Positions 1 to 46,979 of a stretch of 46,979 nt of DNA are shown here, piece after piece. Made by a program: the position numbers and the translations under genes. The stretch covers positions 1-46,979 of the forward strand of contig JAIESR010000073.1 of the NCBI GenBank assembly GCA_019745775.1, given 5' to 3'. Below the pieces are notes generated by a model. The model saw only the letters and a program-made list of their open reading frames with translations. It was not told where the DNA came from and did not search any database. The stretch's first letter is position 1, and the number at the start of each line of letters is the position of its first letter. The DNA comes from Xanthobacteraceae bacterium. Its GTDB lineage: Bacteria; Pseudomonadota; Alphaproteobacteria; Rhizobiales; Xanthobacteraceae.

Positions 1-1
1 C

Positions 2-64
2 AAACTCGCCAGAAATTTCCTCGCCGGTGTCCAGCTCGCCTGCGCTATCATCCTGCTCAACTGA
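2..64 (+). CDS. C-terminal end of an IS5-family transposase (cut by window edge)
   Basis: The window opens inside an open frame that ends at a TGA at 62-64. The last residues read KLARNFLAGVQLACAIILLN, which resembles the usual C-terminal tail of IS5-family (DDE) transposases, where an ARNFLA-V-LA segment precedes the stop. Only about 20 residues are visible, so the catalytic residues, element length and intactness cannot be judged. The right inverted repeat of the element should lie just after the stop, around 65-85, but its mate is outside the window. The call rests on a short motif and is tentative. Confidence 0.5.
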   Translation, partial: KLARNFLAGVQLACAIILLN

Positions 65-360
65 AGACAGGCTCTAGTACCTAAGTATGCCCCCGCTCGG
101 CCGACTTCTCCCCCTGACGCGCGGTTTCAACCCATACCGGCCCGCAGTCTCAAGACCTCCAGACGATTCCGCTCATCCATCCTTTCGATGAGGATGCAAC
201 CACGGCAACGCGCCAATGGCTGAAGGAGTCGCGTTGAACCGGGCGCCCGCCAGCCAGGGACCGCAAGACCCCCCTGGCAGACCCCGGTGGGTGCAACCAC
301 GCCAGGATTCGAGATAACATCATGCAGAACGTAGCAACCCAGGTTTGGACCGACGGCGGG
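65..360. other. Intergenic region between IS end and response regulator
   Basis: No convincing gene is seen. The first 20 or so bases probably hold the right end of the IS element. The rest should carry the promoter of the signalling cluster that starts at 361. An ATG at 322 is in frame with the regulator but has no purine-rich ribosome binding site. Confidence 0.4.
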
Positions 361-1053
361 ATGGCGATGAAGGTCTTGGTTGTCGATGATCATCCGCTGA
401 TACGCGAGGCCTTGCGCGGCGTCTTCCACGATTTGAAGGACGGCGTTGCATTGTTCGAAGCCTCGGATAGTCGGCAGGCGATGCAGCTCGTTGCGGAACA
501 CAACGACCTCGAGCTTGTCTTGCTCGACATCAACTTGCCGGATCGCGATGGATTTTCCGTGCTCTCCGAATTACGCGAACAACACCCGGGGATTGCGGTC
601 GTGGTTCTCTCGGGTGCGCACGACCGGAGCAGCGTTACCAAGGCGCTCGATCTCGGCGCCGTCGGATTCATACCCAAGACCGGCCAGCGCGAGGTGATGC
701 TGAGCGCCTTGCAGCTGATCATCGCCGGCGGCATCTACATCCCTCCCGAAATTCTCGCTCGCGAGGAGCCATCTCAGGCTCCGCTGTCTGCAACGGCAAC
801 GCGTCTCGGCGTCCCATCGACTGCGGAACCTGCGGATCTCGGCCTTACAGAACGACAGGTCGACGTGCTCGCGCTCATGATGCAGGGCAAGAGCAACAAG
901 GCGATCTGCCGCGTGCTGGATCTCGCCGAGCCGACCGTGAAAAACCACGTGACGGCAATCTTCAAGGCATTGAAGGTCATCAATCGAACCGAAGCCGCCA
1001 TTGCGGCGCGCGAGCTAGGGTGGGACCTCAAGCCGGCGACCAAAGACCACTAG
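361..1053 (+). CDS. NarL/FixJ-type response regulator (REC-LuxR HTH)
   Basis: The protein is 230 residues from the ATG at 361. An in-frame ATG at 322 exists, but 361 is preferred because the receiver begins at once (MKVLVVDD) and a GGCGGG sequence precedes it. The receiver domain (about 4-120) has the acidic pair D9-D10, the predicted phosphorylation site D56 (LLDINLP) and the conserved K106. After a linker, residues 159-220 form a LuxR-type helix-turn-helix (GLTERQVDVL...KSNKAI...EPTVKNHV). All key receiver residues are present, so it should be phosphorylation-controlled. It lies directly upstream of a dCache protein, a binding protein and a hybrid kinase on the same strand. The kinase at 2947 is the likely partner, which is an inference from context. 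Its target genes are not evident. Confidence 0.93.
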   Translation: MAMKVLVVDDHPLIREALRGVFHDLKDGVALFEASDSRQAMQLVAEHNDLELVLLDINLPDRDGFSVLSELREQHPGIAVVVLSGAHDRSSVTKALDLGAVGFIPKTGQREVMLSALQLIIAGGIYIPPEILAREEPSQAPLSATATRLGVPSTAEPADLGLTERQVDVLALMMQGKSNKAICRVLDLAEPTVKNHVTAIFKALKVINRTEAAIAARELGWDLKPATKDH

Positions 1054-1072
1054 TGCCCCCGCGCCCGAGGGT

Positions 1073-1906
1073 ATGAGCATGAACGCTCCCGTGGCCGATG
1101 GCGGGACTTTGAGACAGCCGACGGGAGCAATTCAATATTGTGGCTTCCTGTTACGCAGGTACGCCTGTTGGCTTACCCTTGCGGTGGCAATTGTCTTGGT
1201 CGCGAGTCGCACGATCGAGGGCTGGCTCTTCGATCAATCACAAAAGTCGCTGCTGGATCGCGTGCAACAGCAGCAAACCGAGGCTGCCGCCGGCAGGATC
1301 GGGCTTTTCGTCAAGGAAATTGAAGCCCAGATGAGATGGCTGACACAGGTTCCGTCGAACGCTGCCAGCCTTGATGAATGGCGTTTCGAGTCGGTGCGCG
1401 TTCTACGCCAGGTCCCCGCAATCACGGAGCTTGCCCGCATCGATTCCACAGGCCGTGAGCAGGTCTGGGTTTCGCGCATCGCAGCCGACATCGTCGGCAG
1501 TCAAACCGATTTTTCTCATGAGCCCAAATTCGTCCAGGCGATGGCCAACAAGCACTACTATTCACCGGTCTACTTTCGACGCGACTCGGAGCCATATATG
1601 ACGCTGGCCATCGCGGGCGCCAGCGCAGACCACGGTGTCGTGGTTGCCGAGGTGAATCTCAAACTCATTCGGGAAGTGATTTCAGAAATCAGCGCCACTT
1701 TGCAGCGCACGGCGTTTGTCGTCGATAGCCGTGGTCGCATCATCGCGCATCCGGACATGAGCCTCGTCCTGCGAAATACCGGTCTGTCGCACCTTGCGCA
1801 CGGAGAAAAACCTCCCTGCAACGGCATCCACCAGCAGCCGTTGACGATGAATGCGCCCGTCCCGTGGCTCGGATGGACGTTGATGCTGTGCCAACCAACA
1901 AATTAA
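1073..1906 (+). CDS. Sensor-only dCache protein, truncated paralogue of the downstream hybrid kinase
   Basis: This is a 277-residue protein with one N-terminal membrane segment (about 31-45), a short coiled region (QQQQTEAA) and an extracytoplasmic PDC/dCache sensor domain. It aligns along its length with residues 22-280 of the kinase at 2947, sharing for example LRQVPAITELARID, FVQAMANK, EPYMTLAIAG and PVP-LGWTL. It stops where the kinase continues into its second membrane segment, HAMP and catalytic domains. A stretch of about 15 residues found in the kinase sensor is missing near residue 245. A GAGGGT sequence precedes the start. It could be a decayed duplicate, or a membrane-tethered decoy or co-sensor. 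The reading frame is clean, which favours a translated product. Confidence 0.8.
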   Translation: MSMNAPVADGGTLRQPTGAIQYCGFLLRRYACWLTLAVAIVLVASRTIEGWLFDQSQKSLLDRVQQQQTEAAAGRIGLFVKEIEAQMRWLTQVPSNAASLDEWRFESVRVLRQVPAITELARIDSTGREQVWVSRIAADIVGSQTDFSHEPKFVQAMANKHYYSPVYFRRDSEPYMTLAIAGASADHGVVVAEVNLKLIREVISEISATLQRTAFVVDSRGRIIAHPDMSLVLRNTGLSHLAHGEKPPCNGIHQQPLTMNAPVPWLGWTLMLCQPTN

Positions 1907-1960
1907 GACCCGACTTTCAAGCCGAGACCCTTCAGCGGGCTCGCTTGCAGAGGTGACGGA

Positions 1961-2950
1961 ATGAGGCGCCGAGCGATTTTCCGTCTGATTGCCGGTGCGC
2001 CGCTGCTGTCCTGGGCGCGCGCGGCAAGCACGCAACCGGCACTGAAGACCGTTGGGGTTCTTATCGCGCTCCCCGAAACAGATCCCAGCGTCTCCGCACG
2101 CGTTGCGGGATTCGAAACAGGACTGCGGGAATTCGGCTGGAGCGCAGCGCGAAACATCCAACTGCGATACCGATTCGCCGAGGACACGGCGCAACTGCCA
2201 CGCCTCGCAGGTGAGCTTGTGGCGTCCGCACCAGACGTCCTTGTGGCGAGCAGCGGCATCGTCGCCGCTGCCCTGCTCCGCCATACCCGCACGATTCCCA
2301 TCGTGTTTGTCACGACCTCGGATCCCATAGGAGATGGTCTCGTCACCAGCTTGGCGCGGCCGGACGGCAACGTCACGGGCTTCACCAACAGCCTGTCAAC
2401 CATGGGCGGAAAGTGGGTGGAACTGCTGAAGCAAGCTGTGCCTGACATGTCGCGTGTCGGAATGATCTTTAACCCGGACACGGCGCCGGGTGGAGGATCC
2501 TATTTCCTGGCCTCCTTCGAGGAGGCGGCGAAATCGAATGCTCTCAGAGGAGACACACTACCGGTCCGCACACGGGAGGAAATCGAGCCCACTCTCACGA
2601 CATTAGGACGCGCACCTGGTCCCGGCCTGATCGTCGTGCCGGACAATTTCAGCGCCCTGCATCGCGACCTGATCATCGCGCAAGCGACCAAGCAGCGCAT
2701 ACCGGCAATCTATCCTTTTCGTTACTTCGCCGCCGAGGGCGGCTTCATGTCCTATGGAGTAGACCTGCCCGACCTCTACAAGCGCACCGCCTCATACGTT
2801 GACCGCCTTCTCAAAGGCGCTAAGGTGATCGATCTTCCGGTCCAAGCGTCTTCGAGGCTTCACCTCGTCATTAATCTCAGGGCTGCCAAGGCGCTCGGAT
2901 TGACGCTGTCTCGGACTATGCTCGCTCGCGCTGACGAGATTCTAGAATGA
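1961..2950 (+). CDS. ABC-type substrate-binding protein, TrpX-like (ABC_sub_bind family)
   Basis: This is a 329-residue periplasmic binding protein of the family whose best-known members are TrpX-like. It begins with a basic, hydrophobic export signal (MRRRAIFRLIAGAPLLSWARA), followed by the family's usual VGVLIALPETDP, PDVLVASSG, PIVFVTTSDPIGDGLV and LARPDGNVTGFTN segments. A GAGGTGACGGA ribosome binding site sits next to the ATG. Its stop overlaps the start of the hybrid kinase by four bases (ATGA), so the two are translationally coupled. No cognate permease or ATPase is nearby. In this setting it more likely presents a ligand to the dCache sensor than serves transport; that role is inferred. 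Confidence 0.88.
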   Translation: MRRRAIFRLIAGAPLLSWARAASTQPALKTVGVLIALPETDPSVSARVAGFETGLREFGWSAARNIQLRYRFAEDTAQLPRLAGELVASAPDVLVASSGIVAAALLRHTRTIPIVFVTTSDPIGDGLVTSLARPDGNVTGFTNSLSTMGGKWVELLKQAVPDMSRVGMIFNPDTAPGGGSYFLASFEEAAKSNALRGDTLPVRTREEIEPTLTTLGRAPGPGLIVVPDNFSALHRDLIIAQATKQRIPAIYPFRYFAAEGGFMSYGVDLPDLYKRTASYVDRLLKGAKVIDLPVQASSRLHLVINLRAAKALGLTLSRTMLARADEILE

Positions 2951-5223
2951 ACCCTGGCGCTGATCGGGGAGAGTTTCGAAAGCCTGCAAAGGTCCGCGCG
3001 CGCGGTCAGCTGTTCCGAAAATATGTCACCTTGTTCGCGGCCGTTGTGGCTGTGGCGTTGATTGCCAGCAGCGCGATCGATACGTGGTTTTCGTATCTCG
3101 AGCAAAGAGCGCTTCTGATCCGCATGCAGCAGCAGCAGGCTGAAACCGCGGCGACAAGGATCAGTCAGTTCATCAAGGAAATCGAAAGCCAGATGGGCTG
3201 GCTGACCCAGACACCGTGGGACAACAATTCGCTTGAAGAATGGCAATTCGATTCGGTAAGGCTCCTGCGCCAGGTGCCGGCCATCACGGAGCTCGCTCGC
3301 ATCGACGCCACGGGCCATGAGCGAGCTCGTGTTTCGCGCATCGCGGTCGATGTCGTCGGTACTCGCACCGACGTTTCTCGCGACCCTATGTTCGTTCAGG
3401 CGATGGCGAACAAGCGCTACCACGGACCGATCTATTTCCGCCGCGAATCCGAACCCTACATGACATTGGCGATAGCGGGCTCCCGCCCGGGATATGGGGT
3501 CGTCGCCGGAGAGGTAAATCTCAAATTCATATGGGACCTCGTCTCGGAAATGAGGCTGGGCATGCAGGGCACCGCCTTTGTCGTCGATTCGGCAGCTCGC
3601 CTTATCGCGCATAGCGATATCAGCCTGGTTCTCCGAAACATCGATCTATCGCATCTGGCGCACGTTCAAGCGGCACGCATTTCAGATGCCCCCGAGCAGG
3701 GAACGATCGCCAAGAGCATCAATGGTCAGTCGGTATTGACCGCCAGCGCACCGGTGCCATCGCTTGGTTGGACCTTGTTTATCGAACTGCCGGTTCGAGA
3801 GGCCTACGCCCCGCTCTACGCCTCCGTGCTGCGCTCTGGCGCGCTGCTCCTGGCAGCGCTGGTTTTGGCGGTATTGGCCGGAATTTTCCTGGCGCGGCGC
3901 ATGATCGTGCCGATTCGCGTGCTGCGCGACGGGGCCGCCCGGATTGGTCGCGGCGACCTCACCCAGCGAATATCGATCGATACCGGCGACGAGCTCCAAG
4001 CGCTTGGTGACCAGTTCAACAGCATGGCGGAACAGCTGCAGGACCTGTACTCGACACTCGAGCGCAAAGTGGAGCAACGCACCGCGCAGCTCGAGCTTGC
4101 CAATCAGGCAAAATCCCGGTTCCTGGCAGCGGCAAGTCACGACTTGCGACAGCCGTTGCACGCCCTGGGATTGTTTGTCGCACAGCTACGCGAGAGCGCG
4201 GGTGTGAAAGAACGATCGCATATCGTGGACCGCGTCGATGCGGCGATCGCCACGATGAACGACTTGTTCAATGCACTCCTCGATATCTCCAAGCTCGACG
4301 CCGGCGCACTGGCTCCGAAATTATCCGATTTTCCAATTCGGCAGGTGCTGCGGCGCATCGAGACGACGTTTGCGGGGGCGGCCCGGGAGAAGGGTCTGTC
4401 TTTTCGGATCATTCCCAGCGATGCCTGGGTACGCAGCGACTCCATTCTGCTCGAGCGGATATTGCTGAATTTGATTTCCAACGCGATCCGCTACACGCAA
4501 AGCGGCGGCATCGTCGTAGGCTGCCGCAAGCGTGACGCGTGGCTCCGGATCGAAGTCTGTGATACCGGGCGCGGAATCCCCGAAGACCAGCACCAGAAGA
4601 TCTTCGGCGAATTCTACCGGGCCGGTGAAGCGCACCAAGGCACCGGGCTCGGCCTCGGGCTGGCGATCGTTGACCGGCTTTGTGGCCTCCTCGGCCATCC
4701 CATTCAACTGGCGTCGAAGGTGGGCAGAGGGTCGCGCTTTACGGTCATGGTACCAGCCGTCCAGCCAACCGGAAAAGCTGTCGATGCCGTCCCCGTGGCG
4801 CCGGTAGCGATTGATCGCTTCAGAGACAAGCTGATCGTTGTCGTGGACGACGACCCCTTGGTCCTGGACGGAATGTCGAGCCTGCTACGAAGTTGGGGAT
4901 GCCGTGTTCTTACAGCGGCGACTGGTGACGGTGCGATCGACGACATCATCAGACAAGGCTCCGTGCCGGACCTGATCGTCTCCGACTATCGCCTTCCTGA
5001 AGGGCAAACCGGGTTCCACGTCATCGCCAAGCTCCGCGGCGCATTCAAGACGGACATCCCGGCATTCGTGATCAGCGGCGACATCAACGCCGAACCCCTT
5101 CAGGTTGCGCGACAGAACGGCTTCCATCTTCTGCACAAGCCCGTTGCGCCTATGACATTGCGGGCGATGCTCAATCGAATGCTCAAGTCGGACAACGTCG
5201 CAGCGCCCACCGCCCCGTCCTGA
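2947..5223 (+). CDS. Hybrid sensor histidine kinase (dCache-HAMP-HisKA-HATPase-REC)
   Basis: The protein has 758 residues. A membrane segment at about 28-45 is followed by a dCache sensor (about 50-280), a second membrane segment (297-316) and a HAMP domain (317-370). The HisKA region has the phosphoaccepting H398 (AAASHDLRQPLHAL). The ATPase domain shows an N box (LLNLISNAIRYT, 506-517), a G1 box (DTGRGIP, 539-545) and a G2 box (TGLGLGLAIV). A C-terminal receiver (about 628-745) has D680 (LIVSDYR) and K731. All catalytic motifs are intact. It overlaps the binding-protein gene by four bases and shares its sensor domain with the product of 1073. The final phosphoryl acceptor is probably the LuxR regulator at 361, an inference from gene order. 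Confidence 0.95.
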   Translation: MNPGADRGEFRKPAKVRARGQLFRKYVTLFAAVVAVALIASSAIDTWFSYLEQRALLIRMQQQQAETAATRISQFIKEIESQMGWLTQTPWDNNSLEEWQFDSVRLLRQVPAITELARIDATGHERARVSRIAVDVVGTRTDVSRDPMFVQAMANKRYHGPIYFRRESEPYMTLAIAGSRPGYGVVAGEVNLKFIWDLVSEMRLGMQGTAFVVDSAARLIAHSDISLVLRNIDLSHLAHVQAARISDAPEQGTIAKSINGQSVLTASAPVPSLGWTLFIELPVREAYAPLYASVLRSGALLLAALVLAVLAGIFLARRMIVPIRVLRDGAARIGRGDLTQRISIDTGDELQALGDQFNSMAEQLQDLYSTLERKVEQRTAQLELANQAKSRFLAAASHDLRQPLHALGLFVAQLRESAGVKERSHIVDRVDAAIATMNDLFNALLDISKLDAGALAPKLSDFPIRQVLRRIETTFAGAAREKGLSFRIIPSDAWVRSDSILLERILLNLISNAIRYTQSGGIVVGCRKRDAWLRIEVCDTGRGIPEDQHQKIFGEFYRAGEAHQGTGLGLGLAIVDRLCGLLGHPIQLASKVGRGSRFTVMVPAVQPTGKAVDAVPVAPVAIDRFRDKLIVVVDDDPLVLDGMSSLLRSWGCRVLTAATGDGAIDDIIRQGSVPDLIVSDYRLPEGQTGFHVIAKLRGAFKTDIPAFVISGDINAEPLQVARQNGFHLLHKPVAPMTLRAMLNRMLKSDNVAAPTAPS

Positions 5224-5332
5224 GCCGTCACCACGCATTGAGACCCGGCGCCTTGAGCCGCCGAGGTCGTGCGAGCATTATTGCCGGGCCGGGTCGCTTC
5301 CTGGCTTGCACGCTCAACAACGAGTGCCGCCC

Positions 5333-5623
5333 ATGACACATGCGATCTTCGCAACCTGGAAGGCGACCCCCGGCAAGGCCGAGGAGGTCGAGACAATCCT
5401 GCTCGAACTTGCGCGCGAAACGAGGCGAGAGCCCGGCGTGCTCATGTTCGTCGCCAACCGTGGGAAGGAAGCGCGCGACACGTTCGTCCTGTATGAGCAG
5501 TACGTCGACGAGGCCGCCTTCCGCGCGCATCAGCAGACGTCCCACTTCAGGCACTTGGTGCTGGAGCGCGCATTGCCGCTTCTGGCACACCGCGAGCGTG
5601 TGCCTTTCGACGTCCTGCCTTGA
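5333..5623 (+). CDS. Antibiotic biosynthesis monooxygenase (ABM) domain protein
   Basis: This is a 96-residue single-domain protein of the ABM/YgiN type, a ferredoxin-like dimeric alpha+beta barrel. The pattern is typical: a short first strand (IFATWKATPGK), a helix with LLELARETR, then EPGVLMF, then FVLYEQYVDEAAFRAHQQT-HF. The ATG at 5333 is preferred over an in-frame upstream ATG at 5306 because the family fold begins at once. Members include quinol monooxygenases and small stress or heme-related enzymes, and the true substrate cannot be read from sequence. It stands alone between the kinase and the convergent VWA gene. Confidence 0.85.
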   Translation: MTHAIFATWKATPGKAEEVETILLELARETRREPGVLMFVANRGKEARDTFVLYEQYVDEAAFRAHQQTSHFRHLVLERALPLLAHRERVPFDVLP

Positions 5624-5659
5624 TCCGTTGGACGCATAGACGGCAGAACGCGTCTCTAA

Positions 5660-7387
5660 TCATGCATGGCCGATGCCGGGCGGCTTTTTGGGTTCATTCA
5701 ATTCATTCAGCAAAGCTAGGACAAAGGGGCTGAGTTTCCGGTATATGTCCTCGATGGAATCGACGCGGATTGAACGACGGAAGATTCCGTCCACGTCGGA
5801 CTTGATCGACACGCCGACAATCTCGACTTTTTTCTCCACCTCGATGAGGGCAACGACGTCACGAAAATGGCGCGCCGTAAAATAGCTGATATCGTGACCC
5901 TTCTTGCTCATGTACGTGCCGCTGGGGTCTCCGTCGGTAACGACGAACATGACCCGGTGCTTGGCGCGGCTCTTCTTGAGCCGTTGGTAACACCACATGG
6001 TGGCTTCGCCGTCGTAACCGAAATAGTGCATGCCCGTGTGCAGGATCGAGCACAGGCGGTGCACCGTTGCTAGATTGTGAGGTTCCTCGCGCGTCTTGAA
6101 GACGATGTAATGCATCGGGCGGTTGCGGCCGATGACGTTCGGAATGACCTCGCCTGTTGTCGTATGACCGATAACTTCTGTCTGGACGTCGCCCTTCGTC
6201 AAAAAGTCACTCAAACGGTCGGCAATCATATAGGTCAGCTTGTAGCGTTCACCGACCTGCATGGAGCAAGATACGTCGAGCAGAAGCGAGGCGACCGTTT
6301 CCTGCTCTTCTTGCGCTTCTTCGATCAAGTCCATTTCAGGCGGGTTGCTGACGGGGTCAATGACTTTTTGAGTCAGATGACCAAGCACGAATCCGCCTTC
6401 GTCCGAGGGAACCCAGCGCATTGTCGATTTTTTTGCCCAGGTTTCCTTGGCATATTGAAGCCAGGACTTTTGCGCCTTCGCCAATTCGCGTCCGTGGCGC
6501 TCATAGAGCTCCTTGATGAAGATTGGAACGGTCCATACACGAAAATCCTGGGCGCGCGTGATCTGATCCGTGACAGCGGCCGAAGCAGGACGATAGTAGT
6601 TGAGCTTGGGTCGTGCCCTTTGTCGTGTTTGGCGCTTTAGGCTAGCTGAACGTCGCTTGAGTTGCTTGCGCGGCTCGCTGCCCACGTCCTTATTCGTTGC
6701 GTCCAGCTGCCCCCGTGACGAGCTTCCCCGGACAGCCAGTATTTTTTCTTTCATTTCGCGATAGCTCAGGACGGTTTCATCAGGCTCCTCCTGGAGCAGC
6801 GGGAAGAATCCAGCTACGATTTCATTCAAATCGCCCAGTCCACCGCCGAAGAATTTCGCAAACTGCTGCCGCTTGTTGTACAGGCGCCGCATGAGCTTGT
6901 TGTATTCGGCAGGCCTTCCAGATGTTCTGAAAATTCGCTCCTCGGTCAGCAGCGGCTCGAGCGCAACGGTCGCGGCGGCCAACGCGGGCGCGGCTTCGCG
7001 CGCGGCGCGCAGCGTGACGAGGAAGGCCTGCAAATCGTAGTTGATGATGTCGGGATGGGAGGTGTCGAGAAGATATTGGTGCAAGGCACCGAGATTGTTG
7101 TGAATGCCTGGATACTCCCGGTATCTGCTTTGAACGAACGCGGCATAGCCGATGACGTCACTGCCTGCATCGAACATATAGGCAGGGTCTGAATGCGACG
7201 GCCTTATGGCCGCAAGAAACTCCCGGTCCAGGAAGTGCAACGCGATCGCACGCAAATCATGAAGCGCGTGCTCAGCCTTCGGATTTGACGGAATAGCAGG
7301 TAGGAACCCGACGGAGCTGTCGCCCCTCAGCCCAGCCAGGCTTCTCAACACGTCTTGCGGGTTCACCGACAGTCGTCTTCTTGGCAT
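5660..7387 (-). CDS. CobT-like protein with C-terminal von Willebrand factor A domain
   Basis: The protein has 575 residues. The N-terminal half is mostly helical with a basic, low-complexity stretch at about 235-262. The C-terminal third (about 365-565) is a VWA domain with a metal-ion-dependent adhesion site D371-x-S373-x-S375 (LLLDVSCSMQ) and a later FVVTDGDPSG (about 481-490), the arrangement seen in the VWA part of cobaltochelatase CobT and related proteins. CobT works with the AAA+ partner CobS to load metal; no CobS/MoxR-type ATPase lies in the window. The N-terminal half does not look like canonical CobT, so a role in cobalamin synthesis is not supported. It is divergent from the DOMON-like gene, only 49 bases away. 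Confidence 0.75.
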   Translation of the reverse strand: MPRRRLSVNPQDVLRSLAGLRGDSSVGFLPAIPSNPKAEHALHDLRAIALHFLDREFLAAIRPSHSDPAYMFDAGSDVIGYAAFVQSRYREYPGIHNNLGALHQYLLDTSHPDIINYDLQAFLVTLRAAREAAPALAAATVALEPLLTEERIFRTSGRPAEYNKLMRRLYNKRQQFAKFFGGGLGDLNEIVAGFFPLLQEEPDETVLSYREMKEKILAVRGSSSRGQLDATNKDVGSEPRKQLKRRSASLKRQTRQRARPKLNYYRPASAAVTDQITRAQDFRVWTVPIFIKELYERHGRELAKAQKSWLQYAKETWAKKSTMRWVPSDEGGFVLGHLTQKVIDPVSNPPEMDLIEEAQEEQETVASLLLDVSCSMQVGERYKLTYMIADRLSDFLTKGDVQTEVIGHTTTGEVIPNVIGRNRPMHYIVFKTREEPHNLATVHRLCSILHTGMHYFGYDGEATMWCYQRLKKSRAKHRVMFVVTDGDPSGTYMSKKGHDISYFTARHFRDVVALIEVEKKVEIVGVSIKSDVDGIFRRSIRVDSIEDIYRKLSPFVLALLNELNEPKKPPGIGHA

Positions 7388-7436
7388 CGCAAAGCATATT
7401 TACCTGAAAACCTGCCGCAGGCTATAGAGTGCCGCC

Positions 7437-7988
7437 ATGCTCCAAGCGCTAAGACTTCATCCGGACTCAATTTGCCGCGCAGTGCGGCAGATCGAAGTGG
7501 ACATCGCTCGTCCCCGACCCGACAGGCTGGCGTTGTCTTATCGCGTGACTGGTACCATGAGCGACATTCTCATGCCGCCCGTCGCAGCGGCCACGCGCAG
7601 CGACGGGCTCTGGCGGCACACCTGCTTCGAGGCTTTCGTCCGCGCGTCATCGGCGCCGAGATACTACGAGATCAACTTGGCGCCTTCGACGCAATGGGCA
7701 GCGTATCGGTTCAACAGCTATCGAAGCGGAATGAGCGTAGCGCGCGAGATCGAGGCGCCGCGGATTGAATTGCAGACGGAGCCTCAGTCCAGCACGCTGC
7801 ACGCCGCATTCGATGTCTCACGCCTGCCGGACCTGGTCGGCGAGGTTTCCTGGCAGGTCGGCTTGTCGGCAGTGGTCGAGGACACAAGCGGCATATCCTA
7901 TTGGGCGTTGGCGCATCCGCCCGGGAAGCCTGACTTCCACCACCGGGACTGCTTTGCGCTCGAATTTTTTCCGGCCGTATCGCCATGA
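7437..7988 (+). CDS. DOMON-like domain protein
   Basis: This 183-residue protein has no signal peptide or membrane segment. It fits the small DOMON-like beta-sandwich family: an N-terminal LHPDS segment, a central WRHTCFEAFVR and YYEINLAPSTQWAAYRF block, and a C-terminal WALAHPPGKPDFHHRDCF motif. Related domains bind carbohydrate or heme, but no ligand can be assigned here. Its stop overlaps the start of the NamZ-like gene by four bases (ATGA), so the two are co-translated and probably act together, perhaps with the DOMON-like protein helping to recognise the sugar or muropeptide handled by its neighbour (inferred). Confidence 0.85.
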   Translation: MLQALRLHPDSICRAVRQIEVDIARPRPDRLALSYRVTGTMSDILMPPVAAATRSDGLWRHTCFEAFVRASSAPRYYEINLAPSTQWAAYRFNSYRSGMSVAREIEAPRIELQTEPQSSTLHAAFDVSRLPDLVGEVSWQVGLSAVVEDTSGISYWALAHPPGKPDFHHRDCFALEFFPAVSP

Positions 7989-9196
7989 AATTCGGGATTG
8001 ACCGGCTTGTCGCTGACAGCTCGTTGCGCGCGCCGCTCGCGGGCCGGCGCGTTGCGCTGCTTGCGCATCCTGCTTCCGTCACGCAAGACCTGACGCACTC
8101 GCTCGACGCGCTGGCCGCATGCGGCGGCATCACGCTCAGCGCCGCATTCGGTCCGCAGCACGGGCTGCGCGGCGACAAGCAGGACAACATGGTCGAGTCG
8201 CCCGACTTCAACGATCCGGTGCACCGCATTCCGGTGTTCAGCCTCTACGGCGAGGTACGCAAGCCGACCGAGGCGATGATGGACGCGTTCGACGTGATCC
8301 TCATCGACCTGCAGGACCTCGGCTGCCGGATCTACACGTTCATCACCACGCTCCGCTATCTGCTCGAGGCCGCGGCGAAGCGCAAAAAGGCGATCTGGGT
8401 GCTGGATCGGCCCAATCCCGCCGGCCGGCCGATCGAAGGCCTGACGCTGCGCACGGGCTGGGAAAGCTTTGTCGGTGCGGGCGCGATGCCGATGCGGCAC
8501 GGGCTCACGCTCGGGGAGCTCGGCCTGTGGTTCGTCAGTACGCGCAAGCTCGACGTCGACTATCGGATCGTAGAGATGGAGGGTTGGCAGCCGGACGCCG
8601 CGCCCGGCTACGGCTGGCCACTCGGCGAACGCCCCTGGATCAATCCCAGTCCCAATGCGCCGAACCTGTGGATGGCGCGCGCCTATGCCGGCACGGTGAT
8701 GCTCGAGGGCACGACCCTGTCGGAAGGGCGCGGCACCACCCGGCCGCTCGAGCTGTTCGGCGCCCCCGACATCGACGTGCGGGCGGTCATGGCGGACATG
8801 GAGCGGCTCGCGCCGCAGTGGCTCCAGGGATGCCGGCTGCGGGAATGCTGGTTCGAGCCGACGTTTCACAAGCATGTCGGCAAGCTTTGCCACGGCGTGC
8901 AGGTCCACACGGAGGGCCCGTACTACGCCCACGACCAGTTCAAGCCATGGCGCATCCAGGCGCTCGCCTTCAAGGCGATCCGCCGTTTGCATCCGGGGTA
9001 CCCGCTGTGGCGGGACTTCCCCTACGAATACGCGTTCGGGAAGCTACCCATCGATGTCATCAATGGCGGCCCATTGCTGCGGGAATGGGTCGACACTGGA
9101 TCGGCCACACCGCAGGACCTGGAAACACTGACGCGGCACGACGAGCAGGCGTGGCTGGACGAGCGCCGGCCATACCTGCGCTACGGGACGCGCTAG
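7985..9196 (+). CDS. namZ: DUF1343 family protein, NamZ-type exo-beta-N-acetylmuramidase
   Basis: This is a 403-residue member of DUF1343, the family of NamZ, which releases N-acetylmuramic acid from the non-reducing end of peptidoglycan fragments. Conserved blocks are visible: GPQHGLRGDKQDNM, DLQDLGCRIYTFITT, WVLDRPNPAGRPIEG, RHGLTLGELGLWF, PWINPSPNAPN and EGTTLSEGRGTTRP. Unlike secreted NamZ proteins it shows no signal peptide, so it may act on fragments already imported (cell-wall recycling), which is an inference. It is translationally coupled to the DOMON-like gene. No other muramic-acid recycling genes such as murQ, anmK or nagZ are visible next to it. Confidence 0.85.
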   Translation: MKFGIDRLVADSSLRAPLAGRRVALLAHPASVTQDLTHSLDALAACGGITLSAAFGPQHGLRGDKQDNMVESPDFNDPVHRIPVFSLYGEVRKPTEAMMDAFDVILIDLQDLGCRIYTFITTLRYLLEAAAKRKKAIWVLDRPNPAGRPIEGLTLRTGWESFVGAGAMPMRHGLTLGELGLWFVSTRKLDVDYRIVEMEGWQPDAAPGYGWPLGERPWINPSPNAPNLWMARAYAGTVMLEGTTLSEGRGTTRPLELFGAPDIDVRAVMADMERLAPQWLQGCRLRECWFEPTFHKHVGKLCHGVQVHTEGPYYAHDQFKPWRIQALAFKAIRRLHPGYPLWRDFPYEYAFGKLPIDVINGGPLLREWVDTGSATPQDLETLTRHDEQAWLDERRPYLRYGTR

Positions 9197-9500
9197 TCGA
9201 CAGGCCCGCCTTAAGGCACGGATCCCCACCGCGCTTCCTTGGCGTCTCCACTAAGGAGCTTCGCACACCAATTCATGCCCCGGGCCCCTGGTGCCGGTTT
9301 CGCTGCTCTCCAGAGCAAGGCCCTAGCAGACGCTCGGGCTACTTTCCGACCCGCCCTCGCATGAGTCGTCGACCGCGAGCGGTGTCGCCCAACTGCCACA
9401 TCAACACGCAATTTGTTCCTAAGTCGTCCCGGCGCCCTTGCTGGGCCTCCGGATGCCGCCTCCAATCAGGGTATTGTCCGCTGCAAACGACGGGGGCCAC
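9197..9500. other. 304-base intergenic region upstream of the porin gene
   Basis: No gene is supported. An in-frame upstream extension of the porin ORF to 9438 lacks family homology. The region should hold the terminator of the NamZ operon and the porin promoter. A purine stretch (GGGGG) lies 5-9 bases before the ATG at 9501. Only a short imperfect hairpin around GCTCTCCAGAGC was noticed, with no T-run. Confidence 0.4.
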
Positions 9501-11108
9501 ATGCCGCGCAAGACCATCTGCATTGCAATTGCCTGCTTTACTTCGATGGCCGGATTGGCTCACGCACAGCAACCTTCGACGGCAGAACTGATTGCTCAGA
9601 TTGAAGCGCTGAAGCGCCGCGTCGACGAACTGGAAAATCGACGGAGTGCCCCGAAGCGCCATCTCGAGTACAAGCGAACCGCCGCACCTTCGTCCAAACA
9701 ATCGACGACGGCGCCGGAGGCCGTCGCCGCCGTGGCGCCTGCCACGCCCAACGCCACGCCAGCACCGCAGCCGACGGCGGGAAACATCGTTGTCCTCAGG
9801 GCTCCTGAGCCGATGGGATCGCCGTTCGAGGATGCTTTGCGATCCGACTTGCCAGGCCTTTCCTTCCGGATCCCCGGCATGCAGAGCGAGGTGCGGATTT
9901 ACGGCTTCGCCAAAGTGAGCGCACACCGTGACTTCAACGGCCGCAACCAGACCGACGCACCAGCGCCGTCGGGTATCCCGCTTGCCAATAGTCCGAACAG
10001 CGCACAGGGCGGCGACTTCGGCATGACGGCCAGATTCAGCCGTATCGGCCTGGATACCCGAACGCTGACGAGCTTCGGGACGCTCGAAACCCGTATCGAG
10101 GGCGATTTCGGAGGCGGCGCGCCGGTCTCCAACAACGCGGTGTTCCGGCTGCGACAGGCGTGGGCAGAACTCGGCACAGATGCCTTCCGCGTGCTCTTCG
10201 GCCAGGCAAACAGTCTCTGGAACGAAGGCATGTATGAAACACTGATCGACGCAACCAATCTCAACCAGTCATTTGTCCGTCAGCCGCAACTCCGTGTCAT
10301 TGCAACGTTGGCACCCGGCTTGACGGGCCAGGTGTCGCTGGAAACGCCCGATACGCAGTACACAGCGGACGCAGGTGTCGTCACAACAGGCGGTGGCTTC
10401 AATGGCGGGCTCAGCCCGGCATTCACATCGCTCCCTGATCTGCTCGCTCGGTTGACTTATCGCACTGATGGTCTTGAAATCGATGTGCGCGGCCTGTTGC
10501 GACAACTGAGCATTCGCACTGCAGGCACTACAGCCGCGCCACCGGCGTTTTCCGACAACGAGCTTGGCTGGGGCGTCGCCGGTCATGTGCGCTTTCCGAT
10601 GCGGTGGCTGTCGAATGGCTTCGGTGCCGATCAACTGATCGGAATGGCCTACTATGGCGAGGGCATCGGTCGCTATTTCGCCGGTAACAGCGGCGGCCAA
10701 GATGCGCTGACGAGCCTCGGGCTGTTGGGTGCCAGCCTCAGCTTCGACCCGCTACTGACCTATGGTGCCACTGTGGCATACCGACGCTTTTGGACAGAGC
10801 AACTGCGCAGCAACTTTGCATATTCCTACGCGCGGCAGGACTACCCGACCTACGCGCTCGCCTTCACGCCAGGGTCGCCCTCGGCCACATCTCTGAATGG
10901 CGAGATGCAGCAGGCGATCGTCAACTTGATCTGGAGTCCGTTCGCGCAGATCAGCGGCGGTACGGTCAACACTGGATGGCTGGATGTCGGCCTGGAATAC
11001 GTGTACACGCGGCGCGACGTGTTCGGCGGCGCTCCGGCGACAGCCGCAGCCGGCGCCGGCTACGGGGTCGCCAACCGCATCCTGGCCGCAGGCATCGGCA
11101 GATTCTGA
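9501..11108 (+). CDS. DcaP-like outer-membrane porin
   Basis: The 535-residue protein starts at 9501, where a signal peptide begins (MPRKTICIAIACFTSMAGLAHA, cleavage after AHA). An N-terminal coiled coil (ELIAQIEALKRRVDELENR) follows, then an Ala/Pro-rich linker, then a beta-barrel of alternating strands (SEVRIYGFAKVSAH, TLETRIEGDF, LRQAWAEL, FRVLFGQANSLWNE). It ends in phenylalanine, the usual outer-membrane assembly signal. Coiled coil plus barrel is the DcaP-like trimeric porin pattern; DcaP of Acinetobacter passes dicarboxylates and related small anions. Given the many carboxylate-binding receptors in the window, it may serve uptake of similar acids (inferred). It stands alone on +. Confidence 0.87.
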   Translation: MPRKTICIAIACFTSMAGLAHAQQPSTAELIAQIEALKRRVDELENRRSAPKRHLEYKRTAAPSSKQSTTAPEAVAAVAPATPNATPAPQPTAGNIVVLRAPEPMGSPFEDALRSDLPGLSFRIPGMQSEVRIYGFAKVSAHRDFNGRNQTDAPAPSGIPLANSPNSAQGGDFGMTARFSRIGLDTRTLTSFGTLETRIEGDFGGGAPVSNNAVFRLRQAWAELGTDAFRVLFGQANSLWNEGMYETLIDATNLNQSFVRQPQLRVIATLAPGLTGQVSLETPDTQYTADAGVVTTGGGFNGGLSPAFTSLPDLLARLTYRTDGLEIDVRGLLRQLSIRTAGTTAAPPAFSDNELGWGVAGHVRFPMRWLSNGFGADQLIGMAYYGEGIGRYFAGNSGGQDALTSLGLLGASLSFDPLLTYGATVAYRRFWTEQLRSNFAYSYARQDYPTYALAFTPGSPSATSLNGEMQQAIVNLIWSPFAQISGGTVNTGWLDVGLEYVYTRRDVFGGAPATAAAGAGYGVANRILAAGIGRF

Positions 11109-11137
11109 GGACGCGGCACCAAACGGCAAGGTCGACT

Positions 11138-11617
11138 TCATCGCCAAAACTGCTCGCGCTCCGATGCCGTAAGCCTCGCGTAACGCTCGGCGTCGGATGC
11201 GATGCGAATGAGATAGCCTGAAGCCAGTTCCCAAAAGATACTCTTGCGCTCCTCATCCGTCATTAGATTGAGGATCGTGGGCGCATACGAGCCGAACAGA
11301 TAAACCTGCGTCAAACGGGGCACTGCTTTGTTGTTCGCCAAGATTGCCAACCGCTCGATTTCGAGCAGCATCAGGTGAAACTTGGCCTCCATTTGGAGAT
11401 CGTTCGGGTCCCGCTTCATCGTTCGGAGCTCGATGGCAATCAGATTCATCGAGAGGTAGCTGTTGCTGTCGAACAACCGCTGATGAACCTGATTGAAGCG
11501 GGCGAGGTTCTCGATCCTGCGGCTGCGAGATTGAGACCACACGTTAACGATGAAGACGAGCAACGCCACAAGGGCGGCGATGACCGTGGCGTAGTTGCGC
11601 AATTCTTCGCTGGTCAT
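11138..11617 (-). CDS. Small membrane-anchored protein of unknown function
   Basis: From the ATG at 11617 the product has 159 residues. This start is chosen over an in-frame ATG at 11653 because an AAGG sequence sits about nine bases before it and the membrane segment follows directly. One hydrophobic segment (about 10-26, VIAALVALLVFIVNVW) is followed by a basic patch (SRSRR) and a helical cytoplasmic region rich in Leu, Ile and Arg. The layout resembles single-pass bacterial proteins of the DUF4760-like type, but I do not recognise the family. It converges with the porin gene and borders the truncated ABC remnant. Confidence 0.7.
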   Translation of the reverse strand: MTSEELRNYATVIAALVALLVFIVNVWSQSRSRRIENLARFNQVHQRLFDSNSYLSMNLIAIELRTMKRDPNDLQMEAKFHLMLLEIERLAILANNKAVPRLTQVYLFGSYAPTILNLMTDEERKSIFWELASGYLIRIASDAERYARLTASEREQFWR

Positions 11618-11703
11618 TGAGGAGCTACCTTTATGAGCGAGGACGTCCGCCACCCATGAGGCGCCGTGACGGTACCATGCTGGTGTGCACTCATCGATTC
11701 TGA

Positions 11704-12096
11704 CGCATCGCCAGCCTCGCGCGCAGCTACGGTCTTGCGGTCCTGTTCATCTCCCATGACCTCTCGCTGGTGTACGAGAATGCCGATGAGGTCGCCGTCC
11801 TTTATGGCGGCGTGCTGATGGAACGCGGGCCGGCGCGCGACGTCATCGAGCGGCCGATGCATCCTTACACCGCGGCGCTGCTCGCCTGCGTGCCGCACCG
11901 CCGCGATGGCGCACGCCAGGTCGGAATCGAAGGATCGGTGCCGAGCGTCGCCGACTGGCGGCCCGGCTGCCGGTTTGTCAGCCGTTGCAGCGTGGCGCAA
12001 GCACAATGCCAGTCCGGCTCGATCCCGCTCGCCGACTTGGGCGGCCGGTCCGTCCGCTGCGTCACGCCCCTCGCCGGCACCGGGGCGCCGCCATGA
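11704..12096 (+). pseudogene. 3' remnant of a DppD/OppD-type ABC transporter ATPase
   Basis: The frame is open from 11704, after a TGA at 11701-11703. It encodes only the end of a peptide-transporter ATPase: the segment around the switch histidine (GLAVLFISHDLSLVYENAD), the VLYGGVLMERGP strand, HPYTAALL, and the C-terminal oligopeptide/dipeptide extension (PGCRFVSRC...C). The Walker A, signature and Walker B motifs are absent, and nothing upstream restores them. About 200 N-terminal residues and any DppABC genes have been lost, with a breakpoint near 11690-11704. The remaining stop overlaps the start of the next ATPase gene by four bases, as in an intact dppD-dppF pair, so the deletion is probably recent. 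Confidence 0.85.
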
Positions 12097-13127
12097 CCGC
12101 GGCCGCGCCCGGCGCTCCCGCATTGCAGCCGACGGCCGCGACCGCACCTGGCGCGGGCAAGCTGCTCGAAGCCATTGGCGTCTCAAAGTCATACTGGCGA
12201 CGCGGCTCATTGCTGCAAGGGCGGATCGAAAATCGCGCGCTCGATCAGGTATCGCTCGATCTCGCACCCGGCGAAATCCTTGGGCTCGTCGGCGAAAGCG
12301 GTTGCGGCAAGTCGACTTTCGCCAAGGTGCTGCTTGGACTCGAAACGGCAGATACCGGATCACTCGACGTCGGCGATGTGCGCATTTTTGGACCGCACCG
12401 GCGCCCGATTCCGGCGGCGCAGCGCGGCATTCAGATGGTCTTTCAGGACCCCTACGGCTCGCTCAATCCGCGCATGGTGGTTCGTGACCTCTTGAGCGAA
12501 GGGCTGCGCATCCGCGGCGGTCTGTCGCGCACCGAAATCGCCGACGAGGTCCAACGACATCTGGCGCTGGTCGGGCTGGGCACCGATGCCCTGACCAAAT
12601 ATCCGCACCAATTCAGCGGCGGGCAGCGGCAGCGGCTCTGTATCGCGCGCGCCATCATCGTGAAGCCGAAAGTGCTGATCGCCGACGAAGCTGCTTCGTC
12701 GCTGGACGTGTCGGTGCAGATGCAAGTCCTCAATCTGCTGCTCGACCTGCGTGACCGGATCGGCCTCGGCATCGTCTTCATCAGCCACGACATGGGCGTG
12801 ATCGAATATCTGTGCGATCGCATCGCGGTGATGTATCGCGGCCGCGTCGTCGAAGAAGGCATGGCGTCCGATATTCTCGACCGGCCGCGGCATCCCTACA
12901 CCAATCTATTGATCGCGGCACGGCCGCGTGTTGGCCAGCGTCGTCAACCCGGCCGCACGGCCGGACCGGAGGACGATCCTGCGGCAATCGAGCTTGCGCC
13001 CGGTGAGCCGGAAACACGTTGTCTCTATGCCGAACGGTGTAGCCGGGCGCTCGATCGTTGCCGCGTGGAGCGGCCCCCACTCGCCACACACGGCACGACG
13101 AAGCTTGCGTGCTTCAACCCGCTGTGA
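12093..13127 (+). CDS. Dipeptide/oligopeptide ABC transporter ATP-binding protein, DppF-type
   Basis: This is a 344-residue ATPase from the ATG at 12093, which overlaps the stop of the remnant dppD-like gene (ATGA). Walker A is GESGCGKS (68-75), the Q-loop is VFQDPYGSLNPR, the signature is FSGGQRQR (174-181), Walker B is VLIADEA (194-200; the usual DEP is DEA here) and the switch histidine lies in FISHDMGV. The C-terminus has the family's HPYTNLL and a CLYAERC...C extension. The fold is intact, but its partner ATPase is truncated and no permease or binding protein is nearby. It is probably a stranded component unless it serves a transporter encoded elsewhere. Confidence 0.9.
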   Translation: MTAAAPGAPALQPTAATAPGAGKLLEAIGVSKSYWRRGSLLQGRIENRALDQVSLDLAPGEILGLVGESGCGKSTFAKVLLGLETADTGSLDVGDVRIFGPHRRPIPAAQRGIQMVFQDPYGSLNPRMVVRDLLSEGLRIRGGLSRTEIADEVQRHLALVGLGTDALTKYPHQFSGGQRQRLCIARAIIVKPKVLIADEAASSLDVSVQMQVLNLLLDLRDRIGLGIVFISHDMGVIEYLCDRIAVMYRGRVVEEGMASDILDRPRHPYTNLLIAARPRVGQRRQPGRTAGPEDDPAAIELAPGEPETRCLYAERCSRALDRCRVERPPLATHGTTKLACFNPL

Positions 13128-13178
13128 GGCTGCGCCACGGCAACGCGCTGGGATCCATCGTTTGCCGCGATCTCGCGG

Positions 13179-14036
13179 CTATTGCGGAGCCTGCTCGTGT
13201 TCCATTGTCCACGCCGCAACGTCGCGGCGGCGGGCAAACCAGACATCCTCATGCTGCTTGGCGTAGTCGAAGCACTGCCGGATCACAGGCTGCAGTGTCG
13301 GCCGACCGCCGATGTGGCAGTGCAGCGTAATTTCCATCCATTTCGGGGCGCCCGCTTTCCCTTCCGAATAGAGCTGGTCGAACGTGTTCTTGAAGCCCTC
13401 CCAGATCACGCCGGGGGGATTGCGCGGCGCGAGCCACATCGCGAGATCGTTGTGAGGGATGTTTGTGCGCGGCATGATCACCATCGGACCATGGTCGGTC
13501 GCACGCAGGAACGGAAGGTCGTCACTGGCGTCGTCGCCGTTCCACAAATATCCAAGCCCCTTCAGGATCGAGAGCGTATGACTTGATCCGGCGCTGCCCG
13601 GTCCCGTCCAGCCGACTGGCGGCGCTCCCGCCACCTGCGTCAGTACGGCGGTGCATCGGCGGATGTCCGCCTCCTCCTCGTCGTTGTCGTGGGGATGGAC
13701 GTCGTTGACCCACCCGTGACCATTGATCTCGTGCCCCGCGTTCATGACCGCGGCAATGACGTTGGGATGCTGCTCGGCGGCTTTGGCGCTGACCGACATG
13801 TTGGCGTGGAGGTCGTAGCGATCGAGGGTTTCAAGCAAACGCCAGACGCCCGCCTTCCATCCGTATTCGGCGTATGAAAGCGAAAGCGGGCTAGGATTGT
13901 TGCCGGCGCGCGCCGCGCCTCCCAGCGTGTTGTACTGACTGCGATAGGTGAACGCCTCGAACGCGAGCCCGACCGACATCGCGATTTTCTGGCCCTGCGG
14001 CCAACGCCACTTACGTGGATAGGCAATTTCCGTCAT
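13179..14036 (-). CDS. Polysaccharide-deacetylase-fold hydrolase, PuuE/cyclic imide hydrolase-like
   Basis: The 285-residue NodB-fold protein has no signal peptide. The classical TFDDG motif is replaced by GLAFEAFT near residue 24, and the second motif reads GHEINGHGW. The form 'GHEI..HGW' is typical of the PuuE (allantoinase) and cyclic imide hydrolase branch rather than of secreted chitin deacetylases. Further conserved blocks are GWTGPGS, YLWNGDDASDDLPF and MEITLHCHIGGRPT. The likely reaction is hydrolysis of a cyclic amide or imide in the cytoplasm. It is divergent from a TTT receptor gene (128 bases apart) and close to the uracil-catabolism operon, which suits a role with ring compounds. 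The exact substrate is unknown. Confidence 0.82.
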   Translation of the reverse strand: MTEIAYPRKWRWPQGQKIAMSVGLAFEAFTYRSQYNTLGGAARAGNNPSPLSLSYAEYGWKAGVWRLLETLDRYDLHANMSVSAKAAEQHPNVIAAVMNAGHEINGHGWVNDVHPHDNDEEEADIRRCTAVLTQVAGAPPVGWTGPGSAGSSHTLSILKGLGYLWNGDDASDDLPFLRATDHGPMVIMPRTNIPHNDLAMWLAPRNPPGVIWEGFKNTFDQLYSEGKAGAPKWMEITLHCHIGGRPTLQPVIRQCFDYAKQHEDVWFARRRDVAAWTMEHEQAPQ

Positions 14037-14164
14037 TTGATCCTCAGGCTGCGTGCGGAAGTCGAACGGTCAGCCCGATCGCTCGGCAACGACGCGACGA
14101 TCTGGCCTTCCATAGCGGCTTCGATCTGGGGCAGCATAGGTCCTGACGAGGGAGATTCCAATTT

Positions 14165-15133
14165 ATGCTGCGCGCTATCGTCATCTCAGTTGCCACCGCG
14201 GTCGCATCCACGCCCGCAACAGCTCAGGATTGGCCGGCGCGACCCGTCACGATGGTTGTGACGTTTGCTCCGGGCACCGCGGGCGACGTCGTCGGACGCA
14301 TCCTCTCGATCCCCCTCGGCGAGGCGTTGGGTAGGGCGGTCATCGTCGACAATGTCCCCGGCGGTGGCGGCATCACCGGTGCCAACCGCATTGCGAACGC
14401 AGCGCCCGATGGCTATCAGTTCTTAGTCGGAACCGTCGGTACGCATGCCATCGCGCCGACCTTGTACAAGAACCCGCCCTATAACGCTGTCGTCGATTTC
14501 GCTCCGGTCGGGCTGTTGCTTGAACAGCCGATCGTGTTACTCGCACGCAAGGATCTGCCGGCTGCCACGCTGAAGGAGTTCGCGGCCTATACGAAGGTCC
14601 ATCAGAAGACTATGCAATACGGCTCCGGCGGCACCGGGACCGCCAATCACCTCGCTTGCGCGCGGCTCAACCTGACACTTGGCGTCAACGTCGTGCATGT
14701 CCCCTATCGCAGCACTTCCGCCATGCAGGATTTGATGGCCGGACGTATCGACTACACGTGCAACTTCCTCTCCACCTCAATGGCGCAGATCGAGAGCAGG
14801 CAGATCACGGCGGTCGCGATCCTGACCAGGACGCGTTCGCCGATGTCACCGTCGATCGCGTCGGCGCACGAACAAGGCCTGACGGATTTCGACGCGGCGA
14901 CCTGGAGCGGATTTTTTCTGCCAAAGAATACACCCGCGGCGATTGTGCAGAAGCTCAACAAGGCAGCCTCAAGCGTGGTCGACAGGCCGTCGGTTCAGGC
15001 GAAGCTCCGGGAAATCGGCGCGACCGTGGTCGAACCGGAGCGGCGCTCGCCCGCCTACCTGCAGGCCTTTGTCCAGAGCGAAATCCAGAAGTGGGCGGAG
15101 CCGATCAAGGCCGCCAATCTGACCTCGAACTGA
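14165..15133 (+). CDS. Tripartite tricarboxylate transporter receptor (Bug/TctC family)
   Basis: This is a 322-residue periplasmic receptor. The signal peptide is MLRAIVISVATAVASTPATAQ. The Bug-family signature follows: DWPARPVTMVVTFAPGTAGDVVGRI, VIVDNVPGGGGITGAN, APDGYQFLVGTVGTHAI and VPYRSTSAMQDLMAGRIDY. No TctA or TctB gene adjoins it, so it must use permeases encoded elsewhere, possibly those at 24654-26661. It is divergent from the PuuE-like hydrolase, suggesting the pair handles one small compound. The stop lies 35 bases from the convergent uracil phosphoribosyltransferase gene. Confidence 0.92.
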   Translation: MLRAIVISVATAVASTPATAQDWPARPVTMVVTFAPGTAGDVVGRILSIPLGEALGRAVIVDNVPGGGGITGANRIANAAPDGYQFLVGTVGTHAIAPTLYKNPPYNAVVDFAPVGLLLEQPIVLLARKDLPAATLKEFAAYTKVHQKTMQYGSGGTGTANHLACARLNLTLGVNVVHVPYRSTSAMQDLMAGRIDYTCNFLSTSMAQIESRQITAVAILTRTRSPMSPSIASAHEQGLTDFDAATWSGFFLPKNTPAAIVQKLNKAASSVVDRPSVQAKLREIGATVVEPERRSPAYLQAFVQSEIQKWAEPIKAANLTSN

Positions 15134-15168
15134 CATGTTCCGTCGCTCTACAATCGCGATATAGCGCA

Positions 15169-15798
15169 CTACCTCGTGCCGTAGGCACGATCGCCGGCAT
15201 CGCCCAGCCCGGGCACAATGAACCCTTTCTCGTCCAGCGCATCATCGATCGACGCCGTCCAGATCAGGACATCCGGGTGCGCGAGCTGGAATCGCTCGAT
15301 ACCCGGCGTCGCGCCGATTATACAGACGACCCGGATCTGCTGGGCGCCGCGCTCCTTGAGCCCGCTCACCGCGGCCACCGCCGTGTTTCCCGTCGCAAGC
15401 ACCGGCACCACCACGATCACCAATCGCTCGGCGAGATCGACCGGCGCCTTGAAGAAGTATTCGATGGCAGTGAACGTCTCCGGCTCCCGATAGAGGCCGA
15501 TATGCGCGACACGCGCGGTGGGGACGAGATCGAGCATCCCTTCGGCGACGCTGACACCGGCGCGCAGGATCGGCGCGATTACGAGCTTCTTGCCCGCGAT
15601 GCGCCTCGCCGCCGTGCGTGCCATCGGCGTCTCGATCTCGGTGTCGATCAACGGGAGGTCGCGTGTGACCTCGTAGCACAGCAACATGCCAAGCTCGCGC
15701 AGCAGCTCACGAAACGTCTTGCTCGAGCGGTCCCGTTCGCGGACGAGCGAGAGCTTGTGCTGAATCAACGGATGTTCGGCAACGGTGACTCCTTGCAT
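15169..15798 (-). CDS. upp: Uracil phosphoribosyltransferase, URC6-like
   Basis: The 209-residue enzyme converts uracil and PRPP to UMP. Family blocks are clear: [48 protein letters not shown], the phosphate loop PVLATGNTA and the uracil-binding C-terminus [16 protein letters not shown]. The loop normally starts DP-LATGGS; here the aspartate position is valine ([11 protein letters not shown]), an unusual change for a salvage enzyme. It is the last gene of the operon with URC4 and URC1 (21-base gap), so it most likely feeds UMP to uracil breakdown rather than general salvage. Confidence 0.93.
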
Positions 15799-15819
15799 CG
15801 CTTGCTCCTGCCTGATCCT

Positions 15820-17052
15820 TCAAAATACGCTGCCATCGCTCACGACCCGAATGGGCGGCGAGCCGTCCGGACGCAGTTGGAACGCAAGCGACCGGCCGGC
15901 CGCCCAGGTGCCGCCTTGAAGCAGCCGGGCGAGCGGAAACGCGGCCACGTCCAAATTCAGCCGATTGCGCACCCTGCCCGCGAGCGTGTCGAGCAGAGCG
16001 ACGGTGAGCGCGCGCCACTCAACGACCAATGCCGAACCGACCTCGTGTTCACGCGTCGCCTCGGCAGGATTCTTCAGGGCCAGAACGCCCGTATCCACGA
16101 ACAGGCCGCCGTTGCGGTATTCCGCCAGCCCCGTGAGGCCATCAATCTCGGTCACAGCGTATCCGGCCCATTGCAGCGGCTCGATCAGCGAATACGCCAG
16201 CCACTGCGAGAGCTTATGCAGCGGAACGAGGCCGTCAGTGCTGTCCGATGTCCGCAGAGGCGGATAGCGCCAGCAATCACCGAGCGGAACGCCCGCGAGC
16301 GTCTGGCGCGACGGCCAGATCGGCGCGAGGTGGCGAAGCAGTTCCGAGAGGATCACGGGCGCTCGGACGACGCGATCCTTCGAGCCGGCGGCGAGAACAT
16401 CGAAGAGACCACCGGGGCGCGGGCTATCGTGTTGACCGAACACGTTGGGATTGCCGGAGACGACCTGGCCCAGGCGACGCAGCAGGCCGACACGTCCGTC
16501 AACCCCGACGAGCGGATTCGCATCGCTGATCTGAAAGCCGATCGAGAACGTCTCGGCCGAAAGCCCGCGCAACGCTTCGGCATCGACTCTCAGCGGGCCC
16601 TGCGGGTCGGCCGAGAATACGCCCTGCTCGAACATCGCCAAGGTCGCCAGCGCGAGGCCCTCGGAGCGGCCGATGGTGACGCCACTTGCGTGGTCATGGT
16701 AGGCCCAGCGTGCGCCGGCACCAGCATCGAGCAGCACGCTCACGATCGCAAGGTCGAACGCCGCCCGCGCCGCCTCGTCCGCGCTCCACGACTGGGTGCG
16801 CGCCAGCGCGGCCCATCGGTCAACGCCCTGAAACTCGAAGTGCCGCCATCGGGAATGGAACGGCACATCGAGCGACGGATACGCCGCTCGCGTGGTTTCG
16901 GCGACCAGATCGGCGGCAACGTCCAGACGATCCAGCTCGATGCGAAAATGCGGCAGCTCTTTCCTCAAACCGAGCGCAAGCAACGTGTTGGCGCGCGCAC
17001 GAACCGCTTCACTGGTCAAAAGCGAAAACGCTTCGGCTGTTGCACGATCCAC
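15820..17052 (-). CDS. URC4/Urg3 family protein (DUF1688), uracil catabolism
   Basis: This 410-residue protein belongs to the URC4/urg3 family, known from the URC uracil-catabolic pathway of the yeast Lachancea kluyveri and from bacterial URC clusters. Recognisable segments are PHFRIELDRLD, PFHSRWRHFE, FDLAIVSVLLDAGAGA-W-Y, GLALATLAMFEQGVFS, PLHKLSQWLAYSLIEP and EYRNGGLFVDTGVL. No classical catalytic motif is obvious, and its exact step is not established. It sits between URC1 (23 bases) and the uracil phosphoribosyltransferase (21 bases), which is strong contextual support. Confidence 0.92.
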   Translation of the reverse strand: MDRATAEAFSLLTSEAVRARANTLLALGLRKELPHFRIELDRLDVAADLVAETTRAAYPSLDVPFHSRWRHFEFQGVDRWAALARTQSWSADEAARAAFDLAIVSVLLDAGAGARWAYHDHASGVTIGRSEGLALATLAMFEQGVFSADPQGPLRVDAEALRGLSAETFSIGFQISDANPLVGVDGRVGLLRRLGQVVSGNPNVFGQHDSPRPGGLFDVLAAGSKDRVVRAPVILSELLRHLAPIWPSRQTLAGVPLGDCWRYPPLRTSDSTDGLVPLHKLSQWLAYSLIEPLQWAGYAVTEIDGLTGLAEYRNGGLFVDTGVLALKNPAEATREHEVGSALVVEWRALTVALLDTLAGRVRNRLNLDVAAFPLARLLQGGTWAAGRSLAFQLRPDGSPPIRVVSDGSVF

Positions 17053-17075
17053 GTACCCACCGATCCAAGACGGAT

Positions 17076-18368
17076 TTACTTGTCGAGCGAGCGCCCAATG
17101 ATCTGGGCGAGGTCGCTGACCTTTGACGGATCAGCGCTGTAGTAGCCGGCGGCCTTCTTGGCGGCGATCTCGACCTGCGCGTCACTTGGCACAAGGTGAT
17201 CCGGAATCGAAACGCGCTCGACGATCTCGATGCCCTGGCCGACGAGCGCGTCGTATTTCATGTCGCTCATGGATACCAGCCGATCGATGCGCCGGACGCC
17301 CAGCCAATGCAGCGCATCGGGCATCAGTTGCTGGAAGCGCGCATCCTGAACGCCGGCGACGCACTCGGTCCGCTCGAAATACGCGGACGCGGTGTCGCCG
17401 GCTTCGTGACGCTTGCGGGCGTTGTAAACCAGGAACTTGGTCACCTCGCCGAGCGCCCGGCCCTCCTTGCGATAATAGACGATGATGCCAAGGCCGTCCG
17501 ACTGGGCCATGCGCACGCATTCCTCGATGCCGTGAATGAGATAAGGACGGCACGTGCAGATGTCAGAGCCGAATACATCCGACCCGCTGCACTCATCGTG
17601 CACGCGGCATGTGATGGGCGTTTTCGGGTCAGAAAGCTTGTTGATGTCGCCGAACAGATAGATCGTGGTGCCGCCGATCGGCGGCAGGAACACACGCAGA
17701 TCAGGACGCGTAACCAATTCCGGAAACATACCTGCGGTCTGCTCGAACAGCACGCGGCGCAACGCGGTCTCGTTGGTGCCGAAGCGCTCGGCGATCCCGG
17801 GCAGGTACCAAACCGGATCGATGGCGATCTTCACGACGTTGACGGCGCCGCCCGGGTGCACCGTGCGATCGTCGCGCTTGATTCGGCCGGCCGCGAGAGC
17901 GGCTTGGATTTCGGCGAGGTCCAGTCGCGCCGTGGTCACAGCGATTGTCGGACGGATATCGACGCCTGCCGCGATCTCGGCGGCGAACGCGTCCACGGCC
18001 AAGTGCCCCCAGGGATCGAGCGAGACGATGGTCTGGGGATTGGCCCATTGCGGAAACGGTCCGAGTTCGACCGCGGGATGGGTGTTCGTCAGGTCCGGAC
18101 GACGGCTTGGATCGAGCGCGCCGGACGATACCGCGAGCGCGCGGTAGAGCGCGTAGGAGCCGCCGTAGCTGCCGATGACGTTTCGGTCGCCGGGACGGGA
18201 TACGCTCGCAATGATCGGACCGCGCAATGCCGCAGTCGGAGCGCCCCATGAAATGGGGAAACGTGCCTTACCGGCTGGATTGGGATGGGAGGTAAGGCGG
18301 ATATGCTCAGTCCGACTAGATTCGGTCATCGTTTGGTTCGAAAAGGCGACGGTTCTTCGACGCGCCAT
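17076..18368 (-). CDS. URC1: GTP cyclohydrolase II-like protein of uracil catabolism
   Basis: The protein has 430 residues, about twice the length of RibA. The C-terminal half carries the cyclohydrolase II core: zinc cysteines C260, C271 and C273 (HDECSGSDVFGSDICTC) and the KEGR motif (301-304, standing for QEGRGIG of RibA). The N-terminal 200 residues (WGAPTAALRGPIIASVS, NVIGSYGGSYALYRALAV) are typical of URC1 and absent from RibA. URC1 is thought to open the pyrimidine ring of a uridine-type nucleotide. It is the first gene of the operon. The ATG at 18368 gives the full length; an alternative ATG lies at 18329, and neither has a strong ribosome binding site. Confidence 0.92.
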   Translation of the reverse strand: MARRRTVAFSNQTMTESSRTEHIRLTSHPNPAGKARFPISWGAPTAALRGPIIASVSRPGDRNVIGSYGGSYALYRALAVSSGALDPSRRPDLTNTHPAVELGPFPQWANPQTIVSLDPWGHLAVDAFAAEIAAGVDIRPTIAVTTARLDLAEIQAALAAGRIKRDDRTVHPGGAVNVVKIAIDPVWYLPGIAERFGTNETALRRVLFEQTAGMFPELVTRPDLRVFLPPIGGTTIYLFGDINKLSDPKTPITCRVHDECSGSDVFGSDICTCRPYLIHGIEECVRMAQSDGLGIIVYYRKEGRALGEVTKFLVYNARKRHEAGDTASAYFERTECVAGVQDARFQQLMPDALHWLGVRRIDRLVSMSDMKYDALVGQGIEIVERVSIPDHLVPSDAQVEIAAKKAAGYYSADPSKVSDLAQIIGRSLDK

Positions 18369-18429
18369 CGTCCAATGAAAAATTCGCCAAAGGATTCACT
18401 CTTGTTTCCACCAGACCTTTAACTGGATC

Positions 18430-18493
18430 AGCCAGTATATGGCTCGACAAGCGTCAGAGCAATGACACGCGGCCACGTGACACGCGGCCACCT
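18430..18493. promoter_or_regulatory. Inverted and direct repeats upstream of the URC operon
   Basis: A 15-base inverted repeat AGCCA-GTATA-TGGCT lies at 18430-18444, 62 bases before the URC1 start. Just upstream of it, in the operon's direction, are two tandem copies of a 15-base unit, GACACGCGGCCAC(G/C)T, at 18464-18478 and 18479-18493. Both look like protein-binding sites, and the inverted repeat has the TxxxxxxxA-like spacing of many regulators. No regulator gene is adjacent, so the binding factor is unknown. Confidence 0.4.
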
Positions 18494-18655
18494 GGATCAA
18501 CTGTTTCAAGCCGTATCCGCATGAATTACCGCAGCTCGCTCGATCCGCAGGAAAGATGCCAGTTGATCTGTCCAACGGTGACGATCGGCCGGCTCGGTGT
18601 GCGGGCGCGCTCACGCGAAACCACCATTCTCCTCCCTTTCTTTAGGTCTCGTTAC

Positions 18656-19699
18656 CTATTCCGCGATTGCTTTCGCCGCTTTGGCAACGATATCGGCGGG
18701 CGTCGAATAGATCTGCGCGAGCAATCCGTCGATCTGGCTGCCTGTCATGGGATCGATGTCCATCCGCAGCCTTGCGGCGTCGGCAAGGAGCTCAGGATCC
18801 TTCATCGTATGGTCGAATGCCCTGATCAGCGCCGCCTTGCGATCGGCGGGGATATCGGGGGGCGCGGCAAACGGCCGTCCCATCGCTTGCGGCGCGAAGT
18901 GCAAATAGAGAATCTGTTTCTTCTCAGGCTCCTTGACCAAGTCCATCGCGAACGGAACGTCCGGCAAGTCGGGATCGATCTTCAATCCCGCCTGGAGAAG
19001 AAAATTGACCATATTGCTTTTTCTCCATTGCGGGTGAGAAACCTTGACTGTGCCCCATGACAGCCCGCAGATTCCGTCGACTTCGCCTCTCTCCATGGCC
19101 AATGTAATCTCGGTCGTGCCTGGATAGCCGGAAACGATCCTAATCTGCGCCCCCAGAACATTCCTGTAGAGGCGCGCATAGATGTCGGAATCGGTACCAA
19201 CGGCTTGCCCTCCCATGATCGAGGGCCTTGTCAGCATGTCCTGCCATGTCTTGACTGAGGACTTTCCTCCGGTCAGGCAAAGGCTGGTTTCGCCCGACAT
19301 GCTTCCCAGCCAGCCGAATTTCCTTGCATCGAAGGTGCCGGGTGGCGTGAGCAGCGGTATCGTCGGAATACTGCGCGAGAAAGTCCCAATCACGGTGCCG
19401 TCCTTGGGCGCCGCCTCGTAAAGATAGTTCGTCACCCGCAGGCCGCCGGCGCCGGTCATACTCTGCGGAACGACCGTCGGCTGGCCGGGAATGTACTTGC
19501 CGAGATATTTGCTGAGAAGCCGGGCATAGAGATCGTATCCGCCGCCAGCGCTGTGCCCGATGACGACCCGCAGCGTCTTTCCCTTGTAGAACTGCTCCAC
19601 GTCGTCGGCGGACGCAGCCGACGCAGACATCTGAGGGACCGAAACTGCCAGGCACGTGATCAACGCGATTCCATACAAGCGACAAGGTCGACGATGCAT
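18656..19699 (-). CDS. TTT-family periplasmic receptor (module A)
   Basis: From the ATG at 19699 the product has 347 residues with a clean signal peptide (MHRRPCRLYGIALITCLAVS...SASA). The mature part begins VEQFYKGKTLRVVIGHSAGGGYDLYARLL, followed by HIPGQPTVVPQSMTGAGGL-like and APKDGTVIGTFSR segments, a long-branch subtype of the TTT/Bug receptors. The frame stays open upstream to a possible start at 19933 that overlaps the OCD gene stop (TGATG), but that 78-residue extension shows no family similarity and would bury the signal peptide. It ends the operon M20-OCD-receptor. A subtype relative lies at 32889. Confidence 0.88.
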   Translation of the reverse strand: MHRRPCRLYGIALITCLAVSVPQMSASAASADDVEQFYKGKTLRVVIGHSAGGGYDLYARLLSKYLGKYIPGQPTVVPQSMTGAGGLRVTNYLYEAAPKDGTVIGTFSRSIPTIPLLTPPGTFDARKFGWLGSMSGETSLCLTGGKSSVKTWQDMLTRPSIMGGQAVGTDSDIYARLYRNVLGAQIRIVSGYPGTTEITLAMERGEVDGICGLSWGTVKVSHPQWRKSNMVNFLLQAGLKIDPDLPDVPFAMDLVKEPEKKQILYLHFAPQAMGRPFAAPPDIPADRKAALIRAFDHTMKDPELLADAARLRMDIDPMTGSQIDGLLAQIYSTPADIVAKAAKAIAE

Positions 19700-19932
19700 T
19701 CGAATGCTCCGATCCGCGGCGATTTTGCTGGACATAGACGCATCAACCTCACGATCGGGAAGTTCGACGGCCGGAATTCGGCGGACTTGTGTGTTCGGTC
19801 GGCCGGCATGGCTTTCCAGACTGATCATGGATCCGATATTGTCGCGGTGACTGAACTGGCCGGCACCATGGATCCAGCCGCTCGGATCGCTCTGCATAAG
19901 TTCGGCAGCCATGTTTCTCGCGATCTCCAGCA

Positions 19933-20952
19933 TCAATCTTGCGGAGCAAAGCTCTGCTGTGCGACGGCCGTCGGCAATTCAATGCCGAAGCCCTTCGCCT
20001 TTGCCTCCTGATAGATACGCCAGCAGATCCCGATGTCGTGTGAGACCATGCCGGTCGTGTGAAGCAATATCCGTTCCATATCGGATTGCCGGCCCGGCTT
20101 TTGCCCGGCAACGACCTCTCCGATGTCGGCATGGAGCTGTGCGCGGCTGAACTCGCCGGCGTCGATCATGTTCCGGAATTCGCGGACGGTCATGTTGCAT
20201 TCCCAGTCGTCGATGACCACCTTGTCGAATTTCGACCAGCCGGCCGGGTCCATTTCCCGCCGCGCCAACGAAACAAAGGTTGCCCCCGGCTTGACCCAGT
20301 GCTCGCGGCTGACAATGTCGGTCGACGTCGTGCCGCCAATGGCGATATCCGCCCGCCGGACGACTTCCTCAATCGTATTGAGCGTCCGCACGGGGATTTT
20401 GAGCTTTTCGGACCACTTGCGTGCAAACGCCTCCCGCGTTTCCGGTCGGCGCGACGTGCAGACAATCTCTTCGAACCGGAAAAGCTGTGTCAGGCAGCGC
20501 AGACAATTCTCGCCCATGGTGCCAATACCCACGAGACCGAGCGTGCGCGGTGCTTTCGGAGCAAGCCATTTGAGTGCGACGATCGCGGCGGCGGCGCTGC
20601 GAATGGCATATGTCCAATGCTCGTCGACGATTGCGATCGGGTGAGCGGTCCTTGGATCCGAGAGGACGATATAGCGCGTGCAATCAAGCCGGCCGACAGT
20701 GTTGACCACGCCATCGTCGTAATAGGTGTAAAGCCGAACGCCCGAGATCGGCTCCTCCTTCAGGATCACCGTCTTGACATGCCAATGGTTGTGGAACGGC
20801 TCGCCGACATCGAGCTTTTGACTCGGTGGTACGGACCATGACACCGAGCCGCGGGCATGCATGGCGAACACGTCTTCACAAATCTGCATCGCCTGGGAAA
20901 CGGTCAACAGCTTCACGGTCGTCGCGTAGTCGATGAAAAGCACTGAGTTCAT
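19933..20952 (-). CDS. Ornithine cyclodeaminase/mu-crystallin family dehydrogenase (module A)
   Basis: This 339-residue enzyme is a close paralogue of the one at 27690; they share long blocks such as NHWHVK, YYDDGV-NTVG-LDCTRYI, VDEHW-YA-RSAAAA and GGTTS-DIVSRE. The nucleotide fold has GLVGIGTMG (GxGxxG), and the strand after it ends in CTSRRPETR; the SRR in place of an acidic residue suggests NADP(H). The family includes cyclodeaminases, alanine dehydrogenase, ketimine reductases and the opine-type oxidase SbnB, so the substrate cannot be assigned. It lies 39 bases downstream of the M20 gene. The pairing of an OCD enzyme with an M20 hydrolase and TTT receptor recurs in module B. Confidence 0.9.
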   Translation of the reverse strand: MNSVLFIDYATTVKLLTVSQAMQICEDVFAMHARGSVSWSVPPSQKLDVGEPFHNHWHVKTVILKEEPISGVRLYTYYDDGVVNTVGRLDCTRYIVLSDPRTAHPIAIVDEHWTYAIRSAAAAIVALKWLAPKAPRTLGLVGIGTMGENCLRCLTQLFRFEEIVCTSRRPETREAFARKWSEKLKIPVRTLNTIEEVVRRADIAIGGTTSTDIVSREHWVKPGATFVSLARREMDPAGWSKFDKVVIDDWECNMTVREFRNMIDAGEFSRAQLHADIGEVVAGQKPGRQSDMERILLHTTGMVSHDIGICWRIYQEAKAKGFGIELPTAVAQQSFAPQD

Positions 20953-20991
20953 GGTTTGGCCTTGAAGGTTGCAAGCGTTCGATCGGTCCGA

Positions 20992-22164
20992 TCAATTGCA
21001 GAGATATTCGCGGATAAGCCCGAAATAGGCGCGCGCACCGGATTGCAGTTCATCGACGGAGATGCGTTCGTCTTCGGAATGCCACTGATCCATGTCGCCC
21101 GGTCCCCACATCGTTGCCTCGGCGCCTTTGGCATGGAAGTAGCCGGCGTCCAAAGCGCCGTGACTGTAGAATGTCGGCGGCGAAGGCAGCTTGACGCCTT
21201 CGCAGCCTCTCCGGATCGCGCTCACGAGCGGGCCGTCGGGCGCCGCCTCGGCGGGATGCATGAAGGGTCCGAACGTGGTTTCGACCGACCAGGGCGATCC
21301 GATGTCTGCAGCAGCCGCCACTGCCGCAAACACCGCCTGCGGATCGTCCCCCGGCAATAGCCGGCGATCGAATACCAAGCGTACCTCGTCCTGCACCGTG
21401 TGCGTCGCCTCCGGCCATGACCGTATCGAGGTCGGGGTCAGCGTCGCCTGGCCCAGACCCGAATGCTTGTTGCTGCCGGCACCGAGCGCCAGCACCTTGT
21501 CGAGCACCCGCCGGGCGCCCTCGATCGCACTCACACCTGCCCATGGCGTGCTGCTGTGAGCGGCCTTTCCCTTGACCGTCACGATGATATCGATGCGTCC
21601 CTTGTTCGCCAACGCGACGCGATTTGTCGTCCCGATCACGACGACGGCGGCGCGGGGGATCGCCCCGACCGCAGCGCAAATGCTCTCGGCGGCATCGTGG
21701 CGGCCGGTTTCGCCGGCCGTGCTCACCGTGAAGACGAGGCTGCCGTTCAGCGTGAGGTTCGTCGCCGCGGCCTTTACGGCTCCTAGCGCAGCGGCGAGCG
21801 ATCCTTTCTGCTCAGATACGCCGCGTCCTCGTACGAACCGCGCCCCTCCGCTTTCGATGATCTCGCCCGCGAAGGGAGATTTCATGCGGTTCGTCGGATG
21901 CGTCATGGCATAGGCCATCAGCATAAGACTTCGATCGCCGCGCCGGGGCCCGATTTCGACGATGAGATTTCCCATTTCGTCGCGGCGAAAGGGCAGTTCC
22001 AGTTGCTTGACCAGCGGTGCGATGGTGTCGGCGATGAAGCTCTGGATCTGCGGCTCGCTCTCGAACAACTCGGTCTGCGGGCTCGGGTGGCGAACAAACG
22101 ATTGCGTCCAGTCGACAAGCCGCTGTTGCGAAATGCCGTAGGCGTCTACGACGTCATTGCTCAT
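20992..22164 (-). CDS. M20-family metallohydrolase with altered metal-site motifs (module A)
   Basis: This is a 390-residue protein starting at 22164, where GGAGGAC precedes the ATG; an in-frame ATG at 22188 lacks such a site. It has M20 architecture: an N-terminal catalytic part, an insert with GKAAHSSTPWAGVSAI, and a C-terminal GPGDMDQWHSEDE containing the last ligand histidine. However, the canonical GHxD motif is replaced by MAYAMTHP, the bridging aspartate of GRGxxDxKG is glutamate (GRGVSEQKG), and the EE pair reads AGETGRHD. The paralogue at 23420 has the same changes, so they mark a subfamily rather than decay. The role is probably amide hydrolysis; the metal use is open. Confidence 0.88.
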   Translation of the reverse strand: MSNDVVDAYGISQQRLVDWTQSFVRHPSPQTELFESEPQIQSFIADTIAPLVKQLELPFRRDEMGNLIVEIGPRRGDRSLMLMAYAMTHPTNRMKSPFAGEIIESGGARFVRGRGVSEQKGSLAAALGAVKAAATNLTLNGSLVFTVSTAGETGRHDAAESICAAVGAIPRAAVVVIGTTNRVALANKGRIDIIVTVKGKAAHSSTPWAGVSAIEGARRVLDKVLALGAGSNKHSGLGQATLTPTSIRSWPEATHTVQDEVRLVFDRRLLPGDDPQAVFAAVAAAADIGSPWSVETTFGPFMHPAEAAPDGPLVSAIRRGCEGVKLPSPPTFYSHGALDAGYFHAKGAEATMWGPGDMDQWHSEDERISVDELQSGARAYFGLIREYLCN

Positions 22165-22208
22165 CAGTCTTGTCCTCCGACGAACCACGGTACCCGGCCC
22201 AGGCGCGA

Positions 22209-22224
22209 CCGGGATATATTCCGG
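22209..22224. promoter_or_regulatory. Near-palindrome in the module A divergent promoter
   Basis: CCGGGATATATTCCGG is a 16-base inverted repeat with one mismatched pair. It lies in the 119-base gap between the M20 gene (-) and the ThDP alpha-subunit gene (+). Its centre resembles the palindrome at 29142 (GG-N8-CC with an AT-rich core). A shared operator for both directions is plausible but untested. Confidence 0.4.
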
Positions 22225-22283
22225 GTTGCTGCCGTCATCGCAAGTGGGCTCTAATGCTATCGAGCGGGAGCCAAAGGAAAGTC

Positions 22284-22799
22284 ATGTCCGAAGCGTCTGA
22301 GACGATCGCCAGACAGATCGTGGAATCCACGGCCAAGTGCGGTATCACCACCATCGCAAGTCTACCGGACGGCTGGATCACTGACTTGATCACAGCCTAT
22401 GCTCGCGACAACCGCTTCAGGCACCTCGCGGTGAACCGGGAGGAAGCCGCAATCGGTTTCTGTTCGGGAGCATATCTCGGCGGTCTGGGCGCCATGGCAC
22501 TCATGGGAGCCTCGGGCTTTCTGACGTGTATCTACGCATTGACCAAAATCAACTACACTTACCAGATACCAATCCTCATCGGCATCACACTTCGCGGGCG
22601 CCCGGGAGATTCTGCGAAGTTTCATCAGTCCAACGGACTTTACCTCGATTCAATCATTCAAGCCATCGACATGCCTTTCATTCCCATCGAAAGGCGCGAG
22701 GACATTCCAAAGATCGGCGTCGCATATGCTCACAGTCGCACGATGACGCGACCCGTAGTGGTCGGGTTCACGCGCGAGCTGCTCCGGGGGCAAGCATGA
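22284..22799 (+). CDS. ThDP-dependent decarboxylase, alpha (pyrimidine-binding) subunit
   Basis: This is a 171-residue stand-alone PYR domain, like the alpha subunit (ComD) of sulfopyruvate decarboxylase or the N-terminal half of phosphonopyruvate decarboxylase. The ThDP-activating glutamate is in VNREEAAIGFCSGAYLGG (E53/E54), followed by ALMGASGFLTCIYALT and PILIGITLRGRPGD. The start at 22284 has an AAAGGAAA ribosome site. Its stop overlaps the beta-subunit start by four bases, as expected for a heteromeric enzyme. A 2-oxo acid is the likely substrate; which one is unknown. It is divergent from the M20-OCD-receptor operon. Confidence 0.9.
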   Translation: MSEASETIARQIVESTAKCGITTIASLPDGWITDLITAYARDNRFRHLAVNREEAAIGFCSGAYLGGLGAMALMGASGFLTCIYALTKINYTYQIPILIGITLRGRPGDSAKFHQSNGLYLDSIIQAIDMPFIPIERREDIPKIGVAYAHSRTMTRPVVVGFTRELLRGQA

Positions 22800-23398
22800 T
22801 GCATTTCGAAGATTGCTTCAGGCTCCTGCATGAGCGCCTGAAGACCGAACTCATCGTCACTTCGGCGGGAAACACCTCCGAGCTATGGTGGGAGATCAGC
22901 CGCGAGACCGAGCGCGTATTCTATCTCGAGGCATCGATGAGCCTGGCTTCGCTTTTCGCCGCCGGCATCGCGCTCGGGAATCCCGAGAAGACGATCGTGG
23001 CCTTCAACGGCGACGGCGCCTTCAACATGAATCCTGGAATGCTGTTTGCCGAAAGGCAGTTGGATCTGCCCAATCTCAAGCACTTCATGGTTTCGAACCG
23101 CTGTTACGGCTCCACCAACGAGCTCACCATGCCGTTCAGCCATTCGATCGACTATGCCGGGATGGCACGGGCAGCGGGGCTGTTGCGGGTCTATTCGCTG
23201 ACGAGCCTGGACGAACTCGACCGGCAACTCGACGACATCATCAAGGTGCCCGGACACACCTTTACCGTCCTGAATGTCGAGCCGCTCGGCCGCCACGCCG
23301 TATCGCCGCCGTTGGACGGCCCGGAGGTCAAGTTCCGGTTTGGCCGTTACCTGGAGCGAAACGGCGGTCGACGGATTTTCGACACTCCCCTCCCCTGA
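22796..23398 (+). CDS. ThDP-dependent decarboxylase, beta (diphosphate-binding) subunit
   Basis: This is a 200-residue stand-alone PP domain. The ThDP/Mg motif is complete: GDG at 72-74, 26 residues, then N101 (GDGAFNMN...SNRCYG). The segment YGSTNELTMPFS is typical of sulfopyruvate/phosphonopyruvate decarboxylase beta subunits. The ATG at 22796 overlaps the alpha-subunit stop; a second ATG follows immediately at 22799. Together the two subunits would make one active enzyme converting a 2-oxo acid to an aldehyde. The gene converges with the module B operon, only 21 bases from the M20 stop. Confidence 0.9.
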   Translation: MMHFEDCFRLLHERLKTELIVTSAGNTSELWWEISRETERVFYLEASMSLASLFAAGIALGNPEKTIVAFNGDGAFNMNPGMLFAERQLDLPNLKHFMVSNRCYGSTNELTMPFSHSIDYAGMARAAGLLRVYSLTSLDELDRQLDDIIKVPGHTFTVLNVEPLGRHAVSPPLDGPEVKFRFGRYLERNGGRRIFDTPLP

Positions 23399-23419
23399 CG
23401 AGCGTCGTCAAAACGATGC

Positions 23420-24640
23420 TCACGTCAGATAATCCAACATCATGAAGGCAAAGACCCGCGCCGCATCCGTGGTGCGCTCGACCGACGCCATGTCGTAGTC
23501 GGTATGCGCCCATTGGTGCTCGCCGGCACCGAAATTGGCGGTCGGGATGCCGACGTGGTTGAGGTAGCCCTGGTCGAACGCCGATGGGGAGTAATAGGTT
23601 TCCGCCGCCTTGCCCAACATTACCTCGCTCCCCCGCAGCAGCGCCCGCACGATCGGCGAGTCGACCGTGACCAGCGACGGGTACATGAACGGCCCGAGCC
23701 GAAAATCGATGCCGAAGGTCTTGCCGCTGACCGGGTCCTTGACCGACTCGATCTCCTTGCCGATCCGTACCAGTTCCTCGAACGCTTCGTTCGGATCTTC
23801 GCCGGGCAGCAGGCGACGGTCGAGCCTGAATTCGCAGCGCTCCTGCACCGTGTGGGTTGAATCCGGAAAGCTGCGGATGTGATTGACGGTGAGCGACTGT
23901 TTGCCGAGTTGCGGGTGGCTCTTGTCGAGTTTTGTTTTGGTCAACAGCCGCTGAATCGCTTCCGTCGCGCCGGTGATCGCGTTGATGCCGTCCCATGGGC
24001 GGGCCGAATGGCAGGGCGCGCCTTTCACCGTGACGAATACGTCGATGCGGCCGCGGTTTCCGAGCGTGATCTTCAGACCCGTGCCGCCGAGCACGGCCAT
24101 GTCGGCGCGGACACCGGCGCCCTCGACCACGCTTTTGATGGCGTCGTGCTTGCCGGTTTCGCCTGACAGACAGCAGGTGAAGATCAGCTTGCCCGCGATC
24201 GGGACTTTGCTGGCGATGACCGTTTCCATCGCGTGCAGATAGGCCGCGAGATTGGCTTTCTGCTCGCTCGCGCCCTTGCCCATCACGCATTCGCCGGGCA
24301 GGTCGTATTTGGCGCCGTCGACCACATCGCCATTGTAGGGATTGGGCATGGTGGAGGCTGGCTGGTTCATGGCGTTGCCGATGAACATCAGCGACTTGCC
24401 GCTTGTGCCGGCGCCATAGGCCGCAATCAGATTGCCCATGGTGTCGTAGCGGACGTCGTCAAATCCCATGGCGCGCACGCGCGGCTCAATCGCCTTCTTG
24501 ATGAATTCCTTGAGCAGTGGCTCCTCTTCCAGGAGATCGGTCTGCGGACTCGGCACTTTCACCAGCTCGATCAGCAATTCCTTCGCGCGGTCGCGCGAGA
24601 GTTTCGCATCCAGAAGTTTCTTGATCTTGGACGCTTCCAT
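23420..24640 (-). CDS. M20-family metallohydrolase with altered metal-site motifs (module B)
   Basis: This 406-residue paralogue of the M20 protein at 20992 aligns along its whole length (VPSPQTDLLEEEP, MGNLI, SIRSxPxxTHTVQ-like, RRLLPGEDP, GPFMYPS). The same substitutions occur: GNAMNQPASTM in place of GHxD, KGASEQKAN in place of GRGxxDxKG, and SGETGKHD in place of the EE pair. The insert histidine (CHSARPWDGINAI) and the C-terminal histidine (GEHQWAHTDYD) remain. It is the last gene of the module B operon, 14 bases after tctA. The shared changes suggest a distinct chemistry or a single-metal site within M20. Confidence 0.9.
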   Translation of the reverse strand: MEASKIKKLLDAKLSRDRAKELLIELVKVPSPQTDLLEEEPLLKEFIKKAIEPRVRAMGFDDVRYDTMGNLIAAYGAGTSGKSLMFIGNAMNQPASTMPNPYNGDVVDGAKYDLPGECVMGKGASEQKANLAAYLHAMETVIASKVPIAGKLIFTCCLSGETGKHDAIKSVVEGAGVRADMAVLGGTGLKITLGNRGRIDVFVTVKGAPCHSARPWDGINAITGATEAIQRLLTKTKLDKSHPQLGKQSLTVNHIRSFPDSTHTVQERCEFRLDRRLLPGEDPNEAFEELVRIGKEIESVKDPVSGKTFGIDFRLGPFMYPSLVTVDSPIVRALLRGSEVMLGKAAETYYSPSAFDQGYLNHVGIPTANFGAGEHQWAHTDYDMASVERTTDAARVFAFMMLDYLT

Positions 24641-24653
24641 CCCTGTATTCCCT

Positions 24654-26144
24654 CTATGTGACCTCGGCGCCGCCCTTGCCGACGCGCTTCTTGACGCCGG
24701 GCCACAGCACCAGCACGATGCAGATGGCGAAGATCGTAGCCGACAGGGGGCGCAGCACGAACACCGAATAGTCGTGATTGGAGATCTGCAGCGCCTGGTG
24801 GAACGCGCCTTCGGCGAGCTTGCCGAGGATCAGTCCGATCACCAGACTGATCAACGGATAGCCATGCCGCCTGGCGAAATATCCGAACAAGCCGAACCCG
24901 ATCGCGACGAACACGTCCATCATGTTGCGCTCGTTGGCGTAGGCGCCGAACAGCGTGATGATCAGCAGGATGGGCGCCATCAGTTCGATGCGCACCAGCG
25001 TGACCAGGGCGAACCAGGGAATCATGATGAGATACAGAATCGTCGCCATGATGCACCCGATCAAAAGCCCCATGTAGAAGCCCCAGATCAGCTCGGGATT
25101 CGACGTGAACAGCATCGGCCCGGGCCGCAGTCCCTGCACGGTCACCGCCACCAGCAGGATCGCTGCCGTAGCGCCGCCCGGAATGCCGAGTGTGAGCGCC
25201 GGTATGAGGCTCGTCGGAATGCAGGAATTGTTGGACGCCTCCGGTGCGATCACGCCTTCCGGCGCGCCCTTGCCGAACTGTTCCGGATGTTTCGATGTCC
25301 GCTTCGCCACGCTATAGGCGAGGAAATTTGCGGCCGTCGCACCGAGTCCTGGAATGATGCCGATAAACGCGCCGAGCATCGTGCTCTGCGTCAGCGCAAA
25401 GGGATATTTGAACGTGCCGATGAATCCGTCCCACAAGGAACCTTGGAGCTTGCCGGATTTCGCGATCGTCCCGCCCTCGATGATCATCGTGATCAGCTCC
25501 GTGATCGCGAACAGTCCGACCATCACGGGTACGAAGCTTATCCCGTCGAGCAGATAGACGTAGCCGAACGTGTAACGCTCCGTTCCGAGAATTGAATCGA
25601 CACCGATCAGACTGATCGCAATGCCGAACGCGCCCATGGCCAGCCCCTTCACGGTCGAACCAAGCGCGGCGACCGACACCACCGTCAGCCCGAGAATCGC
25701 GAGCGCGAAATATTCCGCCGGGCTGAAGGCGAGCGCGACCTTCGTTACGGGGCCTGAGACAAACATCAGGATCAAGACGCCGACGATGCCTGCCACCATC
25801 GAAGCGCCGGCGGAGAGGCCCATCGCGACCTTGGCCTTGCCCTGCTGCGCCATCGGGTAGCCGTCATAGGCGGTGGCGGCGGAGGAGGCTTCGCCGGGGA
25901 TGTTGAGCAGGATCGAGGTGATCGACCCTCCGAAAGCCGCGCCGACGGAAATCGAGGCGAGCATCAAGAGCGCCGAGAGCGGATCCATGGTGAAGGTGAA
26001 CGGGATCAGGATCGCCATCGCCACCGGGCCGCCAAGGCCCGGCAGCACGCCAACCCACAGCCCGATCACGGTACCGGCGACCATGAACAGGAACTGCTTC
26101 CACTGCAGCGCGGCCATCAGCCCGAGGATAAGGTTGTCGAACAT
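24654..26144 (-). CDS. tctA: TctA-family large permease subunit of a tripartite tricarboxylate transporter
   Basis: The protein has about 496 residues with roughly a dozen membrane segments. Family landmarks include GVLPGLGGPVAMAILIPFTF, a glycine-rich SISVGAAFGGSITSILLNIPGEA, AYDGYPMAQQGKA, the second repeat AFIGIIPGLGATAANFLAYSVAKR and GVIAPEASNNS-IPTSLIPALTLGIPGG. The ATG at 26144 is preferred over one at 26162, which would overlap tctB; this leaves a 7-base gap. With TctB and a receptor it forms a sodium- or proton-coupled uptake system. It is the only TctA in the window, although five intact or broken receptor genes are present. Confidence 0.95.
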   Translation of the reverse strand: MFDNLILGLMAALQWKQFLFMVAGTVIGLWVGVLPGLGGPVAMAILIPFTFTMDPLSALLMLASISVGAAFGGSITSILLNIPGEASSAATAYDGYPMAQQGKAKVAMGLSAGASMVAGIVGVLILMFVSGPVTKVALAFSPAEYFALAILGLTVVSVAALGSTVKGLAMGAFGIAISLIGVDSILGTERYTFGYVYLLDGISFVPVMVGLFAITELITMIIEGGTIAKSGKLQGSLWDGFIGTFKYPFALTQSTMLGAFIGIIPGLGATAANFLAYSVAKRTSKHPEQFGKGAPEGVIAPEASNNSCIPTSLIPALTLGIPGGATAAILLVAVTVQGLRPGPMLFTSNPELIWGFYMGLLIGCIMATILYLIMIPWFALVTLVRIELMAPILLIITLFGAYANERNMMDVFVAIGFGLFGYFARRHGYPLISLVIGLILGKLAEGAFHQALQISNHDYSVFVLRPLSATIFAICIVLVLWPGVKKRVGKGGAEVT

Positions 26145-26151
26145 GGCCGCC

Positions 26152-26661
26152 TCAGTGGGCACGCAGGTTGTCGATCAGCCAGTCGCCCACGACGCCGTGC
26201 GGCAGATTGACGCCCACGAGGTAGGGAAAGAAAAGGGCGAGGAACGCCACCGTCGCAAGTCCCACGGCGAACGTCATGCGGCGGTTCGCGTAGCCCATCA
26301 GCGGCGGCATCACGAACATTGCGGCGAGCGAAGCGACAAAGAAACCGAACAGCCAAAACACGACGCCGAATGCAGGCGCCGACAACAGCGCGGTCGCGAA
26401 CCGCGGCCAGTTCGCGTTGGCGGCCGGATCGTCGTCGTCGACGGTGTCGGCCGCCGCGCTCGTCGCGCGCCGGCGCAATTCTTGGACGAGGATGGCAAGG
26501 CAGAGCAGAATTCCGGCGGTGCCGATCACCCAGGGGAACAGCCGCGCATCGAACGGCAGCCGAATGGAAAAAACCAGGATGGCACCGAAAAAAAACAGCA
26601 GCGCGGCGATCAGAGCAAACTCTTCGCGCCAGTAGTTCCTCACCCTTGAATCGGTTTTCAT
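26152..26661 (-). CDS. tctB: TctB-family small permease subunit
   Basis: This 169-residue protein has four predicted membrane segments (about 16-35, 42-60, 92-122 and 130-152) separated by a hydrophilic loop rich in Asp and Ala (TVDDDDPAANA). This is the usual form of TctB, the poorly conserved small membrane subunit. It sits between tctA (7 bases) and the receptor gene (17 bases) in transcriptional order receptor-TctB-TctA. Confidence 0.9.
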   Translation of the reverse strand: MKTDSRVRNYWREEFALIAALLFFFGAILVFSIRLPFDARLFPWVIGTAGILLCLAILVQELRRRATSAAADTVDDDDPAANANWPRFATALLSAPAFGVVFWLFGFFVASLAAMFVMPPLMGYANRRMTFAVGLATVAFLALFFPYLVGVNLPHGVVGDWLIDNLRAH

Positions 26662-26678
26662 CCGAGTTCTGCAAGCGA

Positions 26679-27641
26679 TCAGGTCATCAGGTCCTTGAAC
26701 TTCTCGATGGCTTCGGACTGCTTGACCACCAGTTCCTCGATCTGCGCGCGATTGAGCAGACGGATCGCCTCGCCCGCCTTCTGCATCTGCACTTGCATCG
26801 CATTATCCTGGAACGCCTTCTCGAACGCAGCGCTGAGAATCTGGATGCGGTCGTTCGATACCTTGGGCGTGGCCATCGCGTACCAGAGCTGGTCGATGGG
26901 CGTGACGTTGAAGCCCTGTTCCTTGAGCGTCGGCACGTCGGGCAGCGCCGGTTCACGCCGTTCGCCGGTGACGCCGAGGAAATGCAGCTGGGCGCTCATG
27001 CGCGATCCCGATGCCGGCCCGCTCATGGCGGCGTCGATATGGCCGCCCAGCACGGCCGGATAGGCTTTCCCGGATCCGTCAAAATGCGCCATCCCGAACG
27101 GCAGGTTCAGTTCCTTTTGCAGCGCGGCCAGCTGGATGTGGCTCGATCCGCCGCGGCCGATCGTGCCGATGACGACGCGGCGCTTCTTGCACTCGTCGAC
27201 CAGGTCCTTGAAGGTGCGGATCGGTGAGTCCTTCTTGACGCAGAGCTGCCAGCTGATGACGCTCCAGCCGTAGATCGGGATGAATTGACTCGCCTTGTAG
27301 CCGGCGCGGCCGATGACTTCGTCGATCACACCGCCCGGCGCGGATTCCGTCATCATGGTGTAGCCGTCGGGCCGCGCGGTCCACAGCTTGGTGCGCGCAA
27401 CGCGCCCGCCCGCGCCGAGGACATAGTCGAGCGTCGTCTTGATCCCGGCTCGTTCGAGGTAGGGCTGGATAATGCGCGCCGTCGTGTCGATCGAACCGCC
27501 AGGCGCCTGATAGATGATCCAGCTGACCTCGCGCGCCGGGAATTTCTCCTGCGCCACTGCAGGCGCAGCGAGCGCGACTGCGCCGGCAGCGCTCGAACCG
27601 GCAAGGAACTCGCGGCGATGCATTCGAATCTTGCTGTTCAT
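26679..27641 (-). CDS. tctC: TTT-family periplasmic receptor TctC/Bug (module B)
   Basis: This 320-residue receptor begins MNSKIRMHRREFLAGSSAAGAVALAAPAVAQ, a twin-arginine-like signal (RREFLAG), then KFPAREVSWIIYQAPGGSIDTTARIIQPYL. The second block (DYVLGAGGRVARTKLWTARPDGYT) and the VIGTIGRGGSSHIQLAAL stretch are typical for Bug proteins. The ATG at 27641 is preferred over an ATG at 27686. It is directly upstream of tctB and tctA, so this is the receptor with its own permease. The OCD gene precedes it by 48 bases. Confidence 0.92.
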   Translation of the reverse strand: MNSKIRMHRREFLAGSSAAGAVALAAPAVAQEKFPAREVSWIIYQAPGGSIDTTARIIQPYLERAGIKTTLDYVLGAGGRVARTKLWTARPDGYTMMTESAPGGVIDEVIGRAGYKASQFIPIYGWSVISWQLCVKKDSPIRTFKDLVDECKKRRVVIGTIGRGGSSHIQLAALQKELNLPFGMAHFDGSGKAYPAVLGGHIDAAMSGPASGSRMSAQLHFLGVTGERREPALPDVPTLKEQGFNVTPIDQLWYAMATPKVSNDRIQILSAAFEKAFQDNAMQVQMQKAGEAIRLLNRAQIEELVVKQSEAIEKFKDLMT

Positions 27642-27689
27642 GCTCAATCCCCTGTCCGGTTGCAATATTCGGCTTGTACGAACCAACCA

Positions 27690-28691
27690 TCAATGCGCCG
27701 AGGGCAGCCAGATGCCAAGGCGTCGTTCCAGCGCACGTTCATACAAGAAGTGTGCCAAGGCAATGTCCTGCGACACTAAGCCGGTGGTGTGGATCAGGAT
27801 GCGCTCCTCGTCACGCTCGCGGCCGACCTTCGCGCCGGAGACCAGCTCATGGATTTCCGCGTGAAGCTCTCCGCGTGAGAACAATCCGGACTCGACCATG
27901 CGCTTGAACTGTGGCTGCAGCATATTGAATTCCCAGGTATCGATCACGACCTTGTCCATCTTTGACCAACCGGCCGGGTCGAGCTCGCGCCGCGCCAGCG
28001 ATATGAAGGTGCAGCCGGGCTTGAGCCATTCCTCTCGACTGACGATGTCGCCCGAGGTGGTGCCGCCGACCGCGATGTCGGCGCCGCGCACGACCTCCTC
28101 GATCGAATCTTTCGCAATGACGGGAATACCGAGCTTCAACGACCATTCTCGCGCGAACGCCTCGCGGGTCTCGGCTCGTCGCGACGTGCAGCGGATTTCC
28201 GAGAATTTGTACATGGTCGATAGGCAGCGCAGCGAGTTTCTCCCCATCGTGCCGATGCCAACGAGGCCAAGCACCTGGGGATTCTTCGGACCGACCCACT
28301 TGCAGGCGATGGCGGCAGCCGCGGCGCTGCGGACCGCATAGCTCCAGTGCTCGTCGACGATGGCCAGCGCCTGGCCGCTGTGGGGATCGGACAGTGCGAT
28401 ATAACGCGTACAGTCGAGCCCGCCGACCGTGTTGCGCACCCCGTCGTCGTAATAGTTGTAGATGCGCACGCCGGTCGCCGGTATGTCCTTGAGGAACGCC
28501 GACTTGACGTGCCAGTGATTGTGGAAGTCCTCCGCAACGTCGAGCTTGAAGCTGTGCGGGTTCGACCACACCACGCTCCCGCGCGCGTGCATACGGTAGA
28601 CGTCCTCGCACACGTTGAGCGCGTCCTCGACGCTCAAGAGCTCCAACGTATCCTTGTAAGGTACGAACAAAACGCCTTTGTTGTCGTCCAC
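27690..28691 (-). CDS. Ornithine cyclodeaminase/mu-crystallin family dehydrogenase (module B)
   Basis: The 333-residue protein is a close paralogue of the enzyme at 19933. The Rossmann motif is GLVGIGTMG, and the following strand ends in CTSRRAETR, again suggesting NADP(H). LARRELDPAGWSKMDKVVIDTWE and HTTGLVSQDI match the paralogue. The two differ mainly at both termini, consistent with related but not identical substrates. The gene is in an operon between the cupin and the transporter genes, which suggests that it acts on the imported compound. Confidence 0.9.
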   Translation of the reverse strand: MDDNKGVLFVPYKDTLELLSVEDALNVCEDVYRMHARGSVVWSNPHSFKLDVAEDFHNHWHVKSAFLKDIPATGVRIYNYYDDGVRNTVGGLDCTRYIALSDPHSGQALAIVDEHWSYAVRSAAAAAIACKWVGPKNPQVLGLVGIGTMGRNSLRCLSTMYKFSEIRCTSRRAETREAFAREWSLKLGIPVIAKDSIEEVVRGADIAVGGTTSGDIVSREEWLKPGCTFISLARRELDPAGWSKMDKVVIDTWEFNMLQPQFKRMVESGLFSRGELHAEIHELVSGAKVGRERDEERILIHTTGLVSQDIALAHFLYERALERRLGIWLPSAH

Positions 28692-28731
28692 CCAATTCCC
28701 CTGGTTGCAGCAAGTGTCCTGAAGGCGCGCC

Positions 28732-29100
28732 TCACTCGTCCAGCACGAAATCCATGTTCTTGCCGGACGGCGCGTAGATTTCGAAGATCTCGAATACGTC
28801 CTTGCCGAGATTGCTGAGCGAATGCCGAACCCCGGCCGGGATATAGACCACGTCGTTCTCGCGGACCGTGTAGGTCTTGTCCTCGATGGTCAGCGTCCCC
28901 TCCCCGCGCTTGACGATATAGACGTTGTCGGCATTGGTGTGATGGTGATGCTTGCCGCGCGGCCCGCCCGGTACCAGCCGGTTGAGGTGCACGTCGACCT
29001 TTTCGGTCCCGAGCGACGGATTGATGAGCTTGATCTGCTCGCCGCGACCGGGCTCCATCGGGTTGGTCGGGCATTCGTCGAGATGAAAGAGCTTGAACAA
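28732..29100 (-). CDS. Small cupin-domain protein with TTG start
   Basis: This is a 122-residue single cupin. The start is taken as TTG at 29100 because a perfect AGGAGG lies five bases before it and the family fold begins there (LFKLFHLDECPTN); the longer frame to 29169 starts with unrelated residues and would run into the promoter region. Cupin motif 1 is GKHHHHTNADNVYIVKRGEG, with four histidines and the usual glutamate replaced; motif 2 is YIPAGVRHSLSN. It should bind a metal. It may be an isomerase or dioxygenase, or a sensor for the pathway ligand. It is first in the module B operon. Confidence 0.85.
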   Translation of the reverse strand: MFKLFHLDECPTNPMEPGRGEQIKLINPSLGTEKVDVHLNRLVPGGPRGKHHHHTNADNVYIVKRGEGTLTIEDKTYTVRENDVVYIPAGVRHSLSNLGKDVFEIFEIYAPSGKNMDFVLDE

Positions 29101-29141
29101 CGCCGCCTCCTGGTCACGCCTTGCTGCGAGGGCAGCCGGCA

Positions 29142-29153
29142 GGCAATATTGCC
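29142..29153. promoter_or_regulatory. Perfect 12-base palindrome in the module B/C divergent promoter
   Basis: GGCAATATTGCC is a perfect inverted repeat in the 102-base gap between the cupin gene (-) and the M20D gene (+). Its position suits an operator for both operons. It resembles the near-palindrome at 22209 in having GG and CC ends around an AT-rich core. Confidence 0.45.
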
Positions 29154-29202
29154 AGCGTAGTCGGAGCACCGCAGGGACTCAAGTACAGGCCGCATCGCGC
29201 TT

Positions 29203-30375
29203 ATGCATATTATCAACCGCATCGCCGCCTTTCACGTCGAGATGACGGCCTGGCGGCGCGACTTACACGCGCATCCGGAAACCGCATTCGAGGAGCGGCG
29301 CACCGCGGCGCTAGTCGCTCAGAAGCTGCGCGGCTGGGGCATCGAGGTGCACGAGGGCCTCGCCAAGACCGGCGTGGTCGGAACGCTACGCTGCGGGAAC
29401 GGAGCGCGCGCCATTGGCCTGCGTGCCGATATGGACGCGTTGCCGATGGAAGAGCTCAACGACTTCGCGCATCGCTCCAGAGTGCCGGGCCGATTCCATG
29501 GTTGCGGTCACGACGGCCACACCTCGATGCTGCTCGGCGCGGCGCGCTATCTCGCCGAGGCGCGCAATTTCGACGGCACCGTGCACTTCATCTTCCAGCC
29601 TGCCGAGGAGAACGTTGCCGGCGCGGGCGTCATGGTACGCGAGGGTTTGTTCGAGATGTTTCCGATGGCGGCCGTGTACGGCATGCACAATCGTCCAAAT
29701 CTGCCAAAGGGCGAATTCGCGATGCGTGCCGGACCGGCGCTCGCCTGTGCGGACAATTTCGGCATCACGATCCACGGGCGCGGCACGCACGCGGCTTGGC
29801 CGCACCTCGGCATCGACATCGTCGTGGTTGCATCGCAGATAGTGCTCGCGCTTCAGACGATCGTCAGCCGCCAAATCTCGCCGCTGGACTCGGCCGTGGT
29901 CAGCACCACGATGATCCATGGCGGTTCGAGCGACAATGTCATTCCCGATGAAATCCGCCTACGCGGCACCGCGCGATCGTTTCTGCCCGCCGTACAGGAC
30001 AGGATCGAGGCAAGACTGCGCGAGATTGCGCGCGCGACCGCGGCGATGCACGGCGCCACGGCCGAAGTGGAATATGAGCGGCGCTACCCGTCGCTGCACA
30101 ACGACGCCGAGCGCATTGCGGTCTGCGCAGACGTGGCGCGTGGGATCGTGGGCGCCGAGAACGTCGACGTCGATCACGAGCCCGGCATGGGCTCCGACGA
30201 TTTCTCGTTCATGTCGAACCGCGTGCCGGGCGGCTATGTCTGGATCGGCTCCGGACCGGCCGAGGCCGGCGGTTTCCTGCACAACCCCCGCTACGACTTC
30301 AACGACGATATTCTGCCTATCGGCGCGAGCTATTGGGCACGACTCGTCGAAGCCGAGCTCCCGCGAAGGACCTAA
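29203..30375 (+). CDS. M20D amidohydrolase (hippurate hydrolase/aminoacylase-like)
   Basis: The protein has 390 residues. The M20D hallmarks are intact: LRADMDALPMEE, FHGCGHDGHTSMLLGAA (metal ligands C and H), FQPAEEN (catalytic and metal glutamates), HNRPNLPKGEFA, and C-terminal MGSDDFSFM with HN. Relatives remove acyl groups from N-acyl amino acids such as hippurate or indole-acetyl conjugates. It is the first gene of a + operon with another M20 peptidase, a 2OG/Fe(II) oxygenase and a TTT receptor. The neighbours suggest that the natural substrate is an imported amide-linked acid. Confidence 0.93.
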   Translation: MHIINRIAAFHVEMTAWRRDLHAHPETAFEERRTAALVAQKLRGWGIEVHEGLAKTGVVGTLRCGNGARAIGLRADMDALPMEELNDFAHRSRVPGRFHGCGHDGHTSMLLGAARYLAEARNFDGTVHFIFQPAEENVAGAGVMVREGLFEMFPMAAVYGMHNRPNLPKGEFAMRAGPALACADNFGITIHGRGTHAAWPHLGIDIVVVASQIVLALQTIVSRQISPLDSAVVSTTMIHGGSSDNVIPDEIRLRGTARSFLPAVQDRIEARLREIARATAAMHGATAEVEYERRYPSLHNDAERIAVCADVARGIVGAENVDVDHEPGMGSDDFSFMSNRVPGGYVWIGSGPAEAGGFLHNPRYDFNDDILPIGASYWARLVEAELPRRT

Positions 30376-30380
30376 GTCCC

Positions 30381-31787
30381 ATGTCCCGGGCCGGTGCCAT
30401 CGCACGCGCTCACGCCTATTTTGACGACGGCACGTTCGTTTCCGACTTGCGGCGGCGGGTCGCCATCCCGAGCTCGAGCCAGGAGCCTGAGCGCGCCGCG
30501 GTGCTGCGCACCTACCTCGATGACGAGATCGTCCCCTCGCTTGTGCCGCTCGGCTTCATATGCCGGGTGTTTGACAATCCCACCGGCGCCGCACCGCCCC
30601 TGCTCGTCGCCGAGCGCATCGAAGATTCAAGACTCGTCACCGTGCTGGTCTACGGCCACGGCGACACCATCCGCGGCCTCGACGATCTCTGGCGCGAGGG
30701 CCTTTCGCCCTGGTCGATCGTGGTCGAGGGCGACCGGATCTACGGGCGCGGCACGGCCGACAACAAGGGCCAACACTCGGTGAACATCGGCGCGATCGCG
30801 GCGGTGCTCAAGGAGCGGGGCCGGCTCGGATTCAACGTGAAGTTCCTGATCGAGATGAGCGAGGAATACGGCTCGGTCGGCTTGCGCGAGTTCTGCGAAC
30901 AGCACAAGGACGGCGCGCTGAAGGCCGACCTGCTGATCGCCTCCGACGGACCGCGGATCGCACCCGACCGGCCCACGATGTTCCTCGGGGCGCGCGGCGC
31001 CCACCTCATCGATATGATCGTCGACTTCCGCGAGGGCGGCCACCATTCGGGCAACTGGGGCGGGCTCCTCGCCAATCCCGGCATCGTGCTGGCACAGGCG
31101 ATCGCCTGCATCACCGACGCGCAGGGGGCGATCAAGGTGCCGGAATGGCGGCCGCCGCTGCCGCAGTCGGTGCGGCGCGTGCTGCAGGGTGTCGAGGTTG
31201 ATGCCGGCCAGGATGGCCCCGCGATCGATCACGACTGGGGCGAGCCGGATTTGACCTCCGCCGAGCGTGTGTTCGGCTGGAACAGCTTCGAGGTGCTCGC
31301 CTTCACGACCGGCACGCCCGAGCGACCGGTCAACGCCATCCCCGGCAAGGCGCGCGCCCATTGCCAGCTCCGCTACGTGGTCGGCACCGACGTCGATGAC
31401 ATCATTCCGGCGCTACGACGCCATCTCGACCGTCACGGGTTCCAGAAAGTCGAGTTGCGCCGCGGCCAGGGGGGGTTCTTTCCAGCCAGCCGGCTCGATC
31501 CGGCCGATCCGTGGGTCACCTGGACGGCCGCCTCGCTCGAACGGACGGCCGGGCACGCGCCGACGATCCTGCCGAACCTCGGGGGCTCGCTACCCAATGA
31601 CATCTTTATCGACGTGCTCGGCCTGAAGACGATCTGGGTGCCGCATTCCTACGCCGGCTGCTCGCAGCACGCGCCCAACGAGCATCTCCTCGCCTCTATC
31701 GCGCGTGAAGGACTTGGCCTGATGGCCGGACTTTTCTGGGATCTGGGCGACCCGGCCACGCATGCGCGTCGAAATTCCTCCCCGTGA
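30381..31787 (+). CDS. M20-family metallopeptidase with canonical metal site
   Basis: The 468-residue protein starts at 30381, five bases after the M20D stop; an in-frame upstream ATG at 30333 lies inside that gene. All M20 motifs are standard, in contrast to the two proteins at 20992 and 23420: VYGHGDTIRG, GRGTADNKGQH, EMSEEYGS, ASDGPR, GGHHSGNWGG and the C-terminal GCSQHAPNE. It resembles the carnosinase/ArgE-DapE side of M20. Its stop overlaps a possible GTG start of the next gene. Two M20 enzymes in one operon suggest two sequential deacylation or peptide-bond cleavage steps, which is inferred. Confidence 0.92.
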   Translation: MSRAGAIARAHAYFDDGTFVSDLRRRVAIPSSSQEPERAAVLRTYLDDEIVPSLVPLGFICRVFDNPTGAAPPLLVAERIEDSRLVTVLVYGHGDTIRGLDDLWREGLSPWSIVVEGDRIYGRGTADNKGQHSVNIGAIAAVLKERGRLGFNVKFLIEMSEEYGSVGLREFCEQHKDGALKADLLIASDGPRIAPDRPTMFLGARGAHLIDMIVDFREGGHHSGNWGGLLANPGIVLAQAIACITDAQGAIKVPEWRPPLPQSVRRVLQGVEVDAGQDGPAIDHDWGEPDLTSAERVFGWNSFEVLAFTTGTPERPVNAIPGKARAHCQLRYVVGTDVDDIIPALRRHLDRHGFQKVELRRGQGGFFPASRLDPADPWVTWTAASLERTAGHAPTILPNLGGSLPNDIFIDVLGLKTIWVPHSYAGCSQHAPNEHLLASIAREGLGLMAGLFWDLGDPATHARRNSSP

Positions 31788-31843
31788 AGAGCCTTTCTGC
31801 TAGATTGCGATCTGCGCTTGAACGCATGGACGGAGGCGATCCG

Positions 31844-32878
31844 ATGCCATACACAGCCGCCGGGGTGCTCGCCGAAGATGAGATCCCCATTCTTGATCTC
31901 GGCCCCTATCTGGCCAACGAACAAGATGCGCTGGATCGTCTCGGCCGTCAGCTCTATCGTGCATCCACCGAAGTTGGATTCTACTACCTGAAAAACCATG
32001 GTATTGCGCAATCCTTGATCGACCAGACCTTCAGGGAGGCGAAGCGGTTCCACGCGCTTCCGCTGGAGGAGAAGCGGAAGATCAAGGTCGATCAGAACAA
32101 GATCGGTTATTTCGAACCGGAGTCGACCATCACCCGGCATTCGAACCTGGCGAACGGCGCCAAGCCCAATCTCTACGCGGCATTCTGCATGCGCCGCGAG
32201 CTTCCGCCGGACGATCCGGACATCCTGGCAGGCGTGCCCTATCGCGCGCTCAACCGCTGGCCTGAAAATCTGCCCGGTTTTCGCGAGAACATGGTGGCCT
32301 TTTCGGAAGCGATGGAAGCACTCGGAAAGAGACTGCTGCCGATCTTGGCCCAGGCGCTCAATCTGAGGCCCGACTTCTTTGACAAGGACTTCGAGAAGCC
32401 CCTGGTGAACATGCAGCTCAACTACTATCCCCACCAGCCGAATTTCGACGGAGCGCAGTTCGGACTGGCACCGCATACCGACCGCGGGTTCATTACCATG
32501 TTGTGCCAAGCCCAGATTCCCGGCCTGGAGATTCGGACCGCCGACGGCCGATGGGTGGTTGCGCCGATCTTGCCGGGGCACATTCTCGTCAACACCGGCG
32601 ACCTGCTGCGGCACTGGACCAACGACGTCTTCCTGTCTACGCCGCACCGGGTGACCAACTTGTCGGGCGACGAGCGGCTCTCCATCCCGTTTTTCTACAA
32701 GCCGGACCTGAACACCCTGATCGAGTGCATTCCGACCTGCCAAAGCCCGGAGCGACCCGCGAAATATCCTCCCGTCACCGTCCTTGAATTCTATGACTGG
32801 TTCGTCAAACAGAATTATCCTGAAGTCGTCGCGGCGCAGAGCAAGCAGAAGGCGCAGCATCTTGCAGCGAACGAGTGA
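31844..32878 (+). CDS. 2-oxoglutarate/Fe(II)-dependent oxygenase, isopenicillin N synthase-like
   Basis: This is a 344-residue protein from the ATG at 31844, chosen because GGAGG lies seven bases before it; alternative starts are GTG at 31784 and ATG at 31826. The N-terminal non-heme dioxygenase region (IPILDLGPYL, VGFYYLKNHGI) precedes a 2OG-Fe(II) domain with the iron ligands H211, D213 (APHTDRGFITML) and H268 (STPHRV) and the 2-oxoglutarate arginine R278 (RLSIPFF). All key residues are present. Members hydroxylate, desaturate or cyclise small molecules, and the substrate here is unknown. In this operon it probably oxidises the imported compound or a deacylated product. Confidence 0.92.
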   Translation: MPYTAAGVLAEDEIPILDLGPYLANEQDALDRLGRQLYRASTEVGFYYLKNHGIAQSLIDQTFREAKRFHALPLEEKRKIKVDQNKIGYFEPESTITRHSNLANGAKPNLYAAFCMRRELPPDDPDILAGVPYRALNRWPENLPGFRENMVAFSEAMEALGKRLLPILAQALNLRPDFFDKDFEKPLVNMQLNYYPHQPNFDGAQFGLAPHTDRGFITMLCQAQIPGLEIRTADGRWVVAPILPGHILVNTGDLLRHWTNDVFLSTPHRVTNLSGDERLSIPFFYKPDLNTLIECIPTCQSPERPAKYPPVTVLEFYDWFVKQNYPEVVAAQSKQKAQHLAANE

Positions 32879-32888
32879 GCACCCGTCG

Positions 32889-33944
32889 ATGACACGACGT
32901 TTCGCGACGATTGTCCTGCTGGCGGCGATCACGGCTGTTGCCGCCCTGGCCCCGTCCCCGATTTTTGCGCAAGATGCAGCGTCGTCCGATGTCGCAAGTT
33001 TTTATCGCGGCAAACAGATGCGCATCATCATTCGCTCCGGGCCCGGCGGCGGTTTCGATCTCTATTCACGACTGTTGGCGCGTTTCATCGTCAAACACAT
33101 CCCGGGCAACCCCACGATGGTTGCGCAGAACATGCCTGCCGGTGGCGGGCTTGCTGCGATCAGCTATGTCGCCGAGGTCGCGCCGCAAGATGGGACAGTT
33201 GTGACCATGATTGGTCAATCGCTCCCATTCGACCAGGCATTGGGCTACACACCGAGCTTCAAGCAGGATCTGCGAACGTTCCACTGGATCGGCAACCTGA
33301 GCGATTCGAACATTCTGACCTACACGTGGCACACGCGCGGAATCAGGAGCATGGATGATGCGCGCACGCGTGAAGCCTCGCTCGGCTCGACCGGCGCCGG
33401 CGACGTGGGATCGTGGTTGCCGAGCCTGTACAACAGCGTGCTTGGCACGAAATTCAAGATCATCAACGGGTACCAGGGATTTGCCGAAGTGAAGCTGGCG
33501 ATGGAGCGCGGCGAAATCGACGGCTTTGGCGCAAATCCATTGGCATCGATCCTGTCGACACAGCCTCAGCTCATTCGAGACAGGCTCATCTCGATTCTCG
33601 TGCAAGTCGGCCTGCGAAAGGAGAAGGAGCTACCCGACACGCCGCTCCTGACGGAGCTCGCACGCACCGACGACGAGCGCGAGCTGCTCGGGTTTGTCAC
33701 CAAGGCGATGTCCGTCGGACGACCGATCGGCGTCGGACCCGGCGTTCCCTCGGACCGTGTCGAGGCCCTGCGCAAGGCGTTCGACGCTACGCTGGTCGAT
33801 CCCGAGTTTATAGCGGAAGCGAAAAGATCGAGAATGGACATCGGCCCGATGAACGGAGCTACTGTTCAGCGCCTTGTTGAGGAGGTGCAGAGTGCCCCCG
33901 TCGACTTGCGAACCAGGGTGCGGGCCTTGATGCCTCCGCGCTGA
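32889..33944 (+). CDS. TTT-family periplasmic receptor (module C)
   Basis: This 351-residue receptor begins at 32889 with a signal peptide (MTRRFATIVLLAAITAVAAL...IFAQ). The mature part starts VASFYRGKQMRIIIRSGPGGGFDLYSRLL and continues HIPGNPTMVAQNMPAGGGL and APQDGTVVTMIGQ, the same subtype as the protein at 18656. The C-terminus (EALRKAFDATLVDPEFIAEAKRSRMDIGPMNG) is the region matched by the remnant at 35515. It ends the module C operon, ten bases after the oxygenase gene. No permease gene is beside it. Confidence 0.92.
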   Translation: MTRRFATIVLLAAITAVAALAPSPIFAQDAASSDVASFYRGKQMRIIIRSGPGGGFDLYSRLLARFIVKHIPGNPTMVAQNMPAGGGLAAISYVAEVAPQDGTVVTMIGQSLPFDQALGYTPSFKQDLRTFHWIGNLSDSNILTYTWHTRGIRSMDDARTREASLGSTGAGDVGSWLPSLYNSVLGTKFKIINGYQGFAEVKLAMERGEIDGFGANPLASILSTQPQLIRDRLISILVQVGLRKEKELPDTPLLTELARTDDERELLGFVTKAMSVGRPIGVGPGVPSDRVEALRKAFDATLVDPEFIAEAKRSRMDIGPMNGATVQRLVEEVQSAPVDLRTRVRALMPPR

Positions 33945-34158
33945 GATGCCGCGTTGTTGGGGATTCAAGAAGAGGATGTTGGAAGGGCATCAATCATTCC
34001 TCGGCATGCAGGATTTCAAGGTCTGGCAGGCCCCAGCACTCGGTACCCGTACCTTTCGCCAGAATACCGAACCCCTCAGTCTCCATCTCGCCGACGACAT
34101 CGCTGCGAAACGGATTTGAGGCGCATTGGCTTCACGGCCATTGAGTGGCGTTCGCGAT

Positions 34159-34190
34159 GGCTCGTGCTTCGGCTTCGGTCGTCACGAGCC
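34159..34190. terminator. Stem-loop between convergent genes, overlapping the monooxygenase stop
   Basis: An inverted repeat with 8-base arms, GGCTCGTG at 34159-34166 and CACGAGCC at 34183-34190, encloses a 16-base loop. It overlaps the stop codon of the minus-strand monooxygenase. Reading +, a TTTTT run follows about 10 bases later, so it might end the module C transcript. A clean U-tract directly after the stem is missing, so the terminator call is weak. The rest of 33945-34181 shows no gene. Confidence 0.35.
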
Positions 34191-35507
34191 ACCATGCGTT
34201 TTTGAATACCGGTTGACCGGCACCGGCAAGCCGAGATGCTCGCGCAACGTACGTCCCGCATAGTCCAGGCGGAAGATGCCACGCCTTTGCAGCTCAGGTA
34301 CGACCTGATCAATGAACTCATCAAAGGCGGCGGGGAAGTAGGGAGGCACAAGTACAAAGCCATCGCAGGCGCGATCGACAAACCATTCTTCCATCACATC
34401 AGCGATCGTCGGTGCGTCCCCATATGCAAAAAGGTAACCTCGGGCCACGGCGATCTGATTGTAGATATCCCGCAGCGTCAGATTGTCCTTGCGAGCCTTC
34501 TCATAGGCAACCTTCGCATGGGTTTGAATTGAGTTCGACAGCGGCAGCTCCGGTACTGGACCATCCAGATCAAACCCGGACATGTCGTGCCCGAACCGGC
34601 TCGACATCATCTTCAAGGCAACCGCAGGGACCGCGAGACGCATCAGCTCCGAAAGCTTCTTTCGCGCGTCCTCTTCATTTTGGCCGACGATCGGCATGAA
34701 ACCAGGAAGAATTTTGCAGTGGTCCGGATTGCGGCCCCAGCTAGCAACCATGGCCTTCATCGTCGCGTAGAATTCCTTGGCATGCTCCTTGTCCAGCTGA
34801 GCCGCAAAAATCATTTCCGCGAACCGTGACGCAAACTTTTTGCCGTCATCCGAGGCTCCCGCCTGCACGAGTACCGGTTGGCCTTGCGGCGTGCGCGTCA
34901 CATTGAGCGGCCCACGCACTGAATAGAATTTGCCGACGTGGTCGAGCGAATGCACTTTCGTCTTGTCGAAATATTCGCCGGTTTCCGCATTGGTCGTTAT
35001 TGCGCCTTCCTCCCAGCTGTCCCAGAGACCCTGTACGACTTCGACAAATTCCGTGGCAGATTCATACCGGGTGGCATGGTCCATCGGGCCGGCGCTGCCG
35101 AAGTTCCCAGCCGCTTCTGGCATCCCCGAGGTCACCATATTCCACCCCGCGCGACCGCCGCTGAGCTTATCGAGCGACGCAAACACTCGGGCGATGTTGA
35201 ACGGCGACGAATATGTGGTCGAGGCCGTGGCGACGAGTCCCACCCTCGTTGTCTGCGTGGCCAGCGCCGCATGCAAGGTGAGCGGCTCGAATCTCAGCAT
35301 TTGGCCTGGGTGCCGGTCCGGTACAAAAGCGAGACTGTCGCCGACGAACAGGAAGTCGAGCTTTCCTCGTTCGCACGATTCTGCGATCGTCTTGAAGATC
35401 GAAAAGTCCTCGCTGCTGGTGGCTGCTCCCGGGACCCGCCAGCCGGACACATGGTTCCCCGTCCCCACGGCGTACACGCCGAGATTCATTTGCCTGCCGG
35501 GATTCAT
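34182..35507 (-). CDS. Flavin-dependent monooxygenase, NtaA/SnaA/DszA type (LLM class)
   Basis: From the ATG at 35507 the product has 441 residues, the usual size for the NtaA/DmoA/SnaA branch; an ATG at 35489 is an alternative. The longer frame to 35618 runs through the receptor remnant and is rejected. Signature segments are VSGWRVPGA, AESCERGKLDFLFVGDSLAF, LRFEPLTLHAALATQTTRVGLVATASTTYSSPFNIARVFASLD, GRAGWNMVTS and RGPLNVTRTPQGQPVLVQAGAS. These enzymes use reduced FMN to oxidise N- or S-linked alkyl compounds such as nitrilotriacetate, EDTA or sulfones. The flavin reductase partner is not in the window. It is last in the module D unit. Confidence 0.92.
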   Translation of the reverse strand: MNPGRQMNLGVYAVGTGNHVSGWRVPGAATSSEDFSIFKTIAESCERGKLDFLFVGDSLAFVPDRHPGQMLRFEPLTLHAALATQTTRVGLVATASTTYSSPFNIARVFASLDKLSGGRAGWNMVTSGMPEAAGNFGSAGPMDHATRYESATEFVEVVQGLWDSWEEGAITTNAETGEYFDKTKVHSLDHVGKFYSVRGPLNVTRTPQGQPVLVQAGASDDGKKFASRFAEMIFAAQLDKEHAKEFYATMKAMVASWGRNPDHCKILPGFMPIVGQNEEDARKKLSELMRLAVPAVALKMMSSRFGHDMSGFDLDGPVPELPLSNSIQTHAKVAYEKARKDNLTLRDIYNQIAVARGYLFAYGDAPTIADVMEEWFVDRACDGFVLVPPYFPAAFDEFIDQVVPELQRRGIFRLDYAGRTLREHLGLPVPVNRYSKTHGGS

Positions 35508-35514
35508 TTCTGGC

Positions 35515-35784
35515 TTAGTCCTCTTGAGACAAGACGTCAGACATCTGATCGCGCGCCAAACCCATCGTGCTGCGGGCGGTATCGAAGACATCTTGCGGGA
35601 TGCGATAGAGTTCGGCAATCAGCGAATCGAGCTTCGCGCCATCGATCGGATTGACGATCAATCCATTGCGCCTGGTCTCGGCCAGGAATCCGCGAACGCG
35701 CATCGTGTCGTCGGATGCTTGGCGCAGCGCCGAATTCCGGTGGTCAGGCAGTCCGGCTCCTGCCGCCGGCTCATGATTGCGGCG
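35515..35784 (-). pseudogene. C-terminal remnant of a TTT-family receptor
   Basis: The frame directly after the stop of the ThDP gene (TGA at 35785-35787) is open for about 90 codons to a TAA at 35515. From about 35750 onward it matches the C-terminus of TTT receptors: ALRQASDDTMRVRGFLAETRRNGLIVNPIDGAKLDSLIAEL corresponds to the ALRKAFDATL-DPEFIAEAKR-...-NGATVQRLVEE stretch of the receptor at 32889. The signal peptide and about 250 residues are missing. The remnant marks a deletion between the ThDP gene and the monooxygenase gene, so module D once carried its own receptor. Confidence 0.8.
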
Positions 35785-37503
35785 TCAGTTTGATGGGCGT
35801 TGGACGCCAGGATCGGGCAGCACGACGTTGAGAATTGCAGGCTTGCCTGCCTCGATCGAGGCCAATGCAGTTTTGACCGCGCCCCTCAGTTCGCCCGGGT
35901 GCTCGATCAACTGACCATACCCGCCGACAACTGCTGCAGCCTGCTCATAGCGAGAATTGTTGATGTGCACGCCGTAATAGTCTTTGGTCGTGATCGCGGT
36001 GCCTTTCGGATAGAATCGATTATGCAGCCGCTCCATGACCGCGTATTTCTTGTTGTTGCAGACGATGATCAGTAACGGGAGCTTGTATTCGTCTGAAACT
36101 GCGAGTGCGGGAATGACCGGGTTATATAGGAACGAACCATCGCCGATCGTGATCACCACTGGACGTTGGGGGAGCGCCAGTTTCACTCCGAGCGCATAGC
36201 CCAAACCTTGACCCAGGCCACTCGGCGCTCGGAAGTAGCCATGCGGCTCATCCCAAATAATGTGGTCGCGAATTTCGCCGGCATGAACGATTGTCTCGTC
36301 TACATAGGTCGTATCCGCCGGCATCACCTCGCGGAGCGTCTTCATCAACAACGGTATTGTGATCTGATCGTTCGCATTGGCCTTCTCCTCGGCGACGGTG
36401 ATCCCGTCTCGCCACTTCTTATGTTCGGCTTGCCAGCGTTCTCGACGCTCAGCAAGCGCGGCTGGGTCGAGATCAAGCCTGCGCAACGCTTCCGTCAGCA
36501 GCCGAAGGGTGATGGCGATATTGCCTTCGAGATAATGACTCGCCTCCATGATCTGATAGACCATGTTGACTTTGAGCGGGTTCTCGCTGACCGACACAAT
36601 CCGTGCATTTTTGGGAGTGTTGCTTGGCGGATACCACGGCGCCCAGCTATCGACGAGTAGCGCGAGATCCATTTCGTTCAACAGCGGTTCGATCTTTGCG
36701 CCGAGGTAAAGCTCATTTGATTTCGGAAAATTGGCGAAGAAAGCGCCCTGCCCCTCGACCACCGGGATCGCTGCCGCCTCGGCAAGCTCCACCAGGGCGT
36801 CGAACGCCTCGGGGTCGGGGCCCGCCGTCAAGGCAGAGATCACCGGGCATTTTGCCTCGGCGATCAATGCCGCAACCTTTTCGATATCGGCCGCCGTTGG
36901 TCGTGTCTGCGGCGCCGGCGGGACCTTGCGAAGCACTTCCGGCTTGAGCCAGTCGCGCAACATGGTCTCCATGGAGACGCAGACGTATGTCGGCCCTTTC
37001 GGATTACGCTGCGCCAATTCGCCGGCGCGGATGACAGTTTGGTAAAGCGTCTCGGCACCCGGAGCCTGTTGCGCCCATTTCACAACCGGCTCCAGCAGAC
37101 GCTGCGGCCCGCCAACGACGCTGAGATTGCGATACCATTGCGAACCCGGGTCGAAATCGGTCTCGCCGTAGGTCGACGATTCACCCGACATCACCAGCAT
37201 CGGCGTTTCCATCGCACGAGCCGCGCCGACGGCCATCGAACCCTGCAGCAGACCCGCTCCGGCGTGCAACATTACCGCCTGCATCCGGCCGGTGATGCTC
37301 GTGTATGCGTTGGCCATGGCGACGGCGATCGTCTCATGACCGCAATCCAAATAAATTGGGCCCGGCGTTCCGTCGCGCTTTTGCCGCGCTACCGCCTCCC
37401 AGAACGGCGGCCACTCGGATCCGGGCGAGCAGATAATATAGTCGATACTCAGGTTCCGGAACGCCTCGAGGATAGCTTCGCCACCGTCATGATAATTCGT
37501 CAA
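35785..37503 (-). CDS. ThDP-dependent enzyme, acetolactate synthase/2-oxo acid decarboxylase family
   Basis: The 572-residue protein has the usual three-domain order: PYR domain with the activating glutamate E57 (DCGHETIAVAMANAY), a central domain, and a PP domain with GDG (454-456), 26 residues and NN (483-484). This is the full canonical ThDP motif. It differs from biosynthetic acetolactate synthase in many places, and no regulatory subunit gene adjoins it. A catabolic 2-oxo acid decarboxylase, carboligase or hydrolase is possible. It is the first gene of module D, with a perfect palindrome 62 bases upstream. Functionally it parallels the split ThDP enzyme of module A. Confidence 0.9.
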   Translation of the reverse strand: MTNYHDGGEAILEAFRNLSIDYIICSPGSEWPPFWEAVARQKRDGTPGPIYLDCGHETIAVAMANAYTSITGRMQAVMLHAGAGLLQGSMAVGAARAMETPMLVMSGESSTYGETDFDPGSQWYRNLSVVGGPQRLLEPVVKWAQQAPGAETLYQTVIRAGELAQRNPKGPTYVCVSMETMLRDWLKPEVLRKVPPAPQTRPTAADIEKVAALIAEAKCPVISALTAGPDPEAFDALVELAEAAAIPVVEGQGAFFANFPKSNELYLGAKIEPLLNEMDLALLVDSWAPWYPPSNTPKNARIVSVSENPLKVNMVYQIMEASHYLEGNIAITLRLLTEALRRLDLDPAALAERRERWQAEHKKWRDGITVAEEKANANDQITIPLLMKTLREVMPADTTYVDETIVHAGEIRDHIIWDEPHGYFRAPSGLGQGLGYALGVKLALPQRPVVITIGDGSFLYNPVIPALAVSDEYKLPLLIIVCNNKKYAVMERLHNRFYPKGTAITTKDYYGVHINNSRYEQAAAVVGGYGQLIEHPGELRGAVKTALASIEAGKPAILNVVLPDPGVQRPSN

Positions 37504-37564
37504 GGTGGGTCACTCCTGTTGCCTGCCATCATCGTCGGATAGAAACAATTCTTGCTGTGACGAA

Positions 37565-37576
37565 TTCCATATGGAA
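37565..37576. promoter_or_regulatory. Perfect 12-base palindrome upstream of the ThDP gene
   Basis: TTCCATATGGAA lies 62-73 bases before the start of the ThDP gene. TTCC-N4-GGAA palindromes are often bound by IclR- or GntR-type repressors, so this is a good operator candidate for module D. No regulator of that kind is encoded in the window. The rest of the 218-base gap 37504-37721 shows no gene. Confidence 0.4.
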
Positions 37577-37721
37577 AGCCTAGCCCGGTCAAGATGCGGC
37601 GCGTTCCAGCAATGCGCGTTAGAGAAGCGAAATATGACAAGCGTCGACGAGTGCGCTGAGGTCCGTTCCCGGAGATAAGTTTGGTCAGCCCGCGGAAATG
37701 GATGGTTGCCGACCTAGCGCC

Positions 37722-38003
37722 TTATGCGCGCGAACTCTTGAGCGCTTCCAGCAGTGTCACCTTGTCAATGGTCAGGTCGAGAACGGCCTGTTTCAGCCGT
37801 GCGTTTTCCAACTCGAGTTCCTTGAGACGCTGCATCTGGTCAATGCTCAAAGTGCCGAGCTCTTTTCGCCACCGATAGTAGGTTGCTTCGGCAACCCCGA
37901 TTTTGGCGATCGCATCGGCCAACGACCGGCCTTGCTCGATAAGCTGCTCGACATGACGGAGTTTTGCGACAATCTCCTCTTGATCGTGTTTTCGACCCGG
38001 CAT
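37722..38003 (-). CDS. Orphan IS3-family transposase OrfA
   Basis: This is a 93-residue helix-turn-helix protein of the IS3-family OrfA type: EEIVAKLRHVEQLIEQG, the HTH (AIAKIGVAEATYYRWRKELG) and a leucine-zipper stretch (RLKELELENARLKQAVLDLTIDK). The last dozen residues (VTLLEALKSSRA) do not match the usual OrfA end (KLILQEAARGNF-like), and no OrfB (DDE integrase) follows below 37722, where OrfB would be expected. It is therefore a broken or solo copy left by an insertion. Terminal inverted repeats were not found. The gap 38004-38168 upstream contains only short frames. Confidence 0.75.
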   Translation of the reverse strand: MPGRKHDQEEIVAKLRHVEQLIEQGRSLADAIAKIGVAEATYYRWRKELGTLSIDQMQRLKELELENARLKQAVLDLTIDKVTLLEALKSSRA

Positions 38004-38168
38004 CGTCTGTGCTCATGCTCAAAGGTCACGGCCAATACCTGGTGGACAATCGGATCTGGGTCGGCCAAAAACTTTTCCACATTCATGCAAACCCCTCGTC
38101 ACAAGGCGTCTCAAAACGCCGCCTTCTCGAGCGCAGCCTCGATCTCTGGTCCATCCTTCATGATGCAA

Positions 38169-39017
38169 TCAGCCGACCGACGAAACCGTAACCGCACTCA
38201 CGGATGACAGATGGTCCTCGATCGTCAAAATCGATGCCAGCACATCAACAAGCGTGTTCTCGCCTAGAGCCTGCGCGTCGACATCCAACATCGACACGTT
38301 TCCATCAATCGTTGGAGCATCGCTCTGGCCGCACCTTCCGCATCCATTTAGGTATGCCCGAGCGTCATAGAAATTGAATGCAATCTGGCCTTCCTTGAGA
38401 TCGAAGCCTTCGAAGTCGATCGCGATATAGGACGTCGTCGACGTTTCCGTCGCATAGGAGGGTCCGCAATCGCCTGAGGTCGAAACCGTCTTATTGAACA
38501 CGAAAACGAAGTCGGCGCCGGCGACCTCCGCAAAAGTCGTGGCAGCCGCAAAGGCGGGATCTTCGTCGGATATCGCGGCAGACGAGAACTTCGCTGTTCC
38601 GAATGCTATCGTCACGGCTCCCAAGTCGATCAGCCGGCTGAAGATGTCAGCATCGACAAGCGTGTCGACGCCAATGGCGGCGCCATCGCCGCCAAGCACG
38701 CAGGCGATCGGGGTTGTATCTGGCTGAAGCTGCCGCGCATTGAGCTTGAAGTCGAAGTCGAGGGAGCCGATCTCGATCTCAACATCCAGCCATTTGCCTT
38801 GACGTTCAATATCGAGCTCGAGGTCGATGCCATCGTGACGCCTATCCAGATCGATCTCGCATTCGTACGGGTTGTCACCGTGGCGAACATGACTCTCATA
38901 TCTATCTGAAAAACCATGTGCGCTATGAGAGAAATCCTCATGCAGCCGATCGTGATCATCGCTATCCGATGAACGTCGCCCGTAGCGGTTGTCACTCGCA
39001 GGGTTCGACCGCGCCAT
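38169..39017 (-). CDS. Acidic protein of unknown function beside the type I secretion genes
   Basis: The product has 282 residues from the ATG at 39017, chosen for a GGAGG five bases upstream. I do not recognise the family. The first 70 residues are very rich in Asp, His, Arg and Ser (SSDSDDHDRLHEDFSHSAHG); the rest is acidic, Ala/Thr/Val-rich and nearly lysine-free. There is no N-terminal signal peptide. Two internal segments look related: AIGVDTLVDADIFSRLIDLGAVTIAFG and ALGENTLVDVLASILTIEDH...SAVTVSSVG. Four cysteines occur in the second half. The acidic, low-lysine composition and the location suggest a type I secretion substrate, but that is inference. Confidence 0.65.
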   Translation of the reverse strand: MARSNPASDNRYGRRSSDSDDHDRLHEDFSHSAHGFSDRYESHVRHGDNPYECEIDLDRRHDGIDLELDIERQGKWLDVEIEIGSLDFDFKLNARQLQPDTTPIACVLGGDGAAIGVDTLVDADIFSRLIDLGAVTIAFGTAKFSSAAISDEDPAFAAATTFAEVAGADFVFVFNKTVSTSGDCGPSYATETSTTSYIAIDFEGFDLKEGQIAFNFYDARAYLNGCGRCGQSDAPTIDGNVSMLDVDAQALGENTLVDVLASILTIEDHLSSVSAVTVSSVG

Positions 39018-39265
39018 TGGTGCCTCCAGGAATACGTGGCCCAACGGGCAAGATAGCGGGCTTGAGGCGCGGTTGAACGTGCTCAATGAGGGATAATGCT
39101 ATAGGTGATGATGACCGTAGGGAGTAGCACAAAAGCGCGCGTGATCGCGGCAGTTGGACGGCGAATCCAAGATGACCGCGGCCGATAGCGGCGAACCAAA
39201 AGCTCACCTATGGGCTATCATGTCCTTGCATGGTACCGCGCCGGGAACGCAACGCTCCCGCGAAT

Positions 39266-40042
39266 TCACGCGTGGAACACGTGCTTGTGGACGTGAACCA
39301 ACCCGCCATCTGCGGTGTCGTCGTCACTTTCATCATTCTTGCCGCGCGCCGATATGGTCAGCTGCGCCGCGCAAAGCGCGGCTTGCGTGCGATTGGTGGC
39401 TCCAAGCTTTCGCATAATTTGCCGAATGTGGACCTTCACCGTCGATTCTCGCAGTTTCAGTTGACGGCCAATCAACTTGTTTGATTCTCCCTGCCGCAAT
39501 CGTTCAAGCACCTCTTGCTGCCGCGCCGTCAGGCCGCGCACATCCGCCACGACCCCGGTTTCCTTTTTCACCACAGTCATCGAGCTTGCAACATGAGTGT
39601 GTTGGATGAGCGCAGTTGGCGGGAAGTACGAACCGCCGCTCATGATGAAGGTAAACGCCTGCATCGCCACCGGCGGGGTCACACTCATTGGGATGAACCC
39701 GCGGGCACCAGCTTTGAAGGCCGCCACAACTTCCTCGGGCTCCTCTCGTTCAGACACAAAAACCAGCGGTGTGTCGGCATACTGCTCGTGCAAGGCAGCG
39801 ATCCAGTTTTGCGACTGGGATTCCGAAATGCCTTGTGCTCCGACGACGAGCAGAATCAATTTCACGCTTGGATCGATCGGGCGCTTCGACACTTCGCCAG
39901 GATCGGTTTGTACGATCTGGACATTGCTGTCATCGGCCCAGGTTGTGAGAAAGCTTGCAACGCCCGCGCGGCGCAACTCCATGGAATCGATGATCAGTAC
40001 TGCTGCACTCTTCTTGATCTTCTGATGCAACGATCGATCCAT
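39266..40042 (-). CDS. LuxR-family regulator with degenerate receiver domain
   Basis: This is a 258-residue regulator. The N-terminal 130 residues follow the receiver fold, but the phosphorylation residues are gone: the acidic pair is replaced (IIDSMEL), the phosphoacceptor region reads LILLVVGAQG (about 63-71) with no aspartate, and the lysine position reads FIPMSVTP. The C-terminal LuxR helix-turn-helix (170-230: GLTARQQEVLERL, ESNKLIGRQLKL, STVKVHIRQIMRKL) is intact. A short His-rich tail (HVHKHVFHA) ends the protein. It should act without phosphorylation. It lies between the acidic protein and the secretion genes, so it likely controls them. Direct repeats lie just upstream of its start. 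Confidence 0.9.
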   Translation of the reverse strand: MDRSLHQKIKKSAAVLIIDSMELRRAGVASFLTTWADDSNVQIVQTDPGEVSKRPIDPSVKLILLVVGAQGISESQSQNWIAALHEQYADTPLVFVSEREEPEEVVAAFKAGARGFIPMSVTPPVAMQAFTFIMSGGSYFPPTALIQHTHVASSMTVVKKETGVVADVRGLTARQQEVLERLRQGESNKLIGRQLKLRESTVKVHIRQIMRKLGATNRTQAALCAAQLTISARGKNDESDDDTADGGLVHVHKHVFHA

Positions 40043-40087
40043 CGTACGCTCCCATACGCTTACTGACCTGTGCTGTGGCAGTTCATT

Positions 40088-40120
40088 AGTTCACCTGCAT
40101 AGTGACAGTTCACCTGCGTA
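40088..40120. promoter_or_regulatory. Direct repeats upstream of the LuxR-type regulator gene
   Basis: AGTTCACCTGC(A/G)TA occurs at 40088-40101 and again at 40107-40120, a 19-base period, with a shorter AGTTCA copy at 40080-40085. They lie 38-78 bases before the regulator start on the minus strand. Same-face repeats of this kind suit binding by a dimeric or multimeric activator, possibly the regulator itself. Confidence 0.4.
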
Positions 40121-40272
40121 ACGAATAACCTACGATACGTCCGTGACATTTTGATTGAAATAGTTCGAAACTCCCAGCGGTAAGTTGAATCGTCGCATGG
40201 CACGCGCGCTGGTGGGCGCTGTCGGTATCGCGGTATTCCCAGGTTCCAACCACGTCAAGTTTCCTGTCCATT

Positions 40273-40398
40273 TCAAGTCTCCCTGAAACTGCGCCAAAGC
40301 GCATCCAAGAATGGCTGGAACAGGTATTCGGCCATGGTTCGCTCGCCGGTCACGATGAGCACTTCGGCCGGCATGCCGGGAATGAGTTCGATGCCCGC
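40273..40398 (-). pseudogene. Displaced last 41 codons of the HlyD adaptor gene (frameshifted)
   Basis: This stretch, read in a different frame from the gene at 40350-41675, encodes the conserved C-terminus of HlyD/PrsE-type adaptors: AGIELIPGMPAEVLIVTGER, then TMAEYLFQPFLDALWRSFRET and a TGA at 40273-40275. The two frames meet at 40398-40400, where a single missing base would account for the shift. No slippery heptamer is present, so programmed frameshifting is unlikely; a real mutation or a sequence error is more likely. A 53-codon frame (40110-40271) begins one base later but has no support. Confidence 0.85.
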
Positions 40399-41675
40399 AT
40401 GCGACTGACGATTTCATCGCGATCGACGTGAACACGCGCCAGGTAGTACGGCTGCCGTGATCCTTCATCCACGATCCGGTCGGCGGAGACCGTTTTCACA
40501 ATTCCGTTCAGTCGCGGCGTGCTGCGACCGGAATAGGCTGTGAGCTGAACTTTCGCCTGGAGACCGACGCGCACTACGTCGATATCGACGGGCGATATTC
40601 TGGCATCGATCAGAAGAATGTCTTCCGCCGGAACGATATCGAGAATTGGTTCCGCAGGCTTGAGAACGCCGCCATTCGTCTTGAACCGCATGTTCATGAC
40701 AACGCCAGCGATCGGTGCAGAGATGATGGTTCGCTTGAGAATGTCCACGCTCGCGCCCAGCTTTTCGGTGACTGTCGCCAGTTCCACCCGCAGCTGCTCA
40801 AGTCGCGCGGTTACTTGATCAATGCGTTCGGCGTCGGTCATCAAAATCTGCAACTGCGTCTCGCCGATCTGTTGCCGCGCGCGTGCTATCGCCCCCAGGT
40901 ATTCGCCACGACGGCCTTCGAGCTCCGCGACGGCGCGCTGCAGCTTCAGCACCTCGGGCTTGGTGATATAGTTTTTTCGAAGCAGCGCCTCTTTGCCGAC
41001 CAGCTCTTCGGCGATCAATTCGAGTTGCACGGTGATGCTGTCGACTTGCGCCTGAGATCCTTTCACCTGCTCATTGAGTTGCTCGACGCGTTGACGAAGC
41101 ACATCCTTACGAGCGACGTGCGTGGCGAGTCGGTCGCTGAACAGTCGCCGCTGTCCTTCCAGAACGGCTTGCAACCGCTCGTCGGTTGAATTCAGCAAGG
41201 CCGGCGAGAACTGCACCTCGGTGTTACCGGCCTGTTCCGCAACCAGCCGTGCGTGGGTGGCCAGCAATGTCCATTGCTGTGCCAGCAACATGTCATGCGT
41301 CGCCTTCGGCTGGAGACTTTCCAACAGAACCAGCGGTTGACCGGCGCTGACGACATCCCCGTCGCGGACAATAAGCTGTGCGATGATGCCGCCCTCGAGA
41401 TGCTGGACGGTTTTTCGATCGCCATCGGGGCTGATGATCCCGGGTGCAACCGCGCCGCCGGCGAGCGGCACGAAGGCTCCCCAGCCCACAAAGCTGGCTG
41501 CAAAGGCTATCATGACAAGTATTCCCAGGCGCACCGGCCAGCGGAGCGAACGCCGGAGCGCGGCGGCATCGACGATTCGAAAGCCCGGGGGCCCGCCGAA
41601 GACAGTTCGGAACCTGTCAGGAGCCAACATCTCCTGGCGGCCGCGCTTAAGGCCTGTGTGGACCGGATTCATCAT
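40350..41675 (-). CDS. Type I secretion membrane-fusion (adaptor) protein, HlyD/PrsE family, frameshifted at 3' end
   Basis: As read, the product has 441 residues; the last 17 (MRASNSFPACRPKCSS and neighbours) are out of frame, and the native protein would have about 467. Features in order: a cytoplasmic N-terminus, one membrane segment (about 49-70, WPVRLGILVMIAFAASFVGWGAF), a lipoyl-type half (GGAVAPGIISPDGDRKTVQHLEGG), a long periplasmic coiled coil (about 105-310) and the beta-barrel part (ISAPIAGVVMNMRF). It bridges the inner-membrane ATPase and an outer-membrane TolC-type channel. Its start overlaps the ATPase stop by four bases. The truncation removes the last conserved barrel strand and tail, so function is in doubt. 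Confidence 0.9.
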   Translation of the reverse strand: MMNPVHTGLKRGRQEMLAPDRFRTVFGGPPGFRIVDAAALRRSLRWPVRLGILVMIAFAASFVGWGAFVPLAGGAVAPGIISPDGDRKTVQHLEGGIIAQLIVRDGDVVSAGQPLVLLESLQPKATHDMLLAQQWTLLATHARLVAEQAGNTEVQFSPALLNSTDERLQAVLEGQRRLFSDRLATHVARKDVLRQRVEQLNEQVKGSQAQVDSITVQLELIAEELVGKEALLRKNYITKPEVLKLQRAVAELEGRRGEYLGAIARARQQIGETQLQILMTDAERIDQVTARLEQLRVELATVTEKLGASVDILKRTIISAPIAGVVMNMRFKTNGGVLKPAEPILDIVPAEDILLIDARISPVDIDVVRVGLQAKVQLTAYSGRSTPRLNGIVKTVSADRIVDEGSRQPYYLARVHVDRDEIVSRMRASNSFPACRPKCSS

Positions 41676-43471
41676 GGGCTGATCTCGCTGGTAACAGGTT
41701 CGGAACTGCCGTCGACAACCGGCGCTACCGCGGCCATGGTGGCGACGGCGCCAGGCTTCTGCATCGGAACGACGCTGCTGGAAGATTTCACGCGCAGCTT
41801 CTGGAGCGTGGCGTCGCGGGGGCCGAACAGCTCGACCCGGCCTTCCCGCATCAAGACGACGCTGTCGGCTTGCGCCAGCGTCGACGGGCGGTGCCCGACG
41901 ATGATAAGCGCGACGTCCCGCTTCTTGAGGTCGTAAATCGCGGTTGACAGCGCGGACTCACCGGCCTGGTCCAAGTTCGCGTTCGGTTCATCGAGAACGA
42001 TCAGCCGTGGATTGCCATACACAGCGCGCGCAAGACCGATCCGCTGTCGTTGACCTCCGGACAGCCGCAGCCCGCCCTCACCGATCTGGGTGTCGTAGCC
42101 GTCCGGCAGGTGCTGAATCATTTCATGCGCGTGTGCAAGCTTCGCCGCTTCGATCACCATCGTGTCGTTGATCGGTCCCATGCGGGCGATGTTCTCGCGC
42201 ACGGATCCGGCAAAGAGCTCGACATCTTGCGGCACATAGCCGATGTAACGCCCGAGCTGCACCGGATCCCAATGGATGATTTCCGAGCCGTCGAGGCGGA
42301 TTTGCCCCGCGGACGGCGCAAGAATGCCGACCATCAGTCGACATAGCGTGCTCTTGCCTGCCGCCGAGGGGCCGATGATGGCTACGGACTCGCCGGGCTT
42401 CACCTCAAAAGTGACGTTGCGAACGATGACGCGATCGCGCGTTCCAAACGAGACGTTCTGAATCAGGAGGTGGCCCCTCGGCGGCGGAAGCTTCGTGCGC
42501 TCACCGTCAACGACATGATCGTTCAGGCGCGTCTTTAGGCGGGCATATGCAATTCGGGTAGCGGTGAAGTTTCGCCACGCCGTCATTGCGACTTCGACCG
42601 GCGCGAGCGCGCGGCCGAGCAGGATGGATGCTGCGATCATCGCACCCGCGCTGAGACTGCTGTGGATGACGAGATAGGCGCCCGCCCCAAGAATCGCGAC
42701 CTGTGCGAAGAAGCGGATGAACTTGGTAAATCCAACGAGGACGCCGCCACGCTCTGCAGCCTTGTTGGTCGCCTCCATTGCGTCGCTGTTCCGCGCCTGC
42801 CATCGGCTGATGAGGGCCGGATGCATTCCCATCGCGTGCACGACCTCCGCGTTTCGGATTGCCGCCTCCGCCTGCTGCATCGCCAGGATCTGCGAGTGAC
42901 TTGCCTTGATATTCGCCTGGCGGGTTACAACCTCGTTGAGAATACTCAGACATAGCAGCAGAACGGCGGTGACCAACGCGATCACGCCGAGCAAGGGGTG
43001 CAGCAGCCAAATCAGAGCAACGAAAACCACGACCCAGGGTGCATCGAAGAAAACCGTCAATCCCTGGGACGCGATGAAATTCTGAATCTGAGCCAGGTCG
43101 CGAAGCGGTTGCGCGCCCGCGGTGTCGCCCTGCAACTGCGCTCGGATGCCGCTGGCCAGAAACACCGGGCCAAGACGATCGTTCAGCCAGCATCCGACCC
43201 TGATCATGACCGACGACCGAAGCGAATCGAGCGTCGTAAGCACCATCAGTGCGACCGCCGCAAGCGCAGTCAAAAACACCAAGGTTTCCAAATGACCGGT
43301 GGTAATGACCCGGTCATAGACCTGCATCATGTAAAGCGATGGAGTGAGGATCAACAAATTGATCGCCAGACTGAACGATCCGGTAATCAAGAGCGCTTTC
43401 CGGCAATCCGAAACCGCTTGTGAAAGCTCCGTCTGACGACGCGCGAAATTGGCGAGGCCCAGTCGACTCAT
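41672..43471 (-). CDS. Type I secretion system permease/ATPase, PrsD/HlyB-like
   Basis: The 599-residue ABC exporter has an N-terminal membrane domain with about six segments (starting ALLITGSFSLAINLLIL) and no peptidase-like domain. The ATPase domain has Walker A GPSAAGKST, the Q-loop region YVPQDVELFAGSVRENIA, signature LSGGQRQR, Walker B RLIVLDEPNANLD and switch histidine (IVGHRPS). All motifs are intact. A 45-residue Ser/Val/Pro-rich tail follows the ATPase domain. It powers one-step export of RTX-type proteins and is followed by the HlyD adaptor gene (4-base overlap). The presumed cargo gene lies 225 bases upstream. Confidence 0.95.
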   Translation of the reverse strand: MSRLGLANFARRQTELSQAVSDCRKALLITGSFSLAINLLILTPSLYMMQVYDRVITTGHLETLVFLTALAAVALMVLTTLDSLRSSVMIRVGCWLNDRLGPVFLASGIRAQLQGDTAGAQPLRDLAQIQNFIASQGLTVFFDAPWVVVFVALIWLLHPLLGVIALVTAVLLLCLSILNEVVTRQANIKASHSQILAMQQAEAAIRNAEVVHAMGMHPALISRWQARNSDAMEATNKAAERGGVLVGFTKFIRFFAQVAILGAGAYLVIHSSLSAGAMIAASILLGRALAPVEVAMTAWRNFTATRIAYARLKTRLNDHVVDGERTKLPPPRGHLLIQNVSFGTRDRVIVRNVTFEVKPGESVAIIGPSAAGKSTLCRLMVGILAPSAGQIRLDGSEIIHWDPVQLGRYIGYVPQDVELFAGSVRENIARMGPINDTMVIEAAKLAHAHEMIQHLPDGYDTQIGEGGLRLSGGQRQRIGLARAVYGNPRLIVLDEPNANLDQAGESALSTAIYDLKKRDVALIIVGHRPSTLAQADSVVLMREGRVELFGPRDATLQKLRVKSSSSVVPMQKPGAVATMAAVAPVVDGSSEPVTSEISP

Positions 43472-43555
43472 GGCTCATCTCACTACGCACTTATAAACGC
43501 CACTGCCCCTCCAAAGACCAGTGAACCTTCCCGATGCGGTTCACCGTTGAGTCGT

Positions 43556-43579
43556 CCCGCCCTTTGTCGTTTCGGCGGG
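43556..43579. terminator. GC-rich stem-loop between the RTX and exporter genes
   Basis: CCCGCC (43556-43561) and GGCGGG (43574-43579) can pair around a 12-base loop. A short T-run (TTTT) follows on the + strand, whereas the genes here run on -, where no U-tract follows the stem. It might still weaken read-through from the RTX gene into the exporter genes and so set their ratio. The rest of 43472-43696 contains no gene. Confidence 0.3.
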
Positions 43580-43696
43580 GGCCTTTTCATTTCCATGACA
43601 CTCTTCTTGCGATTTCACGCCTAGAAGGAATGCTTGACTTTCAGGCTGATGCTTCGTGCATATACGTGACGTTCCACCTCCTTTGTTCGATTTCCG

Positions 43697-46600
43697 TCAA
43701 GAAAAGAAGTCTGTGTCGATGGTCAGATTCTGACTGACGATCGTCAGGGCCTGGTTGATGTCCATGCCGTTCAACAAGACTGCCGTGTTGTGACCCGGCC
43801 CTTGCAGGATCAGCGCGGCCTGTCCACCGACGGACCCGGAAGCGAATGTCGGGGCATAGGGCAGCACGATATCCTCGGCCAAAGCCGGATCGATGTCGAA
43901 CGTATAAGCATTGATGATCGTCAGTCCGGTCGAGCCGTTGGCCACGACATACGTATCGACGCCGTCTACGCCAGGATCGCCGTTGACGCCGTCGCCAAAG
44001 AGCTGCTTCGTACCGGTCCCTTCGGAGACGAGCACGTCGGTGCCGTTGCCGCCGCGAAGCACGTCATTGCCATTACCGCTGCGAATAATGTTGGCATTCG
44101 CGTCGCCGGTGAGCGCATCGCTCAAGCCGGAGCCGGTCAGATTCTCGATGCTGCTGAGCGTGTCACCTGCCGCGTCGCCGCCCGCGTTGACGCCCGTCGA
44201 CATGTTGACAGTGACGCCGGACGCGGAGGCGGAATAGCTCGCTGTGTCGATGCCATCGCCGCCGAGCAACTGATCGCTGCCCAAGGCGCCGATCAAGGTA
44301 TCGTTGCCGGAGCCGCCATCCAGGATGTCGTTGCCGGAACCGCCGTTCAGCATGTCGTTGCCGGAGCCGCCCTCGAGCCGGTTGTTGCCGATGTTGCCCG
44401 TCAGGATGTCGTCGAAATTGGACCCGGTCAGGTTCTCGATGGAGATCAGGTTGTCGTTGCCGGCGCCCACCGTGTTCTGCGCTCCGGCAAGCGCCAGGCT
44501 GACCGTCACCCCCGCTCCGGCCGACGCGTAACTTGCGGTGTCGGTGTCGTTACCGCCGTCGAGCGTGTCGTCGCCCGCCCCGCCCTCGAGGACGTCGTTG
44601 CCGGACCCGCCATTGAGTGTGTCGTTACCCGCTCCGCCCTCAAGCCGGTTGGCGCCCGAGTCGCCGGTCAGGGTGTCGTTGAAGCTTGAACCGGTCAGGT
44701 TCTCGATAGAGATCAGCGTATCGATGCCGGCGCCCACGGTATTCTGCGCTCCGGCAAGCGCCAGGCTGACCGTCACTGCCGCGGCCGCGGCCGCGTAGCT
44801 TGCGGTGTCGCTGTCGCTGCCGCCGTCAAGCGTGTCGTTGCCGACGCCGCCTTCCAGAACATCGTTGCCCGAACCACCGCTGAGGGTGTCATTGCCCGCT
44901 CCGCCATCGAGCCTGTTCGCACCGGAGTTGCCGGTAAGGCTGTCGTTGCCGGCGGAGCCGGTGACATTCTCGATGCCGCTGAACTGGTCGCCGCCGGCAT
45001 CACCGCCCGTGTTGACCCCCGTCGACAGATTAACGGTGACTGCCGCCGCCGAGGTCGAATAATCCGCCGTATCCGTGCCGTCACCGCCGATGAGAATGTC
45101 CGCACCGCCGGCACCGCGCAGGATGTCGTCGCCCAGGCTTCCGCTCAGGATGTTGACGGCACTGTTGCCGCGCAACAAATCGTTGAAGTTCGATCCCGAG
45201 ATGTTCTCGATGTCGCTGTTGACGATGTCGCCGGCCGCATCGCCGTTCGCCACACCGTTGAACGTCGAAGCGAGCTGAACCGCCCCGCTGTCGGGCAGAA
45301 CGACCGAAACGCCCAATGCCGACGACGCGTAGCTGATCGTGTCGTTGCCGCCGAGGCCGATCAGCGTATCGTTGCCCGCGCCGCCGCGCAGGATGTTGTC
45401 GCCCGCATTGCCCTGCAGGAAGTCGGCATGCGAGGAGCCGATGATATTCTCGAAATTGGCGATCATGTCGCCGGCGGCATCGCTGTCGTCGTTGCCATCG
45501 GTCAGATCTCGGTCTCTCGCGAGATTCAAATCCAATGCCACCGTCACGGCAGCAGGCGAATTCGTGTAGTCGAGCGTGTCGTTGCCGGCACCGCCGTCGA
45601 GATTGTCGGCGCCGCCGGCACCCCGGATCTGGTCGTTGCCGTCGCCGCCGATGAAAATGTTGCTCAGTGCATTGCCGATGAGGGCATCGGAAAGCGCCGT
45701 GCCAATCACCCGCTCGACATCCAGGAGGACATCGCCATTCGCCTCGCCGGCCGTGCCGGCCAAGCCTGGAACGATCGTGCCGCCGCCAACATTGATGTTG
45801 GCGCCCTGGATCACGATCGCCGCGGGAGCAGCCGAGTAGTCTGCCGTGTCGAGGCCGGCATCGCCGGTCATGACGTCGCCGCCCGCGCCGCCGACGAATG
45901 TGTCGTCGCCTGCGTCGCCGTCGAGCGTGTCGTTGCCATCGCCGCCATTGAGGATATCGTTACCCTCGCCGCCGTCGAGGATGTCATTGCCGGCACCGCC
46001 GAGCATTGTGTCGTTGCCCTCGCCGCCGCCAAGTCCGTCGTTACCATCGCCGCCGAGCAGGGCATCGTCGCCGGCGTTGCCGACGATCGTGTCATTGCCT
46101 GCGCCGCCATCGATCTGGTTGGCCGCACTGTTGCCGACCAAGATATCGTTGAAGGCCGAGCCGATGATGTTTTCGACCGTGTTGTTGATGAGGTCGCCCT
46201 GGGCATCGCCTCCTGAACCGACCGAGAACACGTTCGGATCCGGATTGTCGGTGAGTGCGACCGTGACGCCCGCGCCCGTCAGTGGGTCGGACGCAGGCGA
46301 CGTCGAATAGTCGACCGTGTCGATGCCATCGCCACCGATGATGATATCGCCGACGACTTCGCCGGTCGTCGGGTCGACGAAGTTGGCGCCGCCTTGCAGC
46401 AAGTCGTTACCGATGCCGCCGATCAGCAGATCATTGCCGGCGCCGCCGACGAGGACGTCGTCGCCTTCCTGGCCGTCAATCTGATCATTACCTGCGCCGC
46501 CATCGAGGCGATTGGCGCCGGCATTGCCAATCAGCCCATCGTCCCCGGACGAACCAATCACGTTCTCGATGTTATTGAGAGTATCACCCTGTGCATGTCC

Positions 46601-46979
46601 GCCGAGGGCGCTGCCGGACCCGGTGATCGGATCAGGCCGCAAGTCCACGATGACATTGGTTGGTGAAGCCGAGTAATCCGCAGTATCAGTGCCTTCACCA
46701 CCGTCGATCACGTCGGCATCGGCGCCTCCCGCGAGGGTGTCGTCGCCGGCGCCGCCGGTGAGCTGGTCGATACCTTCACCGCCATCGAGCGTATCGTCGC
46801 CATCCCCGCCCAATAGAATGTCGTCGCCCGACTCGCCTCGCATGGTGTCATTGCCGGTTCCGCCATCCAGCAGGTCATTTCCCGAGCCGGCATACAACGC
46901 ATCGTTGCCGTCGCCGCCGAACAATTGGTCATTGCCGGATGAAGAAATCAGCGTGTCGTCGCCCGGCCCGCCGATTAGA
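43697..46979 (-). CDS. Giant RTX (calcium-binding hemolysin-type repeat) protein, 5' end outside the window
   Basis: The frame is open to the right edge, giving 1093 visible residues; the true start is beyond 46979. It consists of arrays of the GGxGxDxLx nonapeptide, which folds as a Ca2+-binding beta-roll, broken by about nine copies of a module: 'DTA(D/S)YS-S--AVTV-L', then 'GDA-GD-L--IENV-GS---D-L-GN---N-L'. Two adjacent modules (about 44370-44900) are nearly identical and 89 codons apart. The repeat-free C-terminus (about 140 residues, ending DTDFFS) has the hydrophobic/hydroxyl pattern of type I secretion signals. The exporter and adaptor genes follow on the same strand. It is probably a secreted surface or adhesion protein; no enzymatic domain is seen. 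Confidence 0.92.
44370..44900 (-). repeat. Tandem 267-base duplication inside the RTX gene
   Basis: The segment encoding [14 protein letters not shown] occurs twice, with the matching stretch GCTCCGGCAA starting at 44481 and 44748. The offset is 267 bases, exactly 89 codons. The flanking DNA is also highly similar ([31 protein letters not shown]). The exact period and frame point to a recent unequal duplication that lengthened the beta-roll. Confidence 0.8.

Follow-up and report, generated by a model that had tools for sequence, protein, structure and literature searches.

Known systems with related enzymes

Proteins of the M20 family are usually annotated as metallo-hydrolases. Ectoine utilisation includes both a member of the OCD family (EutC) and an M20 protein (DoeB2), and it has in common with the island described here the logic of an OCD, an M20 protein and a transporter. 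The EutC and DoeB2 models match proteins of our window below their cut-offs, with EutC (TIGR02992) giving 114 and 91 bits for the two OCDs against 471.65; the island also differs from ectoine utilisation in that the other Eut and Doe genes were not seen in the scans made. Another system for comparison is the arginine dehydrogenase/2-ketoarginine decarboxylase type of route. On a Pararhizobium plasmid, a gene for a ThDP 5-guanidino-2-oxopentanoate decarboxylase adjoins an M20 gene, in likeness to that type, but this M20 protein is canonical, unlike M20a and M20b of the island, and its neighbouring oxidoreductase carries an FAD-binding annotation.

At the level of single proteins, M20a and M20b share their sequence family with the DapE/ArgE-type M20 deacylases (CgDapE 3tx8, 7uoi) and YgeY. 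The OCDs share their fold with the OCD-family imine reductases and alanine dehydrogenase that are their best PDB matches (6t3e, 1omo, SbnB 4m54 and BhcD 6rqa), with identities of only about 20 to 26%, and differ from them in a conserved stretch of their own around NHWHVK. A literature search of titles and the opening parts of abstracts returned no title pointing to this gene set.

Gene content and layout of the island

The window, the whole stretch of 46,979 nucleotides that was analysed, contains an island of about 19 kb (Table 1). Every gene class named in an initial annotation was recovered at approximately the expected position by Pfam, NCBIfam and BLAST, including four M20-type proteins, two close OCD paralogues (64% identity), a complete tripartite tricarboxylate transporter (TTT) with TctA, TctB and TctC together at 24654 to 27686 on the minus strand, a 2OG/Fe(II) oxygenase, a cupin and an NtaA-type monooxygenase. 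The two further receptors, RecA and RecB, have no Pfam match of their own; they resemble a relative in locus L016 that matches TctC and are 38% identical to each other. The proposed C-terminal remnant of another receptor was found as well.

The same annotation read the island as a fourfold repeat of one gene order, and this did not hold: a receptor, an OCD and an altered M20 come together only twice and in differing arrangements, and the 29.2 to 37.5 kb part lacks an OCD gene. The first row, cupin-OCD2-TctC-TctB-TctA-M20b, is a tightly packed series of six genes running from 29169 to 23420, and the second is M20a-OCD1-receptor.

Table 1 Features of the island in the window
Feature	Coordinates	Strand	Evidence and remarks
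RecA, TctC-like receptor	18656..19699	-	38% to RecB; follows OCD1; ORF extends to 19936, start picked by eye at signal peptide, near 19699
OCD1, OCD/mu-crystallin oxidoreductase	19933..20952	-	PF02423, 132.7 bits (cut-off 24)
M20a, altered M20, subtype a	20992..22188	-	Peptidase_M20, 63 bits (cut-off 24.6); M20_dimer, 53.3 bits (cut-off 21)
Split ThDP enzyme, alpha half	22284..22799	+	TIGR03845, 83.5 bits (below cut-off of 147.95); start chosen at MSEASE
Split ThDP enzyme, beta half	22796..23398	+	PF02775 (TPP_enzyme_C); 4-base overlap with alpha
M20b, altered M20, subtype b	23420..24640	-	Peptidase_M20, 27.8 bits (cut-off 24.6); M20_dimer, 51.3 bits (cut-off 21)
TctA	24654..26162	-	PF01970, 462.9 bits
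TctB	26152..26661	-	PF07331, 42.1 bits
TctC receptor	26679..27686	-	PF03401, 90.7 bits
OCD2	27690..28691	-	PF02423, 131.9 bits
Small cupin	28732..29169	-	PF07883
M20c, canonical amidohydrolase-type M20	29203..30375	+	TIGR01891, 365.6 bits (cut-off 153.75)
M20d, canonical M20, PRK07079 subfamily	30381..31787	+	NF005478, 726.9 bits (cut-off 330)
2OG/Fe(II) oxygenase	31784..32878	+	PF14226, PF03171
RecB, TctC-like receptor	32889..33944	+	38% to RecA; start at MTRRFA picked by eye
NtaA/DmoA-family monooxygenase	34182..35489	-	TIGR03860, 516.4 bits (cut-off 279.7); ORF open to 35618, start picked by eye
Receptor remnant, C-terminal	35563..35760	-	66 aa; 35% to RecB, E 1.9e-7
One-piece ThDP enzyme	35785..37503	-	TPP_enzyme_N, M and C

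The window OCDs belong to the OCD/mu-crystallin family by both Pfam score and fold, and none of the listed NCBIfam OCD models reached its cut-off with them. The structure model of the OCD (mean pLDDT 82.4) had pyrroline-2-carboxylate reductase and alanine dehydrogenase as its nearest matches in a Foldseek search, in which the Pseudomonas putida ornithine cyclodeaminase ranked 30th. Further OCD-family genes lie outside the island in the source genome. The split ThDP enzyme stayed below the cut-offs of the sulfopyruvate/phosphonopyruvate decarboxylase NCBIfam models, scoring 80.4 against 221.5 and 79.6 against 312.5 in addition to the model in Table 1.

Altered motifs in M20a and M20b

M20a and M20b are members of the M20 family (Table 1), and both remained below the NCBIfam cut-offs of the YgeY model (109 and 143 bits, respectively; cut-off 321) and the DapE-ArgE model (109 and 107 bits; cut-off 217.6). 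A residue comparison of 16 rows, in which we take the metal-ligand and general-base roles of the aligned residues to be those of DapE, found the full metal-ligand set with the general-base Glu in neither protein. Like the DapE/ArgE-type enzymes, both have the dimerisation-domain His, the second Glu of the EE pair and the C-terminal His, but they lack the first His, its partner Asp, the general-base Glu and the EP Glu, and the bridging Asp is replaced by Glu. Residues corresponding to one metal site are kept (the Glu in place of the bridging Asp, one Glu and the C-terminal His), and a motif, GE[TS]G[KR]HDA, has been gained. The alteration is shared by the aligned relatives in all 16 rows, one of which retains the first histidine, and by six further M20 loci typed beyond this alignment. 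No relative of the altered M20 was found in the viral collection. An AlphaFold model of M20b, built from two alignment rows, had a mean pLDDT of 44.6 and was set aside.

Judged from these sequences, M20a and M20b look like a remodelled M20 subfamily. Because the general base and one set of metal ligands are lost, they are poor candidates for the amide cleavage that the initial annotation had assigned to the M20 proteins, and such activity of M20a and M20b is doubtful. M20c and M20d, which keep the canonical motifs, could be the agents of this step. This conserved branch is called a metallo-hydrolase on public plasmids, and hydrolysis should not be assumed for it. A subtype-a M20 is carried by Roseivivax sp. 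THAF30, which is in culture.

Recurrence in other genomes

In the class, 385 genomes were sampled; six of them carry the OCD, and exactly these six carry the type-b M20, source genome included. A second family of 13 genomes contained ten with both the OCD and the M20, which was of type b in all ten, one with the OCD only and two with neither. In that family, the two genes lie at distant loci or on different contigs; only the window and the distant genome G476 have them together on one contig stretch, and in G476 OCD-RidA on one strand and cupin-M20b on the other are all neighbours. Within the genus of the source genome, G004 has OCD2-cupin and M20d-M20a on one contig, matching pieces occur on separate contigs in G003 and G006, and M20d is divergent from the cupin. 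The pair was incomplete in some fragmented genomes: G001 and G705 (completeness 84 and 71) had the OCD with no M20 detected, and G005 (completeness 90) had an altered M20 with no OCD detected. In a phylum sample of 398 genomes, the OCD and altered-M20 profiles matched the source genome only. All eight loci of the OCD subfamily in the named genome collection were from metagenome-assembled genomes, and the plasmid collection held no relative of OCD2 at 1e-60 or 1e-35.

A cupin lies near the OCD in L018-L023, G476 and five same-genus genomes (source genome included). RidA-type proteins stand beside the OCD in seven related loci (L018-L023 and L059), and the window has none; this neighbourhood would fit an oxidation by the OCD to an imine. 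Transporter genes near the OCD were TctA-type in L018-L023 and L034 and TRAP in L016 and L059, with a receptor in L063. A RecA homologue (43% identity) follows an OCD in G617, an order absent from the OCD stretches L064 (G528) and L066 (G423).

The split ThDP enzyme behaved differently from the M20. The initial annotation had suggested looking for conserved synteny of the OCD, the altered M20 and the split ThDP enzyme; the first two recur as a pair, but among the stretches compared a split ThDP enzyme lies near an OCD in this window only. Homologues of its beta half (51-56% identity) were found in G423, G528, G617, G694 and G005. The split ThDP stretches of the first four have neither OCD nor altered M20, G476 has no split ThDP enzyme near its OCD, and the plasmid collection yielded no relative of the beta half at 1e-25. 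Another one-piece ThDP gene lies near the OCD in two same-genus loci (G001 and G003), adjoining M20d in these and M20a in G005. Of 13 genomes checked, 12 carry this gene, among them three with no detected OCD (G002, G005 and G007), and we therefore rejected it as a specific partner.

Candidate pathway and competing explanations

We regard it as an even call that the locus is an island for uptake and catabolism, with the cupin, the OCD and the type-b altered M20 as its recurring core. In such an island, the TTT system would import a nitrogen-containing carboxylic acid, and the OCD would act as an NAD(P)-dependent imine or amino-acid oxidoreductase, the imine product being hydrolysed by the RidA protein in those lineages that have one beside the OCD. 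Any amide hydrolysis would be supplied by the canonical partners M20c and M20d. Since residues corresponding to one metal site are kept and GE[TS]G[KR]HDA is gained, M20a and M20b may either be enzymes that use a single metal for a new chemistry or serve this pathway as binding partners. More tentatively, we suggest that in their lineage the binuclear zinc site was rebuilt around EQK, GE[TS]G[KR]HDA, THT and the C-terminal His, with one metal or none, to give another kind of catalyst, one that works alongside a dedicated OCD and cupin in an undescribed route degrading a nitrogen-containing acid. The match of an altered M20 to one OCD subfamily points to a definite partner and defines a unit that can be tested in the search for the substrate.

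The route first proposed was linear, from TTT uptake through amide cleavage by the M20 proteins, M20a and M20b included, to oxidation by the OCD and decarboxylation of a 2-oxo acid by a ThDP enzyme. Its uptake-and-catabolism frame and its link between OCD and altered M20 stand, and the modules are not the scattered, never co-occurring set that was to count against it, because that link recurs. As a whole, the linear route is unlikely: M20a and M20b lack the general base and the Zn1 ligands, and, although all gene classes sit together in the window, a one-piece ThDP gene adjoins M20d or M20a in the genus and four second-family genomes with an OCD also have beta-half homologues, the separate split ThDP stretches and the one-piece genes in genomes with no detected OCD argue against a ThDP step. 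Involvement of a ThDP enzyme in the pathway is weakly supported.

It is also rather improbable that the cupin-OCD2-TctCBA-M20b row is the sole unit and that the remaining uptake and catabolic genes have come together by chance, the genome being large. Comparison of 30 stretches turned up no close relative of the window's 2OG, NtaA and one-piece ThDP genes (31.8-37.5 kb), the only close relative of M20c there is on a plasmid stretch without OCD (L031), and the additional OCD-family genes of the source genome and the uracil-catabolism and other catabolic genes at the island flanks would agree with such a chance assembly; against it, the linkage with the cupin and OCD2 extends to M20d and M20a in the genus, and the OCD-receptor order reappears in G617. 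A reductive or cyclising OCD, as in SbnB, pyrroline-2-carboxylate reductase or ornithine cyclodeaminase, would make this a biosynthetic cluster. Reductases are among the closest folds of the OCD model, but the transporter genes near the OCD in many loci, the seven loci with RidA and the failure of the listed NCBIfam OCD models to reach their cut-offs make this reading very improbable.

Gene contexts of related OCD loci

A more distant luciferase-family gene lies directly beside the OCD in L016. In G476, a canonical M20 beside the OCD was read by eye, and BLAST ties it to no M20 of the window. The second-family contexts, with Rieske subunits and nitrile hydratase among the names read by eye, hint at ring or aromatic chemistry, and L018 contains UbiD (Pfam). 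In G006, a DUF1688 match lies approximately 6 kb from OCD2 and was considered as a link to the uracil-catabolism genes.

Gene content and arrangement of the island

The island is a real, partly conserved catabolic unit with a remodeled branch of M20 proteins. No description of it emerged from term searches of an open-licence library, in which no listed title or abstract opening dealt with this gene set or with an M20 branch without the residues discussed below. Pfam and NCBIfam scans of the window confirmed the gene list of the initial annotation, including four M20 proteins, a split and a one-piece ThDP enzyme, TctA/B/C, a 2OG/Fe(II) oxygenase, a cupin, and an NtaA/DmoA monooxygenase; start positions were picked by eye. 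OCD1 and OCD2 are 64% identical, M20a and M20b 36%, and RecA and RecB, the two receptors beyond TctC, 38%. The receptor remnant is likewise real (35% identity over 66 amino acids). The minus-strand row cupin-OCD2-TctC-TctB-TctA-M20b has gaps of at most about 40 bases or overlaps, and a second minus-strand row comprises M20a-OCD1-RecA. The ThDP alpha and beta halves, which share a 4-base overlap, lie between these rows on the plus strand, which also carries the row M20c-M20d-2OG-RecB. Of the proposed pathway of four repeated modules, the gene set and its partial conservation stood, but the fourfold repeat was not borne out: the receptor, OCD, and altered M20 pattern occurs twice, not four times.

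Coordinates of features in the window
Feature	Position	Strand
NamZ exo-muramidase adjoining DcaP-type porin, OppF-like ATPase near	7985-11108	
Uracil phosphoribosyltransferase, DUF1688, GTP cyclohydrolase II-like gene in a row	15169-18368	
RecA	18656-19699	-
OCD1	19933-20952	-
M20a (altered)	20992-22188	-
Split ThDP alpha	22284-22799	+
Split ThDP beta	22796-23398	+
M20b (altered)	23420-24640	-
TctA/TctB/TctC	24654-27686	-
OCD2	27690-28691	-
Cupin	28732-29169	-
M20c (canonical)	29203-30375	+
M20d (canonical)	30381-31787	+
RecB	32889-33944	+
Receptor remnant	35563-35760	
ThDP1 (one-piece)	35785-37503	-
Frame like insertion-sequence helix-turn-helix protein (by eye)	37504-38168	-
LuxR regulator, HlyD, ABC exporter, long RTX-repeat protein	39266-46979	

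Residues of the altered M20 proteins

M20a and M20b were aligned using HMMER to DapE-type structures, and also to canonical M20 proteins, and diverged from both at most catalytic positions, whose roles we assume to be those assigned in DapE work. Two altered rows from the window were compared with 14 from other loci. Among these 16, the GHxD His is replaced by Tyr or Asn in 15 and kept in one (L047); in all 16, Met stands at the Asp position of this motif, Glu (EQK) takes the place of the bridging Asp, GE within GE[TS]G[KR]HDA replaces the EE pair, and the EP-motif Glu is missing. The dimerization His is retained in 16/16 rows and the C-terminal His in 15/15, the truncated L038 being left out. 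The retained residues correspond to one predicted metal site. Six more M20 loci from a second family (that of genomes G423, G528, G617, and G694) also have the EQK, GETG[KR]HDA, and NAM motifs, and the C-terminal search pattern matched five of them, not L070. The plasmid protein L033 (27% identity), taken as a contrast, has canonical motifs, which M20c and M20d also retain as read by eye. The rows split into subtypes a (nine) and b (seven), a division drawn after the alignment was seen. Subtype a also occurs on Roseivivax and Roseovarius plasmids (L031 and L032), beside genes annotated as TRAP transporter, xanthine dehydrogenase, dihydroorotate dehydrogenase, asparaginase, and amidohydrolase.

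Co-occurrence of OCD and altered M20

Profiles for altered M20 (A4, E 1e-50) and OCD (A5, E 1e-70) were searched against the same class draw of 385 genomes, own genome included; the large profile searches scored the top 4-6 candidates per genome. Altered M20 was found in eight genomes and OCD in six (G000, G423, G476, G528, G617, and G694); all six carry M20, type b in each, and the M20-only genomes G335 and G535 carry type a. A rough hypergeometric estimate was 2.9e-6 for OCD with any altered M20, related genomes (such as G423, G528, G617, and G694, one family) not being independent, and 2.9e-7 for OCD with type-b M20 by genus, own genus excluded, with relatives again not independent and typing post hoc. 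A5 was built with second-family OCDs and A4 without any second-family M20. Among 13 second-family genomes, 11 have OCD, ten have M20 (all type b), and ten have both; G705 has OCD only, and G707 and G709 have neither. Four of eight same-genus genomes have both, G001 OCD only, G005 M20 only, and G002 and G007 neither, counts that rest on differing queries and E cut-offs. Altered M20 was present in 2/297 genomes of an order sample, and in a phylum sample of 398 each profile matched only our own genome.

Neighborhoods in related genomes

Within the genus, G004 has OCD2-cupin/M20d-M20a on a single contig; G006 has M20a-M20d/cupin on one contig and cupin-OCD2 on a second; G003 has one-piece ThDP-M20d/cupin-OCD2-TctC-TctB-TctA at a contig end, plus a TctA-M20b pair on a different contig; G001 has one-piece ThDP-M20d/cupin-OCD2 at a contig end; and G005 has M20a-one-piece ThDP. 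BLAST matched M20d in G003 and G004 as two separate pieces that are not in the same frame. In G476, from another family, OCD-RidA/cupin-M20b is accompanied by a canonical-looking M20 gene after OCD and TRAP genes close by. Loci L018-L023, marine per some records, contain a cupin, a second cupin, RidA, and OCD; about 6-8 kb upstream lies a TctA gene, and L018 additionally has UbiD and an EutA-like gene.

In G617, the second OCD copy (L063) is followed by a receptor that shares 43% identity with RecA; none was found at the second copies of G528 (L064) and G423 (L066). In L016, OCD adjoins a luciferase-family gene (NtaA-type model score 133, below the cut-off of 279.7), and TRAP and receptor genes lie ≤6 kb from OCD. 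A 30-residue stretch 87% identical to M20d (4153-4242, minus strand) on this OCD contig, which has no full M20d, is possibly a remnant. OCD1 clusters in a tree with the second OCD copies, the G423 OCD, and L016 (support 92/94, below the starred level). We infer that two older arrangements appear to have been joined in the window. The 2OG oxygenase, NtaA, and ThDP1 had no homologue at 1e-15 and 40% coverage in 30 compared stretches, some without OCD and several being short contigs.

OCD product and ThDP enzymes

The OCD model (10 alignment rows, mean pLDDT 82.4) gave pyrroline-2-carboxylate reductase, alanine dehydrogenase, and SbnB as top structural matches, with the Pseudomonas putida cyclodeaminase at rank 30; the A5 sequence profile gave the same best matches. 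The window OCDs match the listed NCBIfam OCD models below cut-off. Because RidA adjoins OCD in seven loci (L018-L023 and L059), the simplest inference is that OCD yields an imine.

Homologues of the split-ThDP beta half (51-56% identity) were found in G423, G528, G617, G694, and G005 among 16 chosen genomes, and OCD is absent from those stretches. The one-piece ThDP enzyme near M20d or M20a in G001, G003, and G005 was detected in 12/13 genomes, among them three with no detected OCD (G002, G005, and G007); in our own genome it lies at another place. The proposed ThDP decarboxylation therefore stays conjecture. A RidA-like gene comes after the split-ThDP homologue in G005, and the second-family split-ThDP enzyme at L084-L086 lies near a regulator-like gene (by eye) and near one with 25-28% identity to a carbamoylase-type M20.

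Flanks of the island

The row containing DUF1688 is the URC uracil-catabolism set, and in G006 a relative of DUF1688 lies about 6 kb from OCD2. The NamZ, DcaP, and OppF-like group possibly serves muropeptide recycling, and the LuxR, HlyD, ABC, and RTX group resembles a set of type I secretion genes.
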